Shown: positions 1 to 64,000 of the stretch, one piece after another
Numbering within the stretch: the stretch's first letter is position 1
Layout: each line of letters begins with the position of its first letter
NCBI RefSeq assembly: GCF_000701365.1
Contig: NZ_JNIK01000015.1
Coordinates: 1-64,000 of the forward strand
DNA length: 64,000 nucleotides
Reading direction: 5' to 3'
Origin: Blastococcus sp. URHD0036
Lineage (GTDB): Bacteria > Actinomycetota > Actinomycetes > Mycobacteriales > Geodermatophilaceae
Made by a program: the position numbers and the translations under genes
The notes under the pieces: generated by a model
Databases searched by the model: none
What the model was told of the DNA's origin: nothing
What the model saw: only the letters and a program-made list of their open reading frames with translations

Positions 1-498
1 AAGTACCCGGACCTGAAGATCGCCTGGTCCGAGGCCGGCATCGGCTGGATCCCGTTCTACCTGGACCGCTGCGACCGGCACTACACCAACCAGCGCTGGC
101 TCGGCCACGACTTCAAGGGCAAGCTGCCCAGCGAGATCTTCAAGGAGCACTCGCTGGCCTGCTACGTCACCGACCCGACCGCGCTCAAGGTCCGCCACGA
201 CATCGGCGTCGACATCATCGCGTGGGAGTGCGACTACCCCCACTCCGACGCCATCTGGCCCAACGCCCCGGAGTACGTGCACGCCGAGATGGCCGGCGCC
301 GGGGTCCCCGACGACGAGATGCACCAGATCCTCTGGCAGAACACCACCCGCTTCTTCGGCCTCGACCCGTTCACGCACATCGCCAAGGAGGACGCCACGG
401 TCGGCGCCCTGCGCGCGCTGAGCCCCGACGTGGACACCGAGATCCGCTCCAAGCACGAGTGGCGCCGGCTGTACGACCTGCGTCAGCGCGCCCGCTGA
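1..498 (+). CDS. Amidohydrolase family 2 metal-dependent hydrolase, C-terminal part
   Basis: The reading frame is open from base 1 and ends at TGA 496-498, giving 165 residues of a protein whose start lies outside the window. It begins KYPDLKIAWSEAGIGWIPFY and contains CDYPHSDAIWP. These match the last beta strands of amidohydrolase-2 TIM-barrel hydrolases, where the Asp of the DYPHSD segment is a metal or catalytic ligand. Members hydrolyse or decarboxylate varied substrates, so the substrate cannot be named. A very strong hairpin follows 22 bases after the stop. The family call is firm and the function is open. Confidence 0.85.
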   Translation, partial: KYPDLKIAWSEAGIGWIPFYLDRCDRHYTNQRWLGHDFKGKLPSEIFKEHSLACYVTDPTALKVRHDIGVDIIAWECDYPHSDAIWPNAPEYVHAEMAGAGVPDDEMHQILWQNTTRFFGLDPFTHIAKEDATVGALRALSPDVDTEIRSKHEWRRLYDLRQRAR

Positions 499-520
499 GC
501 TCTCTCTCCGGGCGTCCAGG

Positions 521-564
521 ACGACACGACCCCCTCTGCCGAGTGGCAGGGGGGGTCGTGTCGT
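521..564 (+). terminator. Strong hairpin terminator after the amidohydrolase gene
   Basis: Two 20-base arms (521-540 and 545-564) pair fully except for one T-G wobble around the four-base loop GAGT. There is no long U tract, which is usual in high-GC actinobacteria. The hairpin lies 22 bases after the amidohydrolase stop and should end that transcript. Confidence 0.8.
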
Positions 565-885
565 GGATGGGGTGCGACATGATGGTGCATACGGCTGCCA
601 CCATCAGGGCATCCTCTGCGGGTACGCCGCTCCGACGGCGGAAGTCGTGCACCCGTGCACGCGTTGTCGGAAACAGGCTCCCGAGCACGGCGCCGCAGCG
701 GCGGAGTCGGCGCCGACTCCGGGTCCGGTCCCTCCGGGGGGTGGGCCGGGTCGCCGGGTCGCGGTACCTGGTGGCCGGCCGTCGTCCCGTACCCGGGGCG
801 CAGGAGCGGGACGTCATGTCCCGACGGGAGGAAAGGCCGCGGCACGTCGCCGCGGTCGCCGCCCGGCAGTTCGAAGGAGGAGTAC
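565..885. other. Intergenic stretch without a convincing gene
   Basis: About 320 bases separate the terminator from the helicase start. Open frames here have no ribosome site and the codon pattern of shadows. The helicase frame is open upstream to an ATG at 655, but the composition and the ribosome site at 877-882 favour a start at 886. The stretch presumably holds the helicase promoter. I see no palindrome of the kind found after 12.7 kb. Confidence 0.5.
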
Positions 886-3021
886 GTGGCCCGACCTGGG
901 CAGCGCCCGACGGGCGCTCGCCGTGCGGCCCCGCGGAACCAGCGGCGCGACCGCCAGCCGACCGACGTCGGCTCGGTGCTCGCGCGCGCGGTCCGCGAGG
1001 TGGAGGCGGCCGCCCAGCGTGGCCGCGTGACACCCGAGGTGCGCACGAAGTTCCAGGCGATCGCGCTCATGCTCCGGGAGGAGCGCGCGCGGGTCCGGGC
1101 CGACGGGTCGGGCAGCGACGCCCGCCGGACCGAGCAGCTCAAGCGCCTGGACGGCATCGCCACGATCCTGGCCACCACCGCCGTCCGCGAGGCGGGCCTG
1201 CTGGCGCTGCTGTCCGAGGACGCCGTCGTCTCCGACGCGGCACGGGCCCTGGCCCGGGACATGCTGCGCGCCGGTGGGGTCGAGCCGGTCATCGAGGAGG
1301 TCCCCGAGCCGGAGGCGCCGGCGGCACCCGCCGTCCCGGAGCGCCGGGTCGTGCCCCAGTCGGTCGTCTCCCGGCAGCTGGCCAACCCCTTCCTGGCCCC
1401 CGACTTCTCCGCCGCCCGCCCCGCGCCGGTGCGGCCGCGCCGCCTCGCCGGCTGGGAGCTGCTCGAGCCGCTGTTCAACTCCTTCGAGCGCGCCGGCGGC
1501 GGAGCGCCCGCCTGCATGGCGCTGCCGGAGCCGTCGCCGCGGATCCTGCCGCCGGGCCTGGAGCTCATGCCGCACCAGGCGCAGCTGGTCGCGGCGGCCG
1601 CGGCCGGGCACCGCACCTTCCTGCTCGCCGACGAGCCGGGTCTGGGCAAGACGGCCCAGTCGCTGCTCGCGGCCGAGGTGGCGCAGGCCTACCCGCTGCT
1701 CGTGGTCGTGCCGAACGTGGTCAAGACCAACTGGGCGCGGGAGGCGGGCCGCTGGGTGCCGCACCGCCCGGCGACGGTGATCCAGGGCAACGGCGAGACG
1801 ATCGACGCGTTCGCCGACATCGTGATCGTCAACTACGAGGTGCTGGACCGGCACGTGGGCTGGATCGGCACCTTCGGCTTCCGCGGGATGGTCGTGGACG
1901 AGGCGCACTTCATCAAGAACCGGACCTCCCAGCGCAGCCAGCACGTGCTCGAGCTCTCCGAGCGGATCCGGGCCCGCGCCCCGCGCCCGCTGCTCATGGC
2001 GCTCACCGGCACGCCGCTGATCAACGACATCGACGACTTCCGGGCCATCTGGCAGTTCCTCGGCTGGATCGACGACTCCAAGCCGCTGGGTGGGCTGATG
2101 GAGCGGCTGGAGGACACCGGCCTGACGCCCGCGGACCCGGCCTTCTACCCGGCCGCGCGGCAGTGCGTGATCGACACCGGCATCGTCCGCCGCCGCAAGG
2201 TCGACGTCGCCGCCGACATCCCCGCCCGCCGCATCGCCGACCTCCCGGTCGAGCTCGACGACAAGGCCGGCCGGTCGATCCGGGCCGCCGAGCGCGAGCT
2301 GTCGCGGCGGCTGGTCTCCCGGTACGAGAGCGCGCTCGCGGCGCGGGCGTCGTCCGACGACGTCGTCGGCATCGACCGCGAGCTGGTCCGCCGGGTGGCC
2401 GGCTGGGAGCTCAAGGACACGAGCACGAAGACGACGGGCGAAAACGTCTTCAGCATGATGCGGCGGATCGGTCAGGCGAAGGCCGGCCTCGCCGCCGACT
2501 ACGCGGCGCAACTGGCCCGCAGCGCCGGCAAGGTCGTGTTCTTCGCCAAGCACATCGACGTCATGGACACCGCCGAGGAGACCTTCACCAAGCTGGGGAT
2601 CCGGTACTCCTCGATCCGCGGCGAGCAGACGCCCACGGTGCGCCAGCGCAACATCGACGCCTTCGTCAACGACCGGGAGGTCGCGGTCGCCGTCTGCTCG
2701 CTCACCTCCGCCGGTGTGGGGCTGAACCTGCAGGTGGCGTCCAACATCGTGCTCGCCGAGCTCTCCTGGACCGACGCCGAGCAGACCCAGGCCATCGACC
2801 GCAGCCACCGCATCGGGCAGACCGAGCCGGTGACGGCCTGGCGCATCCTCGCCGCGCAGACCATCGACTCCCGGATCGCCGAGCTGATCGACAGCAAGGC
2901 CGGCCTCGCCGCCCGGGCGCTCGACGGCTCCGACGAGGAGGTCTTCTCCTCCGCCGACGTCCAGCTCGAGGCCCTGGTCGCGATGCTGACCGACGCGCTG
3001 GAGGCCCGCGAGGCGGCCTGA
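886..3021 (+). CDS. SNF2-family DEAD/DEAH-box helicase-like ATPase
   Basis: This 711-residue protein is a DNA-translocating ATPase of the SNF2/RapA superfamily. Walker A is DEPGLGKT near residue 249, motif II is VVDEAH near 336-341, motif III is LMALTGTP, and the C-terminal helicase lobe carries SAGVGLNL near 608 and RSHRIGQ near 638. These are the usual SNF2 signatures. The GTG at 886 was chosen because GGAGGA lies four bases upstream and the first residues are basic and low-complexity, as in relatives; an in-frame ATG at 655 has no ribosome site. Residues 1-200 are poorly conserved and rich in Ala and Pro. The gene appears monocistronic. It probably acts in DNA repair or chromatin remodelling, but the target is unknown. 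Confidence 0.88.
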   Translation: MARPGQRPTGARRAAPRNQRRDRQPTDVGSVLARAVREVEAAAQRGRVTPEVRTKFQAIALMLREERARVRADGSGSDARRTEQLKRLDGIATILATTAVREAGLLALLSEDAVVSDAARALARDMLRAGGVEPVIEEVPEPEAPAAPAVPERRVVPQSVVSRQLANPFLAPDFSAARPAPVRPRRLAGWELLEPLFNSFERAGGGAPACMALPEPSPRILPPGLELMPHQAQLVAAAAAGHRTFLLADEPGLGKTAQSLLAAEVAQAYPLLVVVPNVVKTNWAREAGRWVPHRPATVIQGNGETIDAFADIVIVNYEVLDRHVGWIGTFGFRGMVVDEAHFIKNRTSQRSQHVLELSERIRARAPRPLLMALTGTPLINDIDDFRAIWQFLGWIDDSKPLGGLMERLEDTGLTPADPAFYPAARQCVIDTGIVRRRKVDVAADIPARRIADLPVELDDKAGRSIRAAERELSRRLVSRYESALAARASSDDVVGIDRELVRRVAGWELKDTSTKTTGENVFSMMRRIGQAKAGLAADYAAQLARSAGKVVFFAKHIDVMDTAEETFTKLGIRYSSIRGEQTPTVRQRNIDAFVNDREVAVAVCSLTSAGVGLNLQVASNIVLAELSWTDAEQTQAIDRSHRIGQTEPVTAWRILAAQTIDSRIAELIDSKAGLAARALDGSDEEVFSSADVQLEALVAMLTDALEAREAA

Positions 3022-3024
3022 CCC

Positions 3025-3828
3025 TCAGCCCTCCAGCGGCTCGACGTCGTCGCCGGCGGCGATGTCGCCGGGTTCCTCGACGGTGGCGTAGAGGCCGAAC
3101 ACGACCTTGCCGCCGTCGGGCAGGTGGGCCACCGGGGTGCCGAGCTGGGACTCGAGCTCGCCGCGGTACCGGACGATCGACCTCAGCGTGTTGAAGTCGA
3201 CGACCCCGGTGTCGGGGTTCTCGTTGGTGACGACGCAGCGGGGGACCGGCCCCACGACCCGGACGGTCGCCCCGCCGAGGCGGACCCGCCGGCCCACCCA
3301 CGAGTCCTCCTCGTGCACGCCGACGCCGTCGACCTCGACGAGCATCCGGAACCGCCGGGCGTCCAGCGCCTCGCCGCCGGGGGTGACGCTGCGCAGGTGC
3401 GCCACGGTCGCCGCGGACACCAGCGTCACGGGGTGGACGTCGACGGCGGCACCGGCGACGTCGGGGGCGACCAGCGAGACCGGCTCCCCGACGAACTCGC
3501 CGAGCGCCGCCGAGAACGGGCCCTCGACCAGGTGCCCGGGGACCGGCCGCCCGTAAAAGTCGGTGACCACGGCCTCGCCCAGCTCGGTCGCCGTCCCGGT
3601 CACCGGCTCCCGGTCCGGGAGTCGCAGGGTGAGCCGGCCGTCGTCGTACTCCGCGCGGATCCGCACCAGCGGACCGTGGTGCTTGCCGTTGAACAGCCGG
3701 CCGCGGCCGTCGACGAGGTGGAAGCGCCGGTTGTCGGCCACGCCGTCCCGGGTGAGCGTCACGCCGGCGGGGGAGTGCAGCGCGGTGCCCTTCACGGGCG
3801 TCGTCGACAGGCTCGAGACGACGGGCAT
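3025..3828 (-). CDS. MOSC domain-containing protein
   Basis: The 267-residue protein begins MPVVSSLSTTPVKGTALHSP, typical of the MOSC N-terminal beta-barrel domain, and carries the MOSC core with RRFRMLVEVDG, CVVTNENPDTG and a C-terminal LPDGGKVVFGLYA. MOSC proteins bind molybdenum cofactor or transfer sulfur to it; here Cys in RCVVTNENPDTG is the conserved MOSC cysteine. The start at 3828 has GGGAG seven bases upstream; a longer frame toward 4269 is antisense to the next gene. The stop is four bases from the helicase stop, so the two genes converge. The partner reductase is not in the window. Confidence 0.85.
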   Translation of the reverse strand: MPVVSSLSTTPVKGTALHSPAGVTLTRDGVADNRRFHLVDGRGRLFNGKHHGPLVRIRAEYDDGRLTLRLPDREPVTGTATELGEAVVTDFYGRPVPGHLVEGPFSAALGEFVGEPVSLVAPDVAGAAVDVHPVTLVSAATVAHLRSVTPGGEALDARRFRMLVEVDGVGVHEEDSWVGRRVRLGGATVRVVGPVPRCVVTNENPDTGVVDFNTLRSIVRYRGELESQLGTPVAHLPDGGKVVFGLYATVEEPGDIAAGDDVEPLEG

Positions 3829-3934
3829 GGGTCTCCCATCCGAGGGCTGGTGGAGCACCGAGCCTAGGGAGCGCCGGCCGCTGCCGCGCAGCGCACCCCG
3901 GAAGGCCGACGGCGCATCGCGGGTTGCCTGCGGG

Positions 3935-4900
3935 GTGAGGCTCTCGCTGCTCGACCGCTCCCGCACCCGCGCGGGCTCCCCGGAGGGGGCGGCGCTGAGG
4001 CACACGGTGGAGCGGGCCGTCGCCGCCGAGCGGCTGGGGTACGAGCGCTTCTGGGTGGCCGAGCACCACGGCGTCCCGGGCATCGCGTCCGGGTCGCCGG
4101 CGGTCCTGCTCGCGGCGATCGGCGCGCGGACGGCGGGCATCCGGCTCGGCTCGGGCGGGGTGATGCTGCCCAACCACCAGCCGCTCGTGGTCGCCGAGCA
4201 GTTCCTGATGCTGGCCGGGCTGTACCCCGACCGGATCGACCTCGGCCTCGGGCGCTCCCTGGGCTTCACCCCGCCGGTGCGCCGCGCGCTGCGCCGGTCG
4301 GGTCAGGAGCCGGACACCTTCGCCGACGACGTCGCCGAGCTGCGCGCCTACCTGGAGTCGACCGCACCGGTCACCGCGCGGCCGGCGGCCGACGGCGCGG
4401 TCCCGCTGTTCGTCCTGGCCACCGGCCGGGGGACCGAGGTGGCCGCCCGGCTGGGCCTCCCGGTCGTGCTCGGCGGGCCGGTGCTCTCCGCGCCGGAGCT
4501 CGAGGACGTGCTCGCGGCCTACCGCCGGGACTTCCGGCCGCACCGGGGCAGCCGGCCGCACGTCACCGTGTCCCTCGACGTGCTGGTGGCCGACACCGAC
4601 TCCGAGGCGCGGGAGCTGGCGCTGCCCGAGGTGTGGGCGATGGTCCGCTCGCGGCGCACCGGGGTCTTCGACGTCCTGGAGCCGGTACCGGCCATCCGCG
4701 GCCGGCGCTGGGACGACCAGGACGCCGACCGCGTGGAGCGCGGCCTCGCCGCCGTGACCGCCGGGAGTCCCGCGACGGTGCGCCGCCGTCTCGAGCAGCT
4801 CGCCGAGCGCACCGGCGCGGACGAGCTGCTCGCCAGCGGCGCCACGTTCGACCGGGCGGCGCTCGCCGCCTCGGACGCCGCGCTGGCCGCACTCCGCTGA
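3935..4900 (+). CDS. LLM-class flavin-dependent oxidoreductase (luciferase-like monooxygenase)
   Basis: The 321-residue protein starts MRLSLLDRSRTRAGSPEGAA and continues with ERFWVAEHHGVPGIASGSP and DRIDLGLGRS, the classic segments of the alkanal monooxygenase-like TIM barrel that uses FMNH2 or F420. The GTG at 3935 is chosen because MRLSLLDRS is the usual first strand; the ribosome site is weak, so the message may have a very short leader. It is divergent from the MOSC gene with about 105 bases between. The substrate is unknown. Confidence 0.85.
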   Translation: MRLSLLDRSRTRAGSPEGAALRHTVERAVAAERLGYERFWVAEHHGVPGIASGSPAVLLAAIGARTAGIRLGSGGVMLPNHQPLVVAEQFLMLAGLYPDRIDLGLGRSLGFTPPVRRALRRSGQEPDTFADDVAELRAYLESTAPVTARPAADGAVPLFVLATGRGTEVAARLGLPVVLGGPVLSAPELEDVLAAYRRDFRPHRGSRPHVTVSLDVLVADTDSEARELALPEVWAMVRSRRTGVFDVLEPVPAIRGRRWDDQDADRVERGLAAVTAGSPATVRRRLEQLAERTGADELLASGATFDRAALAASDAALAALR

Positions 4901-5019
4901 CCGCTCCCAGCCGACTCACAGTCAGCTCGCGGGAACGGCGGAGGCGGCGCCGCGAGAGTGGTGCTCCCCGCCCCTCAGGAGGACGACGTGGAGCACCGAT
5001 ACCGGTCGGACGGCCGCAG

Positions 5020-6420
5020 ATGACCGCCCTCGCCCCGCCCGCTCCCGGACGTGTGCCCGCCACCGTGCCGGGGACCCGTGCGCGGACCGACGGGGTGGTC
5101 CGGCTCGGCGGGGCCGTCGTCCTGTGGGCCGGGGTGCTGCTCGTCACGTACTGGTGGACCACCGGGGGTGGCGTCCAGGAGCTCGGGAGCTGGTCCTCCG
5201 GACTGGAGTCCACCGGCCGGCTCACCGGCCTGCTGGCCGCGTTCCTGCTGCTCGTGCAGGTGCTGCTCATGGCGCGGGTCCCGGTGCTCGAGCGCGCGTA
5301 CGGCCAGGACCGGCTCGCCCGCATCCACCGCTGGGTGGGCTTCACCTCGTTCGACCTGGTGGTTGCCCACGCCGTCCTCATCACGTGGGGCTACGCCGCC
5401 GGCGAGCTGCGCCGGACGCCGGCGACGCTGTGGGACCTGACCGCCCACTACCCGGGGATGCTGCTGGCCGTCGCGGGAACCGCCTGCCTGGTGCTGGTGG
5501 TCGTGACGAGCGTGCGCGCGGCGCGGCGCCGGCTGCGCTACGAGTCGTGGCACCTGCTGCACCTGTACGCCTACCTGGGCGTGGGCCTGGCCCTGCCGCA
5601 CCAGCTGTGGACGGGGCAGGACTTCGTCGGCTCCCTCGGCCGCACCGTCTTCTGGTGGGGGCTCTACGGCGCCGCGGCCGGTGCGGTGCTCGTCTGGCGG
5701 GTCGCGCTGCCGCTGTGGCGGACGGCGCGGGCGGGTCTGCGGGTCACCGCCGTCGTCGCCGAGTCCGCCGACGTCGTGAGCGTGTACATGTCCGGGCGGG
5801 CCGGCCGGGTGCCCGGCGAGGCCGGGCAGTTCTACGGCTTCCGCTTCCTCTCCGGCCACGGCTGGTCCCGGTCGCACCCCTACTCGCTGTCGGCAGCGCC
5901 GAACGGCCGGGACCTGCGGATCACCGTGGAGGTCGTCGGGGACGGGACCGCGGAGCTGCAGTACCTGCGCCCCGGCACCCGCGTGCTCGTGGAGGGGCCG
6001 CACGGCCGGCTGTCCCCTCGGGCGCGGACCCGGCCGCGGGTGGCGCTGATCGGGGCCGGCATCGGCATCACCCCGCTGCGCGCGCTCGCCGAGGGTCTGG
6101 ACTACGCGCCCGGCGACGCCGTGCTGCTGCACCGCTACTCGGGGGACCCGCTGTTCCGGCACGAGCTGGAGTCCCTGGCGGCGCAGCGGGGGCTGCAGGT
6201 GCTCTGGCTGCCGGGGCACCGGCGGACGACGGGGTCGTGGCTGCCCGACGTCGGCAGCCGTGCCCCCGATGCCGCGCTGCTGACGCACTGGGTGCCGGAC
6301 CTCGCCGACCGGGACGTCTACGTCTGCGGGCCCGACCCCTGGGCCGATGCCGTCCGCCGGTCGTGTGCCGACGCCGGCCTGCCCACCGATCGTTGTCACG
6401 TCGAGAGCTTCGGGTGGTGA
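5020..6420 (+). CDS. Ferric-reductase-like membrane flavocytochrome with FAD/NAD(P)H-binding domain
   Basis: This 466-residue protein has about six membrane helices in residues 30-235 followed by a ferredoxin-NADP reductase module. Two helices carry paired histidines suited to two hemes: IHRWVG then VVAHAV 14 residues on, and LLHLYAY then LPHQLW 13 residues on. The FAD motif is RSHPYSLSAAPN, the nucleotide motif is GAGIGITPLRALAEG, and the C-terminus is YVCGPDPWADAV and ESFGW. It should move electrons from NAD(P)H through FAD and heme across the membrane. It heads an operon with an FMN-binding protein and ApbE, which are the likely acceptor and its flavin loader. The start codon is uncertain because no clear ribosome site is visible. 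Confidence 0.87.
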   Translation: MTALAPPAPGRVPATVPGTRARTDGVVRLGGAVVLWAGVLLVTYWWTTGGGVQELGSWSSGLESTGRLTGLLAAFLLLVQVLLMARVPVLERAYGQDRLARIHRWVGFTSFDLVVAHAVLITWGYAAGELRRTPATLWDLTAHYPGMLLAVAGTACLVLVVVTSVRAARRRLRYESWHLLHLYAYLGVGLALPHQLWTGQDFVGSLGRTVFWWGLYGAAAGAVLVWRVALPLWRTARAGLRVTAVVAESADVVSVYMSGRAGRVPGEAGQFYGFRFLSGHGWSRSHPYSLSAAPNGRDLRITVEVVGDGTAELQYLRPGTRVLVEGPHGRLSPRARTRPRVALIGAGIGITPLRALAEGLDYAPGDAVLLHRYSGDPLFRHELESLAAQRGLQVLWLPGHRRTTGSWLPDVGSRAPDAALLTHWVPDLADRDVYVCGPDPWADAVRRSCADAGLPTDRCHVESFGW

Positions 6421-6425
6421 GTGGG

Positions 6426-6911
6426 ATGCGGCGCATCGTCCTCTGGGTCATGAGCACGCTGACCGTGCTGGTGCTGGTCTTCGGCTACTCCACCTCCACC
6501 TCGTCGCGGATGTCGGCGACGAGCGACTCCTCGGTGGTCGAGCCGGTCACGGGGACGGCGTCGTCGGGGTCGGGGTCGTCGGGGTCGTCGTCGTCGGGCT
6601 CGTCGGGCTCGGCGACGTCGGGCGGGGGAGCGGACCCGGTCACCGTGACCGGCGACGCGGCCTCGACGCGGTGGGGGCCCGTGCAGGTCCAGCTGACCGT
6701 GCAGGACGGCACCATCACCGACGTCTCGGTCGTCCGGTACCCGGACGGGAACGGCAGGGACCAGCAGATCAACGCCCGGGCCCTGCCGATCCTGGTGCGC
6801 GAGACGCTCGCCGCCCAGGGCGCGGGCATCGACATGGTCAGCGGGGCGACGGTGACCAGCAACGGTTACCTCGACTCGTTGCAGAGTGCGCTCGACCAGG
6901 CCGGGCTGTGA
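6426..6911 (+). CDS. Membrane-anchored FMN-binding domain protein (flavinylated electron carrier)
   Basis: The 161-residue protein has an N-terminal membrane anchor (residues 3-22), a Ser/Gly-rich linker (about 38-63) and a single FMN-binding domain. The segment DMVSGATVTSNGY near residue 136 matches the Dxx(S/T)GAT flavinylation motif, with Thr about 142 the expected site of the covalent phosphoester-FMN. The domain should face outside the membrane and take electrons from the upstream flavocytochrome. It starts five bases after the previous stop; GTG codons at 6414 and 6417 are alternative starts. Confidence 0.87.
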   Translation: MRRIVLWVMSTLTVLVLVFGYSTSTSSRMSATSDSSVVEPVTGTASSGSGSSGSSSSGSSGSATSGGGADPVTVTGDAASTRWGPVQVQLTVQDGTITDVSVVRYPDGNGRDQQINARALPILVRETLAAQGAGIDMVSGATVTSNGYLDSLQSALDQAGL

Positions 6912-7696
6912 CCGCCACCCCGCGGCCGATCTCCCGCCGCGTCGAGCACCTGATGGGCATGCCGGTGAGCCTGGCGCTGCGCGGCGAGCACAGCGACGAC
7001 GCGCTCGCCCGGGATGCGTGGGCGGGGGCGCTGGCCGTCCTGCGCGAGGCCGACCGGGTGTTCAGCACCTACCGGCCGGACTCCTACGTCTCCCGGCTGG
7101 CCCGCGGCGAGATCGGGGTCGAGGACTGCCCGGTCGAGGTCGCGGAGGTGCTCGACCTCGGTGCCGAGGCGGAACGGGCCTCGGGCGGGGCGTTCTCCGT
7201 CCGCCGCCCGGGTGCCGACGGTCGCGTGCGGCTGGACCCCACGGGTGTGGTCAAGGGGTGGGCCGTCGAGCGGGCGTCCGCGGCGCTGGCCGAGCTGCCG
7301 GACACCGACTGGTGCCTGTCGGCCGGCGGCGACATGACCTGCCGCACCGTCGACCCGGACGGCGCACCGTGGCGGATCGGGATCGAGGACCCGGCCGACC
7401 CGCGGCGGGTGCTGGCCGTCGTCCCGGTGCTCACCGGCGCCGTGGCCACCTCGGGCGCGACCCACCGGGGCGCGCACGTCGTGGACGGCCGCACCGGCCG
7501 GCCGCCGGAGGCCGTCGCGTCGGTGACGGTGGTCGCCGGCTCGCTGACCTGGGCCGACATCGACGCGACGGCGGCCTACGCGCGCGGTCCCGAGGCGGCG
7601 CGGTGGCTGGAGACCCGGCCGGGCCGCTCCGGTCTGGTGGTCTGGGACGACGGTTCCACCACCCTCGTGGAGCCGGTCACGAGGGCGGCCGGCTGA
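6908..7696 (+). CDS. apbE: FAD:protein FMN transferase (ApbE family)
   Basis: This 262-residue protein attaches FMN from FAD to the Thr of FMN-binding domains. Visible ApbE features are MGMPVSLAL near the N-terminus, ADRVFSTYRPDSYVSRL, RLDPTGVVKGWAVERA, SAGGDMTC and GAVATSG, with HVVDGRTGRPP near the C-terminal Mg-binding region. It is shorter than the roughly 330-residue secreted enzymes and has no signal peptide, so it probably works in the cytoplasm or is a short actinobacterial form. GTG 6908 overlaps the stop of the substrate gene by three bases (GTGA), implying translational coupling. Confidence 0.9.
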   Translation: MTATPRPISRRVEHLMGMPVSLALRGEHSDDALARDAWAGALAVLREADRVFSTYRPDSYVSRLARGEIGVEDCPVEVAEVLDLGAEAERASGGAFSVRRPGADGRVRLDPTGVVKGWAVERASAALAELPDTDWCLSAGGDMTCRTVDPDGAPWRIGIEDPADPRRVLAVVPVLTGAVATSGATHRGAHVVDGRTGRPPEAVASVTVVAGSLTWADIDATAAYARGPEAARWLETRPGRSGLVVWDDGSTTLVEPVTRAAG

Positions 7697-7706
7697 GACA
7701 ACAGTC

Positions 7707-7765
7707 AGCGTTGTCCCGGAACCGGCCACACCCGTGGTCGGGATGGCCGGTCCAGGGACAACGCT
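7707..7765. terminator. Bidirectional hairpin between the convergent apbE and ABC permease genes
   Basis: The arms AGCGTTGTCCC (7707-7717) and GGGACAACGCT (7755-7765) are perfectly complementary. Inner segments around ACCGGCCA and TGGCCGGT extend the stem. The gap lies between two convergent stops, so it can end transcription from both sides. Confidence 0.7.
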
Positions 7766-7794
7766 CCGCCGGGGAGGGGAGTGGCGGCCGAGGA

Positions 7795-10338
7795 TCAGGC
7801 CCGGGCGATGGCGTCCAGCACCTTGAGCTTCGCCGCCCGGCGGGCCGGGCCGACGGCGGCCAGCACACCGATCAGCGCGGCGACGAGCAGGAAGATCGCC
7901 ATCCGGCCGACCGGGACGGCGAGCTCGCTGATGCCCTCCTCGGACAGCGCACGGCTGAGCGCCACGCCGAAGAGGGTGCCGAGCACCAGCCCGAGCACCG
8001 CGCCGTAGATCGAGATCGCGACCGCCTCCAGCCGCACCATCCGGCGCAGCTGGCCACGGCCGAGACCCACGGCGCGCAGCAGCCCGATCTCGCGGGTCCG
8101 CTCGATCACCGACATCGCGAGGGTGTTGACGATGCCGAGCGCCGCGATGATCACCGACAGCACCAGCATGGCGTTGATCAGCAGGAGGAGCTGGTCGACC
8201 TGGCCCTTCTGCTCGTCCCGGAACTCGCCCTGGTCCTTGAGGTCCACGACCGGGTACGGCGCGAGCGCCTCCTCCAGCGCCGGCCGGACCTCGTCCGGCG
8301 ACGTCCCGCCGGCCAGGTCCACGTACAGGAAGCGGTCCTGGTCGGTCCCGCCCAGCGCGGCGTGGGTGTCCAGGGAGACCAGCGTGGAGCCCACCACCTG
8401 GTTGGACTCGAAGATGCCGCCGACGGTGAGTTCGCGCTCCCGCCCGTCGACGCTCAGCGCCTGGACCGGGTCGCCGACCGACCAGCCGTGGCTCTCCGCG
8501 GTCCCCTCGTCCACGACGAGGCCGTCGCCGGACAGGCCCTCGGCCGACCCGTCCACGAAGGTCAGGTCGATGCTGCGGCCCAGGCCGGCCGGGTCGATCC
8601 CGGTGACGAAGCTGGTGTCGCCGTCCAGCTGGACCTGGCCGAAGCGCATCTGCGTCACGTCCTCGACGCCGTCGGTGCCGGACACGGCGGCGGCGACGTC
8701 GGGACTGAACGGCAGGCCGACGGCGCTGGAGACGACGAACTGCGACCGCACCGAGCCGGTGATGAGCGCGTCCACGCTCTTGTTCGTCGACGCCCCGATG
8801 ACACTGAACGCGCTCACGAGCGCGAGGCCGATCATCAGGGCCGAGGCGGTGGCGGCGGTGCGCCGCGGGTTGCGGACGGCGTTCTCGCGGGCGAGCCGCC
8901 CCGTCGTCCCCCAGACCCGGGGGAGCACCCCGCCGACGACCCGCAGGAACGGCCGGGCCAGCACCGGGCTCAGGGCCGTCGCGCCGAGGATGAGCAGGAG
9001 CGCGCCGAGCCCGACCAGGGAGGCAGCGTTCCCGCCGTCGTCGGTGAGGGTGCCGCCGACCAGCGCCGCGGCGCCGAGGACGGTCAGCACCGTGCCGAGG
9101 ACCGTGCGGCGGCGCAGGCCGCGCTCGGAGGTCACCACGTCGTCGCGCATCGCGGCGACCGGGGGCGTCCGGGCGGCCCGCCGGGCCGGCACGTAGGCGG
9201 CGACCACCGTGACGACGATGCCGATCGCGTAGCACCACAGCACGGTGTCCAGCGCGAAGACCAGGCTGCCGTCGAGCGTCAGCCCGAACGAGCCGAACAG
9301 CGCGCGCAGACCGGCGGCGATCCCGTAGCCGGCGGCGAGGCCCACGGTCGAGCCGACCACGCCCATCGCGAGCGCCTCGGCCAGCACCGAGCGGGTCACC
9401 TGGGCGCGGCTGGCACCGAGGGCCCGCAGCAGCGCCAGCTCGCGGGTGCGCTGGGCGACCAGCATCGAGAAGGTGTTCACGATGATGAACCCGCCGACGA
9501 ACAGCGCGACGCCGGCGAAGACGAGCAGGAAGACGTTGAAGAACGACAGGGCCTCGCCGAAGTCCGAGGCCAGGCTGTCGGCCTGCTCCTGAGCGGTCTT
9601 GACGTCGTAGTCGTCCCCGATCGCGGCGGCCACCCGCGCGGCGAGCTCGTCGTCGTCCACGCCGGCCGCGGCCGCGACCCCGATGCCGCTGAACTGCCCG
9701 GGCTCGGTCAGCAGCTCCTGCGCGGTCCCGGTGTCGAACGCCGTGAGCGTCGCGCCGGCCAGGCCGCCGGAGTCGCCGAACCGGAAGGTGCCCACGAGCT
9801 CGGCCTCGATCCGCGGCCCGGGCGTGAGCAGCGGGATGGTGTCGCCGATCTGGTAGCCGGTCTCCTCGGCGGCGTTGGTGTCGATCGCCACCTCGCCGGG
9901 GCCCTCCGGCGCGCGGCCGTCGACGAGCGTGTTGGGCGACACCGAGGGCTCGGTGTTCCAGTTGATGCCCAGGCCCGGCGCGCCGCCGGTGTCGAGCACG
10001 TCGCCGTCGCGGTCGAGGATGTAGACGCCCTCGGCCTGCACGTAGCCCTCGACGGCGGCGACCCCCTCGACGTCGGCGATCTCGTCGACGACCCCGGCCG
10101 GGACGTAGCTGGTGGCGCCGCCGGCGCCGGTGCCGTCGAGCCCCTGCTCGAACGCGGCGGCGCGGGCGACGTTGACGTCGGCCGAGGTGCTGGTGAACAG
10201 GTCGTTGAAGGTCTTGCTGAGGGTGTCGGTGAAGATCAGGGTCCCGCCGACGAAGGCCACGCCGAGCACGATCGCCAGACCGGAGAGCAGCAGGCGCACC
10301 TTGTGCGCGAGCAGGTTCCGCCAGGTGGTGCGCCACAT
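7795..10338 (-). CDS. ABC transporter permease, FtsX/MacB family, duplicated domain
   Basis: The 847-residue membrane protein begins MWRTTWRNLLAHKVRLLLSG, then has a large extracytoplasmic domain (about 45-240), three helices near 255-380, a central helix pair, a second extracytoplasmic domain (about 490-690) and a final FtsX unit ending GPARRAAKLKVLDAIARA. Two FtsX domains in one chain are typical of actinobacterial permeases of the LolCDE/MacB class, which move lipids, peptides or lipoproteins or transmit mechanical force. Its start lies one base after the stop of the ATPase gene, so the pair forms one transporter. The cargo is unknown. Confidence 0.9.
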   Translation of the reverse strand: MWRTTWRNLLAHKVRLLLSGLAIVLGVAFVGGTLIFTDTLSKTFNDLFTSTSADVNVARAAAFEQGLDGTGAGGATSYVPAGVVDEIADVEGVAAVEGYVQAEGVYILDRDGDVLDTGGAPGLGINWNTEPSVSPNTLVDGRAPEGPGEVAIDTNAAEETGYQIGDTIPLLTPGPRIEAELVGTFRFGDSGGLAGATLTAFDTGTAQELLTEPGQFSGIGVAAAAGVDDDELAARVAAAIGDDYDVKTAQEQADSLASDFGEALSFFNVFLLVFAGVALFVGGFIIVNTFSMLVAQRTRELALLRALGASRAQVTRSVLAEALAMGVVGSTVGLAAGYGIAAGLRALFGSFGLTLDGSLVFALDTVLWCYAIGIVVTVVAAYVPARRAARTPPVAAMRDDVVTSERGLRRRTVLGTVLTVLGAAALVGGTLTDDGGNAASLVGLGALLLILGATALSPVLARPFLRVVGGVLPRVWGTTGRLARENAVRNPRRTAATASALMIGLALVSAFSVIGASTNKSVDALITGSVRSQFVVSSAVGLPFSPDVAAAVSGTDGVEDVTQMRFGQVQLDGDTSFVTGIDPAGLGRSIDLTFVDGSAEGLSGDGLVVDEGTAESHGWSVGDPVQALSVDGRERELTVGGIFESNQVVGSTLVSLDTHAALGGTDQDRFLYVDLAGGTSPDEVRPALEEALAPYPVVDLKDQGEFRDEQKGQVDQLLLLINAMLVLSVIIAALGIVNTLAMSVIERTREIGLLRAVGLGRGQLRRMVRLEAVAISIYGAVLGLVLGTLFGVALSRALSEEGISELAVPVGRMAIFLLVAALIGVLAAVGPARRAAKLKVLDAIARA

Positions 10339-10339
10339 G

Positions 10340-11140
10340 TCAGTGCGTCCCCGCCGCCGAGGTCTCGGGGTCGAAGGCCTTCATGCGCTCCAGGACCCGG
10401 TCGGCGGTCGGCGCGAGCATCTCGTCGACGATCCGGCCGTCGGCCAGGAACAGGACCCGGTCGGCATAGCCGGCGGCCAGGGGGTCGTGGGTGACCATGA
10501 CGACCGTCTGCCCCATGTCGTGCACCGACTGGCGGAGGAAGCCGAGGACGTCGGCGCCGCTGCGCGAGTCCAGGTTCCCGGTCGGCTCGTCGGCGAAGAC
10601 GATCTCCGGGCGGCCGGCCAGCGCGCGGGCGCAGGCCACCCGCTGCTGCTGCCCGCCGGAGAGCTCGCTCGGGCGGTGCGCCAGCCGCGGCCGCAGGCCG
10701 ACGGTGTCGATGACGACGTCCAGCCACGCCTGGTCGGGCTTGCGGCCGGCGATGTCCATCGGCAGCGTGATGTTCTCCAGGGCGGTCAGCGTGGGGAGCA
10801 GGTTGAACGCCTGGAACACGAAGCCGACCTGGTCGCGGCGCAGCACCGTCAGCTTCTTGTCGTCGAGCGAGCTGAGGTCGGTCTCGCCGATGAAGGCCGA
10901 GCCCTCGCTGACCGAGTCCAGCCCCGCCATGCAGTGCATCAGCGTCGACTTGCCCGACCCGGACGGCCCCATGATCGCGGTGAACCGGCCGCGCTCGAAG
11001 TCGACGTCGATGGAGTCGAGGGCCACGACGCGGGTGTCGCCCTCGCCGAAGACCTTGGTCAGCCCGCGGCCCCGGGCGGCGGGGAGGGCGGGGGCCTCGC
11101 CGGCGGGCTCGGGCGTTGCGGCGTGCGGGGACGAACTCAC
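10340..11140 (-). CDS. ABC transporter ATP-binding protein, MacB/LolD type
   Basis: This 266-residue ATPase carries Walker A GPSGSGKST near residue 70, Q-loop VFQAFNLLPTLTALEN, signature LSGGQQQR, Walker B VFADEPTGNLD and the H-loop MVTHD. The TGNLD and NLLPTLTALEN segments are characteristic of the MacB/LolD group that pairs with FtsX permeases. GTG 11140 was chosen because an AGGAG-type site precedes it; longer frames upstream run into repeats. It is the first gene of the two-gene operon with the permease. Confidence 0.92.
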   Translation of the reverse strand: MSSSPHAATPEPAGEAPALPAARGRGLTKVFGEGDTRVVALDSIDVDFERGRFTAIMGPSGSGKSTLMHCMAGLDSVSEGSAFIGETDLSSLDDKKLTVLRRDQVGFVFQAFNLLPTLTALENITLPMDIAGRKPDQAWLDVVIDTVGLRPRLAHRPSELSGGQQQRVACARALAGRPEIVFADEPTGNLDSRSGADVLGFLRQSVHDMGQTVVMVTHDPLAAGYADRVLFLADGRIVDEMLAPTADRVLERMKAFDPETSAAGTH

Positions 11141-11234
11141 GGGAGGACTCCTGGGGATCGAGGGTGGCCCGTCGGCTCGGGCGACGCTATTGACCGCCGA
11201 CGGCCGTGGCCAGGGACTTTCGGGACGCGTGGTA

Positions 11235-11272
11235 CTCGTGGGAGATGGGCCTCGTGGGAGATGGGCCTCGTG
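11235..11272. repeat. Tandem 16-bp direct repeat, 2.4 copies
   Basis: The unit CTCGTGGGAGATGGGC occurs at 11235-11250 and 11251-11266 and restarts at 11267-11272. It ends six bases before the stop of the minus-strand RDD gene, in the gap between that gene and the ABC operon. The function is unknown; it could be replication slippage or part of a transcription end. Confidence 0.8.
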
Positions 11273-11277
11273 CGGAC

Positions 11278-11844
11278 TCAGTCGTAGACGACCGCGGTCC
11301 GCAGCACGACGTCCTGCACGGACAGGTTGCGTCGGCTGACCAGCACCCAGAAGAGGCCGGGGAGGAACAGGACGCACAGGACCGCGCGCGCGGCCGCGTG
11401 CAACGGGTGCAGCCGGGCGCCGCCGCGACTCACCACCCGCAGGCCCATGAACTGGTCGCCGTGGGTGCGCCCCGGCCCCGCCCAGGTCACGGTCCAGTAC
11501 AGGACGAGGCCGATCCCGACCGCCAGGACGACCCACTCGTACTCCGGCGCGGACAGCCGGAAGGCCGTCGGGTCCAGCAGCAGCCGGAACCCGGCCCAGC
11601 CCGCGTAGCCCAGCGTGAGGACGAGCAGCACGAGGGCCACGTCCACGACGTTCGCCGCCGCGCGCGTGACGACGCCGGCCGGGCGGCCGTGCGCGGTCGC
11701 CCGGGCCGAGGGCACGACCGGCGCCGGATCGGGGACGGCGCGCCAGGGGAAGCGGGCGTCCCCGGCGGGTGCCGGCGGATCCGGGGGGAGGGGGGCATCC
11801 GGGGACGGCGCGCCCAGGTCCGGCCGCGGTTCGGTGCGGGTCAT
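11278..11844 (-). CDS. RDD family membrane protein
   Basis: The 188-residue protein has a Pro/Ala-rich cytoplasmic N-terminus (1-60) and then an RDD domain with helices near 62-80, 95-115 and 145-165. RTHGDQFMGLRVV is the usual RDD post-helix segment, and the C-terminus SRRNLSVQDVVLRTAVVYD matches RDD family ends. The charged RDD signature of helix 1 appears as NVVDVALV. Its ATG overlaps the stop of the upstream repeat protein (ATGA), so both are made from one message. The role is unknown; RDD proteins are proposed ion or small-molecule transporters. Confidence 0.85.
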   Translation of the reverse strand: MTRTEPRPDLGAPSPDAPLPPDPPAPAGDARFPWRAVPDPAPVVPSARATAHGRPAGVVTRAAANVVDVALVLLVLTLGYAGWAGFRLLLDPTAFRLSAPEYEWVVLAVGIGLVLYWTVTWAGPGRTHGDQFMGLRVVSRGGARLHPLHAAARAVLCVLFLPGLFWVLVSRRNLSVQDVVLRTAVVYD

Positions 11845-12689
11845 GGCGCGTCCCCCGGATCGGCGTCGTGGCGCCCGTGCCGGCGCAGCAGCAACCGGTC
11901 GACCATCCGCTCGACCGCCCGGTCGGCGTCGGCGCCCTGGTCGCGGGCGCCGCGGGCCACCTCGGTGGACACCGACGCGGTGGAGGACCGGATGATCGCC
12001 GGCAGGTCGATCTCGGCGATCACGTAGCGGGCGATCTCGACGACGTTGGCGCGGGCGATGACCGGGTCGAGGTCGAGCCGGGCGGCGATGCGGTCGATGT
12101 CGACCCGGGCGACGATGCCGTCGAGGTCGAGCCGTTCGACCACGCGCCCGATGTCGACCCGGGCCACGATCTCGTCCAGGTCGACCCGGTCGATCACCCG
12201 GCGGATGTCGACCTTCTCCACCAGGGTGTTCAGGTCCAGCCCGGCGGCGATCGCGTCGATGTCGACGCGGTCCACGACGCGGTCCACGTCGAGGCGGGCG
12301 GCCACGGCGTCGACGTCCAGCCGCGCGGCCACGGCGTCCACGTCGAGCCGGCCGGCGATCCGGTCGATGTCGACGTACCGCTCCACCAGCCCGGCCACGT
12401 CGAGGCGGGACATGACCCCGGCGGCGACCCGGGGGAGCAGCGCGTCGACCAGCGGGCCCAGGCGGCGTGCGCCGAGCGTCCGGACGTCGGTGGCGGCGGT
12501 GTGCGCCCCCCGGGCCAGCGCCGGCCGCAGGCGGGGGACGTGCGACTGGCGGGAGAGCGCGATCCGGGCGGCCCGGGCGGCGTTCTCGGTGACCAGGCGG
12601 GCGACCACCGCGGAGACCGACACGACCGCGACCATGGCGGCGACGGTGTCGCCGACGACGTCGGGCACCGGGATCGTCGTCCGGCTCAT
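11841..12689 (-). CDS. Uncharacterised protein with about 13 tandem nine-residue repeats
   Basis: The 282-residue protein has a hydrophobic N-terminal segment (about 10-32), a basic region, and from about residue 95 to 225 a run of units of the form [LV]-D-[VIL]-D-x-[IVL]-[VA]-x-R, for example LDVDAVAAR, VDIDRIAAR and LDLDPVIAR. A C-terminal tail of Asp and Arg follows. The nine-residue period with alternating hydrophobic residues suggests a regular amphipathic fold or solenoid at the membrane. The start at 12689 has GGGAGGA upstream; the ATG at 12716 falls inside the predicted -10 box. It is coupled to the RDD gene. I do not recognise a named function. Confidence 0.8.
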   Translation of the reverse strand: MSRTTIPVPDVVGDTVAAMVAVVSVSAVVARLVTENAARAARIALSRQSHVPRLRPALARGAHTAATDVRTLGARRLGPLVDALLPRVAAGVMSRLDVAGLVERYVDIDRIAGRLDVDAVAARLDVDAVAARLDVDRVVDRVDIDAIAAGLDLNTLVEKVDIRRVIDRVDLDEIVARVDIGRVVERLDLDGIVARVDIDRIAARLDLDPVIARANVVEIARYVIAEIDLPAIIRSSTASVSTEVARGARDQGADADRAVERMVDRLLLRRHGRHDADPGDAP

Positions 12690-12743
12690 GGGTCCTCCCG
12701 CTCCTGGGGACGCCATGGTCGACCGGGAGGGGCCGGGGCCTCC

Positions 12744-12760
12744 TCATCCTCGACGGGTGA
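12744..12760. promoter_or_regulatory. Shared palindromic operator, divergent (TCATCC-TCGAC-GGGTGA)
   Basis: Inverted repeat with a five-base spacer. On the minus strand GACCAT (12715-12720) lies 23 bases away and serves the nonapeptide-repeat gene. On the plus strand GACGAT (12783-12788) lies 22 bases away and points to the LuxR gene. Confidence 0.65.
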
Positions 12761-12951
12761 TACCGCCGGGTCGTCCGCGCAAGACGATGCCCCTGGTCGC
12801 CTTCCCCGTGACCTACGGCTCCGCGGCAGGGCACGAGGACCCTCACCCGTCCCCCGGGTGGGGGCCAGTCTCGTCGGCAGCGGGCGGATCGACCGGACCG
12901 TCGGTGGCACCCCGCCGACGGCCAGCGCACCACCGACGTCGGAGGCGAGCA

Positions 12952-15666
12952 ATGCCTGCCCAGCCCGTGTCCCTCACCCCTCAGCCAGGAGTCCCCCGGC
13001 CGAGGGGCCCGCAGCCGGGAGCTCCGGAACCCAGCGGCTGGTCCGACCTGCTGTCCGGGAAGCTCGAGCCCGCCCTCGTGGCCACCCCGACCCGCCGGCG
13101 GCCGCGGCTGCTGGCGGCGCTCACCTCGGCCGTGGAGCAGGCGCCGCTCACGCTGATCAGCGGCCCGGCAGGGGCCGGCAAGACCGCCCTCGCCGCGTCC
13201 TGGCGGGACGCCCGGCCCGAGCACCGGGACGTCGGCTGGCTGACCCTCGACGGCTTCGACGACGACCCGGGCACCTTCTGGAGCTACGCGGTGGAGGCGC
13301 TCGCCCGGGCAGGGGCGGACCTGGGCGGTCTCGGCCGCCCGGTGCCCGGGCAGTCGCTCCCGGCGTCGTTCGTCCCCCACCTGGCGGCTGCGCTGATGGC
13401 GCAGAGCCGGCCGGTGGTCCTGGTCGTCGACAACGCCGACCACCTGGTGGACCGGCAGATCACCGGCGCGATAGACCTGCTGATCCGCAATGCCGGTGCC
13501 CGGCTGCGCCTGGTCCTGTGCGCGCGCTCGGACCCGCAACTGCCCCTGCACACCTACCGGCTGGCCGGCGTGCTGGCCGAGATCCGCTCCGCCGACCTGG
13601 CCTTCACCCCCACCGAGACCGCCGACCTGCTCGCCGCCGCCGGTGTGCCGGCGACCCCGGACGTCGCCGCGCGGCTGGCCGAGCTGACCGAGGGATGGGC
13701 GGTCGGCCTCCGGCTCGCCGTCGCGCCGCTGAAGCGGGGGATGGCCCCCGAGGAGCTCGTCGCGGCGCTGGTCCAGGACGACGGCAGCGTGGCGCAGTAC
13801 CTGTTCGAGGAGGTCCTCCGCGACCAGCCCGCCGGGGTGCGCCGGTTCCTGCTGCGCGTCAGCGTGACCGACGAGCTCTGGCCGGACCTGGTCGACCGGC
13901 TGGGCGGCCGGCCCAACGGCCGCCGGGTGCTCGCGGCGCTCGCCTCCACCAACGCCTTCGTCGAGCACTCACCCGGTGCACCGGGGGGATTCCGGATCCA
14001 CGCGCTCTTCCGGGAGATGCTCCGCGCCCAGCTCGCCTACGCCCACCCCACCGAGGTGACGCGGCTGCACCGGGTCTGTGCGGCCTGGTACGACGCCGCG
14101 GGTGCCGGGCCGGCGGCGGTCCACCACGCCGTGGCGGCGCGGGACTGGTCGCTGGCCACGCACCTCCTCGTCGAGGACCTGCTGATCGGGCACGCGCTGG
14201 CCCACCGGTCCGATGCGGCGCTGCCGGACCTGGCCGCCCTCCCGGCCGACCTGGCCGCCCCCGACGCCGTCGTCGTGCGTGCCGCCACCGCGCTGTCCAC
14301 CGGCGGCCTGCCCACGCCGGCGGACCTCGCGATCGCCACCGAGGCCGCCGGCGACCCGGCGAACGGGCTGGCGCTGCGGGCCACCGCGGCGGTGGTGTCG
14401 GTGGCCGGGGCGGCGTTCCGGGGGGCGACCGACCTGCCGCCGGACGCCCCCGGCGCCGCCGACGACCTCGTCGCCGCGCTGCCCCGGGAGCGGGACGCCG
14501 AGCGGCGCGACATGACCGCGGTCCTCTCGACGGCCCGTTTCCTGCGCACCCTCGCCTCCGACCGGCCGACCCCCGTGCTCCTCGCCGACCTCGGGGCGGC
14601 CGCCGTGGCGGCGAACGCGGCCGGGTCGCGGCCGCTGCGGGGCTGGCCGGTGGCCTACCTCGCCCTCCTCGAGGCCCTGGCCGGGCGGTTGTCGCGGGCC
14701 GAGCGGCTGGCGCGTGACGCCGCCGCCGGGTGGGCCGACGGGCCCGGCGCCGAGGGCAGTCCGTGCCCGGCCGTGGCGGTCGCCCGTGCGTGGGTGCACC
14801 TGGGCCGCTTCGAGCTGGAGGCGGCCCGCGAGTGCGCCGACCGTGCCGCCGCGCAGACGGCGGGGTCCCTGGACGAGCGGTTCACCGCGCCGCTCCTGGC
14901 GGTGGTGGACAGCTGCCTGCTCCGCGTGCGGCACGAGTACGCCGCCGCCGAGGACGTCCTGCGGCCCCACGTCCTCGATGCCGGCCTGCCGCGGTGGATC
15001 CGCGAGGAGGTGCTGACCGAGGCCGTGCGGATCGCGCTCGCCCGGGGCCGTCTCGTGGAGGCGACCGCCGTGCTGGACGCCGCGGACGACGACACCGGGT
15101 GGACCGTGCGGTGGCGGGCCACCACCGCGCTGCTCGACCACTCCGCCGCGGTGGCGGTGCCACGGCGCGAGCCGCTGGGCGCGCGCGACGGGTCGCCGAT
15201 CGTCGCGGTCCAGAGCGGCGTGGTCCGGGCCTGCCAGCACCTGGAGGCCGGCGCCGTCCCCGCGGCCGTGGGCGAGCTGTCCCGGGCGCTGGACGCGGCC
15301 GCGCGGGAGACCCTGCGGTGGCCCTTCCTCGACGCCCCGCTCCAGGCCCGGCGGCTGCTGCGCACCCACCCGGACCTGCGTGGTCATGCGGAGTGGCTGA
15401 GCCTCACGCCCCCCGACCGGCCCGTCCGCGGAGCCGGGGCGGCTCCCGGACCGGCGCGGCCGGCGCCCCCGGTCCAGGACCTCAGCGAGCGCGAGCGGGA
15501 GGTGCTCGTGCACCTCGCCGAGATGCTGTCGACCACGGAGATCGCGGCGACGATGTTCATCTCGGTGAACACCGTGCGCACGCACATCCGCAGCATCCTG
15601 CGCAAGCTGTCGGCGACCCGCCGCAACCAGGCGGTCCGCCGCGCGCGCGAGCTGGGGGTCATCTGA
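12952..15666 (+). CDS. LuxR-family transcriptional regulator with MalT-like ATPase domain
   Basis: This 904-residue regulator has a STAND/AAA-type ATPase with Walker A GPAGAGKT near residue 72 and a Walker B-like VVLVVDNADH near 160. A long helical region of TPR type (about 350-800) follows, then a GerE DNA-binding domain at the C-terminus with LSEREREVLVHLAEMLS and FISVNTVRTHIRSILRKL. MalT-type proteins bind an inducer, oligomerise with ATP and activate transcription. GGAGG precedes ATG 12952. Its upstream gap holds one copy of the shared palindrome, so it may be a member or the regulator of that regulon. The inducer is unknown. Confidence 0.9.
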   Translation: MPAQPVSLTPQPGVPRPRGPQPGAPEPSGWSDLLSGKLEPALVATPTRRRPRLLAALTSAVEQAPLTLISGPAGAGKTALAASWRDARPEHRDVGWLTLDGFDDDPGTFWSYAVEALARAGADLGGLGRPVPGQSLPASFVPHLAAALMAQSRPVVLVVDNADHLVDRQITGAIDLLIRNAGARLRLVLCARSDPQLPLHTYRLAGVLAEIRSADLAFTPTETADLLAAAGVPATPDVAARLAELTEGWAVGLRLAVAPLKRGMAPEELVAALVQDDGSVAQYLFEEVLRDQPAGVRRFLLRVSVTDELWPDLVDRLGGRPNGRRVLAALASTNAFVEHSPGAPGGFRIHALFREMLRAQLAYAHPTEVTRLHRVCAAWYDAAGAGPAAVHHAVAARDWSLATHLLVEDLLIGHALAHRSDAALPDLAALPADLAAPDAVVVRAATALSTGGLPTPADLAIATEAAGDPANGLALRATAAVVSVAGAAFRGATDLPPDAPGAADDLVAALPRERDAERRDMTAVLSTARFLRTLASDRPTPVLLADLGAAAVAANAAGSRPLRGWPVAYLALLEALAGRLSRAERLARDAAAGWADGPGAEGSPCPAVAVARAWVHLGRFELEAARECADRAAAQTAGSLDERFTAPLLAVVDSCLLRVRHEYAAAEDVLRPHVLDAGLPRWIREEVLTEAVRIALARGRLVEATAVLDAADDDTGWTVRWRATTALLDHSAAVAVPRREPLGARDGSPIVAVQSGVVRACQHLEAGAVPAAVGELSRALDAAARETLRWPFLDAPLQARRLLRTHPDLRGHAEWLSLTPPDRPVRGAGAAPGPARPAPPVQDLSEREREVLVHLAEMLSTTEIAATMFISVNTVRTHIRSILRKLSATRRNQAVRRARELGVI

Positions 15667-15684
15667 GCGGGCCCGCAGGGGCGA

Positions 15685-15701
15685 TCACCCGTACCGGATG
15701 A
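15685..15701 (+). promoter_or_regulatory. Shared palindromic operator (TCACCC-GTACC-GGATGA)
   Basis: Inverted repeat with a five-base spacer. CACGGT at 15725-15730, 23 bases on, is the predicted -10. It serves the DUF6325 operon. Confidence 0.7.
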
Positions 15702-15790
15702 CGTGGGACGGCGGGGCACGGGGCCACGGTCGACAGACGTCCACGTGCCGCACCCCGGCCCCGCCCGCCGAACCTCCCCGGGAGATCTCC

Positions 15791-16261
15791 ATGACCAGCC
15801 AGCTCGACTCGGCCGCCGTGCTCGACCAGATGGGCCCGATCGACTACTTCGTCGTCGGTTTCGAGAACGACCAGCTGCGCGGTGAGGCCTTCCCGCTCCT
15901 CATCGACCTGGTCGACCGGGGCATCGTGCGCATCCTGGACCTCGCCTTCATCCGCAAGGAGGAGGACGGCCGGATGACGATCCTCAGCCAGGTGGACCTC
16001 GAGCGGATGCAGGCCCTGGACGCCGCCCTCTTCGACGGGGCGGCGTCCGGTGTGCTGCGCCAGGAGGACCTGGAGGAGGCGGCCGTCGCGCTCGACCCGG
16101 GGACCTCCGCCGGCGTGCTGGTCTACGAGAACGTGTGGGCCGCACCGTTCGTGGCCGCGATCCGCCGGGCCGGTGGCTACGTCGCCGCGACCGGGCACGT
16201 CCCGGTCTCCGAGCTGGTCGCGGCCCTCGACGCCCTGGAGGCGGAGGAGGCGGCCGGGTAG
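15791..16261 (+). CDS. DUF6325/DUF1269-like small protein
   Basis: The 156-residue protein contains DQMGPIDYFVVGFENDQLRGE, GIVRILDLAFIRKEEDG and an alpha-helical C-terminal half with SAGVLVYENVWAAPF. This pattern matches the actinobacterial DUF6325 group, related to DUF1269 and often found beside SHOCT genes. No membrane helix or catalytic residue is obvious; the tail is acidic. It starts a three-gene run whose downstream members follow closely and share one predicted promoter. The function is unknown, though relatives are commonly stress-linked. Confidence 0.78.
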   Translation: MTSQLDSAAVLDQMGPIDYFVVGFENDQLRGEAFPLLIDLVDRGIVRILDLAFIRKEEDGRMTILSQVDLERMQALDAALFDGAASGVLRQEDLEEAAVALDPGTSAGVLVYENVWAAPFVAAIRRAGGYVAATGHVPVSELVAALDALEAEEAAG

Positions 16262-16300
16262 ACCCGGCCGACGGCGCACCCCGATCCGAGGTGATCTCCG

Positions 16301-16612
16301 ATGAGCGATCCCCGCCCGCGCCCGCGGCCCGGCCAGGGCCCCCTCTACCGGTACGAGCTCCGCATCCGCACCCGCATGGCGCCCGCGCTCACCGCCAGCT
16401 TCGGGCAGGTCGCCGAGCAGGCCGTCGTCCCGCGCGCACCGGTCCGCCGGCTGGCCGTGATCCGGGACGCCGACGACGCCGTCGACCTCCCGGCGGTGGT
16501 GCAGCGGCTCCTGGAGTGCGACGTCGCCGTCCTGGACGCCCGCCGGTGCGGTCCCCCTCCGCCGCGGGACACCGCACGCGAGGACACCGCACGCGAGGAC
16601 ACCGGACCGTGA
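16301..16612 (+). CDS. Small basic protein of unknown function
   Basis: The 103-residue product starts MSDPRPRPRPGQGPLYRYEL and has a compact middle region with MAPALTASFGQVAEQAVVPR and LPAVVQRLLECDVAVLDARR. It looks like a folded ubiquitin-sized domain rather than a shadow frame. The end contains a short repeat (DTARED twice), matched by a 15-bp DNA repeat. It lies 39 bases after the DUF6325 gene and overlaps the next gene by four bases, so it belongs to that operon. No family is recognised. Confidence 0.6.
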   Translation: MSDPRPRPRPGQGPLYRYELRIRTRMAPALTASFGQVAEQAVVPRAPVRRLAVIRDADDAVDLPAVVQRLLECDVAVLDARRCGPPPPRDTAREDTAREDTGP

Positions 16613-17082
16613 ACGCGCTGCAGGTGAGCGCCGTCTGTGTCGGCGCCGTCGCCCTGGTGCTCTCCGTGCTGTCGGTGCGCGCCCGGTGGCGCTTCCGGCG
16701 GCTGCCGGGCTCGTTCCGGTGCCGCCTCGGCCCCGCCGTCCGCTGGCGCCGCCGGCCGGCCGACTGGCGGGTCCGCCGGACCCGCGCGGTGTGGGTCCGG
16801 GACGTCCTGCTGGTCCAGTCGGGGGCCCTCCGGATGGGCGTCACCCCGGTGTGCGCCTCCGTGGCCCGCGACGCGTCGATCGAGGAGCTCGAGCCCTTCA
16901 CCACCCGCGGACTGGGCCTGCACGCCGTGGCGCTCCAGCTGACCGCCGAGGACGGGCGTGCCCTCGTGGTCGCGACCGCCGGCCGGGACCGCACAGCCCT
17001 CGTCGGGCCGTTCCTGACCGCCGCGGTGCCGGGGCTGCCCCGGGCACCGCGCGGGCAGGCGTCCGACGGGCGCGGCGCGTGA
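16609..17082 (+). CDS. DUF2550-like single-pass membrane protein
   Basis: This 157-residue protein has an N-terminal membrane helix (residues 4-24), an Arg-rich stretch, and a small C-terminal domain with VWVRDVLLVQSGALRMG and HAVALQLTAEDGRALVVATA. The layout resembles actinobacterial DUF2550 proteins, which are anchored with a cytoplasmic domain; the match is by layout and is weak. GTG 16609 overlaps the previous stop (GTGA), implying coupled translation. The function is unknown. Confidence 0.6.
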   Translation: MNALQVSAVCVGAVALVLSVLSVRARWRFRRLPGSFRCRLGPAVRWRRRPADWRVRRTRAVWVRDVLLVQSGALRMGVTPVCASVARDASIEELEPFTTRGLGLHAVALQLTAEDGRALVVATAGRDRTALVGPFLTAAVPGLPRAPRGQASDGRGA

Positions 17083-17100
17083 GCACCCGGCCGGTCAGGA

Positions 17101-17117
17101 TCGTCCCCGCGGGATGA
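17101..17117 (+). promoter_or_regulatory. Shared palindromic operator (TCGTCC-CCGCG-GGATGA)
   Basis: Inverted repeat with a five-base spacer. GACCGT at 17141-17146, 23 bases on, is the predicted -10. It serves the DUF7144, HdeD and SHOCT genes. Confidence 0.7.
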
Positions 17118-17181
17118 CGACCCGCCTCCCCCCGGCCGGAGACCGTTCCCCCAGGACACCCACGGGCGAGGAGGTGCACGG

Positions 17182-17649
17182 ATGACCGGCAGCACCGGCA
17201 GCGCCGCGGGCGCCTCCCAGCAGGACCGGGTCGACCCCGCTGCGGCGGGCCCGTCCCGGAGCGGGGGCTGGAACGCCTGGACCGGGTGGATCGTCTTCGC
17301 CGCCGTCCTGCTGATCCTGGTCGGCGTCCTCCAGGCGGTGCAGGGGCTGGTCGCGCTCTTCGACGACGGGTCCTACGCGGTCGGGTCCGACGGACTGGCC
17401 GTCCCCGTGGACTACACCGTCTGGGGCGTGATGCACCTGCTGGTCGGCACGCTCGCCGTGCTCATCGGCGTCGGGCTGCTCGCGGGCAACATGGTCGCCC
17501 GCGGCGCAGCCGTGGTGCTCGCGACCTTCAGCGCCATCGCCAGCCTCGCCTTCCTCCCGGCACGGCCGGTCTGGTCGCTCGTCGTGATCGCGCTCGACGT
17601 GGTCGTGATCCACGCCGTCGTCGTGCACGGGGGCGAGCTGGAGAAGTGA
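17182..17649 (+). CDS. DUF7144-family four-helix membrane protein (copy 1)
   Basis: The 155-residue protein has four predicted helices (about 35-60, 82-105, 108-125 and 128-148) joined by short loops. Family segments are LQAVQGLVALFDDGSY, VWGVMHLLVGTLAV, GVGLLAGNMVARG and a C-terminal HGGELEK. Two paralogues lie at 19725 and 40306. AGGAGG precedes ATG 17182. It begins a run with HdeD and SHOCT genes under one palindromic promoter. The biochemical role of the family is unknown. Confidence 0.82.
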   Translation: MTGSTGSAAGASQQDRVDPAAAGPSRSGGWNAWTGWIVFAAVLLILVGVLQAVQGLVALFDDGSYAVGSDGLAVPVDYTVWGVMHLLVGTLAVLIGVGLLAGNMVARGAAVVLATFSAIASLAFLPARPVWSLVVIALDVVVIHAVVVHGGELEK

Positions 17650-17698
17650 TGTCCCCTCCGCGCGCCCACCCGCGCCCACCCGCTCGAGAGGAAGCCCG

Positions 17699-18277
17699 AT
17701 GACCGCCTCGGTGTCCAACCCCTACGCCGGCTCTCCCGCGTCGAAGCACACCGGCATCCGGATCGCCGTGGCGGTCCTGGGCCTGGCCACGGTCGTCCTC
17801 GGCGTCGTCCTGCTGTTCAACCCGGTGGCGGCGGCGAAGTCCCTCGCCCTGCTGGTGGGGCTGGCCTTCATCGTCGGCGGGCTGCTCGAGATCGCGGTCG
17901 GGTGGGACACCCGGCTGCGGTGGGTGTCGGCCGTGCTCGGCGCCGTGCTCGTGGTCGGCGGTCTGCTCGCCATCGCCTGGCCGGACGCCACCCTGTGGGC
18001 CATCGCGCTGATCACCGGCCTGTCCCTGCTCGCGCACGGGGTCGGCCGGATCGCCCTGGCGGTGGCCATGCGGCACGAGGTCCACAACTGGGGCTGGCTG
18101 GCGCTCGCCGGTGCCTTCGGGGTGCTGTTCGGGATCGCCGCCCTCGCCTGGCCCGAGGCGACGGTGCTCGTGCTCTGCCTCGTCCTCGGCGCCCAGATCA
18201 CCGTCTTCGGCCTGCTCATCACGGCCGCCGCGTTCATTCCCGGCGGCATCTCCTCTCGGGTCCCGGCCGGGGCCTGA
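17699..18277 (+). CDS. HdeD-family (DUF308) membrane protein
   Basis: The 192-residue protein has six predicted helices and the internal threefold repeat of HdeD/DUF308 proteins, seen as VVLGVVLLFNPVAAAKSLAL, VVGGLLAIAWPDATLWAIAL and VLFGIAALAWPEATVLVLCL. HdeD of E. coli is tied to acid resistance, and actinobacterial members are stress-induced. It lies 49 bases after the DUF7144 gene with GAGAGGAAG upstream of ATG and is probably cotranscribed. The molecular activity is unknown. Confidence 0.88.
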   Translation: MTASVSNPYAGSPASKHTGIRIAVAVLGLATVVLGVVLLFNPVAAAKSLALLVGLAFIVGGLLEIAVGWDTRLRWVSAVLGAVLVVGGLLAIAWPDATLWAIALITGLSLLAHGVGRIALAVAMRHEVHNWGWLALAGAFGVLFGIAALAWPEATVLVLCLVLGAQITVFGLLITAAAFIPGGISSRVPAGA

Positions 18278-18305
18278 CCGCCACACGATCGACACAGGAG
18301 CCGAC

Positions 18306-18593
18306 ATGCCCCTCCTCCGCGGGATCGCACGGACCGCCGCCATCGCCGGGACGGCCACCGCCGTCTCCAACCGCGTCTCCCGGCGCCAGGCCGGCCGGTG
18401 GGCGGCGAAGAGCGAAGAGCAGGCGCCCCAGGCGGCGCCGCCGCCGGCGGCTCCGGCGGCCCCGGCCGCTCCGGTCGGGACGGACACCAACACCAAGCTC
18501 GCCCAGCTGCGCGAGCTGGGTCAGCTCCGCGACTCCGGGGTGCTCGACGACGCCGAGTTCGAGCTCCAGAAGAGCCGGATCCTCAACTCCTGA
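18306..18593 (+). CDS. Small SHOCT-domain protein
   Basis: The 95-residue protein has a basic N-terminal half (MPLLRGIARTAAIAGTATAV), an Ala/Pro-rich linker, and a C-terminal SHOCT motif in residues 63-94, where RELGQLRDSGVLDDAEFE and QKSRIL match the family. SHOCT is a short C-terminal motif thought to mediate oligomerisation or membrane association. CAGGAG precedes the ATG at 18306. It is the last gene of the DUF7144-HdeD run. Two other SHOCT-tailed proteins occur in this window. Confidence 0.85.
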   Translation: MPLLRGIARTAAIAGTATAVSNRVSRRQAGRWAAKSEEQAPQAAPPPAAPAAPAAPVGTDTNTKLAQLRELGQLRDSGVLDDAEFELQKSRILNS

Positions 18594-18653
18594 CGCGGGC
18601 GATCCGCCGGCCGGCCGACCTGCCATGACCCCGCAGACCGCGTCGCCCGGGCC

Positions 18654-19586
18654 GTGAGGATCGTCGTCGCGCTCGGGGGCACCGCCCTCCGGCGGCCGGG
18701 TCAGCCCCTGACGGTGGAGAGCCGGCGCGCGGCCGTGGCGGCCGCGTGCGCGGCCCTCGCGCCGGTGGCCGAGGCGCACGAGCTGGTGATCTCGCACGGC
18801 GCCGGGCCGCAGGCTGGGCAGCTGTCGTTGCAGGCGCCGCTGCACGACGCGGCCGCCGCGCACACCGTCGACGGCCTCGACGCGCAGTCGGAGTGGGCGA
18901 TCGACTACCTGATCGAGCAGGAGCTGGGCAACCTGCTGCCCGCCGAGGCGCCGGTGGTCACCGTCCTCACGACGTCGGAGGTCGACCCGGACGACCCGGC
19001 GTTCGCCGACCCGACGGCGTTCGTCGGTCCGGGGCACCGGGCGGGCCGGGCGCGCCGGATCGCCCGGGAACGCGGCTGGGTGTTCCGCCAGGACGGGGAC
19101 GCGTGGCGGCGGGTGGTGCCCGCTCCCCAGCCGCGGCGGATCGTGCAGACCCGCCCGGTCGAGTGGCTGCTCGCCCGCGGCTGCGTGGTGATCTGCGCCG
19201 GCGGCGGCGGGATGCCGACCATGAGCCCGCGCGGCGTCCGCACGACCGTCGGCGCGGAGGCGGTCGTGGACAAGGACCGCGCCAGCGCTGTGCTGGCCCA
19301 GGACCTGGGGGCGGACCTGCTGCTCTTGGCCGGCGACGTGGACGCGGTCTACCTGGACTGGGGGACGCCGCACCAGCAGGCGATCGCCTGCGCCCATCCC
19401 GACGCCTTGGACGCCGCCAGCTTCCCGGCCGGGTCGATGCGGCCCAAGATCGAGGCCGCCGCGCAGTTCGCCCGGACCTCCGGCCGGTCCGCGGTCATCG
19501 GCTCGCTCGCGCAGCTGGCCGCGATCCTGGCCGGCGAGGAAGGCACCCGGGTCACCGTGCAGGTCGACGGTCTGCAGCTCCGGTGA
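18654..19586 (+). CDS. Carbamate kinase-like protein, divergent in active site
   Basis: The 310-residue protein aligns end to end with the arcC product at 44901. Shared segments include [32 protein letters not shown] and the C-terminal [13 protein letters not shown]. Two phosphate-binding segments differ: GGTALRRPG instead of GGNAL, and SHGAGPQAGQL instead of [11 protein letters not shown]. Both Asn residues that contact the carbamoyl phosphate group in carbamate kinase are therefore lost. It may be inactive, use another acyl phosphate, or be a regulatory copy. GTG 18654 is 60 bases after the SHOCT stop; no other arginine pathway gene is adjacent. Confidence 0.82.
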   Translation: MRIVVALGGTALRRPGQPLTVESRRAAVAAACAALAPVAEAHELVISHGAGPQAGQLSLQAPLHDAAAAHTVDGLDAQSEWAIDYLIEQELGNLLPAEAPVVTVLTTSEVDPDDPAFADPTAFVGPGHRAGRARRIARERGWVFRQDGDAWRRVVPAPQPRRIVQTRPVEWLLARGCVVICAGGGGMPTMSPRGVRTTVGAEAVVDKDRASAVLAQDLGADLLLLAGDVDAVYLDWGTPHQQAIACAHPDALDAASFPAGSMRPKIEAAAQFARTSGRSAVIGSLAQLAAILAGEEGTRVTVQVDGLQLR

Positions 19587-19595
19587 ACCGCCGGG

Positions 19596-19612
19596 TCATG
19601 CGCCCGGGGTGA
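19596..19612 (+). promoter_or_regulatory. Shared palindromic operator (TCATGC-GCCCG-GGGTGA)
   Basis: Inverted repeat with a five-base spacer, starting 10 bases after the carbamate kinase-like stop. GACGCT at 19636-19641, 23 bases on, is the predicted -10 for the second DUF7144 gene. Confidence 0.62.
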
Positions 19613-19724
19613 GGTGACGCGGCCGTCGTCCGGCGGACGCTTCACGTGCCAGGAGCCATGGCCTCGTGTGCCAGGCCCGCCGTCCGGGGAGGGTCGAGCG
19701 AGGCGAAGACAAGGAGGCCGCGAC

Positions 19725-20165
19725 ATGACGGAGACCTCGCACAGCAGGACGCAGGGCGCGTACACCGAGGACCGCACCACAGGCTGGGTCGGGTGGATCT
19801 TCTTCGCCGCCGTGATGCTCATGCTGATGGGCGGGTTCCAGATCATCCAGGCGCTCGTCGCCCTCTTCGACGACGGCTTCTACCTCGTCCGGGAGAACGG
19901 CCTCGTCGTCGACGTGGACTACAACCTCTGGGGCTGGGTCCACCTCGTGATCGGCATCGTCGCGGTGCTCGGCGGCGTCGGCCTCCTCGCGGGCAACATG
20001 GCGGCCCGGATCCTCGGTGTCGGGGTCGCCTTCCTCAGCGCACTGGTGAACCTGGCGTTCATCTCGGCGTACCCCGTGTGGTCGACGATCATCATCGTGC
20101 TGGACGTCATCGTGATCTTCGCGATCGTCGTGCACGGGCGTGAGCTCAAGGACGACTACCGCTGA
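19725..20165 (+). CDS. DUF7144-family four-helix membrane protein (copy 2)
   Basis: This 146-residue paralogue of the genes at 17182 and 40306 has four helices and the family segments IIQALVALFDDGFYLV, LWGWVHLVIGIVAVLGGVGL, AGNMAARILG and HGRELKDDYR. AAGGAGG lies seven to eight bases before the ATG. It stands alone between its own palindromic promoter and a strong bidirectional terminator. The conserved FDDGxY and HGxEL ends suggest a shared fold; no activity is known. Confidence 0.82.
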   Translation: MTETSHSRTQGAYTEDRTTGWVGWIFFAAVMLMLMGGFQIIQALVALFDDGFYLVRENGLVVDVDYNLWGWVHLVIGIVAVLGGVGLLAGNMAARILGVGVAFLSALVNLAFISAYPVWSTIIIVLDVIVIFAIVVHGRELKDDYR

Positions 20166-20175
20166 CAGCCCCGTC

Positions 20176-20208
20176 GACGGCCGGCCCTCCCGAGGGGGGC
20201 CGGCCGTC
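20176..20208. terminator. Bidirectional hairpin terminator
   Basis: The arms GACGGCCGGCC (20176-20186) and GGCCGGCCGTC (20198-20208) pair perfectly, and the loop can extend the stem. It lies between the convergent DUF7144 gene and the Rv1733c-like gene. Confidence 0.82.
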
Positions 20209-20244
20209 GTCGCGTCCGGGACGACCTGCCCGGTCCCGCCGGCG

Positions 20245-20880
20245 TCACGTCAGGCGGGTGCCCCAGCGCGGCTCCACGGCGGCCCACTCCTGGGCCCACC
20301 CCCGGGCGCGGTGCGCGTCCAGCGCCACCACCAGGGCGGCGTAGAGGGCCCAGGCCGCGAGCGGCAGGCCCATCAGCACGAGGACCCCGGCGATCGTGGC
20401 CATGCCGGCGACCTCGCCCCGGGTGAGCGGCGGAGCGACCGGGGTGCCCGCCGGCCCCAGCCAGATCTGCACCACCGCCCCCGCGGGCGTGCCGGGCGCG
20501 GCGAGGACCGTCCCCTCCCGCGCCGCGCCCGCGGCGGTCCGCCAGGTGGCCCGCACGGCCACGACGACCGCGGCCCCCGCCCCCGAGGTGGTGCCGGACA
20601 CGGTGTCGGCGGTGGTGCTGCCGGTCGCGGTGTCGGCGGCGTCGAGCAGGACGGCGTCGGCGCGGTGTCGCTCGGCGGCCTGCTGGGTGGCCTGGGCCTG
20701 GAGGCGCGCGGTCGTCGTCCCCACCGCGACGGCCGCCGGGAGCGGGGCCAGGACGACGGCGAGCACGACGACGAACCGCGCCACCATCTGGACGCGGTCC
20801 GTCGGTCGTTTGAGCTCTCCGGACCCGAGGGTGAAGCGACGGATCACCCGCCGGACGGGGCCGCACGGGACACGGTCCAT
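20245..20880 (-). CDS. Rv1733c-family membrane protein
   Basis: The 211-residue protein has an N-terminal helix (about 32-52) and a C-terminal helix (about 160-185) around a soluble central domain with VRATWRTAAGAAREGTVL and VQIWLGPAGTPVAPPLTRGE. This is the layout of the actinobacterial Rv1733c family, whose M. tuberculosis member belongs to the DosR dormancy regulon. ATG 20880 has GGGAG upstream; GTG 20889 is an alternative. A terminator separates it from the SHOCT gene upstream, so its promoter is unclear and I see no palindrome directly before it. Confidence 0.78.
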   Translation of the reverse strand: MDRVPCGPVRRVIRRFTLGSGELKRPTDRVQMVARFVVVLAVVLAPLPAAVAVGTTTARLQAQATQQAAERHRADAVLLDAADTATGSTTADTVSGTTSGAGAAVVVAVRATWRTAAGAAREGTVLAAPGTPAGAVVQIWLGPAGTPVAPPLTRGEVAGMATIAGVLVLMGLPLAAWALYAALVVALDAHRARGWAQEWAAVEPRWGTRLT

Positions 20881-20910
20881 GACGCGCACTCCCGTCGTCG
20901 TGGAGCGATC

Positions 20911-20940
20911 GGTCCGGCGTCCCCGGAGGGACGCCGGACC
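20911..20940 (-). terminator. Terminator after the minus-strand PLDN/SHOCT gene
   Basis: A perfect 12-bp stem (20911-20922 with 20929-20940) encloses a six-base loop, seven bases after the stop of the gene at 20948. Confidence 0.8.
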
Positions 20941-20947
20941 CGGTCCC

Positions 20948-21349
20948 TCAGACCAGGACCCGGCGCTTCAGCTGGTCGAACTCGTCCTGGCTGATGGCAC
21001 CCCGGTCGAGCAGGTCCTTGGCCCGGGCGAGCCGGTCGACGTCACTGGCTCCCGGTGCGGCCACGGAGCGGATGTAGGCGTCGGCGTGCTCCTGGGCGGC
21101 GCGGGCGCGGGCCTGCTCCCGGTCGGCCATGCCGCGGCCCTGGGTGATCAGGTAGGCCAGCGCGCCGATCATCGGCAGCACGATCAGCAGGACGATCCAG
21201 GCGGTCTTGGCCACCCAGGAGAGATCGCGGCGGAACAGGTCGGTGAAGACCGTGATCAGCAACCAGAAGTAGATCATCAGGGCGAAGAAGGCGAGGAACG
21301 TCCAGAACAGGTTCGCGAGGGGGTAGTCGTCGGCAGCGAGGATCGTCAT
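20948..21349 (-). CDS. Two-helix membrane protein with PLDN-type N-terminus and SHOCT tail
   Basis: The 133-residue protein has two membrane helices (about 13-35 and 47-68). The segment WVAKTAWIVLLIVLPMIGAL is typical of the phospholipase D-nuclease N-terminal (PLDc_N) family. A linker follows, then a SHOCT motif at 105-132 with DRLARAKDLLDRGAISQDEF and KRRVLV. The combination is common in actinobacteria and is thought to be membrane-associated. GGAGG precedes the ATG. The predicted promoter uses the palindrome at 21411, with GACGCT as the -10. Confidence 0.87.
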   Translation of the reverse strand: MTILAADDYPLANLFWTFLAFFALMIYFWLLITVFTDLFRRDLSWVAKTAWIVLLIVLPMIGALAYLITQGRGMADREQARARAAQEHADAYIRSVAAPGASDVDRLARAKDLLDRGAISQDEFDQLKRRVLV

Positions 21350-21410
21350 GGGGGCCTCCGGGTACGGGCGGGTGTCGCGTCCAGCGTCGTGTGCCGAGGG
21401 CCGCTGCCCA

Positions 21411-21427
21411 TCCTCCGGGCGGGATGA
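21411..21427 (-). promoter_or_regulatory. Shared palindromic operator (TCCTCC-GGGCG-GGATGA)
   Basis: Inverted repeat with a five-base spacer. On the minus strand GACGCT (21383-21388) lies 22 bases away and points to the PLDN/SHOCT gene. Confidence 0.65.
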
Positions 21428-21481
21428 CCTGCACCGATGTCGACCGCGAACACCCGGCGACGTGCGGGTGGACGGGCGGGG

Positions 21482-21498
21482 TCATCCGGTGCGGAGGA
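21482..21498 (+). promoter_or_regulatory. Shared palindromic operator (TCATCC-GGTGC-GGAGGA)
   Basis: Inverted repeat with a five-base spacer. CAGGGT (21521-21526) lies 22 bases on and points to the small gene at 21570. It is the second site in the same divergent gap. Confidence 0.65.
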
Positions 21499-21569
21499 CG
21501 TGCCGGGCGCCGGGACGGCGCAGGGTCGGTGCGAGCCGACCGGCCCGCGGACGACGAGGAGTTCGCCCC

Positions 21570-21842
21570 ATGCGACACCAGGTGTACGAACTGCGGGTCC
21601 GCGGCCCGGTCCCGCCGGAGATCCTCGAGGAGATCGGTGCGGTCGACCTCGGCGAGGAGCCGGCGCTCACGATCCTGCGCACGGAGCCGACCGACCAGCC
21701 GGGCCTGCACGGCATGCTGCAGCGCCTGCGCACCCTGGGCCTGGACCTGATCGAGGTGCGCTCCACCACCGACGGGGAGCCGCTGGAGCCGGCGGACCCG
21801 CCATGGAGCGGGTCCGCCGGCCCGGTCGCCCCGGCCGGCTGA
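21570..21842 (+). CDS. Small uncharacterised protein (90 aa)
   Basis: The product starts MRHQVYELRVRGPVPPEILE and contains DLGEEPALTILRTEPTDQPG and LHGMLQRLRTLGLDLIEVRS. This beta-alpha-beta pattern looks like a small ferredoxin-like fold. GAGGAG lies nine bases before the ATG, and the gene has its own copy of the shared palindrome upstream, which supports it as real. No named family is recognised. The last 25 residues are Pro/Gly-rich and probably disordered. Being in the regulon suggests a stress-related role, but that is inference. Confidence 0.72.
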   Translation: MRHQVYELRVRGPVPPEILEEIGAVDLGEEPALTILRTEPTDQPGLHGMLQRLRTLGLDLIEVRSTTDGEPLEPADPPWSGSAGPVAPAG

Positions 21843-21870
21843 CCGGGCCGGCCTCACGCCCCGGCCGGCC

Positions 21871-23343
21871 TCACGGCCCGGCCGGTCCCGAGCCCTCCGC
21901 AGCGGGGGCCTTCGGGAGCAGGAGGGCGGCGACCCAGCCGAGCGCGGCGAAGGCCATGACCACCACGAGTGCCGTGGCGAACGGCGGGCCACCCCGCTCC
22001 GCCGCACCCACCAGGACCGATCCGGCGATCGCGACGCCCAGCGAGGACCCGAGGTTCGACACGCTGCGGGAGACCCCGGAGATGTCGCCCTGGGTCTCCT
22101 CCGGCCACGCGGACTGCACCACGTTCACCGACGCGGTGAGCATCGCGCCGATGCCGAAGCCCATCACCAGGAGCCCCGGCCAGAACGTCCAGATCGCCGA
22201 GTCCACCCGCGCGAGCGCGAGCAGCAGCCCCAGGCCGACCAGCGTCAGCGTGAACCCGGCGCGGATGAGCAGCCGCTGGGGGTGCCGGCTGGCCATGCGC
22301 TGGGCCATCGCCGACGACGCCAGGATCCCCACCGTGGCAGGCAGCAGCATCAGCCCCGTCTGGATGGCCGAGAACCCCCGCTCCTGCTGCAGGAACACCG
22401 AGATGACGAAGAAGGAGCCCTGGAGGACGAGCCACTGCGCCGTCTGGGTGCCCAGCCCCAGGTTCGAGGTCCGGTTGCGCACGAGCTGCGGGGAGACCAG
22501 CGGCGTGCGGCCGTGCGCCTCCCGCCGCCGCACGTGCAGCGCGAAGACGACGAGGACGACGACCCCGATGCCGGAGAGGAACCAGACCGGGGAGATCCCG
22601 CCCTCCGGGATCAGCTCCACGCCGAGGACGGTGAACGCCTGCTTCGCCGCGCCCCAGCCGTAGGTGCCGGACTGGAGCACCCCGAAGACGAGGAAGAAGA
22701 GGCCGGCCGCCGACAGCACGGCGCCGACCCCGTCGAACGCCGGCCGGGGCCCGGTCAGCGGCGGGTCGTCGATCCGCCGGGCCATCACGGCGATCGCGGC
22801 CACGACCAGCACCTGCAGGAGGAACGAGGCGCGCCAGCTGACGGCGCTGGTGATCAGCCCCCCGATCAGCGGGCCCGCGGCGCTGCCCAGCCCGGCCGCC
22901 GCGCTCACGACGCCGAACCACTTGGCGCGCTCGCGCATGTCGGAGAACAGGACGGTGACCAGGATGTAGATCGGCGGGATGAGCAGGGCCGACCCGACAC
23001 CCTGGAACAGGGAGTACCCGACGGTCAGCAGGCCGAGGCCGGGCGCCACGGCAGCGAGCAGGGCCCCGGCCCCGTAGATCGTCAGGCCGATGACGAAGCA
23101 GCGGCGGCGGCCCCAGATGTCGGTCAGCTTGCTCCCGGGGATCATCAGCGCCGCCATCGTCAGCGTGAACAGCGTGATGGTGGTCTGGATCCCCGCGACA
23201 TCGGTGTCGAGGTCGTCGGCGATCGTGCTGATCGCCACGTTCATGTTGGACGCGGCGTAGCTCGCGATGAACTGGGCGAGGGCCAGCGGGAGGACGAGCG
23301 TGCGGGCCGCGGCCCGCGACCTGGGGGCGGCGGTCCCGGTCAT
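21871..23343 (-). CDS. MFS transporter, DHA2-type drug exporter
   Basis: This 490-residue protein has about 14 predicted helices. It starts MTGTAAPRSRAAARTLVLPL and carries the MFS motif after helix 2 as GSKLTDIWGRRRCFVIGLT, and motif C in helix 5 as AAAGLGSAAGPLIGG. It is like QacA/EmrB-type proton-driven exporters of drugs or cations. The start has only a weak ribosome site. A carboxymuconolactone decarboxylase-like gene lies upstream on the same strand, but a strong terminator separates them. The substrate is unknown. Confidence 0.88.
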   Translation of the reverse strand: MTGTAAPRSRAAARTLVLPLALAQFIASYAASNMNVAISTIADDLDTDVAGIQTTITLFTLTMAALMIPGSKLTDIWGRRRCFVIGLTIYGAGALLAAVAPGLGLLTVGYSLFQGVGSALLIPPIYILVTVLFSDMRERAKWFGVVSAAAGLGSAAGPLIGGLITSAVSWRASFLLQVLVVAAIAVMARRIDDPPLTGPRPAFDGVGAVLSAAGLFFLVFGVLQSGTYGWGAAKQAFTVLGVELIPEGGISPVWFLSGIGVVVLVVFALHVRRREAHGRTPLVSPQLVRNRTSNLGLGTQTAQWLVLQGSFFVISVFLQQERGFSAIQTGLMLLPATVGILASSAMAQRMASRHPQRLLIRAGFTLTLVGLGLLLALARVDSAIWTFWPGLLVMGFGIGAMLTASVNVVQSAWPEETQGDISGVSRSVSNLGSSLGVAIAGSVLVGAAERGGPPFATALVVVMAFAALGWVAALLLPKAPAAEGSGPAGP

Positions 23344-23397
23344 GCGCCGGTCCGGATCATGGCGGGCTCCCTGGTGCGGTGGTGGGGGGCGGACAGA

Positions 23398-23439
23398 CCG
23401 GTGCCGGGGCGCGGTCGGTCCCGCGCGCCCCGGCACCGG
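23398..23439 (-). terminator. Strong terminator after the decarboxylase-like gene
   Basis: A perfect 16-bp stem (23398-23413 with 23424-23439) encloses a 10-base loop, 13 bases after the stop of the minus-strand gene at 23453. Confidence 0.85.
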
Positions 23440-23452
23440 CGATGGGCGGTCG

Positions 23453-23815
23453 TCAGGGCGCGCGGAGCTCCGGCACGTCGGACTCGGCCAGCGCGGCCGC
23501 GCCCAGGAAGGCGCGCACGATGCCGCCGGCGGCCGACGTCACCCGCGCCGTGCCGACCAGGGGGGCGAGCGCCACGAGCACCGACTGCGCCTGCTCCATC
23601 GTCACGCCGGCGTCCGCGGCGGCGGCGATGGTGACCGCGTAGGAGACCGGCGGTCCGTCCATCGCGACGAGCGCGGCCAGCCGCACCAGCACGTAGGTCT
23701 GCGGGTCCAGGCCGGACCGTTCGAGGGCGTCGACCTGCATGGCGAGGATCGTGTCGAGGACAGGCGTGTCACCTGCGGCGATGCGGTCCAGGGTGTGCGG
23801 TGCGGTCTGGGTCAT
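23453..23815 (-). CDS. Carboxymuconolactone decarboxylase-like protein
   Basis: The 120-residue all-helical protein contains LDPQTYVLVRLAALVAMDGP, AADAGVTMEQAQSVLVALAP and LVGTARVTSAAGGIVRAFLG. These match the AhpD/carboxymuconolactone decarboxylase fold, including the VLVALAPLVGTARV helix. The CxxC redox pair of AhpD is absent, so it is more likely a decarboxylase-type or structural member. ATG 23815 follows GCAGGAGG. Its upstream palindrome (23879) places it in the shared regulon. The substrate is unknown. Confidence 0.82.
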   Translation of the reverse strand: MTQTAPHTLDRIAAGDTPVLDTILAMQVDALERSGLDPQTYVLVRLAALVAMDGPPVSYAVTIAAAADAGVTMEQAQSVLVALAPLVGTARVTSAAGGIVRAFLGAAALAESDVPELRAP

Positions 23816-23878
23816 GGCTTCCTCCTGCGGGGCGCTTCGCGGACGGCCCCAGCGTCGGCAGTCGGGGAGGCCCCGGCG

Positions 23879-23895
23879 TCACCCGCCGCGGACGA
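23879..23895 (-). promoter_or_regulatory. Shared palindromic operator (TCACCC-GCCGC-GGACGA)
   Basis: Inverted repeat with a five-base spacer. On the minus strand GACGCT (23851-23856) lies 22 bases away and serves the decarboxylase-like gene. Confidence 0.65.
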
Positions 23896-23902
23896 GGGCG
23901 GG

Positions 23903-25756
23903 TCAGCGCGGGGGCCGGCCGTCGAGCGCGCTGTCGAGGGTGACCGCCGCGTCGATGAGGGCCAGGTGGGTGAAGGCCTGCGGGAAGTTGCCGATCTGCT
24001 CCCCGGTGAGGGCGATCTCCTCGGAGTACAGGCCCACGTGGTTGCCGTAGGTCAGCATCTTCTCGAAGGCGGTGCGGGCGTCGTCGGCCCGCCCGGCCCG
24101 CGTGAGCGCGTCCACGTAGGCGAAGGTGCACAGCGAGAACGTGCCCTCGGAGCCGCGCAACCCGTCGGGAGAGGCCTCGGGGTCGTAGCGGTAGACGAGG
24201 CTGTCGGTGACGAGCTCGTCGTCCATCGCCCGCAGCGTCGACGCCCAGCGCGGGTCGCGGCCGTCCACGAAGCCGACGGTGGGCATCCGCAGCAGGGCGG
24301 CGTCCAGCACGTCGGTGTCGTAGTGCTGCACGAAGGCCTGTCTCGACTCGTGGAAGCCGCGGTCCATGACCTGCCGGTAGACCGCGTCGCGCGCCGCGGT
24401 CCAGCGGTCCAGGGCCGCCGGGCGCCCGTGCGCGGTGGCCAGGCGGATGCCGCGGTCGAAGGCCACCCAGCACATGACGCGCCCGTAGGTGAACGCCTGC
24501 CGGCCGCCGCGGGTCTCCCAGATGCCCTCGTCGGGCTGGTCCCAGTTCTCGACCAGCCAGTCCAGGACACCGCACAGCTGCGTCCAGCCCTGGTAGGGGA
24601 GGGGGAGCCCCGCCTGCACCGCCGCGAAGAGGCTGTCCAGCGCCTCGCCGTAGATGTCCAGCTGCAGCTGCTCGGCCGCGCCGTTGCCGATGTGCACCGG
24701 GGTCGAGCCGCGGTAGCCCGACCAGTGGTCGAGGGTGTCCTCCTGGAGGTCGGAGGACCCGTCGATGCGGTACATGATGTTGAGCGGTCCGCTGTCGCTG
24801 CCGGTCCGCTCGCGGACCCGGTCGCCGAGCCAGCCGGCGAACCGGCCGGCCTCCTCGGTCATCCCCAGCCGCAGCAGCGCGTGCACCGAGAAGGACGCGT
24901 CGCGGATCCAGGTGTAGCGGTAGTCCCAGTTCCGCTCCCCGCCGATCTGCTCGGGGAGGGCGGCGGTGGGGGCGGCCACCAGCCCGCCGGTGGGCGCGTA
25001 GGTCATGAGCTTGAGCGTGATCGCAGACCGCTGGACCGCCTCGCGCCACCGCCCGGTGTAGGTGGACCCGGCCACCCAGGACCGCCAGTACCCGACGGTC
25101 TCGTCGAGCAGGCCGCTGATCTCCTCGACCCGGATCTCCCGCGGCGTCCCGCTCTCCGCCGACTCGAGCACCAGCCCGCGGACCTCACCCGCGACCAGCG
25201 CCAGGGAGGCGTGCACGTCGCCGTCGTCGGCGTCGACCGAGACGCGCGCCTTGCGCCCGTCGCCGGGTTCGCGGACGACGTGCAGGGCGAGTGCCGAGTC
25301 GCCGGCGGTGAAGACGACGCCGTTCTCGTGCACCTTCGTCTCGTGCGCCTGCCGGCCGTAGTCGAACCGGGGGGCGACGTCGATCTCGAAGTCCATGCTC
25401 CCGCGCACGCACTGCACCATCCGCACCAGCCGGTGGGTGTCGGTGGCGACCTCGCCCGTGGGCGGCATGAAGTCCATGACCTGCCCCATGCCGTCGGCGG
25501 TGAAGAACCGCGTGACGAGGACGGCGGTGTCGGGCAGGTACATCTGCTTGGAGGTGTAGTCGATCCCCGCCGGGCGGATGCGGAAGTGCCCGCCGCGGTC
25601 GTCGTCGAGCAGGGCGCCGAAGACGCTGGGGGAGTCGAAGCGCGGCCAGCAGAACCAGTCGACCGACCCGTCGGTGGTGACGAGGGCGGCGGTCTGCAGG
25701 TCGCCGATGATCCCGTGCTCGGCGATGGCGGTCTCGGGGCGGGCACTCGCGGTCAT
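23903..25756 (-). CDS. Glycoside hydrolase family 15 protein (glucoamylase/trehalase type)
   Basis: The 617-residue protein has an N-terminal beta-sandwich domain (IAEHGIIGDLQTAALVTTDG, VDWFCWPRFDSPSVFGALLD) and an alpha/alpha-barrel domain with RNWDYRYTWIRDASFSVHAL near residue 276 and SEEIALTGEQIGNFPQAFTH near 585. Glutamates in these two segments are the general acid and base of GH15. Actinobacterial members of this length often act on trehalose or maltodextrin. The predicted -10 (CACGGT, 25763-25768) places the transcription start at the ATG, so the message should be leaderless, which fits the missing ribosome site. Confidence 0.88.
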   Translation of the reverse strand: MTASARPETAIAEHGIIGDLQTAALVTTDGSVDWFCWPRFDSPSVFGALLDDDRGGHFRIRPAGIDYTSKQMYLPDTAVLVTRFFTADGMGQVMDFMPPTGEVATDTHRLVRMVQCVRGSMDFEIDVAPRFDYGRQAHETKVHENGVVFTAGDSALALHVVREPGDGRKARVSVDADDGDVHASLALVAGEVRGLVLESAESGTPREIRVEEISGLLDETVGYWRSWVAGSTYTGRWREAVQRSAITLKLMTYAPTGGLVAAPTAALPEQIGGERNWDYRYTWIRDASFSVHALLRLGMTEEAGRFAGWLGDRVRERTGSDSGPLNIMYRIDGSSDLQEDTLDHWSGYRGSTPVHIGNGAAEQLQLDIYGEALDSLFAAVQAGLPLPYQGWTQLCGVLDWLVENWDQPDEGIWETRGGRQAFTYGRVMCWVAFDRGIRLATAHGRPAALDRWTAARDAVYRQVMDRGFHESRQAFVQHYDTDVLDAALLRMPTVGFVDGRDPRWASTLRAMDDELVTDSLVYRYDPEASPDGLRGSEGTFSLCTFAYVDALTRAGRADDARTAFEKMLTYGNHVGLYSEEIALTGEQIGNFPQAFTHLALIDAAVTLDSALDGRPPR

Positions 25757-25790
25757 ACGGCGACCGTGGGCCGGTGGTCGGGCCGGCACC

Positions 25791-25807
25791 TCATCCGGCC
25801 GGGGTGA
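25791..25807. promoter_or_regulatory. Shared palindromic operator, divergent (TCATCC-GGCCG-GGGTGA)
   Basis: Inverted repeat with a five-base spacer. The minus -10 CACGGT (25763-25768) serves GH15 and the plus -10 CAGGCT (25831-25836) serves the SHOCT membrane protein, at 22 and 23 bases. Confidence 0.75.
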
Positions 25808-25889
25808 TGGGTCCGGGAACCGATCCTCGCCAGGCTGGGCGCCTGTCCGCCGGGCGACCGGGCCCGTGTCCGCCCTTGGAGGCCCGACC

Positions 25890-27398
25890 ATGCGCAGATT
25901 CCTCGCCGGCCTGCTCGTCCTGATCAGCGCCGTCACCCTGGTGCTGGCCAGCACGTCCCTCTGGACCCGGCGCAACGTCATCAACACCGGGGTCTTCGTG
26001 TCCAACGTGCAGGAGATCGTCGACCTGCAGGAGGTCGAGGCCCGGATCACCGAGCGGGTCACCGACACCGTCATGACCAACGCCGAGGTCCAGCAGGCGA
26101 TCGAGGACGGCGTCGACGCCCTGCCCGACGGCCTGCAGCGCTTCCGGGGCACGGTCGAGACCGGCGTCCGGTCCCTGATCGTGGCGGGGGTGACTCGGCT
26201 GCTCGCCGACGACCCGTTCCGCCCGCTCGCCACGGCGGCGATCACCTCGGTGCACGACCAGCTGGTCGCGGGTGAGTCCTTGGAGTTCACCCTCGGCCAG
26301 GCGAAGGACCGCGTGCCCGACTCGCTGCGCGACGGCCTCGCCGGCCAGGTCCTCGAGCTCTTGCCCGACGACGTCGGCGTCACCCTGCTGTCCCCGGAGA
26401 AGACCCCCCAGGTCTACGACGCGGTCGACCTGCTGAAGTCGGTCTGGTGGTGGTTCGGGCTCGTCGCCGTCGCCGCGCTGGCCGGTGCGCTGGGGACCTC
26501 CCGGCGGCGGCGGGGCACCCTGCGCGCCTGGGGCATCACGACCGCGGTGCTGGCCTGCCTCGTCCTGATCACGCTGCGGATCGCCCGGGGCCGCATCATC
26601 GTCGCCGCGAAGCCCGACAACCGGGACGCCGTCGGCGCGATCTACGATTCGATCGCCGGCAGCCTGCGGATGTGGACGCTGTGGCTGGTCGGGTTCGCGC
26701 TGCTCGTCGTCGTCCTCACGCTCGTGTGGGGGCGGCTCGGGCTGGTCGCCGGGATGCGGCACGCCGCCGGCGCGGCGCGGCGTCAGCTGGAGGCCCGCCG
26801 CGCGGCGGCGGCCGCCGCGGCTCCGGCGGTCGACGGTGCACCCGGGGGAGCGACCGTGGCGGCGGCAGACGTGCCCGAGGAGTCGTGGCCGCGCCGCGTG
26901 GCGGTGGGCACCCGCGCCTTCGTCGACAGCCTCGACCTGCACGCCCGCGCCGCCGGTCTGGGCACGGCGGTGCGCGCCCACCACAGCCCCGCGCGCTGGA
27001 CGGGCATCGCCCTGGGTGCGCTGCTCCTGCTCCTGTGGCCGGACCCGACGCTCTCGGTGCTCATCTGGGTCGTCGCGCTGGTGGCCGCCTACCTGTGGGC
27101 GCTGGACTGGCTGCGTGACCAGGCGCCGGTGGAGGAGCCGGCGACCGGACCGCTCCCGGCCCTCGCCACCGACGGCGCGGGGACGTTCCCGGCCCTGCCC
27201 GTCGCCCGCCCGGCGCCGAACGGCGACTCCGACGCGGGAGCGCCGCACGCGCTCTCGGCCGACCCGCTCACCCCTGCGGCGATCTCGGCCCTCAACGACC
27301 GGCTGGATCTCCTGGTGCGGCTCGGTGCGGCGCACGACAGCGGCGTCCTGACCGACGCGGAGTTCGACCGGGAGAAGAGCCGGTTGATGGGGGTGTGA
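25890..27398 (+). CDS. Large membrane protein with SHOCT tail
   Basis: The 502-residue protein has an N-terminal helix (5-25), a long extracytoplasmic helical region (35-180), then helices near 188-208, 215-235 and 260-283, a linker, and two helices at 370-405. The C-terminus is a SHOCT motif with LDLLVRLGAAHDSGVLTDAE and EKSRLMGV. TTGGAGG precedes ATG 25890. The extracytoplasmic part (RRNVINTGVFVSNVQEIVDL) is like actinobacterial integral membrane proteins of unknown role. It shares a divergent palindromic promoter with GH15. Confidence 0.83.
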   Translation: MRRFLAGLLVLISAVTLVLASTSLWTRRNVINTGVFVSNVQEIVDLQEVEARITERVTDTVMTNAEVQQAIEDGVDALPDGLQRFRGTVETGVRSLIVAGVTRLLADDPFRPLATAAITSVHDQLVAGESLEFTLGQAKDRVPDSLRDGLAGQVLELLPDDVGVTLLSPEKTPQVYDAVDLLKSVWWWFGLVAVAALAGALGTSRRRRGTLRAWGITTAVLACLVLITLRIARGRIIVAAKPDNRDAVGAIYDSIAGSLRMWTLWLVGFALLVVVLTLVWGRLGLVAGMRHAAGAARRQLEARRAAAAAAAPAVDGAPGGATVAAADVPEESWPRRVAVGTRAFVDSLDLHARAAGLGTAVRAHHSPARWTGIALGALLLLLWPDPTLSVLIWVVALVAAYLWALDWLRDQAPVEEPATGPLPALATDGAGTFPALPVARPAPNGDSDAGAPHALSADPLTPAAISALNDRLDLLVRLGAAHDSGVLTDAEFDREKSRLMGV

Positions 27399-27413
27399 GC
27401 CCGGCCCGACCGG

Positions 27414-27965
27414 TCAGCCGACGTCCGCCGGTGTCCCGGGCTGCTCGGCCCGGCGCCGGCCGACGGCGGCCACGACGATCCTCAGCACCAGGCCGATCAC
27501 CAGCAGGTCCAGGATCATCTGGACCGTCGTGAGCACCCGTGCCAGCTGGCTGACCGGCGCGATGTCGCCGAACCCCACCGAGGCGAACACGGTGACCACG
27601 AAGTACAGGGCGTCGACCCGGGTCATCGGCTCGGTGAACGCGGCCGGCTCGCTGGCCGAGAGCACCACGTAGACCTGCGCGAACACCACCAGGAACAGGG
27701 GCAGTGACAGGGCCAGCGCCTCCACGGCCCGCAGCGCCGGGGTCCGGGCCCGCAGGATCGCCCGCACCTGCCACACGACCAGCACCGCGACGACGCCGAT
27801 ACCCAGCGCGAGGCCGACGATCGTGCGGACGGTGAAGTCGGCGACGGGCACCGCGGCGTAGACGACGAGGACCGCCGCGGTCGACAGCAGCGTCCGGCCG
27901 GCTCCGCGCAGGAGCACCCGCCGGGGCGGGACGTCGACGGCCCGGGGCGGGGTCGGCCGACTCAT
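27414..27965 (-). CDS. Two-helix potassium channel family protein (copy 1)
   Basis: This 183-residue protein has an N-terminal helix pair and a pore unit near residues 115-165. The selectivity filter region reads TVFASVGFGDIAPVSQLARV, with GFGD in place of the usual GYGD, as seen in many bacterial channels. It lacks a RCK/TrkA domain, so gating is unclear. A paralogue lies at 60566. The start at 27965 lies 34 bases from the palindrome at 28000, and the -10 GACCGT (27972-27977) puts the transcription start at or next to the ATG, so the mRNA is probably leaderless. Confidence 0.87.
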   Translation of the reverse strand: MSRPTPPRAVDVPPRRVLLRGAGRTLLSTAAVLVVYAAVPVADFTVRTIVGLALGIGVVAVLVVWQVRAILRARTPALRAVEALALSLPLFLVVFAQVYVVLSASEPAAFTEPMTRVDALYFVVTVFASVGFGDIAPVSQLARVLTTVQMILDLLVIGLVLRIVVAAVGRRRAEQPGTPADVG

Positions 27966-27999
27966 GGGCCGACGGTCGCCGAGCGCGGGGGCGCCCACG

Positions 28000-28016
28000 T
28001 CATCCCCGGCGGATGA
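28000..28016. promoter_or_regulatory. Shared palindromic operator, divergent, perfect arms (TCATCC-CCGGC-GGATGA)
   Basis: The arms match the consensus exactly. The minus -10 GACCGT (27972-27977) serves the K+ channel. The plus -10 CAACCT (28040-28045) is 23 bases away and serves the DUF1269 gene. Confidence 0.8.
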
Positions 28017-28138
28017 GGCACCTCCCCGAGGCCCGGCGGCAACCTCGGGGACGTCGCCGCCGCGCAGTCGTGGCAGCGCTCCAGCCCGAGGGCGCCGGAC
28101 CACCCGGCCGGCGTCCGACGATCCCGAGGAGAAGCACC

Positions 28139-28648
28139 ATGGCCACCCTGACCGTCTGGAAGTTCCCCACCGCGGAGGGGGCACAGACCGCCGTGCAGAC
28201 GCTCGAGGACCTGCAGCGGAAGGAACTCATCCAGGTCCACGACGCCGCCACCGTGTCGTGGGAGGAGGGGCGCAAGAAGCCCAAGACCCAGCAGCTGCGC
28301 GGGATGACCGGAGCCGGGGCGCTGGGCGGGGCCTTCTGGGGGATGCTGTTCGGGCTGATCTTCTTCATCCCGCTGCTGGGCCTCGCCATCGGCGCGGGCA
28401 TGGGCGCGCTGATGGGCAGCATGACCGACGTCGGCATCGACGACGCGTTCATCAAGCGGATGCGCGCGGAGATCCAGCCCGGGACGTCGGCGCTGTTCCT
28501 GCTGTCCACCGGGGCCGTCGTCGACAAGGTGAAGGACGCGTTCGACGGCCAGGACATCGTGCTGGTCGAGAGCAACCTGAGCACCGAGCAGGAGGACAAG
28601 CTCCGCGAGGTCTTCGCCGAGGAGGACGCGCCGCTGCCCACCGCCTGA
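28139..28648 (+). CDS. DUF1269 membrane protein
   Basis: The 169-residue protein starts MATLTVWKFPTAEGAQTAVQ and has a central glycine-rich hydrophobic stretch (AGALGGAFWGMLFGLIFFIP and ALMGSMTDVGI) followed by PGTSALFLLSTGAVVDKVKD and VLVESNLSTEQEDKLREVFA. This is the standard DUF1269 layout. Members are small membrane-associated proteins of unknown function that are often stress-induced. GAGGAG precedes the ATG, and a strong terminator follows. It shares a divergent promoter with a K+ channel gene. Confidence 0.9.
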   Translation: MATLTVWKFPTAEGAQTAVQTLEDLQRKELIQVHDAATVSWEEGRKKPKTQQLRGMTGAGALGGAFWGMLFGLIFFIPLLGLAIGAGMGALMGSMTDVGIDDAFIKRMRAEIQPGTSALFLLSTGAVVDKVKDAFDGQDIVLVESNLSTEQEDKLREVFAEEDAPLPTA

Positions 28649-28661
28649 TCTCCTGCACCAC

Positions 28662-28698
28662 CCCGGGGCCCGGCTGACGTCGTCGGCCGGGCCCCGGG
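28662..28698 (+). terminator. Terminator after the DUF1269 gene
   Basis: A perfect 13-bp stem (28662-28674 with 28686-28698) encloses an 11-base loop, 13 bases after the stop. Confidence 0.82.
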
Positions 28699-28729
28699 CC
28701 GTTCCCGCCGGCGGTGAGTGGGGGTCCGC

Positions 28730-29968
28730 ATGGGCACGACCGGGCTGCTCGTCGTCGCGGCGGCGGTCTTCCTGTGGTCGGCGGTGTCGGCCCGGCTGGG
28801 CCGCGCCGACGTGACCGGGCCGATCGCCTTCGTGCTGGTCGGCGTCCTGCTGGCCGTCAGCGGGGCGGTCAGCGGGGACACCGAGCCCGAGGCCCTCCGG
28901 CCGCTCGTGGAGACCGCCCTGGTGTGGGTGCTGTTCTCCGACGCCGCCCGCGTCCCGCTGCACGACCTCCGTGCCGACGCCGGGCGGTGCGCCCGGCTGC
29001 TCGGCATCGGGCTGCCGCTGACCGTGCTGGCCGGCTGGGCCCTCGCGACCTGGCTGCTGCCGGGGCTGGGCGGGTGGCTGGCCCTGCTGGTCGCCGCCTC
29101 GCTGGCCCCCACCGACGCCGCGCTGGGGGTCTCGGTCGTGACCGATCCGGCGGTGCCCGTCCGCATCCGCCGGCTGATCACCGTGGAGAGCGGCCTCAAC
29201 GACGGCATCGTCACCCCGGTGGTGGTCGTCGCACTCGCCGGGGCCGCCTCCGCCGAGGGCCTGGCCGACGCCCCCGGCCTGGGAGAGGCGCTCCTCGAGC
29301 TCGCGATCGGGGCCGTGGTGGGCGCCGCCGTCGGCGCCGCCGGTGGCTGGGTCCTGCGGGAGTCCCAGCGCCGCGGCTGGACCGACGAGGGGGTCGCCGG
29401 CATCGCCGTGCTGGGGCTGGCCGCCGCCGCCTACGCGGCGGCCCTCGTGGCCTCCGGCAACGGGTTCGTCGCCGCCTTCTGCGCCGGGCTGGCGTTCGGC
29501 CGGACCGCCGGCCGGCGCGGTCCCGCGGAAGTGGGCTTCACCGAGCAGGCGGGGGAACTGGTCGGGCTCCTGGTGTGGCTCGCCTTCGGCGCGGTGGCGG
29601 TCCCCGTCCTGGTGGACCACGCCGACTGGGCGACGCTGCTGTACGCGGTCGCCAGCCTCACCGTGGTCCGCATGGTCCCGGTCGCGCTGGCCTGCCTCGG
29701 GACGACCATGGACCTCCGGTCGGTGCTCTTCGTCGGCTGGTTCGGCCCGCGCGGGCTCGCGTCGCTGGTGTTCGCGCTGCTGGCGCTCGAGGACCTGGGG
29801 CCGGACGCGGACGACGCGGTCGCCGTCGTCGCCGCGACGGTCCTGCTCAGCGTCGTCGTCCACGGGGTCAGCGCCTCGCCCCTGGCGGCGCGGTACGGGC
29901 GGGCCGCCGGGGGTGGCCGGGAGCCGTCATCCACCGGGGATGAGGTACCGGGGCCGGCCCGACGGTGA
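28730..29968 (+). CDS. Cation:proton antiporter, CPA1 type
   Basis: The roughly 412-residue protein has about 12 predicted helices. Key segments are ASLAPTDAALGVSVVTDP, ITVESGLNDGIVTPVVVVAL and GWFGPRGLASLVFALLALED, which match the unwound-helix region of CPA1 sodium/proton exchangers; Asp in GLNDG is the usual ion-binding residue. GTG 28718 is an alternative start. The last 40 bases of the gene carry the palindrome for the downstream SulP gene. Expected role: Na+ or K+ extrusion and pH homeostasis. Confidence 0.87.
   Translation: MGTTGLLVVAAAVFLWSAVSARLGRADVTGPIAFVLVGVLLAVSGAVSGDTEPEALRPLVETALVWVLFSDAARVPLHDLRADAGRCARLLGIGLPLTVLAGWALATWLLPGLGGWLALLVAASLAPTDAALGVSVVTDPAVPVRIRRLITVESGLNDGIVTPVVVVALAGAASAEGLADAPGLGEALLELAIGAVVGAAVGAAGGWVLRESQRRGWTDEGVAGIAVLGLAAAAYAAALVASGNGFVAAFCAGLAFGRTAGRRGPAEVGFTEQAGELVGLLVWLAFGAVAVPVLVDHADWATLLYAVASLTVVRMVPVALACLGTTMDLRSVLFVGWFGPRGLASLVFALLALEDLGPDADDAVAVVAATVLLSVVVHGVSASPLAARYGRAAGGGREPSSTGDEVPGPARR
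29927..29943 (+). promoter_or_regulatory. Shared palindromic operator inside the antiporter 3' end, perfect arms (TCATCC-ACCGG-GGATGA)
   Basis: The arms match the consensus exactly. The site lies within the antiporter coding sequence, 25 bases before its stop. GAGGCT (29967-29972) lies 23 bases on and serves the SulP gene. Confidence 0.75.
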
Positions 29969-30005
29969 GGCTGGGACGCCGGGTGCCCGACGCCAGGAGG
30001 TGCGC

Positions 30006-31745
30006 GTGACCCTCGTCCCGCCGGGGTTCCGGATGCTGGCGACCTACCGCCGGGCGTGGCTGCTCAAGGACCTGACCGCCGGTCTGGTGCTGACCACGCT
30101 GCTGGTGCCGCAGGGCATGGCCTACGCCGAGCTGGCCGGGCTGCCGCCCATCACCGGCCTGTACACCTCGATCATGTGCCTGCTCGGGTACGCGCTGGTC
30201 GGCCCGTCCCGCATCCTCGTGCTCGGGCCGGACTCCTCGCTCGGGCCGATGATCGCCGCGACGATCCTCCCGCTGGTCGCCGCGGACGGGGATCCCGAGC
30301 GGGCGGTGGCGCTGGCCTCCCTGCTGGCGGTCATGGTCGCGGTGATCATGCTGGTGGCCGGGGTGGCCAAGCTCGGCTTCATCGCCGAGCTGATCTCCAA
30401 GCCGACCATGATCGGCTACATGAACGGCCTGGCCGTCACGATCCTGATCGGCCAGCTGCCCAAGCTGCTCGGGTTCTCGACCGACGCCGACGGGCTGATC
30501 GAGGAGGTCGTCGAGTTCGGCCGCGGTCTGGCCGACGACCTGGTCGTGCCCGCGGCGGCGGCCGTGGGGCTGGGCGGCATCGTGCTGATCCTCGTGCTGC
30601 AACGCTGGCTGCCGAAGGTGCCGGCGGTCCTGGTCATGGTGGTGCTGGCCATCGTGGTCAGCAGCGTCGCCGACCTGGGCGACCACGGGGTGAGCCTCAT
30701 CGGGACGCTGCCGCAGGGGTTCCCGCCGCTCACGATCCCCACCGTGCCGTGGTCGGACGTCGCGCCGCTGGCCGCCGGCGCGCTGGCGATCGCCGTCGTG
30801 TCGCTGGCCGACACCATCTCGACCTCGACCGCCTTCGCCGAGCGCACCGGGCAGGAGGTGCGCGGCAACGCGGAGATGATCGGCATCGGTACGGCCAACC
30901 TGGCGGCGGGGCTGTTCCAGGGCTTCCCGGTGAGCACCAGCGCCTCGCGGACCGCGGTGGCCGAGCGGGCGGGGGCGCGGACCCAGCTGACCGGGCTGAC
31001 CGGTGCGGCGCTGATCGTGCTGCTCATCGTGGCGATCCCCGGGCTCTTCCGGAACCTGCCGCAGCCCGCGCTGGCCGCCGTCGTCATCACCGCGTCGCTC
31101 TCGCTGGCCGACGTGTCCGGCATGGTCCGCCTGTGGAAGCAGCGCCGGGTCGAGTTCTCGCTGGCCCTGGCGGCGTTCGCCGGCGTCGCCCTGCTCGGCG
31201 TGCTCCCGGGCATCGGGATCGCCGTCGGCCTGTCCATCCTCAACGTCTTCCGCCGCGCCTGGCGGCCGTACCAGACGACGCTCGGCCAGGTCGACGAGCT
31301 GCCGGGGTACCACGACGTCCGGTCCTATCCGGCGGCGCAGACCCTGCCCGGGCTGGTCATCTACCGCTTCGACGCCCCGCTCATCTTCGCCAACGCCAAG
31401 ACGTTCCGGGACGAGGTCGTCGCCCTCTCGCGGCAGGACCCGCCGCCGCACTGGATCGTCGTCGCGGCCGAGCCGATCACCGACGTCGACACCACCGCCG
31501 CCGACGTGCTGTTCCAGCTCGACCGCACGCTCGACGAGCGGGGGCAGGCCCTGGTCTTCGCCGAGATGAAGGACCCGGTGCGCCGCAAGATCGACGGGTA
31601 CGGGCTGACCGCGAAGATCGAGCCCCGGCACCTCTTCCCGACCGTGGAGGCCGCCGTCGCGGAGTTCCGCGCGCAGACCTCCGCCGAGTGGACGCCGGGG
31701 CCGGCCGTCGCCGTCGCCGAGCCCGGCCGGCCCGAGGTCGTCTAG
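30006..31745 (+). CDS. SulP-family anion transporter with STAS domain
   Basis: This 579-residue protein has about 11-14 helices with the SulP signatures VPQGMAYAELAGLPPITGLY, GPDSSLGPMIAATI and AGLFQGFPVSTSASRTAVAE. A C-terminal STAS domain (about 440-560) contains GLVIYRFDAPLIFANAKTFR and DVDTTAADVLFQL. SulP proteins import sulfate, bicarbonate or other anions; the substrate cannot be read from the sequence. GTG 30006 has CAGGAGG nine bases upstream. The stop overlaps that of the convergent lipid-kinase gene in the four bases CTAG. Confidence 0.9.
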   Translation: MTLVPPGFRMLATYRRAWLLKDLTAGLVLTTLLVPQGMAYAELAGLPPITGLYTSIMCLLGYALVGPSRILVLGPDSSLGPMIAATILPLVAADGDPERAVALASLLAVMVAVIMLVAGVAKLGFIAELISKPTMIGYMNGLAVTILIGQLPKLLGFSTDADGLIEEVVEFGRGLADDLVVPAAAAVGLGGIVLILVLQRWLPKVPAVLVMVVLAIVVSSVADLGDHGVSLIGTLPQGFPPLTIPTVPWSDVAPLAAGALAIAVVSLADTISTSTAFAERTGQEVRGNAEMIGIGTANLAAGLFQGFPVSTSASRTAVAERAGARTQLTGLTGAALIVLLIVAIPGLFRNLPQPALAAVVITASLSLADVSGMVRLWKQRRVEFSLALAAFAGVALLGVLPGIGIAVGLSILNVFRRAWRPYQTTLGQVDELPGYHDVRSYPAAQTLPGLVIYRFDAPLIFANAKTFRDEVVALSRQDPPPHWIVVAAEPITDVDTTAADVLFQLDRTLDERGQALVFAEMKDPVRRKIDGYGLTAKIEPRHLFPTVEAAVAEFRAQTSAEWTPGPAVAVAEPGRPEVV

Positions 31746-33070
31746 GCGGGGACTGCGGAGGACGGGCGGACGGGGGACCGGCCCACCGCCAGCGCCCACA
31801 GCGCCGTCGCGTCCAACCGGCCGCGCGGTGGCCGGATGCCCGGGCGGTCCCGGGGCAGGCGCACCCGCAGCGCGCCGGGCCGGCTCGTGCACCGCACCGG
31901 GGTCGACAGCTGCACCGTCTCGCCGTCGATCCCGACCGGGATCTCGTCCCGGTCGGCGGTCACGACGACCTCCAGGGTCTCGGCCCGGCGCAGCCCCCGC
32001 TCGTGCCGGGAGCCCAGCAGCGCGACGGCCTGGCGCGCCGAGTCCACGCGGAGCGCGACCACGCCCAGCACCCCCCGGTCCAGGCGGGACCGCCGGCCCA
32101 GTCCGGCCAGGTCGGCCGCCTCGTAGGGGTCGTTGCTCACCAGCAGCGCCTGCGGGCCCTCGACCGGCGTCCCGTCGCCCACGTCGGCGACCAGGTGGGC
32201 ACCCCGCCGCCCGCGCAGCAGGTCGGGCAACGTGTCGAGCGTGGTGCCGCGCTTGTCGTCGCGGTAGGCGGGGCTCTCGACGATCTCGGCGTACGCGCCG
32301 AAGGACGCGTTGTTCACGAACGGCCGTCCGTTGACCTCGCCCAGGTCCACCCGGGCCTCCACGCCGTCGCGCAGCGCCACGAGCCCGCGGGCCGGGTCCT
32401 CCCGGTCGAGACCGAGGTCGAGCGCGAAGTGGTTGCGCGTGCCGGCACTGATGACGACGAACGGCACGTCGGCGTCGGCGGCCACCTGCGCCACCAGCGC
32501 CTGCGTGCCGTCACCCCCGGCCACGCCCAGCAGGTCCGCGCCGCGGGCGAGGGCGTCGCGGGCGAGCTGCTGCACGTCGGTGCCCGGCCGATCGAGCAGC
32601 GCCACCTCGGCGCCGAGCTCCTCGGCCCGCCGCTGGAGGTCGAACCGGCCGACCTTGCCCCCACCGGAGAGCGGGTTCATGATCACGAACGGGCGCTGGG
32701 CGGGCGTCACCTCGCGGACCGGCAGCGTCCACTCGGCGGGATCGGGCCGCAGCGCCGTCCGCCCGGCGGCCACCGCGGCGAACAGCAGCACCGCGGCCAC
32801 GATCGCCACCCAGAGCAGGTGCCTGGTGGCGAAGAGCACGAGCAGGGCCAGCGGGGCGGCCACGACGACGGCCAGGGCGAGCAGGCGCAGCGCTCCCCGC
32901 TCCCGCAGGAACCAGAAGCCGGCGGCCAGGACGACGACGGCGACCGCGGCGGTCAACAGCACCATCCAGACGCCCCGCCGGCCGGCGGTGACCAGCAGCA
33001 GGACGACGACGAGCACGGGCAGGACGAGGGCCGCGCGCGCCGTCCACCGGTCGCGCGCCGACGGGGTCAC
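31742..33070 (-). CDS. Diacylglycerol kinase-like lipid kinase with N-terminal membrane helices
   Basis: The 442-residue protein has about four helices in residues 12-110 and then a DAGK catalytic domain beginning FVIMNPLSGGGKVGRFDLQ near 145, with the nucleotide motif LLGVAGGDGTQALVAQVA near 197. Its product probably phosphorylates a lipid such as diacylglycerol or a sphingosine-like base. The C-terminal region (DEIPVGIDGETVQLSTPVRC) is the usual second beta domain. GTG 33070 overlaps the AraC-type gene stop by four bases, so the two genes are coupled. Confidence 0.87.
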   Translation of the reverse strand: MTPSARDRWTARAALVLPVLVVVLLLVTAGRRGVWMVLLTAAVAVVVLAAGFWFLRERGALRLLALAVVVAAPLALLVLFATRHLLWVAIVAAVLLFAAVAAGRTALRPDPAEWTLPVREVTPAQRPFVIMNPLSGGGKVGRFDLQRRAEELGAEVALLDRPGTDVQQLARDALARGADLLGVAGGDGTQALVAQVAADADVPFVVISAGTRNHFALDLGLDREDPARGLVALRDGVEARVDLGEVNGRPFVNNASFGAYAEIVESPAYRDDKRGTTLDTLPDLLRGRRGAHLVADVGDGTPVEGPQALLVSNDPYEAADLAGLGRRSRLDRGVLGVVALRVDSARQAVALLGSRHERGLRRAETLEVVVTADRDEIPVGIDGETVQLSTPVRCTSRPGALRVRLPRDRPGIRPPRGRLDATALWALAVGRSPVRPSSAVPA

Positions 33071-34110
33071 GGCCGGCTCCCGGCGTCCGCGGTGCCGGCG
33101 GGCGCGGGTGTCCCGCGGGCCGTGCTGCGCCAGGCGCTCGGACTGCTGCCGAAGTGCTGGGCGAACCACCGGGAGAAGGCGCTGGGCGCCTCGAACCCGA
33201 GCAGCTGCGAGATCTCGGTCAGCGACCGCCGGCCGTTCTCCAGGTGGCGGACGGCGGTGTGCGCCCGCACGGAGTCGACGACCGCGGAGTAGCTGCAGTC
33301 CTCCTCGGCGAGCCGGCGCTGGAGCTCGCGCGGGGGGAGTCCGAGCTGCCGGGCCACCTCCTGCACGGAGCACCGCCCGAGGGGGAGGAGCAGCTCGACG
33401 GCCTCCGTCGTCCGGGCGGCGGCGGTCCCGGCTCCCGAGGAGGCGATCTCGCGCAGGAACATCCGGGTGTAGGGACGCAGGGACGGGTCGGAGGTGATCA
33501 CGGGGCTCTCCAGCTGAGGGGTCGGGAAGGCGAGCGCGGTCGACTCCGCCGCGAACCGCACCCGCGGCCCGCACAGCAGCCGGTACGGGCCGGGGTCGCC
33601 GGGCGGTCCGTGGGTGAAGGAGACGGAGCCCGGGAGCCACCGGGCGCCCACGAGGGCGCGGACGTGCGCCAGCACCGACCCGAGGACGAGGTCGGTCAGC
33701 TGGGTCGTGGGAGCCGGCTCGCCGAGGTCGAGCCACAGGTCGAGCCTCGTCAGGTCCCGGCGGACGGCCAGGCGCATGTGCACGGACTCGTCGTAGCTCG
33801 GGGCGTAGCGGATCAGCAGCCGCAGCGCCGCGCCGAGGGTGGGCTCGTCGCGGAGCACCACGCTCAGCGGACCCAGCATGCCGAGCTGCCGGACGGCGCC
33901 CAGGCGCAGGCCGAACTCCGCGCAGCCGGACCGCTGTGCGGACAGCTCGAGCAACCGCGCGGCGGCGGCGGCGGGGATCCACCGGCCGGGGGCGCCGACG
34001 TCGGCGGGGTCCAGGCCGGCCTCCGCCGCGAGACGGTCCGGGTCCAGTCCCACGGACGCGGACAGCTGCGGGTAGCCGGTGAGCGCGGTCGCCCGGATGC
34101 GGGGTCGCAT
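33067..34110 (-). CDS. AraC-family transcriptional regulator
   Basis: The 347-residue protein has an N-terminal Arabinose_bd-type sensor domain (about 20-205, with RWIPAAAAARLLELSAQRSG) and a C-terminal AraC double helix-turn-helix (about 250-335) with SVQEVARQLGLPPRELQRRL and SLTEISQLLGFEAPSAFSRW. This arrangement is that of OruR/ArgR-like AraC regulators. AGGAGG precedes ATG 34110. It is cotranscribed with the lipid kinase, which could be its target or partner; the ligand is unknown. Confidence 0.88.
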   Translation of the reverse strand: MRPRIRATALTGYPQLSASVGLDPDRLAAEAGLDPADVGAPGRWIPAAAAARLLELSAQRSGCAEFGLRLGAVRQLGMLGPLSVVLRDEPTLGAALRLLIRYAPSYDESVHMRLAVRRDLTRLDLWLDLGEPAPTTQLTDLVLGSVLAHVRALVGARWLPGSVSFTHGPPGDPGPYRLLCGPRVRFAAESTALAFPTPQLESPVITSDPSLRPYTRMFLREIASSGAGTAAARTTEAVELLLPLGRCSVQEVARQLGLPPRELQRRLAEEDCSYSAVVDSVRAHTAVRHLENGRRSLTEISQLLGFEAPSAFSRWFAQHFGSSPSAWRSTARGTPAPAGTADAGSRP

Positions 34111-34190
34111 GGGGGGTGCCTCCTCTGCTCGACGGCGGGGGCGACCGTCCTCGCGGCCACCGCACCGCACCCCGTGCACTGCGCGTCGCA

Positions 34191-34724
34191 TCAGGTCAGC
34201 GAGGGCACCCGGCCGGCGACCGCCCGGACCAGGTCGTGGCCCAGGTCGTCCTCCAGCCCCGCCCACGACGTCCCGGTCGCGATGGCCTCGCCGGCGTGGG
34301 ACAGCAGCGGCAGCACCTCGTCGGGCCTGCGGTTGAGCACGACGACGACGAGGCCGACGGCGCTGTCGTCGAGCAGCAGCGCCGCCGACACGAGCTCGGT
34401 CACGTCGATGTGCCGGCGGAAGTGGCCGATGAACGCCTCCTGCCCGTCGCGGTCGCCGATCACCGGCGACCCGGGACCGATGCGGGGCAGGAGGACCGAC
34501 AGCGCGGCGCCGAGCACGGCGTCGCCCCACGCCAGCGCTCCGGCGGTGTTGTCGGTGCGCTCGATCCGGGAGGTGCCCGCGCGGTCCTGCAGCACGATCG
34601 CCAGGCAGGTGTGGGAGAAGGGCGGCTCGCCGCGGGCGCGCCACACCGCGTCGTAGTCCGCCTCCGCCCGGGCCGGGCTGCGGTAGCCCGCGACGGCGAG
34701 GGTGATCGGGGCGCTGACGTCCAT
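34191..34724 (-). CDS. DUF1269/DUF6325-related small protein
   Basis: The 177-residue protein starts MDVSAPITLAVAGYRSPARA and contains DYDAVWRARGEPPFSHTCLA, LGAALSVLLPRIGPGSPVIG and LVSAALLLDDSAVGLVVVVL. The order of a beta strand, a hydrophobic glycine-rich middle and a C-terminal helix resembles the DUF1269/DUF6325 group, but the match is weak. AGGAGG precedes the ATG. Its predicted promoter uses the palindrome at 34807 with the -10 TAGCGT. The function is unknown. Confidence 0.75.
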   Translation of the reverse strand: MDVSAPITLAVAGYRSPARAEADYDAVWRARGEPPFSHTCLAIVLQDRAGTSRIERTDNTAGALAWGDAVLGAALSVLLPRIGPGSPVIGDRDGQEAFIGHFRRHIDVTELVSAALLLDDSAVGLVVVVLNRRPDEVLPLLSHAGEAIATGTSWAGLEDDLGHDLVRAVAGRVPSLT

Positions 34725-34806
34725 CGGTCGGGCCTCCTGGCGACGAGCGGGCGGGTCCTGCGGAGGGGCTCGCGGCGGACGCTAGGCGGTTCCGGGGGCG
34801 CCGCCC

Positions 34807-34823
34807 TCACCCCTTCCGCATGG
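34807..34823 (-). promoter_or_regulatory. Shared palindromic operator (TCACCC-CTTCC-GCATGG)
   Basis: The right arm has two mismatches to consensus. The minus -10 TAGCGT (34779-34784) lies 22 bases away and points to the gene at 34191. The -10 and spacing support the site despite the weak arm. Confidence 0.55.
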
Positions 34824-34847
34824 TCGCCGGGCCCCCGTCGGCCCCGG

Positions 34848-36845
34848 TCAGTCCACGGCGCCGGGGACGACGGCGAACAGCTTCTCCCGCACGCTCTCCC
34901 GCACCCGGAGCGTCTCCTCGATGCGGGTCAGCTGCTCCGGCGTCGCCGGCAGCCCGATCACCTCGGAGAGGAAGCGGGGGAGGTCCGCGCGGTAGTCGTG
35001 CTGGAACGCCCCGAAGGGGCCGGCGACCTGGGCGTTCTTCATGTCGATCAGGCCCTGGAAGAACGAGGTCACCGGCCGCCACCGCATCGCCGGCGGGATG
35101 CCGCGCGGGCTGCTGCCGGCCGGGCCCGGCTCGTGGCGCGGCCGGGAGGGGCCCAGCCAGTCCGGCGGGTACCACAGCAGGTCGGGCCCGAACTTCGTCA
35201 CGCCGTCGTTGTCGTGGCTCAGCAGCACGAACCGCGGCGTGCTGCCGCGGGCAGCGACGACGTCGGCGAGCTGGGCGGAGTCGTTGACGACGGCGACGGC
35301 GTCCCGCTCGACGTCGAGCCGGTCGCTGCCGGTGACCTGGCGCATCCAGCCGCTCCCGTGCGGCGTACCGATCCACAGCGCCCGGTCGATGCCCATCGCG
35401 TCGAGGCCGAGCGTGCCCCAGTGCAGGAACACGTCCTGGCTGGTGTGCGCGCCGAGGCTCTCGCCGAAGACCGCCACCCGCGGGCGTGGCCCGGGCCGGT
35501 CGCGGAGCTCCCGCAGGACGCGCAGCCACAGCATGCGGTTCTGCTCGCGGGCGCCCCGGACCATGCCCAGCGACAGCGGCGACGGCCGTTTCGAGTACTG
35601 CAGCGCCACCGTCGCGACGTCGCCGAGGGCGAGGTACTGCAGGGCGGCGGTGGCGACGTAGTTCACGTACCCGGTGCCCGTCGGCGAGACGAGCACGAGC
35701 AGCGACCGGTCCAGGGCGCCGGTCCGCTCCAGCTCGGCGAGCGCGAGCTCCACCCGCTCGCGCGGCGTCGCTCCGTTGTCCAGCCCGACGTAGACCTGTA
35801 CCGGCTCGGCCCGCGCCGGCTCGCCCATGACCGTCTCGATCGACAGGTCCGGGACACCGGGCGGGGGGTCGGCCAGCGGCCGCGCGCGGACGACCGCCAG
35901 GGCGTGCAACCGGCCGTCGCGGCCCATCCCGTCCCAGGAGACGAGGCTGCCCGGGCCGCCGCTGACCGTCGGTGGCACCCACCGCTGCGCCTCGTCCGCC
36001 TCGAAGACGGCGACCTCGGCCGACGTGGTGGCCTCGATCTTCCGCATCGCCCGCTGCCACACCCAGGCGGCCCCGGCCTCCAGCGCGGCGAGGGCGCCGG
36101 CGTGGCCCACCAGCCGCCAGAACGGGACCGACCCGGGCAGCACCGCCGCCAGCCGGCGGGCGGCGAGGCCCGCGAGCGCGTGCTCGCCGTAGGCGACGGC
36201 GGCCAGCCCCCCGACCACGCCGACCGCGACGCCGACCGAGCCCAGCCGCGGCGCCGCCGGGGTGGCACCGTCCGCACTCCCGTCCCCCCCGGCGTCGGCC
36301 TCCCGGCCGGCCCGCACCCGGTCCAGCACGTAGGCCACGCCGAGGCCGACCGGCACGGCCAGCGGGACGGCGGCCAGGCGCCCGCCGAACCGCAGGCGGT
36401 CGTCCAGGGCCTCCGCGCCCCGCTGCGCCGCGCCCAGCACCGCACCGTTGAGCCCGGTCGCCCCGAGCCGCCACGCGGCCTGCCGGAGGAGCCCGCGGAC
36501 GGGGTCGTCGGCCCGCGGCGGCAGCAGGCGCAGCGCCGCGAGCCCGAGCGGAACGGCCGCCGCGTCGACGGCGAGGGTGCGCACCACCGACCGCGAGGCC
36601 GTCCCCGCGGTGAGGAACCGCGCCGTCCCCTCCAGCACCTCCTGCGCGCCGACGGACAGCAGGTAGTGCAGGCCGGTGGTCAGCCCGGTCACCAGCCCCT
36701 GGTCCACCGCGCTGCGCGCGGAGAGGGAGGGGGCGAAGGTCCCGGGCGCCGTCGCGGCGGCCACCACCAGCCCGACGTCGGGCGCCCGGCTGGGGGGCGG
36801 CGCCCCGGGATCGCGGCGGGTCCGTCCGGACAGCTGTCTCCGCAT
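34848..36845 (-). CDS. Abhydrolase_9-family membrane alpha/beta-hydrolase (copy A)
   Basis: The 665-residue protein has several hydrophobic helices in its N-terminal half (about residues 30-270) and a C-terminal alpha/beta-hydrolase-like domain with VFGESLGAHTSQDVFLHWGT near 500, where Ser in GESLG is the likely nucleophile. The segment QVYVGLDNGATPRERVELAL and ALWIGTPHGSGW are shared with the divergent paralogue at 36954. Length and layout match the actinobacterial Abhydrolase_9 (DUF2319) family. The start was set at 36845 because the ATG at 36854 overlaps the predicted -10 (CACGAT, 36853-36858). The mRNA is probably leaderless. The substrate is unknown. Confidence 0.83.
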   Translation of the reverse strand: MRRQLSGRTRRDPGAPPPSRAPDVGLVVAAATAPGTFAPSLSARSAVDQGLVTGLTTGLHYLLSVGAQEVLEGTARFLTAGTASRSVVRTLAVDAAAVPLGLAALRLLPPRADDPVRGLLRQAAWRLGATGLNGAVLGAAQRGAEALDDRLRFGGRLAAVPLAVPVGLGVAYVLDRVRAGREADAGGDGSADGATPAAPRLGSVGVAVGVVGGLAAVAYGEHALAGLAARRLAAVLPGSVPFWRLVGHAGALAALEAGAAWVWQRAMRKIEATTSAEVAVFEADEAQRWVPPTVSGGPGSLVSWDGMGRDGRLHALAVVRARPLADPPPGVPDLSIETVMGEPARAEPVQVYVGLDNGATPRERVELALAELERTGALDRSLLVLVSPTGTGYVNYVATAALQYLALGDVATVALQYSKRPSPLSLGMVRGAREQNRMLWLRVLRELRDRPGPRPRVAVFGESLGAHTSQDVFLHWGTLGLDAMGIDRALWIGTPHGSGWMRQVTGSDRLDVERDAVAVVNDSAQLADVVAARGSTPRFVLLSHDNDGVTKFGPDLLWYPPDWLGPSRPRHEPGPAGSSPRGIPPAMRWRPVTSFFQGLIDMKNAQVAGPFGAFQHDYRADLPRFLSEVIGLPATPEQLTRIEETLRVRESVREKLFAVVPGAVD

Positions 36846-36880
36846 GGCCCGCATCGTGGAGCGCGCACAGGCGGCGCGGC

Positions 36881-36897
36881 TCATCCCGCCGAGGGGA
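36881..36897. promoter_or_regulatory. Shared palindromic operator, divergent (TCATCC-CGCCG-AGGGGA)
   Basis: The right arm is degenerate. The minus -10 CACGAT (36853-36858) and the plus -10 TAGCGT (36921-36926) lie 22 and 23 bases away. It sits between the two Abhydrolase_9 paralogues. Confidence 0.65.
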
Positions 36898-36953
36898 GTC
36901 CGGGGGGTGCGGAGGACTCCTAGCGTCCGGGGGACCGACGAGCGGAGCTGGGC

Positions 36954-38687
36954 ATGACCACGGAGTCGACGGTGACCTCCACGGCGGCGGACCCCGCTCC
37001 CGAGGAGGCCGCGCCCGCGCCACCCCCCGAGGCGCCGAGTCCGCCCCGCCGGGGGTGGACGCGCTGGCTGCCGCGCTACACCTGGAGCGGCACGGTCGGC
37101 GCGCTGCTCTTCGGGTGCAGCGCGCTGACGCCGTCCCTGCTCCCGCGAGGCTGGCTGCTCCAGGGGCTGGTCACCGGCATCACCGCGGCCATGGGCTACG
37201 GCATCGGGGTGGCGATCGCCTGGTTCGTCGGCGAGGTCACCGAGGGCCGCATGTCCGCCGGGTTCCGCCGCCGCGCCTGGCAGGTCCTCGCCGTCGCCGG
37301 CCCGGTCCTCGCGGTCGTGATGCTGGTCCTCGGCGCGCGCTGGCAGCGGCAGATCCACGAGCTGATGGGCCTGGAGCCCCCGGCGGGCTTCTCCTCCGTC
37401 GGCGTCGTAGTGGTCGCGGTGCTGTTCTTCGCAGCCCTCGTGGGGATCGGCCGGGGTGTCCGCTGGCTGGGCCGCGGGCTCGTCCGGCTCCTCGGCCGGT
37501 TCCTGCCCAAGCGCGTCGCCCGGCCGCTCGGTGCGCTCGCGGTGACCGTGCTCGTGCTGTTCGTGCTCAACGGCGTGCTCTTCCAGGGGCTGGTCGACGC
37601 GGCCAACTCGGCGTTCAGCCTCAAGGACGACGGCACCGAGAACGGCGCCGTCGAGCCGACCGCGTCCGAGCGTTCGGGGAGCCCCGACTCCCTCGTGCCG
37701 TGGGACGAGCTCGGCCTCCAGGGGCGGAACTTCGTCGGCAAGGGCCCGACCCCGGAGGAGCTGACCGAGTTCTCCGGCCGGCCGGCGCTGCAGCCGGTCC
37801 GGGCCTACGCCGGCCTCGCCTCGGGAGGGGACGACGCCCGGGAGCGCGCGGACCTGGCGGTGCGCGACCTGCAGCGGGCCGGCGGCTTCGACCGGGCGGT
37901 CCTCGTGGTGGTGACGACCACGGGGACCGGCTGGGTGGACCCCGCGGCCAGCGACTCCCTCGAGTACGAGTTCAACGGCGACACCGCCATGGTGGCGATG
38001 CAGTACTCCTACCTGCCCAGCTGGCTGTCGTTCCTCGTCGACCAGGCGAAGGCACGTGACGCCGGCCGGGCGCTGTTCGACGCGGTGTACGGCGTGTGGT
38101 CCCAGCTACCGCCCGACGACCGGCCGCAGCTGTACGTCTTCGGGGAGAGCCTGGGCACCTTCGGTGGGGAGGCGGCCTTCAGCGGCCTGGCCGACATCGC
38201 GAACCGCACCAGCGGCGTCCTCTGGGCCGGCCCGCCGAACTTCAACGAGCTGTGGCGCACCATCGTCGCCGACCGCGACGAGGGCACGCCCGAGTGGCTG
38301 CCGGTCTACGAGGACGGGCAGACCGTCCGCTTCGCCGACGAGGCCGCCGACCTGCAGGCCCCGCCGGGTCCCTGGGTGGCGCCGCGGGTCGTCTACCTGC
38401 AGAACGCGTCGGACCCGATCGTGTGGTGGTCGCCGCAGCTGGCCCTGCACCACCCCGACTGGCTGCGCGGCGAGCGGGGCCCCGACGTCTCGCCCGACAT
38501 GGTGTGGATCCCGCTCGTGACCTTCTGGCAGGTCACCGCGGACCTGGTGTTCGCCGTCGACGTCCCCGACGGGCACGGGCACCGGTACGAGGCGGACTAC
38601 GTCGACGGCTGGGCCGAGGTCGCGCAGCCGCCGGACTGGACCGCGGCCGACACCGAGCGGCTGCGGCAGCTCATCACCGACCGCTGA
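36954..38687 (+). CDS. Abhydrolase_9-family membrane alpha/beta-hydrolase (copy B)
   Basis: This 577-residue protein has helices in residues 45-215 and a C-terminal hydrolase domain with YVFGESLGTFGGEAAFSGLA, where GESLG supplies the likely nucleophile Ser. Shared family segments include LPSWLSFLVDQAK, WVDPAASDSLEYEFNGDTAM and DPIVWWSPQLALHHPDWLRG. It is a shorter divergent relative of the gene at 34848 and is read away from it. GGAGC precedes ATG 36954. The CPBP protease gene begins one base after its stop, so they are probably cotranscribed. Confidence 0.85.
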   Translation: MTTESTVTSTAADPAPEEAAPAPPPEAPSPPRRGWTRWLPRYTWSGTVGALLFGCSALTPSLLPRGWLLQGLVTGITAAMGYGIGVAIAWFVGEVTEGRMSAGFRRRAWQVLAVAGPVLAVVMLVLGARWQRQIHELMGLEPPAGFSSVGVVVVAVLFFAALVGIGRGVRWLGRGLVRLLGRFLPKRVARPLGALAVTVLVLFVLNGVLFQGLVDAANSAFSLKDDGTENGAVEPTASERSGSPDSLVPWDELGLQGRNFVGKGPTPEELTEFSGRPALQPVRAYAGLASGGDDARERADLAVRDLQRAGGFDRAVLVVVTTTGTGWVDPAASDSLEYEFNGDTAMVAMQYSYLPSWLSFLVDQAKARDAGRALFDAVYGVWSQLPPDDRPQLYVFGESLGTFGGEAAFSGLADIANRTSGVLWAGPPNFNELWRTIVADRDEGTPEWLPVYEDGQTVRFADEAADLQAPPGPWVAPRVVYLQNASDPIVWWSPQLALHHPDWLRGERGPDVSPDMVWIPLVTFWQVTADLVFAVDVPDGHGHRYEADYVDGWAEVAQPPDWTAADTERLRQLITDR

Positions 38688-38688
38688 G

Positions 38689-39369
38689 GTGACCACCTCC
38701 GCCGTCGCGCGCACCCGCTACCGGGCCTTCTCCGGAGCGGTGGTGGTCGCGCTCGCGGTCGTCAACGTCGTCGACCACGCCGTGCACCCCCCGTGGTGGG
38801 TCCGCGCGCTGGAGGGGGCGGGACTGCTCGCCGCGGCACGGCTGGCCGGCCTGAGCTGGGCGCAGCTCGGGCTGGCCCGCGACCGGCTCGGCCGGGGCGC
38901 GCGGTGGGCGCTCGGGGTCATCGGCGTCGTCGCGGGCGCCTACGTCGTCGGCGTCCTCGTCCCGCTGTCCCGGGGGGCGTTCCAGGACGAGGAGTACCAC
39001 GTGCCACTGCCCGACGCGCTGCACCTGGCATTCGTGGCCATCCCGCTCGGCACCGTGGTGCTCGAGGAGATCGCGTTCCGCTCCGTCCTCTGGGGGGCGC
39101 TCTCCCGGCACTGCCGGCCCTGGCAGGTGCTCGCCACCACCTCGGTGCTGTTCGGCTTCTGGCACCTGATCCCCGCGGTGCGCGGTCCCGGCGGCGCGCT
39201 CGCCGTCGTCGGGGTCCTGGCTCTCACGACGGCCGGCGGGCTCGTCTTCGGCGAGCTCCGGCGGCGCAGCGACAGCGTGCTCGCCAGTGCCGGGGCGCAC
39301 TGGGCCACCAACGCCCTCGGCGTGCTCTTCGGCCTGCTCGCCTGGCGCCTCTCACCCGACGGTCCCTGA
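38689..39369 (+). CDS. CPBP-family intramembrane metalloprotease
   Basis: The 226-residue membrane protein has about seven helices and the CPBP motifs in order: EEIAFR near residue 125, FGFWHL near 162 and HWATN near 205. The Glu pair and two His residues form the metal and catalytic site of the type II CAAX/ABI family. GTG 38689 starts one base after the hydrolase stop. Bacterial members act in peptide maturation, immunity or stress; the substrate is unknown. Confidence 0.88.
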   Translation: MTTSAVARTRYRAFSGAVVVALAVVNVVDHAVHPPWWVRALEGAGLLAAARLAGLSWAQLGLARDRLGRGARWALGVIGVVAGAYVVGVLVPLSRGAFQDEEYHVPLPDALHLAFVAIPLGTVVLEEIAFRSVLWGALSRHCRPWQVLATTSVLFGFWHLIPAVRGPGGALAVVGVLALTTAGGLVFGELRRRSDSVLASAGAHWATNALGVLFGLLAWRLSPDGP

Positions 39370-39502
39370 CCTCGCCGTGCTGCGCGAAAGGGCAAGGACG
39401 GGGGCCGGATCGGTAAAGCCCCGTCGGAGGAGATCTGCTTAACGTGACGGCACGGGGCCGGGGTCCGATCGGAACACCCCGGGAGGCGACCCAGGAGGGT
39501 GC

Positions 39503-39769
39503 ATGGCCGAGCCGTCCGCCGTCCCGGAGGGTCACCTGCCCCCGGGGACGGCGAACCTCGGGCCGCGCGACCTCGAGCTCCTCGCCCATCTCGCCGACGG
39601 CGCGTCCACGGCCGGCATCGCGACGGCGCTGGGCGTCTCCGGCAACACGGCGCGCACCCGCCTCCGCCGGGTGCAGCGGAAGCTCGACGTCCCCGACCGC
39701 CGCGCGGCGGTCGCGACGGCGCGGGACCGCGGGCTCCTGCGCGAGCCCGACGGGGACCCGTGCTCCTGA
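39503..39769 (+). CDS. Stand-alone LuxR-type (GerE) helix-turn-helix protein
   Basis: The 88-residue protein is little more than a GerE DNA-binding domain: LGPRDLELLAHLADGASTAG, IATALGVSGNTARTRLRRVQ and RKLDVPDRRAAVATARDRGL. It has no receiver or sensor domain, as in the short DNA-binding adaptors of NarL-type systems. CAGGAGG precedes the ATG. No shared palindrome lies upstream. It could bind the repeated palindrome, which has the size and symmetry expected for a GerE dimer, but that is inference. Confidence 0.83.
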   Translation: MAEPSAVPEGHLPPGTANLGPRDLELLAHLADGASTAGIATALGVSGNTARTRLRRVQRKLDVPDRRAAVATARDRGLLREPDGDPCS

Positions 39770-39902
39770 CCGGCGGACCGGCGAGTCCTGTTCCAGACTG
39801 TCGCCACCTCGCCAGCCGGGCGACAGAGGGCCCCCGGGTCCGTGGTGCGTCCGGCTGGCGAGGCCGGTGCCTCGCGCAGGCGGCGGTGCTCCCGGATGCG
39901 TC

Positions 39903-40271
39903 GTGCTGACCCGGCGCGCGGTGCCGACGGCCGGCCGGCCGAGGCCCTCGCCCGCCGCCGGTCCCGGCTCCTTCGTCGTGCACGTGGACCTGGGCACGGG
40001 CCGGCTCACGGCCGGCGGCCGGCTGGACGCCGGCACCGCGCACCTGCTGCGGGCCGGCATCTCGGCACTGCTCCGCAGCGACCAGCAGGTGTGGACCGTC
40101 GACGTCACGGACGTCGAGGTGGCCGACCACGCTGGCCTGCGGGTGATCGCCGGCTCCTACCGCCGGGCCGTGGAGCACCGGCGCCGGATGTCCCTGGAGG
40201 GTGCCTCTCCCGCCCTGCGGCACGCGCTGAACCGGCTGCGCCTGGACCGGCACGTGCTGCCGGGGGAGTGA
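39903..40271 (+). CDS. STAS-domain protein (anti-sigma factor antagonist type)
   Basis: The 122-residue product has a STAS fold, with FVVHVDLGTGRLTAGGRLDA, VWTVDVTDVEVADHAGLRVI and ALRHALNRLRLDRHV. In antagonists a Ser or Thr at the D-S/T-S-G-L segment is phosphorylated; here that segment reads EVADHAGLRVI, with Ala and His in place of the usual Ser/Thr. It may therefore be a non-phosphorylated STAS protein or bind a partner directly. The start codon is uncertain (GTG 39903 or 39921). The gene stands between LuxR and DUF7144 genes. Confidence 0.72.
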   Translation: MLTRRAVPTAGRPRPSPAAGPGSFVVHVDLGTGRLTAGGRLDAGTAHLLRAGISALLRSDQQVWTVDVTDVEVADHAGLRVIAGSYRRAVEHRRRMSLEGASPALRHALNRLRLDRHVLPGE

Positions 40272-40305
40272 CCGCCGCCGGGTCGCCGTCCCGGCCGGGC
40301 TCGGG

Positions 40306-40761
40306 TCAGTGCCCGCGGAGCTCGCCGCCGTGCACGGTGAGCGCGTAGATCACCAGGACGTCGACGGTGATCGCGACGACACCCCACAGGGGCAGGGCCG
40401 GCAGGTAGACGATGTTGACCAGGATGCTCAGGGCGGCCAGGGCGACCCCGACCGCGCGGGCGGCGACGTTGCCGGAGAGCACGCCGAGCCCGCTCACGAC
40501 GATGAGGACGCCGAGCAGCAGGTGCGTCCAGCCCCAGGCGGTGTCGCCGAGGTCCAGCACCAGGCCGCTGGAGGGCACCCGGTAGTAGTCGTCGTCGAAG
40601 ATCGCGACCAGACCCTGCATGGCCTGCAGCGAGCCGACCAGGATCATCATCGAGGCGGCGAAGACGGCCCAGACCGCCCAGCGCGACGTCGGGCTCTCGC
40701 TGCCGCGGAGGTGTCCCGGGCGTGGATCGCTGTGCGGGCGGGACGATGCGAGGTCGGGCAT
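40306..40761 (-). CDS. DUF7144-family four-helix membrane protein (copy 3)
   Basis: The 151-residue paralogue has four helices and the family segments QAMQGLVAIFDDDYYRV, WGWTHLLLGVLIVVSGLGVL, SGNVAARAVGV and HGGELRGH. It is the most divergent of the three copies and reads FDDDYY where the others have FDDGxY. GAGGAG precedes ATG 40761. It shares a divergent palindromic promoter with the 45-aa gene. The function is unknown. Confidence 0.82.
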   Translation of the reverse strand: MPDLASSRPHSDPRPGHLRGSESPTSRWAVWAVFAASMMILVGSLQAMQGLVAIFDDDYYRVPSSGLVLDLGDTAWGWTHLLLGVLIVVSGLGVLSGNVAARAVGVALAALSILVNIVYLPALPLWGVVAITVDVLVIYALTVHGGELRGH

Positions 40762-40836
40762 GGCGGTCTCCTCGGTCGGGTCCGGGCCGGGAACCCGGGG
40801 CTCCTGCCACGGTGCCGCTGTCGCCGCAGGTGGGCG

Positions 40837-40853
40837 TCACTCGGTACGGGTGA
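40837..40853. promoter_or_regulatory. Shared palindromic operator, divergent (TCACTC-GGTAC-GGGTGA)
   Basis: Inverted repeat with a five-base spacer. The minus -10 CACCGT (40809-40814) serves DUF7144 copy 3 and the plus -10 GACGAT (40876-40881) serves the 45-aa gene; both lie 22 bases away. Confidence 0.68.
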
Positions 40854-40914
40854 GGTGGATCGCCGGTGGGGCGCTGACGATGACGTCCGGAACGCTCCCC
40901 GTGCGAGGTGGCAC

Positions 40915-41052
40915 ATGCTCTGGGCCCTGGTGTGCATCGTGGGACTGCTGATCGAGACGTCTCTGATCGTCGTCCTCGGGCTCTCGGCCGGGAACTCCGA
41001 CGAACCGGAGCCCGAGGCCGGGGACGGCCCGGCCCTCGTGCAGCGGACCTGA
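40915..41052 (+). CDS. Small single-pass membrane protein (45 aa)
   Basis: The product starts MLWALVCIVGLLIETSLIVV, so one helix fills residues 2-24, and it ends in an acidic tail (SDEPEPEAGDGP). GAGGTG precedes the ATG at 40915, and a palindrome with its -10 (GACGAT) stands 30-80 bases upstream in the same orientation. This supports a real gene although it is short. No family is recognised. Such proteins often regulate membrane transporters; the arginine antiporter gene is next, but that link is a guess. Confidence 0.58.
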   Translation: MLWALVCIVGLLIETSLIVVLGLSAGNSDEPEPEAGDGPALVQRT

Positions 41053-41109
41053 CCCCCCGGGCCGGTTTCCGCAGCGCGACCGCCACGTCCGCGTGCCCCT
41101 GGTGCCATC

Positions 41110-41126
41110 TCATCCCGGGCGGAGGA
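41110..41126 (+). promoter_or_regulatory. Shared palindromic operator for the arginine deiminase operon (TCATCC-CGGGC-GGAGGA)
   Basis: Inverted repeat with a five-base spacer. TGCAAT (41150-41155), 23 bases on, is the predicted -10, giving a leader of roughly 25 bases to the antiporter gene. Confidence 0.72.
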
Positions 41127-41188
41127 GGCCCCCGGACGCGCGCTTCCCGTGCAATGGCGGCCAGCAGGCCCCGCGAGAGGAGCGCCGC

Positions 41189-42598
41189 ATGAGCACCGCG
41201 TCCGCCAAGCCGACCGGCCCCCCGCCGGTCGAGGAGGAGCCCCGCGGGACCCTCGGGCCCGGCGCCGCCACGGCGCTCATCGTCGGCAGCATCATCGGGG
41301 TCGGGATCTTCAACCTGCCGGCCTCCCTGGCCGGTTACGGCCCGATCAGCCTGATCGCGATGGCGCTGACCACGGTCGGCGCGTTGGCCTTGGCCGTCAT
41401 GTTCGCCTCGCTGAGCCGTCGGCTCCCCGCGGACGGCGGGCCCTACGCCTACGCCCGCGCCGCCTTCGGGAACATGGCCGGCTTCTCCAACGCCTGGCTC
41501 TACTGGATCACCGCGTGGTCCGGGAACGCGGCGATCGTCGTGGGGTGGGTGCTCTACGTCGAGGAGTTCGTCAACGAGGACCAGAACAAGCTCTTCTCGA
41601 TCGCCCTGGCCCTCGTCGGTCTGTGGCTGCCCGCGGCAATCAACCTGCGTGGCGTCGGGGCGATGGGCGCCGTGCAGCTGTGGACGTCGATCCTCAAGTT
41701 CATCCCGCTGGTCTTCATGTCGACCGTCGGTCTCTTCTACATCGACAGCGCCAACTTCGAGGTCTGGAACACCAGCGGTGACAGTGCCGTCGGCGCGATC
41801 GGGGGGGCCATGGCCCTGTGCCTCTTCAGCTACCTCGGCGTGGAGTGCGCGGCGGTGGCCGCGGCGAAGGTGCGCGACCCCGACAAGAACGTCGGGCGCG
41901 CCACGATCTTCGGCACCCTCGGTACCGCCGTCGTCTATCTGCTCTCGCTGACGGCGGTCTTCGGCATCGTCTCCGCCGCCTCGCTGTCGGAGTCGACCGC
42001 GCCCTTCGCGACCGCGGTCAATGAGATGGTCGGTGGGACGTGGGCCGGCTACGTGATGTCGGCTCTGGTGGTCGTCTCCGGGTTCGGTGCGCTCAACGGC
42101 TGGACGATGATCTGCGCCGAGATGCCGCTGGCGGCGGCCAAGGACGGGCTGTTCCCGCACGCTTTCGGCCGGCTGAACGGCCGCGGCGTCCCTGCCGTCG
42201 GAATCATCGCCTCCACGGCGCTGGCGTCGGTCTTCATGATCATGTCCTACGCCGGCTCGGTCGGGATCACGGTGTTCAACACCCTCGTGTACATGAGCGG
42301 CATCACCGCCGCGATCCCCTACGCGTTCTCCGCGCTGGCGCAGATCAAGTGGCGGCTGGTCGACCACCGGGAGCTGCACACGCCGCGCTTCGTCCGTGAC
42401 GTCGGCATCGCCGCCGTCGGGCTGGTCTTCTCCGTGCTCTTCATCTGGTACTCGCGCAACACCGGCGAGGAGAGCACCTGGAAGGAGTACCTGCCCTTCA
42501 TCTTCGCGGGTGGTGCGTTCGCCGCCGGCATCCCGATCTACCTCAGGCACCGGCACTCGATGTCGGAGCCGCCGCCTGTTCCCGCCTGGCGCGCCTGA
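41189..42598 (+). CDS. arcD: Arginine:ornithine antiporter (APC superfamily)
   Basis: This 469-residue protein has about 12 helices and begins the APC core with [40 protein letters not shown] and [20 protein letters not shown] are typical of basic-amino-acid antiporters. It is followed by arginine deiminase, ornithine transcarbamylase and carbamate kinase genes, so exchange of arginine for ornithine is the likely job. GAGAGGAG precedes ATG 41189. The symbol arcD is a functional name; the sequence is of the APC ArcD/AdiC group. Confidence 0.87.
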
Positions 42599-42620
42599 CG
42601 TGCCGAGAAGGAGTGCTGCC

Positions 42621-43865
42621 ATGCCGCTGTCCGTCGACTCCGAGGTCGGCCGGCTCCACCAGGTGATCGTGCACCGCCCGGGCCTCGAGCTGACCCGGCT
42701 CACGCCGCAGAACGTCGACGACCTGCTGTTCGACGACGTGATGTGGGCCCAGCGGGCCCGCGAGGAGCACGACGCGTTCGTCGAGAAGCTGCGGCAGAAG
42801 GGCGTCCGCGTCCACCTCTTCCACGACCTGCTCGTGGAGGCGCTCGGGCAGCCCGGCGCCCGCGAGTTCCTCCAGGACCAGCTGACCAATGCGACCCGGT
42901 TCGGCCCCGCGCTCGACGCGCCGCTGGACGAACTGGTCGCGCAGGCCCCGGCCGACCGGCTCGCCGAGGTGTTGGTCGGCGGCGTCCTGAAGCACGAGCT
43001 GGACCTGCCGAAGACGTCGAGCCTGTTCCTCGAGTACCTGGACGACGACGACTTCCTCCTGCCGCCGCTGCCCAACCACCTGTTCCAGCGGGACAACTCG
43101 GCGTGGGTCTACGACGGGCTGTCGGTGAACCCGATGAGCAAGCCCGCCCGCAAGCGGGAGACGATCAACTCCCGGCTGGTCTGGAACTTCCACCCGATGT
43201 TCACTGCCGACCCGCCGCACTTCTACTACGGCAACGACGAGTTGAACCACGACCCGGCCAACTGCGAGGGCGGGGACATCCTCGTCATCGGCAACGGCGC
43301 GGTGATGGTCGGGATGGGGGAGCGGACCAGCCCGCAGGGGCTGGAGTTCCTCGCCCGCGAGTACTTCCGGCACGGCCGGGTCACGAAGGTGATCGCCGTC
43401 GAGCTGCCGAAGACCCGGTCGTTCATGCACCTGGACACCGCGATGACGATGATCGACCGGGACGCATTCAGCGTGTACCCCATGCTGCCGCCGTCGCTGC
43501 GGTCGTTCACCCTGACCCCGCAGGGCACCGGCGGCGACTACCAGGTCACCGAGAACGCGGAGCTGTGGCCGGTGGTGGCCGAGGCCCTCGGCGTCGACAA
43601 GGTGCGCGTGATGCGGACGCCGATCGACCTGCTCGGCGCGCAGCGGGAGCAGTGGGACGACGGGAACAACTTCCTCGCCGTCGCCCCCGGGGTGGTCTTC
43701 GGCTACGAGCGGAACACGACCACGAACACCTTCCTGCGCAAGAACGGCATCGAGATCGTGACGATCGCCGGCGAGGAGCTCGGCCGCGGCCGGGGCGGCC
43801 CGCGCTGCATGTCCTGCCCCATCCAGCGCGACCCGGTCGGCGGCGTCGCCGCGGCCGTCGCCTGA
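42621..43865 (+). CDS. arcA: Arginine deiminase
   Basis: The 414-residue enzyme hydrolyses arginine to citrulline and ammonia. Guanidino-modifying family motifs are visible: [50 protein letters not shown] and the C-terminal catalytic Cys in [10 protein letters not shown] near residue 402. The length is typical. GAAGGAG precedes ATG 42621, 22 bases after the antiporter stop. It is the first catabolic step of the operon. Confidence 0.96.
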
Positions 43866-43890
43866 CGCCCTCCCACGGACGGACACCGAC

Positions 43891-44895
43891 ATGGCACTGA
43901 ACCTGCGTGGCCGCGACTTCCTCAAGGAGGCGGACTTCACCGCCGCCGAGCTGCAGTTCCTGCTGGACCTGTCCCACGACCTCAAGCGGGCCAAGGCGAC
44001 GGGCATCGAACGGCAGCGGATGCGCGGCCGGGACGTCGCGCTGATCTTCGAGAAGACCTCGACCCGCACCCGGTGCGCCTTCGAGGTCGCCGCCCACGAC
44101 CAGGGCGGTCACGTCACCTACCTGGACCCGCAGTCCTCGCAGATCGGGCACAAGGAGTCCGCCGCCGACACCGGCTCGGTGCTGGCCCGGATGTTCGACG
44201 CGATCGAGTTCCGGGGCAAGGCGCAGGCCACCGTCGAGGAGCTCGCCGCCGCGTCCGGCGTCCCGGTCTACAACGGGCTCACCGACGAGTGGCACCCGAC
44301 CCAGATGCTCGCCGACTTCCTGACCATGGCCGAGCACTCGGGGAAGCGGCCGCACGAGCTGGCCTACTGCTTCATGGGCGACGGCCGGTTCAACATGGGC
44401 CGCTCGCTCCTGGTGACCGGCGCGATCCTGGGCGCCGACGTGCGGATCTGCGCCCCGGAGGCGCTCTGGCCGGACAAGGACGTGCAGGACCTCGCCCGCG
44501 AGCGCGCCGAGGAGTCCGGTGCGCGGATCACGCTGACCGCCGACCCCGCCGAGGCGCTCCCCGGGGCGGCGTTCGTGCACACCGACGTCTGGGTGTCTAT
44601 GGGTGAGCCCGACGACGTGTGGAAGACCCGTGTCGACGAGCTGCTCCCGTACCAGGTGAACGCGCGGGCGCTCGAGCTCACCGGCGACCCGCGGGTGCGC
44701 TTCATGCACTGCCTGCCGGCGTTCCACGACACGAAGACCGTCGTCGGGCGGAAGGTCGCCGACCTCACCGGGATCAGCGACGGACTCGAGGTGACCGACC
44801 AGGTCTTCCGGTCCCCGGCCAACATCGCCTTCGAGCAGGCCGAGAACCGTCTGCACACGATCAAGGCGGTCATGGTCGCCACGATCGGCGACTGA
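43891..44895 (+). CDS. arcB: Ornithine carbamoyltransferase, catabolic
   Basis: The 334-residue enzyme in this context converts citrulline and phosphate to ornithine and carbamoyl phosphate. Signature segments are [20 protein letters not shown] for the carbamoyl phosphate site, [20 protein letters not shown] and [20 protein letters not shown], with Cys-Leu-Pro for the ornithine site. The segment [20 protein letters not shown] is typical of the longer catabolic type. It lies 25 bases after arcA. It could also serve synthesis, but the operon points to catabolism. Confidence 0.94.
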
Positions 44896-44900
44896 GCGCC

Positions 44901-45833
44901 GTGAGGATCGTCGTCGCGCTGGGCGGCAACGCGCTGCAGCGCCGTGGCGAACCGATGACCGTCGCCGGGCAGCGGCACAACATCGCCGTCGCCTGCAAGT
45001 CCCTGGCGCCGGTGGCCCAGGAGCACGAACTGGTCATCACGCACGGCAACGGCCCGCAGGTGGGCCTGCTCGCGCTGCAGGCCGCCGCCTACGACGAGGT
45101 GTCGGCCTATCCCTTCGACGTCCTCGGCGCCCAGACCGACGGGATGATCGGCTACCTGGTGGAGCAGGAGCTGGGCAACCTGGTCCCGCCGGACAAGCCG
45201 CTGGCCACGGTCGTGACGATGGTGGTGGTCGACGCCGAGGACCCCGCGTTCGCCGCCCCGACGAAGTTCGTCGGCCCCGGTTACCCGGCGGAGACCGCCG
45301 ACGAGCTCGGCGCCCGCCGCGGGTGGGTCTTCCGGCAGGACGGCGCCGCGTGGCGGCGCGTCGTCCCCTCGCCGAAGCCACAGCGGATCGTCGAGATCCG
45401 CCCCATCGAGTGGCTGCTGGCCCAGGGGTGCGTGGTCATCGCGGCGGGCGGCGGCGGCATCCCGACCGCGTACGTGGGCGGCGGCTCCACACTGACCGGC
45501 ATCGAGGCGGTCATCGACAAGGACCGGGCCAGCGCGGTGCTGGCCCAGGAGCTGGCCGCCGACCTCCTGGTCATCGCCACCGACGTCGACGCCGTCTACC
45601 TGGACTGGGGCACACCCGGGCAGCGCGCCGTGTCCCGCGTGCACCCGGACGCCCTGGATCCCGGCCTCTTCCCGGCCGGCTCGATGGGACCGAAGGTCGA
45701 GGCCGCGGCGCAGTTCGCCCGGGCCACCGGCCGGCCGGCCGCCATCGGCTCGCTCGACCAGCTGACGAGCATGCTCGACGGCGACGGCGGCACGCGGATC
45801 TCGGTGCAGACCGAGGGGATGGAGATCCGATGA
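44901..45833 (+). CDS. arcC: Carbamate kinase
   Basis: The 310-residue enzyme makes ATP from carbamoyl phosphate and ADP, the energy-yielding last step. It has intact [10 protein letters not shown] and [16 protein letters not shown] phosphate-binding segments, plus [20 protein letters not shown] and [14 protein letters not shown]. This contrasts with the divergent copy at 18654. GTG 44901 starts five bases after the arcB stop, and the gene ends overlapping a small coupled ORF. Confidence 0.94.
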
Positions 45834-45985
45834 GCGCGTCGACCGTCCGGCGCGTCACCACCCAGCCGACGGTGCCGGTGGTGGGGGAGGCGACCGGCGG
45901 TCCGTCGGCGCCCTACCTGCGCTCGGCCACCGAGGTCGCCGCCGACACCGGTGCTGACCTCGTCCGCGGGCTCACCCACCGCTAG
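45830..45985 (+). CDS. Small ORF coupled to arcC (51 aa)
   Basis: Its ATG overlaps the arcC stop as ATGA, so it could be made by translational coupling. The product has [20 protein letters not shown] and [20 protein letters not shown], with no hydrophobic segment. Codon use is like neighbouring genes. No family is recognised. It may be a true microprotein of the arginine operon or a short chance frame. Confidence 0.5.
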
Positions 45986-46107
45986 GGCGCGGTCGCCCGC
46001 ACCGATCACCGAGCCGTGCTGCGGCCCGGCGACACCGTCGTCGTGTGCTGCTGGCCGCGGGTCCCGTCGGACCGTCTCCCGAGCGCACCGCCGACGACCT
46101 CGTCTGG

Positions 46108-47709
46108 TCAGCCGAGCGCGAGCCCCTCGGTCGAGCCGGCCGGGACCGGGTCGGGCAGCCGGACCATGCGGAAGGAGTTGGCCAGGCCCAGCAGCCCCGC
46201 GACGATGGGGATGAGCAGCGCGATCTGCAGCGCCGGCGGCCGGGCGTCGGTGTTGATCCGGACGATCTCCGCGCTCGTGGCGGGAGGCTGGTCGGCCAGC
46301 AGCTCCTCCAGGCCGGTGGTGCTCATCAGCTCGGCGTCGTCCTCGAGGACCTGGGAGACCTGCTCCTTCTCGGGAGCCGACAGCACGTCGCTGTCCTCGG
46401 CGCCGCGGGTGAAGGCGACCGAGAGGACGGCGAGCATGATCGCGCCGGCGAAGGCCAGCCCGAAGGACAGGCCGAACGACCCCGCGGCGGAGTTCACGCC
46501 CGCGGCCTCGCTCACCCGCTCGTCGGAGACGGGGCTCAGCGTGTAGTTGTTCAGCTGCGACACGAGCATCCCGAGCCCGGATCCGGCGATCAGCAGCGGA
46601 ACGGTCAGCCACCAGCCGGAGTCCGCGCGGGGGACCAGCGGGACGAGCACGACCAGCCCCGCCGTCAGCAGGGCGAAGCCGAGGCGGACGATGCCGGCCG
46701 GGCGATGGCGTCCCGCCTGCCGGCCGGCGACGAGGGCGACCGCGAACATGCTGAGCGAGAGCGGGGCGATGGACAGGCCGGCACCCAGGGCGTCGTACTC
46801 CAGCACCATCTGCAGGTACAGCGGCAGCACGATCATCGTGCCGCCCAGGGCGATCTGCTGGAGCAGCTGCTGGGAGACGCCCAGCCGGAAGTAGGGCGAG
46901 GAGAAGAGATCCGGGTCGAGCAGCGTCGGCCGGCCGGCGCGCTTGCTCCGCCGCAGCCACCAGACCAGGCCGGCCATGGAGAGCAGCCCGACGAGCATCA
47001 GCGCGAGGACGGACTCGCCGCCCTCCTGCCAGACCAGGATGCTCAGCACGATGCCGCCCATGGCGAGCACCGACAGCACCGACCCGACGCCGTCCACGTG
47101 CCGCGACCCGGTGAACTCGACGTCGCGGACCAGCCCGATCCCCGAGAGCACGATCGCGATGATCACGGCCTCGAGCAGGAACCCGACCCGCCACGACAGG
47201 AACGTCGTGATGACGCCCCCCAGCAGCGGGCCGACGGCCGCGGCGATCGCCGCGGCGGCCCCGACGAGGGCGTACACCTTGGTGCGGGCCGGCCCGTCGA
47301 AGTTGCCGTGGATGAGCGACTGCATGGCCGGCAGGAGCAGCGAGGCCCCGAGCCCGCCGATCACGGCCCAGAACACGATGATCGCCACCAGGCTCTGGGC
47401 CAGCGTCATGGCGATGGCCCCGACGGCGTAGGCGAGCAGGCCCAGCACGTAGGCGCGCTTGCGGCCGAACAGGTCGCCGGCCTTGCCGCCGATGAGGATG
47501 AACGCGGCCGACACCAGCGCCTCCAGGGCGATGGCGGACTGCACGCCGGAGACGGTCGTGCCGAGGTCCTCGACGACGGCTGAGATCGAGACGTTCATCA
47601 GCGACGTGTCGACGACGAGCACGAACATCGCCATCGCCAGGAGCAGGGGGAGCAGGCGGCTCGGGGTCTGTGCGGAGGGTGCGGGCGCCGCCGCGGGATC
47701 GCTCGCCAT
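46108..47709 (-). CDS. MFS transporter, DHA2-type exporter
   Basis: This 533-residue protein has 14 predicted helices and begins MASDPAAAPAPSAQTPSRLL. MFS motifs appear as GGKAGDLFGRKRAYVLGLLA and AAAAIAAAVGPLLGGVITTF. A periplasmic segment near residues 435-485 (EDSDVLSAPEKEQVSQVLED) is typical of EmrB-like exporters. The ATG lies 34 bases from the palindrome at 47744, and the -10 GACGAT (47716-47721) places the transcription start at or next to the ATG. The message is thus probably leaderless. The substrate is unknown. Confidence 0.88.
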   Translation of the reverse strand: MASDPAAAPAPSAQTPSRLLPLLLAMAMFVLVVDTSLMNVSISAVVEDLGTTVSGVQSAIALEALVSAAFILIGGKAGDLFGRKRAYVLGLLAYAVGAIAMTLAQSLVAIIVFWAVIGGLGASLLLPAMQSLIHGNFDGPARTKVYALVGAAAAIAAAVGPLLGGVITTFLSWRVGFLLEAVIIAIVLSGIGLVRDVEFTGSRHVDGVGSVLSVLAMGGIVLSILVWQEGGESVLALMLVGLLSMAGLVWWLRRSKRAGRPTLLDPDLFSSPYFRLGVSQQLLQQIALGGTMIVLPLYLQMVLEYDALGAGLSIAPLSLSMFAVALVAGRQAGRHRPAGIVRLGFALLTAGLVVLVPLVPRADSGWWLTVPLLIAGSGLGMLVSQLNNYTLSPVSDERVSEAAGVNSAAGSFGLSFGLAFAGAIMLAVLSVAFTRGAEDSDVLSAPEKEQVSQVLEDDAELMSTTGLEELLADQPPATSAEIVRINTDARPPALQIALLIPIVAGLLGLANSFRMVRLPDPVPAGSTEGLALG

Positions 47710-47743
47710 CCGCTCATCGTCCGGTGGGTCCGGGCGGAGGGGC

Positions 47744-47760
47744 TCACCCCGCGGGAGTGA
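47744..47760 (-). promoter_or_regulatory. Shared palindromic operator overlapping the APC permease stop (TCACCC-CGCGG-GAGTGA)
   Basis: The first three bases are the reverse complement of the APC permease stop codon. The minus -10 GACGAT (47716-47721) lies 22 bases away and serves the MFS gene. Confidence 0.65.
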
Positions 47761-49054
47761 GGGGCACTCCGCCAGCCGACCGCCGGGAGCGCTTCCAGCC
47801 GAGGTCCAGGGCGATGCTCAGGAGCAGGATGGCGGCGAGCGCCACGGCCGTGCCGGGCTCCTCGACGAGGGTGGTCAGCGCGAAGGTCACCAGCACGATG
47901 ACGGCGGATCCCACCGCGAGCACCAGCAGCGCCGTGCTCGCCCCCGTCGTCCGCCGGATGCGCAGGTGCCCGGCCGACACCAGCGCGAAGACGATGAGGG
48001 CGACCGCGCTGCCGATGGAGGCGATGGCGGTGAGCGCGAACCCGGCGGACAGCACGATGGCCACGGCCGCGGTCAGCAGGATGCCGGCGGGGGCGCGGTC
48101 GCGGACCCGGCGGCCCAGGACCGGCGGGAACTGGCCGGACGCGGCCATGTGCTCGCACAGCCCGGCGGCCGGGTACAGCCCGGAGTTGGTGGCTCCGGCG
48201 GTCGCGAAGAGCGCGGTGACGGTCATCAGCCAGTAGCCGGCGTCCCCCAGGACCGGCTGCGCGGCCACCGCGAGCGCGGTCCCCCCAGAGTCGACCACCT
48301 CGTCGACGGTCAGCGTGCCGAAGACCCCGATGGCCACGGCGACGTACACCGCCGTCGCGATGCCGAGGGCCAGGTAGACCGCCCGGGGCAGTTGGCGGGC
48401 CGGCTCGGCGAGGTCCTTGGCGGTGAAGGTGATGACGCCGAAGCCGAGGAAGGCGAAGAAGGTGAGCGCGACGCTGGACACGATGTCGCGCACCGAGGGG
48501 TAGCCGGAGAAGGCGAGGAGGGACGGGTCGAGGTTCGACAGCGTCGCGATCGCGAAGACGGTGAGGATGCCCACCACCACGACCACGATCACGGTCTGCG
48601 CCCGGGCCACCGCCCGCGAGCCCACGACGTTGAGCGCGGTCATGGCCAGCACCACCAGGACCGCGAAGCCCTTCGTCCAGCCGGCGCCGCCGTCCGCGAA
48701 GGCCCCGGACGCGTAGCTGCCGAACGACACGGCGACCATCGCGGTGATGATCGCGTTGGCGGCCAGCAGCAGCCAGCCGACGACGCCGGTGACGTGCCCG
48801 TTGCCGTACCCACGCACGACGTACTCGAGGAGCCCGCCGGCCGACGGGTAGCGGGCGCCCAGCTTGGCGAACGAGTACCCCTGCAGGACGGCGACCGCCC
48901 CGGCGAGCAGGAAGGAGATCCAGACGGCGGCGCCGGCGACCTCGCCGGCGGCCCCCAGCAGCGCGAAGATGCCGGCGCCCACCATGGCGCCGACGCCGAT
49001 GAAGGCCGCCTGACGCACGGACAGCCGCGCCGCGGGACGGTCCTGGACGGTCAT
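47744..49054 (-). CDS. APC-family amino acid permease
   Basis: The 436-residue protein has about 12 helices and begins MTVQDRPAARLSVRQAAFIG, with the APC core GVGAMVGAGIFALLGAAGEV. KLGARYPSAGGLLEYVVRGY and FFAFLGFGVITFTAKDLAEP match the actinobacterial APC permease group of cationic or neutral amino acid transporters. The ATG at 49054 lies 34 bases from the palindrome at 49089, with a weak -10 TAGGGA, so the message may be leaderless. The substrate is unknown. Confidence 0.87.
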   Translation of the reverse strand: MTVQDRPAARLSVRQAAFIGVGAMVGAGIFALLGAAGEVAGAAVWISFLLAGAVAVLQGYSFAKLGARYPSAGGLLEYVVRGYGNGHVTGVVGWLLLAANAIITAMVAVSFGSYASGAFADGGAGWTKGFAVLVVLAMTALNVVGSRAVARAQTVIVVVVVGILTVFAIATLSNLDPSLLAFSGYPSVRDIVSSVALTFFAFLGFGVITFTAKDLAEPARQLPRAVYLALGIATAVYVAVAIGVFGTLTVDEVVDSGGTALAVAAQPVLGDAGYWLMTVTALFATAGATNSGLYPAAGLCEHMAASGQFPPVLGRRVRDRAPAGILLTAAVAIVLSAGFALTAIASIGSAVALIVFALVSAGHLRIRRTTGASTALLVLAVGSAVIVLVTFALTTLVEEPGTAVALAAILLLSIALDLGWKRSRRSAGGVPLTPAG

Positions 49055-49088
49055 GGCACTCCCTACCGCGCTGATCGGTGGGGGTGCC

Positions 49089-49105
49089 TCATCCGGCGCG
49101 GAGGA
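49089..49105 (-). promoter_or_regulatory. Shared palindromic operator (TCATCC-GGCGC-GGAGGA)
   Basis: Inverted repeat with a five-base spacer. The minus -10 is poor (TAGGGA, 49060-49065), but the 34-base distance to the start matches other leaderless members. Confidence 0.6.
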
Positions 49106-49150
49106 GCAGCCGCCGGCGCCCGCCCGCGCTCCGGCGGCGGGCGACAGAGC

Positions 49151-49167
49151 TCATCCGTCGTGGGCGA
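49151..49167 (+). promoter_or_regulatory. Shared palindromic operator (TCATCC-GTCGT-GGGCGA)
   Basis: Inverted repeat with a five-base spacer. TGGGAT (49191-49196), 23 bases on, is the predicted -10 for the amidotransferase operon. It is the second site in the same divergent gap. Confidence 0.6.
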
Positions 49168-49286
49168 TGGGCGGAGGGCGCCCGCGGGGCTGGGATGGGG
49201 CAGCAGCGACGAACCCCCCGGGAGGCGCCCCATGACCAGCCCACGCCCGTCCGGATCGACCGGCCCAGCCGCCGGGACGGCCTGAC

Positions 49287-50162
49287 ATGTGCCGCTGGAT
49301 CGCCTACACCGGGTCACCGGTCCTCGTCCGGGAGCTGCTGTACACGCCGGAGAACTCGCTGATCGTGCAGAGCCTGCGCTCTCGCCTCGGCGCCGAACCC
49401 ACCAACGGCGACGGCTTCGGCCTCGGCTGGTACGGCGAGGGGGAGATCCCGGGGCAGTTCCGCAGCACCGAGCCGGCCTGGAACGACCGGAACCTGCTCG
49501 AGCTCGCCGGGCACATCCGCTCGCCGCTGGTCTTCGCCCACGTCCGGGCCTCGACGGGCTCGGTCGTGCAGCAGACCAACTGCCACCCGTTCCGCCACGG
49601 GCGGTGGCTGTGGATGCACAACGGCTACCTGGCGGGGTTCGCCGCCATGAAGCGCGAGCTCGCGCTGGCGGTCGCCCCCGAGCTGTACCCCGGCATCGAG
49701 GGGACCACCGACTCCGAGCTGTTCTTCAACCTCGCGCTGACGTACGGCCTGGAGGAGGACCCGCCGTCGGCGGTCGCCCGGGCCGTCGGCCTGATCGAAG
49801 AGATCGGCCGCCGCCACGGTGAGCGTTTCCCCGTGCAGATGACCGTGGCCACGACCGACGGAGAGACCCTCTGGGCCTTCCGGTACTCCAGCGAGGGGCG
49901 CTCCCGCTCGCTGTTCCACAGCGTCGAGGTCGCCACGTTGCGCGAGCAGTACCCGGAGAACGAGGTCCTCCAGCGCCTCTCCGACGACGCCCGGATGGTG
50001 GTCTCCGAGCCGCTCGGCGGGCTCCGGGGCGCCTGGCGGGAGGTCTCCGAGTCCACCTGCGTCGTCCTGCGGGACGGGACGGAGGAGCTGCACCCCTTCG
50101 AGCCGGTCGTCCCCCAGGTGCGCGGGCTGACGGCGGCCGGCTCCCTGCCGGGCACCCGTTGA
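49287..50162 (+). CDS. Class II glutamine amidotransferase domain protein
   Basis: The 291-residue protein starts MCRWIAYTGSPVLVRELLYT, with Cys2 as the N-terminal nucleophile after Met removal. It shows NGDGFGLGWYG, FAHVRASTGSVVQQTNCHPF and MHNGYLAGF, the glutamine-binding segments of Ntn amidotransferases. It is similar in size to EgtC-type and YafJ-like proteins, but no ergothioneine genes are near. It overlaps the YbdK-like gene in the four bases TTGA, so the two act together on an unknown gamma-glutamyl or amide compound. Confidence 0.87.
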   Translation: MCRWIAYTGSPVLVRELLYTPENSLIVQSLRSRLGAEPTNGDGFGLGWYGEGEIPGQFRSTEPAWNDRNLLELAGHIRSPLVFAHVRASTGSVVQQTNCHPFRHGRWLWMHNGYLAGFAAMKRELALAVAPELYPGIEGTTDSELFFNLALTYGLEEDPPSAVARAVGLIEEIGRRHGERFPVQMTVATTDGETLWAFRYSSEGRSRSLFHSVEVATLREQYPENEVLQRLSDDARMVVSEPLGGLRGAWREVSESTCVVLRDGTEELHPFEPVVPQVRGLTAAGSLPGTR

Positions 50163-51316
50163 CCGCGGCGCCCGGGCTGACCCGGCGCCCGGCCGTGCCC
50201 GGCGACGGCGTCCCGGCGGCCGGCGTCCCGACCGTGGGGGTGGAGGAGGAGTACCTGCTGCTCCGGCCGGACGGCCGGGTCGCCGACGTGGCGCCGGAGG
50301 TGCTCGCCGCGGTCCCGCCCGGGATCGGCGCGCACACCGAGTTCGCCCGCTGCCAGGTGGAGGTCGCGACCCCCGTGTGCGCGGGTCTGGCCGCGGTGGG
50401 CCGGGAGCTGTCGGCGGCCCGGTCCGGACTCGCGCGGGCGGCGGCGGACCTCGGCGCCTCCCTGGTCGCCTCGGGCACGCCACCGGTCGGCGCGCCGGGG
50501 ATCCTCGACCTCACCGACGACCCCCGGTACCGGCGCCTGGTGAGCTCCGTGACCGGGGTCCACGGCGACGAGATCACCTGCGCCGTACAGGTCCACGTCG
50601 AGGTCGCGTCGCGCGACCTCGGGACGGCGGTGCTCGCCCGGCTGCGGCCCTGGCTGCCCGTCCTGCTGGCGATGAGCGGCAACAGCCCGCTCTGGCGCGG
50701 TCGCGACACCGGCTGGTCCAGCCACCGGTTCGTCGTCCAGCGCAACTGGCCGTCCTTCGGCCCGCCGCCGGTCTGCGCCGACGCGGCCGACTACGACCGG
50801 CGGGTGGCCGACGCGGTCGAGAGCCACGCGGCGGTCGACGAGCGCGGGATCTACTACTGGGCGCGCCTGTCGCCGCGCTACCCGACGATCGAGATCCGCA
50901 TCGCCGACCAGTGCCTCACCGTGGCCGACTCCGTGCTGCTCACCGGGCTGTGCCGGGCCCTCGTCATGGGCGCCGTCGCCGACGAGGAGGCCGGCCGTCC
51001 GGCGCCGGTCGCGTCCGACCGGGAGCTGGGGGCCGCGGCGTCGGCGGCGGCCCGCCTGGGCACGCGCGCCCGCGTGCTGGACCCCCGGCACGGCGGCTGG
51101 GTCCCGGCGGCCCGGGTCCTGGACCGGCTGCCGCTGGTCCTGGCGCCCCAGCTGCAGGTCACCGGCGATGCCGAGGCGGTGACGGCCCTGCTCGCCGCGC
51201 GGCTCCGGAAGGGATCCGGCAGCGACCGGCAGCGCGCGCTGTGGCGTGCCGGCCCGGTCGACCGGTTCGTGCGGGCGGTGGCCGACATCGGCGCCGAGGG
51301 CGGTCCCGGTGGCTGA
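50159..51316 (+). CDS. Carboxylate-amine ligase, YbdK/glutamate-cysteine ligase type 2
   Basis: The 385-residue protein carries the GCS2 hallmark VGVEEEYLLL near residue 26, HTEFARCQVEVATPVCAGL and YPTIEIRIADQCLTVADSVL near 240. Members of this family ligate glutamate to an amine or cysteine. The start is TTG 50159, overlapping the amidotransferase stop; an initiator TTG is unusual but fits the coupling. It may make a gamma-glutamyl compound that the upstream amidotransferase then hydrolyses. Confidence 0.87.
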   Translation: MTAAPGLTRRPAVPGDGVPAAGVPTVGVEEEYLLLRPDGRVADVAPEVLAAVPPGIGAHTEFARCQVEVATPVCAGLAAVGRELSAARSGLARAAADLGASLVASGTPPVGAPGILDLTDDPRYRRLVSSVTGVHGDEITCAVQVHVEVASRDLGTAVLARLRPWLPVLLAMSGNSPLWRGRDTGWSSHRFVVQRNWPSFGPPPVCADAADYDRRVADAVESHAAVDERGIYYWARLSPRYPTIEIRIADQCLTVADSVLLTGLCRALVMGAVADEEAGRPAPVASDRELGAAASAAARLGTRARVLDPRHGGWVPAARVLDRLPLVLAPQLQVTGDAEAVTALLAARLRKGSGSDRQRALWRAGPVDRFVRAVADIGAEGGPGG

Positions 51317-51899
51317 GCGGGGGGCGGCCCGTGCCGGCGGCCGGACCCTGCTGGTCGGCCTGCTGGTGGCCGGGTGCGGTGCCCGCAGCGGGGGCGAGGC
51401 CGCGGATCCGGAGATCGACTGGCTGGACACCACGTACACGCTCACCTGCGACGGCACGGTGCCCGGCGGCCTGGCGGCACCGGTGCACGGCGGGGTGGCG
51501 CGGGTCGCGGCGGACCCGGCTCGGCCGCCGTACTTCGAGCACTACGACGTGCGGGTCCTGGCGACCCCCCAGGGGGACGTCGACGGCGACTCCGCGCCCG
51601 ACACCGTGGTGCTGCTGGAGTGCTCGCCCCAGCCGTCCAACGGCGTGGTGCAGGAGGTCCAGGCCTTCACCTCGACCGGCCGACTGCTCGCCGGCGTGCC
51701 CAGCCCACGGACGCTGCGGGAGGAGTCCCAGCTCCCGCCGGTCTACGTCCCCGACCGGCTCGCGGTCACCGACGGCGAGCTCGTGGCGGTGATGTCGGCC
51801 TACGGGACCGACGACACCCGCGCCGATGGGCCCTCGGTGCCGCTCACCGTGCGGTGGCGCTACGCCGGGGGGCACTTCGTCCGGATCGCGACGTCGTGA
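51309..51899 (+). CDS. Putative lipoprotein
   Basis: The 196-residue protein has a signal peptide with a lipobox LLVGLLVAGC, so Cys near residue 24 is the likely lipid-modified N-terminus. The mature part contains EIDWLDTTYTLTCDGTVPGG, DVDGDSAPDTVVLLECSPQP and TVRWRYAGGHFVRIATS, with a possible FG-GAP-like calcium segment DVDGDSAPD. GTG 51309 overlaps the ligase gene by eight bases. The function is unknown; the protein would sit on the outer face of the membrane. Confidence 0.72.
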   Translation: MAERGAARAGGRTLLVGLLVAGCGARSGGEAADPEIDWLDTTYTLTCDGTVPGGLAAPVHGGVARVAADPARPPYFEHYDVRVLATPQGDVDGDSAPDTVVLLECSPQPSNGVVQEVQAFTSTGRLLAGVPSPRTLREESQLPPVYVPDRLAVTDGELVAVMSAYGTDDTRADGPSVPLTVRWRYAGGHFVRIATS

Positions 51900-52009
51900 C
51901 CGGCCGTGTCCGAACCCGGTGACATCCGGTTCCGCCGGGGCCAGCATCGGGAGGGTCTCCTCGCGGGCGAGAGCCCCGGTCAGCAGCGGTCGGGCGGGGG
52001 TGGTGGTCG

Positions 52010-53221
52010 GTGACGGACCTGACGACCCGGCAGCCGGGACGGGGGGAACCGGAGGAGTCGCCGCCGCTCGGAGCGGCCGCGCCGGGGACCGCCGAGCCCC
52101 TCGAGGAGACCCCGCGGGCGATCCCGCAGGAGACCCCGCCGGGGACTCCGCCCGTGGAGCTCTCCCGCCTGCTCGCCCTGGCCCGGCTCTCCCCGGCGCA
52201 GGCGCTCGAGATCGCCGCGGAGGTGCTCGACGCAGCGCTGCGGCAACCCGTTCCCGACGGCGGGGCGGAGGAGGAGCGGGTCCGCGGCCGGGTCCACGTC
52301 ACCGCCGACGGGCGCGTGCTGGTCGCGACCGCCGCGGCCCGGGGCGGGCGGCCCGTCCGGGTGGTCCTCGCGGACGTGCTGGCGGCCTCGGTCGTCCCCG
52401 ACCCCGCCGCGGACCCGGCGGGCGACCGGCTCCTGGGCGCGCTCTCCCGGGCGGTCGCGGAGCTGCCGGCCGCCGGGGTCGCGGGTGCCGCGCGGACGGT
52501 CCGGGCGGCGGCCGCCCCGGTCGACCGGCCGGCGGTCCAGGGGGAGCTCGGCGCGCTGGTCCGCGCGGTGGCGGCGGTGGCCGGTGCGGGGGTGCCGGGG
52601 GGCGGCAGCGCCCCGGGTGCCGGAGTCGCGGGCCGGCCGGCCGCGCCGCGCCCGGCGACGCAGGTCCAGCCGGCGGGGAGCACACCCGCCCGGACCGGAC
52701 GGCGGATCGGCGCCTGGCTGGCGTCGATCGTGGTGCTCGCCGGCATCGTCGCCGCCGAGGTCGTGGTCCTCCGCGACGACATCTCCGCCGACATCGACCT
52801 GCTCCTGGACGCCGGACGCGGGGAGGAGGGGGACGTCGACCCGGAGCCGGCCGAGCCCCCCGTCCCGGCCCCGGCCCCGCCTGCCGCGGGGGCCGTCGCC
52901 GCGGTCGACCTGCGGGCGCTCGACGCGTGCGAGCCGGGTGCGCCGTGCACCGTCCGCCTCCTCATCCGCGTGGTTCCGGGCGCCGAGCAGCAGGTGGTCC
53001 CCTGGACCTGGTCGGTGGTCGACCGCTGCACCGGCGCCGTGACCCTGGCGCCCGGCGGCACGCTCACCGTCCCGGCCGGCGCCGACCGCGCCGCCGTCGT
53101 CGGGATCGTCGCGCTGCCGGCGCTGCCCGCCCTCGCCGTCTTCGCGGTCACGGGCCCCCCGGCGGTCGCCGCCTCACCGCCGGTGCTGGTCGGCACCTGC
53201 CTGTCCGGAGACGGCGGATGA
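52010..53221 (+). CDS. Single-pass membrane protein of unknown function
   Basis: This 403-residue protein has a soluble N-terminal region (about 1-220) with SRLLALARLSPAQALEIAAE and GRVHVTADGRVLVAT, one membrane helix (about 233-252) and an extracytoplasmic C-terminal domain with two Cys pairs (DACEPGAPCTVRLLIRVV and VDRCTGAV) that may form disulfides. The linkers are Pro/Ala/Gly-rich. Because it directly precedes the SEDS-PBP fusion gene (22 bases), it might be a partner in cell wall work. The GTG start is weakly supported. No named family is recognised. Confidence 0.68.
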   Translation: MTDLTTRQPGRGEPEESPPLGAAAPGTAEPLEETPRAIPQETPPGTPPVELSRLLALARLSPAQALEIAAEVLDAALRQPVPDGGAEEERVRGRVHVTADGRVLVATAAARGGRPVRVVLADVLAASVVPDPAADPAGDRLLGALSRAVAELPAAGVAGAARTVRAAAAPVDRPAVQGELGALVRAVAAVAGAGVPGGGSAPGAGVAGRPAAPRPATQVQPAGSTPARTGRRIGAWLASIVVLAGIVAAEVVVLRDDISADIDLLLDAGRGEEGDVDPEPAEPPVPAPAPPAAGAVAAVDLRALDACEPGAPCTVRLLIRVVPGAEQQVVPWTWSVVDRCTGAVTLAPGGTLTVPAGADRAAVVGIVALPALPALAVFAVTGPPAVAASPPVLVGTCLSGDGG

Positions 53222-53243
53222 CCGCCGCCGGGAGGGAGTGCAG

Positions 53244-56207
53244 ATGACGGGGACCCGCTCCGCGCCCATGCCGCGGCGTCCGGTCGTCCGCGCCCGCGCG
53301 ACCCGGCAGCAGCGCCGCGACCGCCGCAGCGCCGCCTTCGACCTGCTGGCCGTCGTCGCCGCGCTGGCGCTGGTCGGTCTCGGTCTGGCCAACCTGTACC
53401 TCATCGGGGAGCGGGAGCTGGCCGTCCGGCAGGCGGCCATCGCCGCCGCCGGCATCCTGGCGCTGGCCGTGTTCTGGCGCGTGCGGGTGCGGTTCCTCGG
53501 CGTCCTGGCCTGGGTCGCCTACGGCGTGGCCGTCGTCCTGCTCGCCGGGGTCCTCGCCGTCGGCCTGGCAGCGAACGGGGCCACCCGCTGGATCTCGGTC
53601 GGCCCGGTCACCTTCCAGCCCTCGGAGCTGGCCAAGCTCTCGCTGCTGCTGGTGCTGGCCGCCGTCCTCGGCTCGGCACGGCCGGCCTGGCGGCGGTTCG
53701 TCCTCGCCCTGGTTCTGGCGGCCGTCCCGATCGGGCTCACCCTCCTGCAGCCGGACCTGAGCACCTCGATGCTGCTGATCGTGCTCACCGCGGGCATGCT
53801 CGTGATCGGGCGCGTGCCGATGCGCTTCCTCGCGCCGCTGGCCGCCGCCGCCGTCGTCACGGCGCCTCTGCTGATCAGCCTGCTGCGGCCGTACCAGGTG
53901 TCGCGCCTGGGCAGCTTCCTCGTCGGCGCGCACGAGTCCCCGACCGGCTCGGGCTGGGCGGTGCGCCAGGCGCACATCGCGCTCGGTTCCGCGGGGCTCT
54001 TCGGCAACCAGGACGACCCGCTGCGGCTGCTGCGCTCGCAGTACCTCCCGGAACGCGACACCGACCTGGCGCTGGCCAGCCTGGTCGGCCAGTGGGGCCT
54101 GGTCGCCGGTGCCGGCGTCGTCCTGGCCGCGATCATCCTGGTGTGGCGGCTCGCGCTCGCCAGCCGGACCTCGCGCACGCCGCACGGGTCGCTGGTCGCC
54201 GGCGGGCTGGCCATCCTGCTCGGCGTCGAGACGGTCATCTCCGTGGGCGCCAACCTCGGGCTGCTGCCCCTGGCCGGGGTCCCGTTCCCGCTGGTCAGCT
54301 ACGGCGGCACGGCCCTCGTCGTGCACCTGGCCGCGCTCGGTGTGGTGCTCGCCGTCCGCCGTGACGGCGCCCGCCGGCGGCTGTGGACGCCGGCCGGCCG
54401 GCGCGCCCCGCGGCCGCGGCTGGTCCGGCTGGCGGCCGCCGCGCTGTCGGTGCTGCTGCTGTCCTTCGGGCTCTACGGCTGGCGGCTGCAGACCACCGAG
54501 GGCGCCGAGCTGCAGGTGGTGGGCGACGACCAGATGACCCGGTGCTTCCCGCTCGCCGCGGCGCGTGGCGCGATCACCGACCGGCACGACGAACTGCTCG
54601 CGCTGGACGCCGCCGACGCCGGGCTCGGGGTGGACCGGGTGCTCGTCGTGCCCGCCCTGCTGCGCGCCCGGCCGGCCGACGTCGACCGCCTCGCGGAGCT
54701 GGCCGGCCGGCCGCCCGCGGAGCTGCACGCGCCGATCGACGGCGCGGCGGACACCACGCTGTCGCTGCCGGTGGCCGACGTGCCCCGGGCCGTCGGGGAC
54801 GCAATCCGGGGGGCCGGCATCCCCGGGGTGTTCGTCGTCGCCCAGCCGCGGCGGGTGTACCCGCAGGGGGCGCTGCTCGGCCCGGTGCTGGGCTTCGTGG
54901 GCGTGGCCACACCCGAGGACGAGGAGCGCTGGCCGGGCCTGCCGGCGGGGGCGGTCGTCGGCCGCGCCGGGCTGGAGCAGGAGTACGACGCCGTGCTGCG
55001 CGGGATCGACGGGCGGCAGTGCCTCTACGTGAACCCGCGCGGGGTGCCGGTCACCCTCGGGGAGCGCCGCGACCCGGTACCGGGGGCGACGCTGCGGCTC
55101 TCGCTGGACATGGGCCTGCAGCGCCGGCTGGACGCCGACGTGGCCGCCGCCGTGCGGGCCCAGCCCCACCCGGCCGACCGGATCGGCGCGGCCGTGGCCA
55201 TGGACCCCCGGACCGGGCAGGTCCTCGCCATCGCCAGCTACCCGTCGTTCGACAACAACCTCTACGGGCCGCCGATCGACAACGCGGGCCTGCAGGCAGC
55301 GGCCACGGCGCCCGGTTCGCCGATGCTCGAGCACGTGACGCAGGGGGCGGTGCCCCCCGGGTCGACGTTCAAGCTCGTCGTCGCCGCCGCCAACCAGGCG
55401 CACCCGGTCTGGGGCGCCGACGACGTCGTGACCACGGGTGCGGAGTACCTGTACGGCGGGCACGTCTTCCACAACTGGCGGCCGATGGGGCCGATGGACA
55501 TGGTCGACGCCATCGCCGCCTCCAACGACGTCTACTTCTACAAGCTCGCGGTCGCGCTCGGCCCGGACGCGATGATCGACACGGCCCACCAGCTCGGGGT
55601 CGGCCGGCGCACGGGCATCGACCTGCCCGGCGAGTCGGCCGGCTACCTGGGCACGCCGGCCTCGGTCGAGGCCGACGGCGGGACGTGGTTCGGCGGCTCC
55701 ACCGTCATCCTCGGGATCGGTCAGGGGGAGCTGCAGGTCACGCCGATCCAGAACGCGCTGTGGACCGCGGCCGTGTCCACCGGCACCCTGGTCGTGCCGC
55801 GCCTCGGGATGGCGGTCGGCACGGATGCCGGGACCCCGTCGGCCGCCTTCACCGCGCTGCCCGCGCCGGTGGTGACCCCGCTGCCCTTCCCCGCCGACCT
55901 GGGACCGGTGCGCGAGGGCATGGTCCAGGTCGTGGCCGGCGGCACCGGGAGCCGGGCCGCGGTCTTCGGGGTGACCGTCGGCGCGAAGACCGGGACGGCG
56001 CAGGACGGCAGCCTCCCCGACGACGAGTACGACAACTGGATGTCGGCCGTGGCGCCGATGGAGGCGCCCGAGATCGTGATGACGGCCCTGGTGCAGGGGC
56101 CGGGGACGGGCGCCAACAGCGCCTCGGCCGTCGTCTCCGACGGCCTGCGCTACTACCTGGCCAACGCGGCGGCCGTGCTCGGCACCGGCCCGGTGCAGGC
56201 GCCCTGA
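53244..56207 (+). CDS. Natural fusion of SEDS glycosyltransferase (FtsW/RodA type) and class B penicillin-binding protein
   Basis: The 987-residue protein joins two cell wall enzymes. Residues 1-375 hold about 10 helices of an FtsW/RodA SEDS polymerase with NGATRWISVGPVTFQPSELA, RDTDLALASLVGQWGLVAGA (Asp near 274 at the catalytic TDF-like position) and LPLAGVPFPLVSYGGTALVV. A single helix near 395-415 leads into a class B PBP: AARGAITDRHDELLALDAAD, the Ser motif PPGSTFKLVVAA near 706, SND near 759 and KTG near 914. The ATG at 53244 follows GGGAGGGAG; GTG 53238 is possible. It faces an MreB-like gene. SEDS-bPBP fusions exist but are uncommon. Confidence 0.92.
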   Translation: MTGTRSAPMPRRPVVRARATRQQRRDRRSAAFDLLAVVAALALVGLGLANLYLIGERELAVRQAAIAAAGILALAVFWRVRVRFLGVLAWVAYGVAVVLLAGVLAVGLAANGATRWISVGPVTFQPSELAKLSLLLVLAAVLGSARPAWRRFVLALVLAAVPIGLTLLQPDLSTSMLLIVLTAGMLVIGRVPMRFLAPLAAAAVVTAPLLISLLRPYQVSRLGSFLVGAHESPTGSGWAVRQAHIALGSAGLFGNQDDPLRLLRSQYLPERDTDLALASLVGQWGLVAGAGVVLAAIILVWRLALASRTSRTPHGSLVAGGLAILLGVETVISVGANLGLLPLAGVPFPLVSYGGTALVVHLAALGVVLAVRRDGARRRLWTPAGRRAPRPRLVRLAAAALSVLLLSFGLYGWRLQTTEGAELQVVGDDQMTRCFPLAAARGAITDRHDELLALDAADAGLGVDRVLVVPALLRARPADVDRLAELAGRPPAELHAPIDGAADTTLSLPVADVPRAVGDAIRGAGIPGVFVVAQPRRVYPQGALLGPVLGFVGVATPEDEERWPGLPAGAVVGRAGLEQEYDAVLRGIDGRQCLYVNPRGVPVTLGERRDPVPGATLRLSLDMGLQRRLDADVAAAVRAQPHPADRIGAAVAMDPRTGQVLAIASYPSFDNNLYGPPIDNAGLQAAATAPGSPMLEHVTQGAVPPGSTFKLVVAAANQAHPVWGADDVVTTGAEYLYGGHVFHNWRPMGPMDMVDAIAASNDVYFYKLAVALGPDAMIDTAHQLGVGRRTGIDLPGESAGYLGTPASVEADGGTWFGGSTVILGIGQGELQVTPIQNALWTAAVSTGTLVVPRLGMAVGTDAGTPSAAFTALPAPVVTPLPFPADLGPVREGMVQVVAGGTGSRAAVFGVTVGAKTGTAQDGSLPDDEYDNWMSAVAPMEAPEIVMTALVQGPGTGANSASAVVSDGLRYYLANAAAVLGTGPVQAP

Positions 56208-56210
56208 CGG

Positions 56211-57194
56211 TCAGTGGCGGCCGTAGGCGGCGAGCAGCGGACGGTTGCGCAGCGCCCGGGCGGCGCCCTCGGCCACGCAGGTGAGGGGCTGCTCGGCGAG
56301 CTTCACCGGGAGGCCGAGCTCGCGCTCCAGCTCCTGGGCGAAGCCGGCGACCAGGGACCCCCCGCCGAAGACGAGGACGCCCTCGGCCAGCACGTCGGCC
56401 AGCCCCTGCGGCGGGAGGTCGTCGAGGCAGGCGATGAGCGTCCGGAGCACCTCGGTCACCACGGGGCGGACGGCGGCCGCCACGTCGGCGGCCGGCACCG
56501 TCGCCAGCCGGGCCCGGCCGGTCACCCCGTCGCGGCCCTGGACGACGAGCGGGCCGTCGTCCACGCCCGCGGAGGCGATCTTGACCCGCTCCGCCTCGAT
56601 CTCCCCGACGTGCAGCTGGTGCTGCTCGCGCAGGAAGCGGGCCACCGCCACCGTCATCTGGTCGCCGCCCACCTTGGCGGTCCGCTGGGCGAGCACCCCG
56701 CCGTAGCAGAACGCGACCGCCTCGGCCGTCCCGCCGCCGACGTCGACGACCATGTGCACCCGCCGCTCCAGCGGGTCCAGGCCGCAGCCCACCGCTCCGG
56801 CGACCGCGTTGTCGAGGGCCGTCACCGGCCGCAGGCCCGACTCCTCGGCCGCCTCGAGCAGGGCGCGGTTCTCCAGCGGCGTGGAGTCGGCGGTCACCCC
56901 GATGACGGCGCGGGCCGGGTTCCACGACCGCCGGCCGGCCCGCTGCAGGACCGCCTTCAGGTAGAGCCGGGCGCTCTCCAGGTCGGTGACCACGCCGTCG
57001 TGCAGCGGCCGGACCGACAGGAACCGGGACGGGGCCCGGCCCAGGAGGTCGGCCGCCTCCCGGCCGACGGCGAGTACCTTCGGCCGGCGCGCGCCCTGCG
57101 GCAGCAGCATGACGCTCGGCTCGTCGAAGACTATGCCGCGGCGGGGGTCGCTCACCACGGTGTTCGCGGTGCCCAGGTCGATGCCGAGATCCAT
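56211..57194 (-). CDS. mreB: MreB-like actin-family rod-shape protein
   Basis: The 327-residue protein has the actin-fold ATP-binding motifs IDLGTANTVV (phosphate 1), VDVGGGTAEAVAF (phosphate 2) and VLVFGGGSLVAGFA (adenosine). RIGVTAD-like AVIGVTADSTPLENRALLEA and GGDQMTVAVARFLREQHQL match MreB. It lacks a clear N-terminal amphipathic helix. AGGAG precedes ATG 57194. It converges on the SEDS-PBP fusion gene three bases away, which suggests both belong to a wall-elongation system, though they are transcribed separately. Confidence 0.87.
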   Translation of the reverse strand: MDLGIDLGTANTVVSDPRRGIVFDEPSVMLLPQGARRPKVLAVGREAADLLGRAPSRFLSVRPLHDGVVTDLESARLYLKAVLQRAGRRSWNPARAVIGVTADSTPLENRALLEAAEESGLRPVTALDNAVAGAVGCGLDPLERRVHMVVDVGGGTAEAVAFCYGGVLAQRTAKVGGDQMTVAVARFLREQHQLHVGEIEAERVKIASAGVDDGPLVVQGRDGVTGRARLATVPAADVAAAVRPVVTEVLRTLIACLDDLPPQGLADVLAEGVLVFGGGSLVAGFAQELERELGLPVKLAEQPLTCVAEGAARALRNRPLLAAYGRH

Positions 57195-57260
57195 GCCGGT
57201 CTCCTGTCGCGCGGGCGGTTCAGTCTGGAGGTGCACCGACGCCCGGTCCAGGCTCCCGTG

Positions 57261-57281
57261 CGCCGTCCACCGTGGACGGCG
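57261..57281. promoter_or_regulatory. 21-bp palindrome between mreB and the DMT transporter gene
   Basis: The ten-base arms CGCCGTCCAC (57261-57270) and GTGGACGGCG (57272-57281) flank one C and match perfectly. It differs from the shared TCATCC family and could be an operator or a leader hairpin for either divergent gene. Confidence 0.6.
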
Positions 57282-57346
57282 TGGCGGAGGTCCGGAACCG
57301 TGCGCCGGGGGTGCGGGAGGCCGGATTCCCGGCATGCTGTTCAGAC

Positions 57347-58249
57347 ATGGAGACCGCCGCCGCCGCACCGGGCGGGAACCCGCTGGCCGGCATGGCCATC
57401 GCCACGCTGGCGGCGGTGCTCTTCGCCGTGGGGGCGGTGCTCCAGCACGAGGCGGCCGAGCTCAGCACCACCGACCGGGGGCTGAGCCTGCGCCGGCTGA
57501 TGCGGCGGCGCCGCTGGATGATCGGCCAGGCCGCCACGATGCTGGGGACCGCCTCGCAGGTGGTCGCGCTGGCGGTCGCGCCCGTCGCGGTGGTGCAGCC
57601 GACGCTGGCGGTCACCCTCGTGTTCGGCCTGGGCATGCGCGCCGTCCGGACCCGGCAGGTGCCGCTGCGGAAGGAGCTGCTGGGGGTGGCGCTGACCACC
57701 GGCGGCCTGGCGGTCTTCCTGCTCGCCGCGAAGCCGGCCCGGGCCGTCGACCCGCCGGAGCCCGCCGTCCTCGCGATCGTGCTCGCGGTCGGCGTCTCGA
57801 TCCTGCTGGTCGTGGTCGCCACCTTCGCGGGGCACGGGCCGCGCGGGGCGCTGGCCTGCGGGAGCGCCGCCGGCATCGCGGCCGGCATCGGCGCCGTGCT
57901 CATCTCCGTCGGCATCCACAGCCTGCAGGAGGAGGGCTGGGCGCACGCCCTGGCCGGCGTGACCGTCTGGGGGGCGGCGGTCGTGGCCGGCGTCGCGATC
58001 ATCGGTGGCCAGCAGGCCTACGCGCGCGGATCGCTGGCCTGGTCGCTGCCGGCGTTGATCCTGCTCGACCCGCTGGCGGCCGTCCCGGCGGCGCGGCTGC
58101 TGCTGGGGGAGCACCTGGAACCCGGCCGGGCCGTGATCTGGCTGCCCGCGGCCGTGGTCGCCTGCGTCGGCGTCGTCCTGCTGGCCCGCACCGGGGAGCC
58201 CGCGGGAGCGGAGCGGGGGAGGGGCGCCGAGGGCGGGGTGCACGTCTGA
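57347..58249 (+). CDS. DMT-family transporter-like membrane protein
   Basis: The 300-residue protein has about nine to ten helices in two repeats, such as GMAIATLAAVLFAVGAVLQH and APVAVVQPTLAVTLVFGLGM. It resembles the EamA/DMT or magnesium-transporter-like NIPA group of small transporters. The ATG at 57347 has no clear ribosome site, and CATGCT at 57333-57338 could be its -10, so it may be leaderless. An antisense promoter-like palindrome lies just beyond its stop. The substrate is unknown. Confidence 0.78.
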   Translation: METAAAAPGGNPLAGMAIATLAAVLFAVGAVLQHEAAELSTTDRGLSLRRLMRRRRWMIGQAATMLGTASQVVALAVAPVAVVQPTLAVTLVFGLGMRAVRTRQVPLRKELLGVALTTGGLAVFLLAAKPARAVDPPEPAVLAIVLAVGVSILLVVVATFAGHGPRGALACGSAAGIAAGIGAVLISVGIHSLQEEGWAHALAGVTVWGAAVVAGVAIIGGQQAYARGSLAWSLPALILLDPLAAVPAARLLLGEHLEPGRAVIWLPAAVVACVGVVLLARTGEPAGAERGRGAEGGVHV

Positions 58250-58308
58250 CCTCCGTGTTCGGGGAGCTCATGGGGGGCCGACGCTAGGCAGGGACCGGGC
58301 CGGCCACC

Positions 58309-58325
58309 TCGCCTGCGCCGGATGA
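58309..58325 (-). promoter_or_regulatory. Orphan shared palindromic operator in a convergent gap (TCGCCT-GCGCC-GGATGA)
   Basis: The minus -10 TAGCGT (58281-58286) lies 22 bases away as at other sites, but points into the 3' end of the DMT gene. No convincing gene starts there, so antisense transcription is the likely product. Confidence 0.55.
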
Positions 58326-58337
58326 CCCGGCGCCCCC

Positions 58338-59273
58338 TCACCCGGCGTCGGCCGCCATGCGGAAACCGACGTTGCCGGCGCTGCTGTCGGGGGTGTTGGG
58401 GGAGCGGGCGGCGCAGCGGTAGCGCTCGCAGTAGGACGCGTGGCAGAGGTAGGAGCCCCCGCGCATGACCCGCTCCACCCGCCCCGTCGCGAACCGGTCG
58501 GCGCACCACTCCCACACGTTGCCGGTCGTGTTGTAGAGGCCGAACCCGTTGGGCGCGAAGGCGTCGACCGGCGCCGTGCCGACGTGCCCGTCGTCGCCTG
58601 TGTCGCGGGCGGGGAACTCGCCCTGGAACACGTTCATGCGGTGCTCCCCGCCGGGGGTCAGCTCGTCGCCCCACGGGAAGCGCATGCCCTCCAGGCCACC
58701 GCGGGCGGCGTACTCCCACTCGGCCTCCGCGGGCAGCCGGCCGCCGGCCCAGCGGCAGAACGCCCGGGCGTCCACCCACGAGACGTGCACGACCGGGTGG
58801 TCGCCCCGGTCGTCGACGTCCGAGCGCGGGCCCTCAGGGTGCTGCCAGGTCGCCCCGTACACCTGCCGCCACCACGGGGTGGCCGCGGCGGCGCGGGTCG
58901 GGGGGAAGTCGTCGGGCAGCAGGCCGCCGAAGACGAACGACCAGCGCTCGCGCTCGGCCGTGGTCGTGTACCCGGTGGCGGTCACGAAGCGGTCGAAGTC
59001 GGCGTTGGTCACCGTGTGGGCGGCGATCCGGAAGCCGTCGACGGAGACCGGCCGGACCGGTCCCTCGCCGTCGGCGGCGTAGCGCACCTCGTCCGAGCCC
59101 ATCCGGAACGTGCCGCCGGGGAGGTCGAGGAGCAGCTCCTGCGCCGCCGCTCCCGCCGCGAGCGGGCCGCTGTCGTCGGTCGCTGCCGCGTCCGTGCCGC
59201 CCGGGGACCTCGGCGCGCCGCAGCAGTGCGCCACGGGCAGACCGGAGGGCAGGGCGTCGGCGTGCTGCGTCAT
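58338..59273 (-). CDS. Formylglycine-generating enzyme family protein
   Basis: The 311-residue protein has the FGE-sulfatase fold and both copper-binding catalytic cysteines in RVMRGGSYLCHASYCERYRC, with C-x4-C spacing as in authentic FGEs. It converts a cysteine in CxPxR of sulfatases to formylglycine. Other motifs are FRMGSDE, HPVVHVSWVDARAFCRWAGG and GNVWEWCADRF. It lacks the DinB domain of EgtB. No sulfatase is in this window. The start is 35 bases from the palindrome at 59309, with CAGCAT (59280-59285) as the -10, so it is probably leaderless. Confidence 0.9.
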   Translation of the reverse strand: MTQHADALPSGLPVAHCCGAPRSPGGTDAAATDDSGPLAAGAAAQELLLDLPGGTFRMGSDEVRYAADGEGPVRPVSVDGFRIAAHTVTNADFDRFVTATGYTTTAERERWSFVFGGLLPDDFPPTRAAAATPWWRQVYGATWQHPEGPRSDVDDRGDHPVVHVSWVDARAFCRWAGGRLPAEAEWEYAARGGLEGMRFPWGDELTPGGEHRMNVFQGEFPARDTGDDGHVGTAPVDAFAPNGFGLYNTTGNVWEWCADRFATGRVERVMRGGSYLCHASYCERYRCAARSPNTPDSSAGNVGFRMAADAG

Positions 59274-59308
59274 GCCGCGATGCTGGCGGGCCCGGGCCGG
59301 TGCACGCC

Positions 59309-59325
59309 TCATCCGGGCGGTGTGG
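59309..59325 (-). promoter_or_regulatory. Shared palindromic operator (TCATCC-GGGCG-GTGTGG)
   Basis: The right arm is poor, but the left arm, the 23-base spacing to CAGCAT (59280-59285) and the 35-base distance to the FGE start fit the other leaderless members. Confidence 0.55.
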
Positions 59326-59340
59326 TCGTCGCCCCGGCGG

Positions 59341-59832
59341 CTAGTGCAGGAAGGCCTTGAGCGCGATCAGCCCGCCGCCCACCAACGCCATGACCGACGC
59401 CTGGACCAGCGCGCGGAGCACCCTGGACCCGGCGAAGCGCGCCGCCCAGTAGCTGTAGAAGCCGATGAGGCCCAGCCCGCTCCACTTGGCGACCGTGAAG
59501 GCCGTGTCGAGGTCGAGGACGCTCAGGGCCGCGAGGAGGAAGAAGACGTCGGGGAAGGCGACGCCGAACCCGACCGCGAGGGCGTCGTCGCCCATGTGCC
59601 GGAGCTGGGCACGGGTGACGCGGTGCCGCTCCCGGGTCTCGATCCCGATGATCTCGGCGTAGACCTCGGCGAGCGCGACGGCGACGGCGGTGCCGATGAA
59701 CCAGCCGATCAGCACCCCGGTGGAGGGGGGACGGGACTCGACGACCACCACCAGCGCCAGCCCGATGATGGAGCCGTAGACCACCCGGGCCACCTGCTCG
59801 GAGCGGAGATGCGTCTCCAGGGCGGCGCGCAC
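59341..59832 (-). CDS. Small polytopic membrane protein of unknown family
   Basis: The 163-residue protein has four to five helices, with VARVVYGSIIGLALVVVVES, STGVLIGWFIGTAVAVALAE and QASVMALVGGGLIALKAFLH. A conserved-looking cytoplasmic loop contains AEVYAEIIGIETRERHRVTR. No named family is recognised. GTG 59832 overlaps the stop of the upstream LapA-like gene, so the two are cotranscribed, and the promoter should be the palindrome at 60208. Confidence 0.72.
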   Translation of the reverse strand: MRAALETHLRSEQVARVVYGSIIGLALVVVVESRPPSTGVLIGWFIGTAVAVALAEVYAEIIGIETRERHRVTRAQLRHMGDDALAVGFGVAFPDVFFLLAALSVLDLDTAFTVAKWSGLGLIGFYSYWAARFAGSRVLRALVQASVMALVGGGLIALKAFLH

Positions 59833-59834
59833 GG

Positions 59835-60155
59835 TCAGTCGTCGAACTCGTCCCGCCGCGCGGCCCGCCGTGCCACCCGGCGGCGGTGCCGGCGCAGGAT
59901 CCCGAGCCCGATCCACACCACGGCCCCGAGCGTCGCCGTGACGATGGTGTAGAGCCAGAGGGGCCAGGTGAAGCCCCACCAGAGGAAGTCGAACCGCACG
60001 TCGTTGCGGTTCTGCACGATGAACACCACGAGCAGGCCACCGCCCAGGAGGGTGGACACCACCCCGGCGCTCAGGCCGGACTTCGTGGCCGGCGCGGGGC
60101 CGGGGCCCCCGGCCGGGCCGGTCGGGCCCGCCGGCGGCGGACTCTGCTGGACCAT
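59835..60155 (-). CDS. LapA-domain membrane protein
   Basis: The 106-residue protein has a Pro/Gly-rich N-terminus (MVQQSPPPAGPTGPAGGPGP) and then two helices around VFIVQNRNDVRFDFLWWGFT and LWLYTIVTATLGAVVWIGLG, followed by a basic cytoplasmic tail. The FIVQNRNDVRFDFLWW segment is the signature of the LapA/DUF1049 family of envelope proteins. GGAGG precedes ATG 60155. It shares a divergent palindromic promoter with the gene at 60290. Confidence 0.85.
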   Translation of the reverse strand: MVQQSPPPAGPTGPAGGPGPAPATKSGLSAGVVSTLLGGGLLVVFIVQNRNDVRFDFLWWGFTWPLWLYTIVTATLGAVVWIGLGILRRHRRRVARRAARRDEFDD

Positions 60156-60207
60156 GGTCGCCTCCTCCGTCGGGGCCCGACCCTGCTCCGCCCGGCTGGG
60201 CCGTGCC

Positions 60208-60224
60208 TCACCCGGGCCGGATGA
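60208..60224. promoter_or_regulatory. Shared palindromic operator, divergent (TCACCC-GGGCC-GGATGA)
   Basis: Inverted repeat with a five-base spacer. The minus -10 CAGGGT (60180-60185) serves LapA and the plus -10 GAGGCT (60247-60252) serves the gene at 60290; both lie 22 bases away. Confidence 0.72.
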
Positions 60225-60289
60225 CGTGGCCGGGCCGGCGGGCCGCGAGGCTGGGCCCGGCCAAGGGGCCGAGGAACCGGAGGACGACC

Positions 60290-60556
60290 ATGACCGTCGA
60301 GGTGTCGAGCGCCATCCCGTACACCCCGCCTCGCGCGGCCCTGGTCTCCGGGAACCGACCGGTCGGGGAGCAGCTCGCCCGGCTCGAGGCGAGACTGCTC
60401 GACGAGGCCGGGGGGGACGAGGTGGCCCGGCGGCGCGTGCTGACGGAGCTGGGCGCGGCCCGGGCGCGGTTCGCCGGGGCGACCGTCGAGCGTTTCCTGC
60501 CCATCCTCGTCGAACGCGCGGTGCGACTGAGGCTGCGCCCGCCCGCGCACGGCTGA
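60290..60556 (+). CDS. Three-helix-bundle dimerisation protein (DUF3562 type)
   Basis: The 88-residue protein contains EQLARLEARLLDEAGGDEVA and RFAGATVERFLPILVERAVR, which fit a small three-helix bundle of the DUF3562 group. CCGGAGG precedes ATG 60290. The predicted promoter is the palindrome at 60208. It converges on the K+ channel gene. The role is unknown; such proteins may dimerise with partners. Confidence 0.7.
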   Translation: MTVEVSSAIPYTPPRAALVSGNRPVGEQLARLEARLLDEAGGDEVARRRVLTELGAARARFAGATVERFLPILVERAVRLRLRPPAHG

Positions 60557-60565
60557 TCCCACGGA

Positions 60566-61135
60566 TCACGGGGCGTCCGGGAGCTCCTCGCCCAGCCCCG
60601 CCGGAACCGGCTCGCCGTCCTTCCGGGCGACGGCCACCTTCACCGCGCCGAGGACCAGCTTCGCCAGCACGCCCACGGCCACGAGCCCGACGAGCATCTG
60701 CACCGTGACCAGCACCCGCGCCAGCTCCGACACCGGCGTGATGTCACCGAAACCGACCGTCGAGAAGACGGTGATCGTGAAGTAGAGGCCGTCGGTGCGG
60801 TCCAGCGGCTCGGTGAAGGCCCCGACCTGCTCGGCGTCGACGATCCAGTACGTCGCCGCGAACACCACCCACAGCATCGGGAGGCCGACGGCGACCGCAC
60901 GGATGGCCTGCAGCCGCGGGGTGGCCGACCGCATGATGCCCCTCAGCTGGACGGCCATGACGACGCCGAACAGCGCCAGCGCCGCCAGGAACAGCACTCC
61001 GGTGAGGCCGTCGAGCGGCCGGTCCAGTGGTGCCGCGTAGTACAGGACGAGGAGCACCGCCGCCGTGACGGCGGAGCGCAGCAGCGAGCCGGCCACCGTC
61101 CGGCGCGCGGGCGACCCGGTGCTGGGACCTCGCAT
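60566..61135 (-). CDS. Two-helix potassium channel family protein (copy 2)
   Basis: The 189-residue paralogue of the gene at 27414 has an N-terminal helix pair and a pore with the filter region TVFSTVGFGDITPVSELARV near residue 125. TVGFGD is the filter, again with Phe instead of Tyr. It lacks a RCK domain. The ATG at 61135 lies 35 bases from the palindrome at 61171, with GACCGT (61142-61147) as the -10, so the message should be leaderless, as for the other copy. Confidence 0.88.
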   Translation of the reverse strand: MRGPSTGSPARRTVAGSLLRSAVTAAVLLVLYYAAPLDRPLDGLTGVLFLAALALFGVVMAVQLRGIMRSATPRLQAIRAVAVGLPMLWVVFAATYWIVDAEQVGAFTEPLDRTDGLYFTITVFSTVGFGDITPVSELARVLVTVQMLVGLVAVGVLAKLVLGAVKVAVARKDGEPVPAGLGEELPDAP

Positions 61136-61170
61136 GGGTCCACGGTCGCGGCGCGGGACCGGTCGGGGGA

Positions 61171-61187
61171 TCGCCCGGTGTGGATGA
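61171..61187 (-). promoter_or_regulatory. Shared palindromic operator (TCGCCC-GGTGT-GGATGA)
   Basis: Inverted repeat with a five-base spacer. The minus -10 GACCGT (61142-61147), 23 bases away, serves the K+ channel gene. Confidence 0.7.
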
Positions 61188-61218
61188 GCGCGCCAGGAGG
61201 TGCTCGCACGCCCCGCTG

Positions 61219-61235
61219 TCACCCCCGCCGGAGGA
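61219..61235 (+). promoter_or_regulatory. Shared palindromic operator (TCACCC-CCGCC-GGAGGA)
   Basis: Inverted repeat with a five-base spacer. GAACGT (61258-61263), 22 bases on, is the predicted -10 for the DUF2252 gene. It is the second site in the same divergent gap. Confidence 0.62.
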
Positions 61236-61305
61236 TGCCGGCCGCCGTCCAGCGGTGGAACGTCCGCAGGCGAGACGGGGAACGGCCACCGACGAGGGAC
61301 ATCCC

Positions 61306-62760
61306 ATGACGACCAGCACCGCTCCACGGCGCCGCCGCGCCGCGACCCCCGTCCCGGCTGCCGCGCCGGCCGTCCCCGCGACGCGGGAGCAGCGCGTGGC
61401 GCGTGGTCGCGCGGCCCGCGCCGAGGTGCCCCGGGAGAGCCATGCCGACTTCTCGGCGGGCCCGGTCCGGCCGGACCCGATCGGCCTGCTCGAGGGCCAG
61501 GGACTCACCCGGGTCCCCGAGCTGCTGCCGATCCGGTACGGGCGGATGGCGTCCTCGGCGTTCGCCTTCTTCCGGGGGGCGGCGCTGCCCATGGCGAGCG
61601 ACCTGGCGGGCACGCCCCGGTCGGGGCTGGTCGTGCAGGCCTGCGGGGACGCCCACCTGGCCAACTTCGGCCTGTTCGCCTCGCCCGAGCGACGCCTGGT
61701 GTTCGACATCAACGACTTCGACGAGACCACGCCCGGGCCCTGGGAGTGGGACGTCAAGCGGCTGGCCACCAGCCTGGAGATCGCGGCGCGCTCCAACGGC
61801 TACCCGGCCAAGGACCGCCGCCGCATCGTGCTCGCCACGGTCGCGGGCTATCGGCGGGCGATGCGGGAGTTCGCTGACCTCGACGCCCTCACGGTCTGGT
61901 ACGCGCACGCGGACGTCGACCGCATCCAGGCCCTCGCCGCGGCCTCGCTGCGGGCGAAGCAGCGCAAGGTCCTCGAGAAGACCGTGGCCAAGGCCCAGAC
62001 GCGGGACAACATGGGCGCCCTCGCCCGGTTCGCCGCGGTCTCCGACGGCGGAGCCCGGCTCAACGCCGAGCCCCCGCTGGTCGTCCCGCTGCGGGACCTG
62101 GTGGCCGATCCGGCCGAGGCCAGGGCGTTGGAGGACGGGGTCCGCCACGTCATCACGGCCTACGCGGAGACGCTCGAGCCCGAGCGCCGGGTGCTGCTCG
62201 ACCGGTACCGGATGGTGGACATCGCCCGGAAGGTGGTCGGCGTCGGCAGCGTGGGCACGCGCTCCTGGATGATCCTGCTGCTGGAGGACGGCGCGAACCC
62301 GCTCTTCCTGCAGGCCAAGGAGGCCGGGCCCTCGGTGCTCGAGGCGTTCGCCGGCGCGAGTGCGTACGACAACTCGGGTCAGCGGGTGGTCGTCGGTCAG
62401 CGGCTGATGCAGGCCGTCAGCGACATCTTCCTGGGCTTCGTGCGGGCGACGGGCATCGACGGGGCGACGCGGGACTTCTACGTCCGCCAGTTGCGCGACT
62501 GGAAGGGGTCGGCCGTCATCGAGACGATGCGGCCGGAAGGCATGCTGGCCTACGGCGAGATCTGCGGCTGGACCCTCGCCCGCGCCCACGCCCGGTCCGG
62601 CGACCGGATCGCCCTGGCCGCCTACCTGGGCGGCGGGTCAGCCTTCGACGAGGCGATCGCCACGTTCGCCGCCGCCTACGCCGACCAGAACGAGCGGGAC
62701 CACCGGGCGCTGGTCCAGGCCATCGCCTCGGGCCGGATCGCCGCGGAGTCCGGCGTGTGA
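61306..62760 (+). CDS. DUF2252 protein
   Basis: The 484-residue protein matches the DUF2252 family throughout: MASSAFAFFRGAALPMASDL, CGDAHLANFGLFASPERRLV, FDINDFDETTPGPWEWDVKR and the C-terminal GWTLARAHARSGDRIALAAY. The HxxN and DxND-type segments resemble the catalytic loop of kinase-fold phosphotransferases, so a small-molecule kinase role is plausible but unproven. ATG 61306 lies after a predicted palindromic promoter. The next gene starts 35 bases later on the same strand. Confidence 0.88.
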   Translation: MTTSTAPRRRRAATPVPAAAPAVPATREQRVARGRAARAEVPRESHADFSAGPVRPDPIGLLEGQGLTRVPELLPIRYGRMASSAFAFFRGAALPMASDLAGTPRSGLVVQACGDAHLANFGLFASPERRLVFDINDFDETTPGPWEWDVKRLATSLEIAARSNGYPAKDRRRIVLATVAGYRRAMREFADLDALTVWYAHADVDRIQALAAASLRAKQRKVLEKTVAKAQTRDNMGALARFAAVSDGGARLNAEPPLVVPLRDLVADPAEARALEDGVRHVITAYAETLEPERRVLLDRYRMVDIARKVVGVGSVGTRSWMILLLEDGANPLFLQAKEAGPSVLEAFAGASAYDNSGQRVVVGQRLMQAVSDIFLGFVRATGIDGATRDFYVRQLRDWKGSAVIETMRPEGMLAYGEICGWTLARAHARSGDRIALAAYLGGGSAFDEAIATFAAAYADQNERDHRALVQAIASGRIAAESGV

Positions 62761-62795
62761 GCCGTCGGCCCTGAGCACCGGGAGGGGGAGGGACG

Positions 62796-63665
62796 CTGAC
62801 ACGCCAGGGGATCGCGGCGGTCGTCCGCCGGCTGGAGACGACGTTCGCGGGCCGCTGCGTGACGGACTTCCTCGCGGTGCGCGGCATCGACCGGGCACTG
62901 GTCATCGCCTCGCAGGCCTTCACCGCGCTGGTGCCGCTCGTGCTGCTGGTCGCCGCGCTGGCCCCGGAGGACCAGGGCGACGTCGTCGCCGACGCCCTCA
63001 TCGGCCGGTTCCGGCTGACCGGCGACACGGCCGCTTCCATGCGGGAGCTCTTCGCGCACAGCGGCGACGGCGCGACCGGCGTGTTCAGCGTCCTGCTGCT
63101 GCTCTTCTCCGGTCTCTCCCTGACCCGGCGGATGCAGCACCTGTACCAGCAGACCTGGCGCCTGCCCCCGCGGCCGGGGGTGGGGCACACGCTGCACGCC
63201 GCCGCGGGGCTCGGTGCCCTGGTGCTCGGGATCGCCGTCCTCTACCTCGCGCGCGACCTCGTCCAGCCGCTCCCGCTGCCGGGCCTGGGGGTGGTCGTCG
63301 TCTCCGGGATCGCCAGCGCACTGGTCTGGACGGCGGTGCCCTGGTTGCTCCTGGACCGGCGGCTGGAGTGGCGCCGGCTGCTCCCGCTCGGCCTCCTCAC
63401 GGCCGTGTGCACCGGCGCGTACGGGGTCGTGTCGACCGTCTACATGCCGCGGCTGCTCGAGAGCTACAGCCTCCGGTACGGGCTGTTCGGGGTGACCCTC
63501 GCGCTGGTGGGGTGGCTGCTCGCGATCGCGGTGATCGTCGTCGCGTCGTCCGTCATCGCCGCCGAGCTCGACCGGGCACCCGAGCCGTGGGCGCGCCGGT
63601 TCCGTGCGCGGGCCCTGCGCGCCGGCGCCGGGCGGCCGGCGGCCGACGTCCCCCTCGTCCCGTAG
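62796..63665 (+). CDS. YihY/BrkB-family membrane protein, probable CTG start
   Basis: The protein has about six helices, with IASQAFTALVPLVLLVAALA, VLLLLFSGLSLTRRMQHLYQ, WRLPPRPG and GWLLAIAVIVVASSVIAAEL, matching the YihY/BrkB (formerly RNase BN-like) group of inner-membrane proteins. A GTG at 62859 is the first standard start, but it has no ribosome site and would remove the usual N-terminal helix. In frame upstream is CTG 62796, preceded by a strong GGGAGGGGGAGGG site, giving 289 residues. The start is inferred. Confidence 0.78.
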   Translation: MTRQGIAAVVRRLETTFAGRCVTDFLAVRGIDRALVIASQAFTALVPLVLLVAALAPEDQGDVVADALIGRFRLTGDTAASMRELFAHSGDGATGVFSVLLLLFSGLSLTRRMQHLYQQTWRLPPRPGVGHTLHAAAGLGALVLGIAVLYLARDLVQPLPLPGLGVVVVSGIASALVWTAVPWLLLDRRLEWRRLLPLGLLTAVCTGAYGVVSTVYMPRLLESYSLRYGLFGVTLALVGWLLAIAVIVVASSVIAAELDRAPEPWARRFRARALRAGAGRPAADVPLVP

Positions 63666-63771
63666 CCGGCGGCGGGCGCCGCGCATGCGGCGGGCCGCCT
63701 CGGGTACCCCCGTCCGGGAGTCACGCCCAGCCCGCGAGCGTGCCGACGACGCCGGCGAGGGGGATGGCGAC

Positions 63772-64000
63772 GTGGCCGGGAGACCGGAGGACGAGCGTGC
63801 CGCGGCGGTCGCGGCCGCGGTGGAGCCCTACGGATGGCGCGGGCTCACCGCGGTGATGCTGGCGCGGCTGGTGGTCGGCGCCGCCGACCGCCATGCGGTG
63901 CTGACCTTCGTCGCGGGCCTGCCGGAGGCGGCGGTCGGACAGCCGCACGCGGTGGAGGCCGCCGACCGCGGGGACCCGCGCGTCACGCCCCTCGTGCGGT
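63772..64000 (+). CDS. Partial uncharacterised protein at the window edge
   Basis: A plus-strand frame runs off the window. It includes AAAVEPYGWRGLTAVMLARL and VVGAADRHAVLTFVAGLPEA, which look like folded alpha-helical protein, with high third-position GC. A GTG at 63772 preceded by GAGGGGGA is one possible start; an ATG at 63685 is another in the same frame. No family is recognised. The opposite-strand frame in this stretch looks like a shadow. Confidence 0.5.
   Translation, partial: MAGRPEDERAAAVAAAVEPYGWRGLTAVMLARLVVGAADRHAVLTFVAGLPEAAVGQPHAVEAADRGDPRVTPLVR

Follow-up and report, generated by a model that had tools for sequence, protein, structure and literature searches.

A clustered promoter palindrome in Blastococcus sp. 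URHD0036, the predicted operator of MalT-type LAL activators

The window analyzed here, 64,000 nucleotides of contig NZ_JNIK01000015.1 from Blastococcus sp. URHD0036 (Geodermatophilaceae), contains repeated copies of a 17-bp palindrome, TCAYCC-N5-GGRTGA. All 22 copies listed in a first-pass annotation were located, six of them exact, twelve with one mismatch and four with two (34807, 36881, 58309 and 59309). The exact copy at 12744–12760 precedes LAL1 (12952–15666, + strand), which encodes a 904-residue protein with a MalT-type STAND ATPase and a C-terminal GerE domain, and is the candidate regulator; a -10 pair, defined below, is present on both sides of this copy. Another exact copy (15685–15701) is on the promoter side of a DUF6325 gene (15791–16261), and single-mismatch copies accompany two DUF7144 genes (17101–17117, gene 17182–17649; 19596–19612, gene 19725–20165). 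Three further single-mismatch copies face a PLDc_N/SHOCT gene (21411–21427; gene 20948–21349, -), a small called ORF (21482–21498; ORF 21570–21842, +) and a CMD-family gene (23879–23895; gene 23453–23815, -). Two exact copies lie between divergent genes: 25791–25807 separates a GH15 trehalase-like gene (23903–25756, -), with its start codon at 35 nt, from a SHOCT-containing gene (25890–27398, +), and 28000–28016 separates an ion channel gene (27414–27965, -), with its start codon also at 35 nt, from a DUF1269 gene (28139–28648, +). The exact copy at 29927–29943 is inside the 3' end of a Na/H exchanger gene, and goes with a SulP gene (30006–31745).

Further downstream, the copies at 34807–34823, facing 34191–34724 (-), and at 36881–36897, next to an Abhydrolase_9 gene (36954–38687), each have a TAGCGT -10. 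A single-mismatch copy (40837–40853) has a DUF7144 gene on one side (40306–40761, -) and a small called ORF on the other (40915–41052, +), and a second (41110–41126) goes with the arginine deiminase (ADI) operon (41189–45833, +), encoding an amino acid permease, arginine deiminase, ornithine carbamoyltransferase and carbamate kinase. Three more follow: 47744–47760, which covers the stop codon of an amino acid permease gene (47744–49054, -) and goes with an MFS gene (46108–47709, -; start codon at 35 nt); 49089–49105, for that same permease gene (start codon at 35 nt); and 49151–49167, for a class II amidotransferase gene (49287–50162) and a GCS2 gene (50159–51316). The copy at 58309–58325 sits between convergent genes, has TAGCGT on the minus strand and is doubtful, while 59309–59325 goes with an FGE-type gene (58338–59273, -; start codon at 36 nt). 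An exact copy with a -10 pair on both sides (60208–60224) is found at a LapA_dom gene (59835–60155, -), and the last two, with one mismatch each, belong to an ion channel gene (61171–61187; gene 60566–61135, -; start codon at 36 nt) and a DUF2252 gene (61219–61235; gene 61306–62760). No tRNA genes were found in the window.

Exact palindromes number 6 in the window for 0.02 expected, and those with at most one mismatch 18 for 0.73 expected, a count that none of 100 shuffles reached. With up to three mismatches there are 74, below the chance mean of 93.95, and the signal is therefore confined to good matches. Eight matches have two mismatches: the four already listed, and four within genes (14043, 15384, 21826 and 22252). 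As the first-pass annotation had noted, the first 12.7 kb are free of palindromes, with no match of two mismatches or fewer before 12744. Perfect half-sites occur as inverted repeats in 9 pairs at N5 and in a single pair for the remaining spacers between 0 and 39 taken together; with other spacers, or in everted or direct arrangement, there is never more than one pair per spacing. The half-site consensus is GG[AG][T>G]GA. The promoter-proximal half is not clearly the one kept intact, as 15 distal and 10 proximal mismatches were counted at 25 one-directional sites (p 0.42).

In the whole assembly there are 63 places with at most one mismatch, versus 8 for the reversed pattern, and the set therefore extends beyond the window. 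The palindromes form an island on contig C14 (12.7–99 kb), plus a small one on contig C3 (91–98 kb). The first-pass annotation named equal density inside coding regions as evidence against a regulon. Using gene boundaries from a simple gene caller, 24 of the 29 sites with at most one mismatch in C14:12701–99000 are wholly intergenic (6.3 kb), 4 are in coding sequence (80 kb) and 1 straddles an edge. All four coding sites (29927, 47744, 83254 and 89437) lie in the 3'-terminal part of the gene upstream.

A -10-like hexamer was said to lie downstream of nearly all copies, a claim that holds. An A with a T four bases on, the A being at column 24 or 25 past the palindrome, was found in 38 of 50 site-gene pairs; the same A...T pair at the other 53 columns occurs 0.19 times on average, and once at most. 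Of the 22 listed copies, 19 have this pair on at least one side, and 7 on both. The sites lacking it are 41110 (ADI operon), where the usual column has no such pair, 49089 and 49151. With the A at column 24/25 and the T at 28/29, the +1 inferred from this -10 is therefore predicted near 35–36. Certain start codons fall on the predicted +1, and the corresponding transcripts would be leaderless. The palindrome is directly upstream of the -10, the activator-like position initially proposed. The three-mismatch pattern does not exceed its chance frequency, which would suit an accidental or non-regulatory repeat; against this stand the 18 sites in the window, the forward and reversed counts in the assembly, and the fixed distance to the -10, and I consider such an origin of negligible probability and reject it. 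The first-pass proposal of a real regulon is supported.

The genome encodes five MalT-type STAND-LuxR (LAL) genes. LAL1 is directly behind site 12744, and the other four are also near sites: palindromes precede LAL1, LAL2, LAL5 and LAL4, with LAL3 behind LAL4. The LAL proteins possess a MalT-like N-terminal ATPase with a Walker A motif and a C-terminal GerE domain, that of LAL5 being identified by alignment only. The nearest solved structure to LAL1 is MalT, both by sequence (E 1.7e-35) and by fold, the HTH part of the LAL1 structure model being of low confidence. Residues ∼437–810 of LAL1 are predicted to be all-helical; this protein matches no repeat family, and LAL2 has a TPR_MalT match below the cut-off. 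The recognition helices are similar in four of the five (SVNT[VI][RK][TS]H), that of LAL2 having diverged. The GerE-type DNA-binding domain first proposed for the regulator is supported, and the best candidate to carry it is a MalT-type LAL.

The regulon was initially thought to be undescribed, a view that does not hold, as the same palindrome and geometry are already known in Actinoplanes (PMC7567727). The available part of that study defines a "maltose-regulated large genomic region" in Actinoplanes SE50/110 by this palindrome, with identical spacing to the mapped start sites, and reports that it is activated by a MalT-like LuxR/LAL protein, that malT deletion lowers and overexpression raises its expression, and that its transcription is maltose-dependent. 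It quotes GGA(T/G)GA as the MalT core, with which the half-site found here agrees. MRLGR-type traits present in Blastococcus include TCATCC-5nt-GGATGA at clustered promoters, a MalT-like LuxR gene within the region and, by family assignment only, the shared cargo (permease-ADI-OTC-CK, class II amidotransferase and PPK2). In the literature searched, a description of the motif was found in PMC7567727 only, and none was found for Geodermatophilaceae.

I then compared LAL and palindrome content across genomes. Among 112 genomes of the family, all 10 with a close relative of LAL1 (E<1e-100) carry 6–15 exact sites, and 33 of the 36 with weaker LAL matches only have 0–5, in a survey where eight first-look candidates were scored per genome, the 46 genomes outside the matches listed counted as no match and the per-genome site counts are complete. 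A LAL match as such is therefore no predictor of an island. In 60 genomes of the class, picked non-randomly from 394 by site count and family (those of family f20 with 8 or 10 sites being left out), a LAL was found in 30/30 with at least six sites versus 6/21 with none or one; kinship by descent inflates such co-occurrence statistics. Small palindrome clusters are also seen in some genomes with no LAL match (G247, G267). On a tree of 62 LAL matches minus two (L128, the same locus as L046, and L153, whose C-terminus is out of frame), and retaining L135 and L138 despite divergent or missing GerE read-outs, the label "site nearby" clusters, with 7 changes versus 15.6 when shuffled (0/500 as low).

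Island-gene homologues in other families often bear the palindrome at their own promoters. Counting homologues that cover half the query or more, with LALs left out, and sites with at most one mismatch from 300 bp upstream to 20 bp inside the inferred start, 57/88 homologues of site-adjacent genes have their own palindrome (34/47 outside the family; reversed control, 0). The count is 17/64 for homologues of other island genes, and 63/722 for unrelated neighbours.

The arrangement had also been likened to DevR/DosR. A two-component system of this type, with a GerE-domain response regulator (C14:92630–93277) adjoining a HisKA_3 kinase (93274–94557), does lie within the island, and the regulon recalls that of OsdR in Streptomyces (PMC5069765). 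However, the OsdR consensus in the accessible text of that paper, AGGGCCGATCGGCCCT, differs from the palindrome when compared by eye. Orthologues of the response regulator with at least 86% identity occur in at least 29 of the 112 genomes, with no statistical link to the number of sites (p 0.61), one genome (G110) has a 95% identical protein yet a single exact site, and none of five homologues at other loci is accompanied by a site. I therefore reject the DosR/OsdR reading as very improbable. Two AraC-type proteins (33067–34110; C14:83621–84670) and an 88-residue GerE-only ORF (39503–39769) also sit among the targets, and one of these might read the palindrome instead. This is highly unlikely, since for each AraC-type protein a homologue spanning half or more of its length turned up in 1 of the 46 loci searched, where the site is absent, and the Actinoplanes genetics, as far as given in PMC7567727, favours a LAL.

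A MalT-type LAL activator, most likely LAL1 plus some of its four paralogues, very probably uses the palindrome as its operator, as predicted from sequence. E. coli MalT switches to an ATP form and then multimerises. On this model, the sensor part of a LAL would bind a signal, and its ATPase would shift to the ATP form before multimerisation. Two GerE domains could then bind the inverted GGRTGA half-sites, about one helical turn apart, and the bound LALs, centred near -43 just upstream of a weak -10, would recruit RNA polymerase; one palindrome could serve divergent genes. A broader reading, tentative and rather unlikely in its entirety, is that five STAND-LuxR ATPases whose sensor parts have diverged converge on one palindrome and on each other's promoters, making up a switch with several inputs that acts on more than 30 sites, and that a cargo common to many actinobacterial families (DUF7144, DUF6325, DUF1269, SHOCT) is driven by the same operator-LAL pair.

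The stress role first assigned to the regulon is a guess from gene content. It is possible, at somewhat less than an even chance, that the same regulator responds to the supply of a sugar or of amino acids, as has been suggested for Actinoplanes (PMC7567727), and that no stress response is involved. The maltose dependence described in the available portion of that work points this way, as does a cargo with permeases, the ADI operon, the trehalase-like GH15 and glutamate decarboxylase, but the channels, Na/H exchanger, PPK2, MIP channel, SulP and small membrane proteins equally fit ionic or energy maintenance. What is new here is the host family, the spread over many actinobacterial families, the shared cargo and the grouping of five LALs about a single operator. 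What had been known from a single species and its near relatives becomes a recognisable regulatory system of many families, in which operator, regulator family and recurring, poorly understood genes (DUF7144, DUF6325, DUF1269, SHOCT) can be studied jointly, and which allows a direct bench test of the signals perceived by MalT-type STAND proteins outside maltose metabolism.

Among known systems, DevR/DosR of M. tuberculosis and OsdR of S. coelicolor (in the part of PMC5069765 available) share clustered targets, a GerE-type regulator and a palindrome upstream of promoters, but the palindrome is another one and their regulators are response regulators rather than STAND ATPases. E. coli MalT has the STAND ATPase, the GerE domain and the core GGA(T/G)GA (as quoted in PMC7567727); in contrast to its box, the half-sites here form an inverted pair at N5, not repeats, LAL1 scores 211 of 537 bits against the NCBIfam MalT equivalog, under the cut-off, and no maltose genes were seen in the cargo examined. 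The closest likeness is to Actinoplanes SE50/110, as far as the consulted text of PMC7567727 describes it, in the 5-nt spacer, the start-site distance (here inferred from the -10), the clustered targets, the internal MalT-like LuxR genes, the permease-ADI-OTC-carbamate kinase operon, the class II amidotransferase and, in relatives of SE50/110, PPK2. Blastococcus differs in belonging to another family, in having sites over ∼86 kb plus a second island, in its five LALs versus two MalT-like proteins (ACSP50_3915 being compared by description only), and in a cargo that includes glutamate decarboxylase, FGE and sulfatases.

All 22 palindromes (TCAYCC-N5-GGRTGA) listed in the first-pass annotation were confirmed, six without mismatch, twelve with one and four with two, and its observation that the first 12.7 kb are empty holds, with no match at two or fewer mismatches 5' of 12744. 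In the window, 0.02 exact palindromes are expected and six observed; with at most one mismatch the figures are 0.73 and 18, a number reached in none of 100 shuffles, while at three mismatches the pattern is not more frequent than chance. Across the assembly (5.18 Mb, 19 contigs, with the window at C14:1–64000) 63 palindromes have at most one mismatch, compared to eight for a reversed-pattern control; 29 of these lie at C14:12.7–99 kb (the main island) and four at C3:91–98 kb (the small island). An equal density inside coding regions, named with the initial claim as a result that would refute it, is not what I found in the main island: by the gene calls of my own simple script, 24 of its 29 sites are wholly intergenic, one spans a gene edge and four are coding, yet intergenic DNA makes up 6.3 of its 86.3 kb. 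The four coding sites are all at the 3' ends of upstream genes. Three palindromes (47744, C14:83254 and C14:89437) share their outer TGA/TCA with the gene upstream, which uses it as its stop codon.

Perfect TCAYCC/GGRTGA half-sites form nine inverted pairs at spacing five, and one at all remaining spacings from 0 to 39 taken together. The half-site consensus, from 33 sites read on both strands, is GG[A 38, G 28][T 51, G 9, C 6]GA. On the 3' side of the palindrome, 38 of 50 site-gene pairs have an A in column 24 or 25 followed by a T four bases later; at each of the other 53 columns at most one pair does. The -10 element reported at a fixed distance is present on at least one side of 19 of the 22 listed sites (both sides at seven), but absent at 41110, 49089 and 49151. 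If the T is position -7, transcription would start at column 35–36, placing the palindrome centre near -43. The start codon is 35–37 nt from the palindrome in eight of the 50 pairs and at least 53 nt away in all others, which suggests that these eight messages may be leaderless. Sites, spacing and -10 geometry make up the anatomy of this regulon. Site 58309 lies between convergent genes; on the minus strand (58266–58325) this two-mismatch palindrome is accompanied by TAGCGT in the expected column, and a 90-residue ORF antisense to the gene at 57272–58249 starts there from an ATG at 58271.

The genome encodes five MalT-type STAND ATPase-LuxR proteins (LALs), all with a Walker A motif. LAL1 (12952–15666; 904 residues, AAA/STAND-type ATPase and GerE domains) directly follows the first of the sites. 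LAL2 (C14:70950–73151) has a site in front at 73495, LAL4 (C14:76226–78796) a two-mismatch site at 78918, with LAL3 (C14:73516–76131) behind it on the same strand, and LAL5 (C14:363679–366195) a site at 363383. LAL1, 3, 4 and 5 share an SVNT[VI][RK][TS]H helix, from which LAL2 diverges. E. coli MalT is the nearest solved structure to LAL1 by sequence (E 1.7e-35) and by fold, the latter from a model built on eight sequences (mean pLDDT 78.5, pTM 0.57) with low confidence in the GerE part. LAL1 is not MalT proper, scoring 211 bits for an NCBIfam cut-off of 537, and its closest named relatives are from Geodermatophilaceae. The best LAL1 relative (E<1e-200) has a site with at most one mismatch about 320 bp or less upstream in eight of the nine genomes that have such a relative, this one included; the ninth (locus L063) has its sites on the 3' side. 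Adjoining LAL3- and LAL4-type genes (here within C14:70950–78796) recur at loci L141–L144 of four relatives, L144 adding a short LAL2-type gene.

The palindrome and the LAL are co-inherited. Among 112 family genomes, exact sites number 6–15 in each of the ten where a LAL reaches E<1e-100; the 66 without a LAL among the matches listed have 0–4, save one with six (G066, its sites spread over six contigs), where a search with LAL3 also gave no match. Of the 36 with weaker LAL matches, 33 have 0–5 exact sites and three have 8, 13 and 19. The response regulator within the main island (C14:92630–93277), present at 86% identity or more in at least 29 of the 112, shows no association with site number (p 0.61). 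Single genomes among 394 of the class contain up to 19 exact sites, and 12 family labels include a genome with at least eight. I searched 60 of these, picked by site count and family, and found a LAL in 30/30 with at least six sites, 3/9 with 2–5 and 6/21 with none or one; shared ancestry inflates the statistics. A tree of 60 LALs includes 42 with a site no more than 2.5 kb away, and this label requires seven changes, versus 15.6 when shuffled (none of 500 shuffles gave so few). No such site accompanies any of the 11 members of one supported clade, nine of which carry an RTHT-type helix. Small TCACCC-N5-GGGTGA clusters occur in the genomes of two relatives without a LAL match (G247:C5:53478–60277, G267:C18:159356–167672), and perhaps belong to another regulator with a similar operator.

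Sites also accompany many homologues of site-adjacent island genes at other loci. Counting sites with at most one mismatch from 300 bp upstream to 20 bp inside the inferred start, 57 of 88 homologues of site-adjacent island genes have one (34/47 outside the family), compared to 17/64 for other island genes (7/24 outside the family) and 63/722 for genes without island homology at the same loci; the reversed pattern gave 0, 0 and 3 respectively. Homologues of DUF6325 (8/8), DUF1269 (6/6) and PLDc_N/SHOCT (6/6) genes all carry a site, and those of the response regulator (0/5) and the ABC protein (0/8) do not.

I infer, for both the binding and the choice of paralogue, that the operator is most likely bound by an ATP-driven, multimerising LAL, whose paired GerE domains would contact it in inverted orientation around -43 and which would activate a weak -10, presumably in response to a signal in this organism; possibly several sensors act on one operator. 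Genes near sites encode the arginine deiminase (ADI) operon, glutamate decarboxylase, PPK2, channels, SulP, a MIP channel, an FGE-type protein and two sulfatases. Such a content could serve energy, acid or ionic maintenance; the stress role first proposed is a conjecture from it. The FGE-type protein (58338–59273) and type I sulfatases (C14:64147–66498 and 66670–69027) have sites at or near their promoters, and are possibly a maturase with its clients in one regulon. Two carbamate kinase genes are present in the island (18654–19586 and 44901–45833), of which only the latter is in the ADI operon. Within the window, 53244–56207 is a single 987-residue frame with FtsW/RodA and penicillin-binding transpeptidase domains, adjoining an MreB-like gene, and 39503–40271 holds an 88-residue ORF with hardly anything beyond a GerE domain and, behind it, the gene of a STAS-domain protein.

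The regulon had been proposed as undescribed, but Droste et al. (2020; PMC7567727) already report TCATCC-5nt-GGATGA at 17 start sites of a 51-gene region in Actinoplanes SE50/110, with a motif-to-start distance of 34.4 ± 1.0 nt. The activator there is a MalT-like LuxR protein, whose deletion lowered 42 of the 51 genes and whose overexpression raised at least 39; maltose, as compared with glucose, elicits a response of the region. Both regions hold a permease-arginine deiminase-OTC-carbamate kinase operon, here behind site 41110, and a class II glutamine amidotransferase, here behind site 49151; ppk2, which relatives of the Actinoplanes strain carry, is here found on the C3 island. Since palindrome, geometry, MalT-like protein and part of the cargo match this description, the Blastococcus regulon is a member of the Actinoplanes type: real, strong and known in kind, with the host family, the breadth, the shared cargo and the number of LALs as its new aspects.
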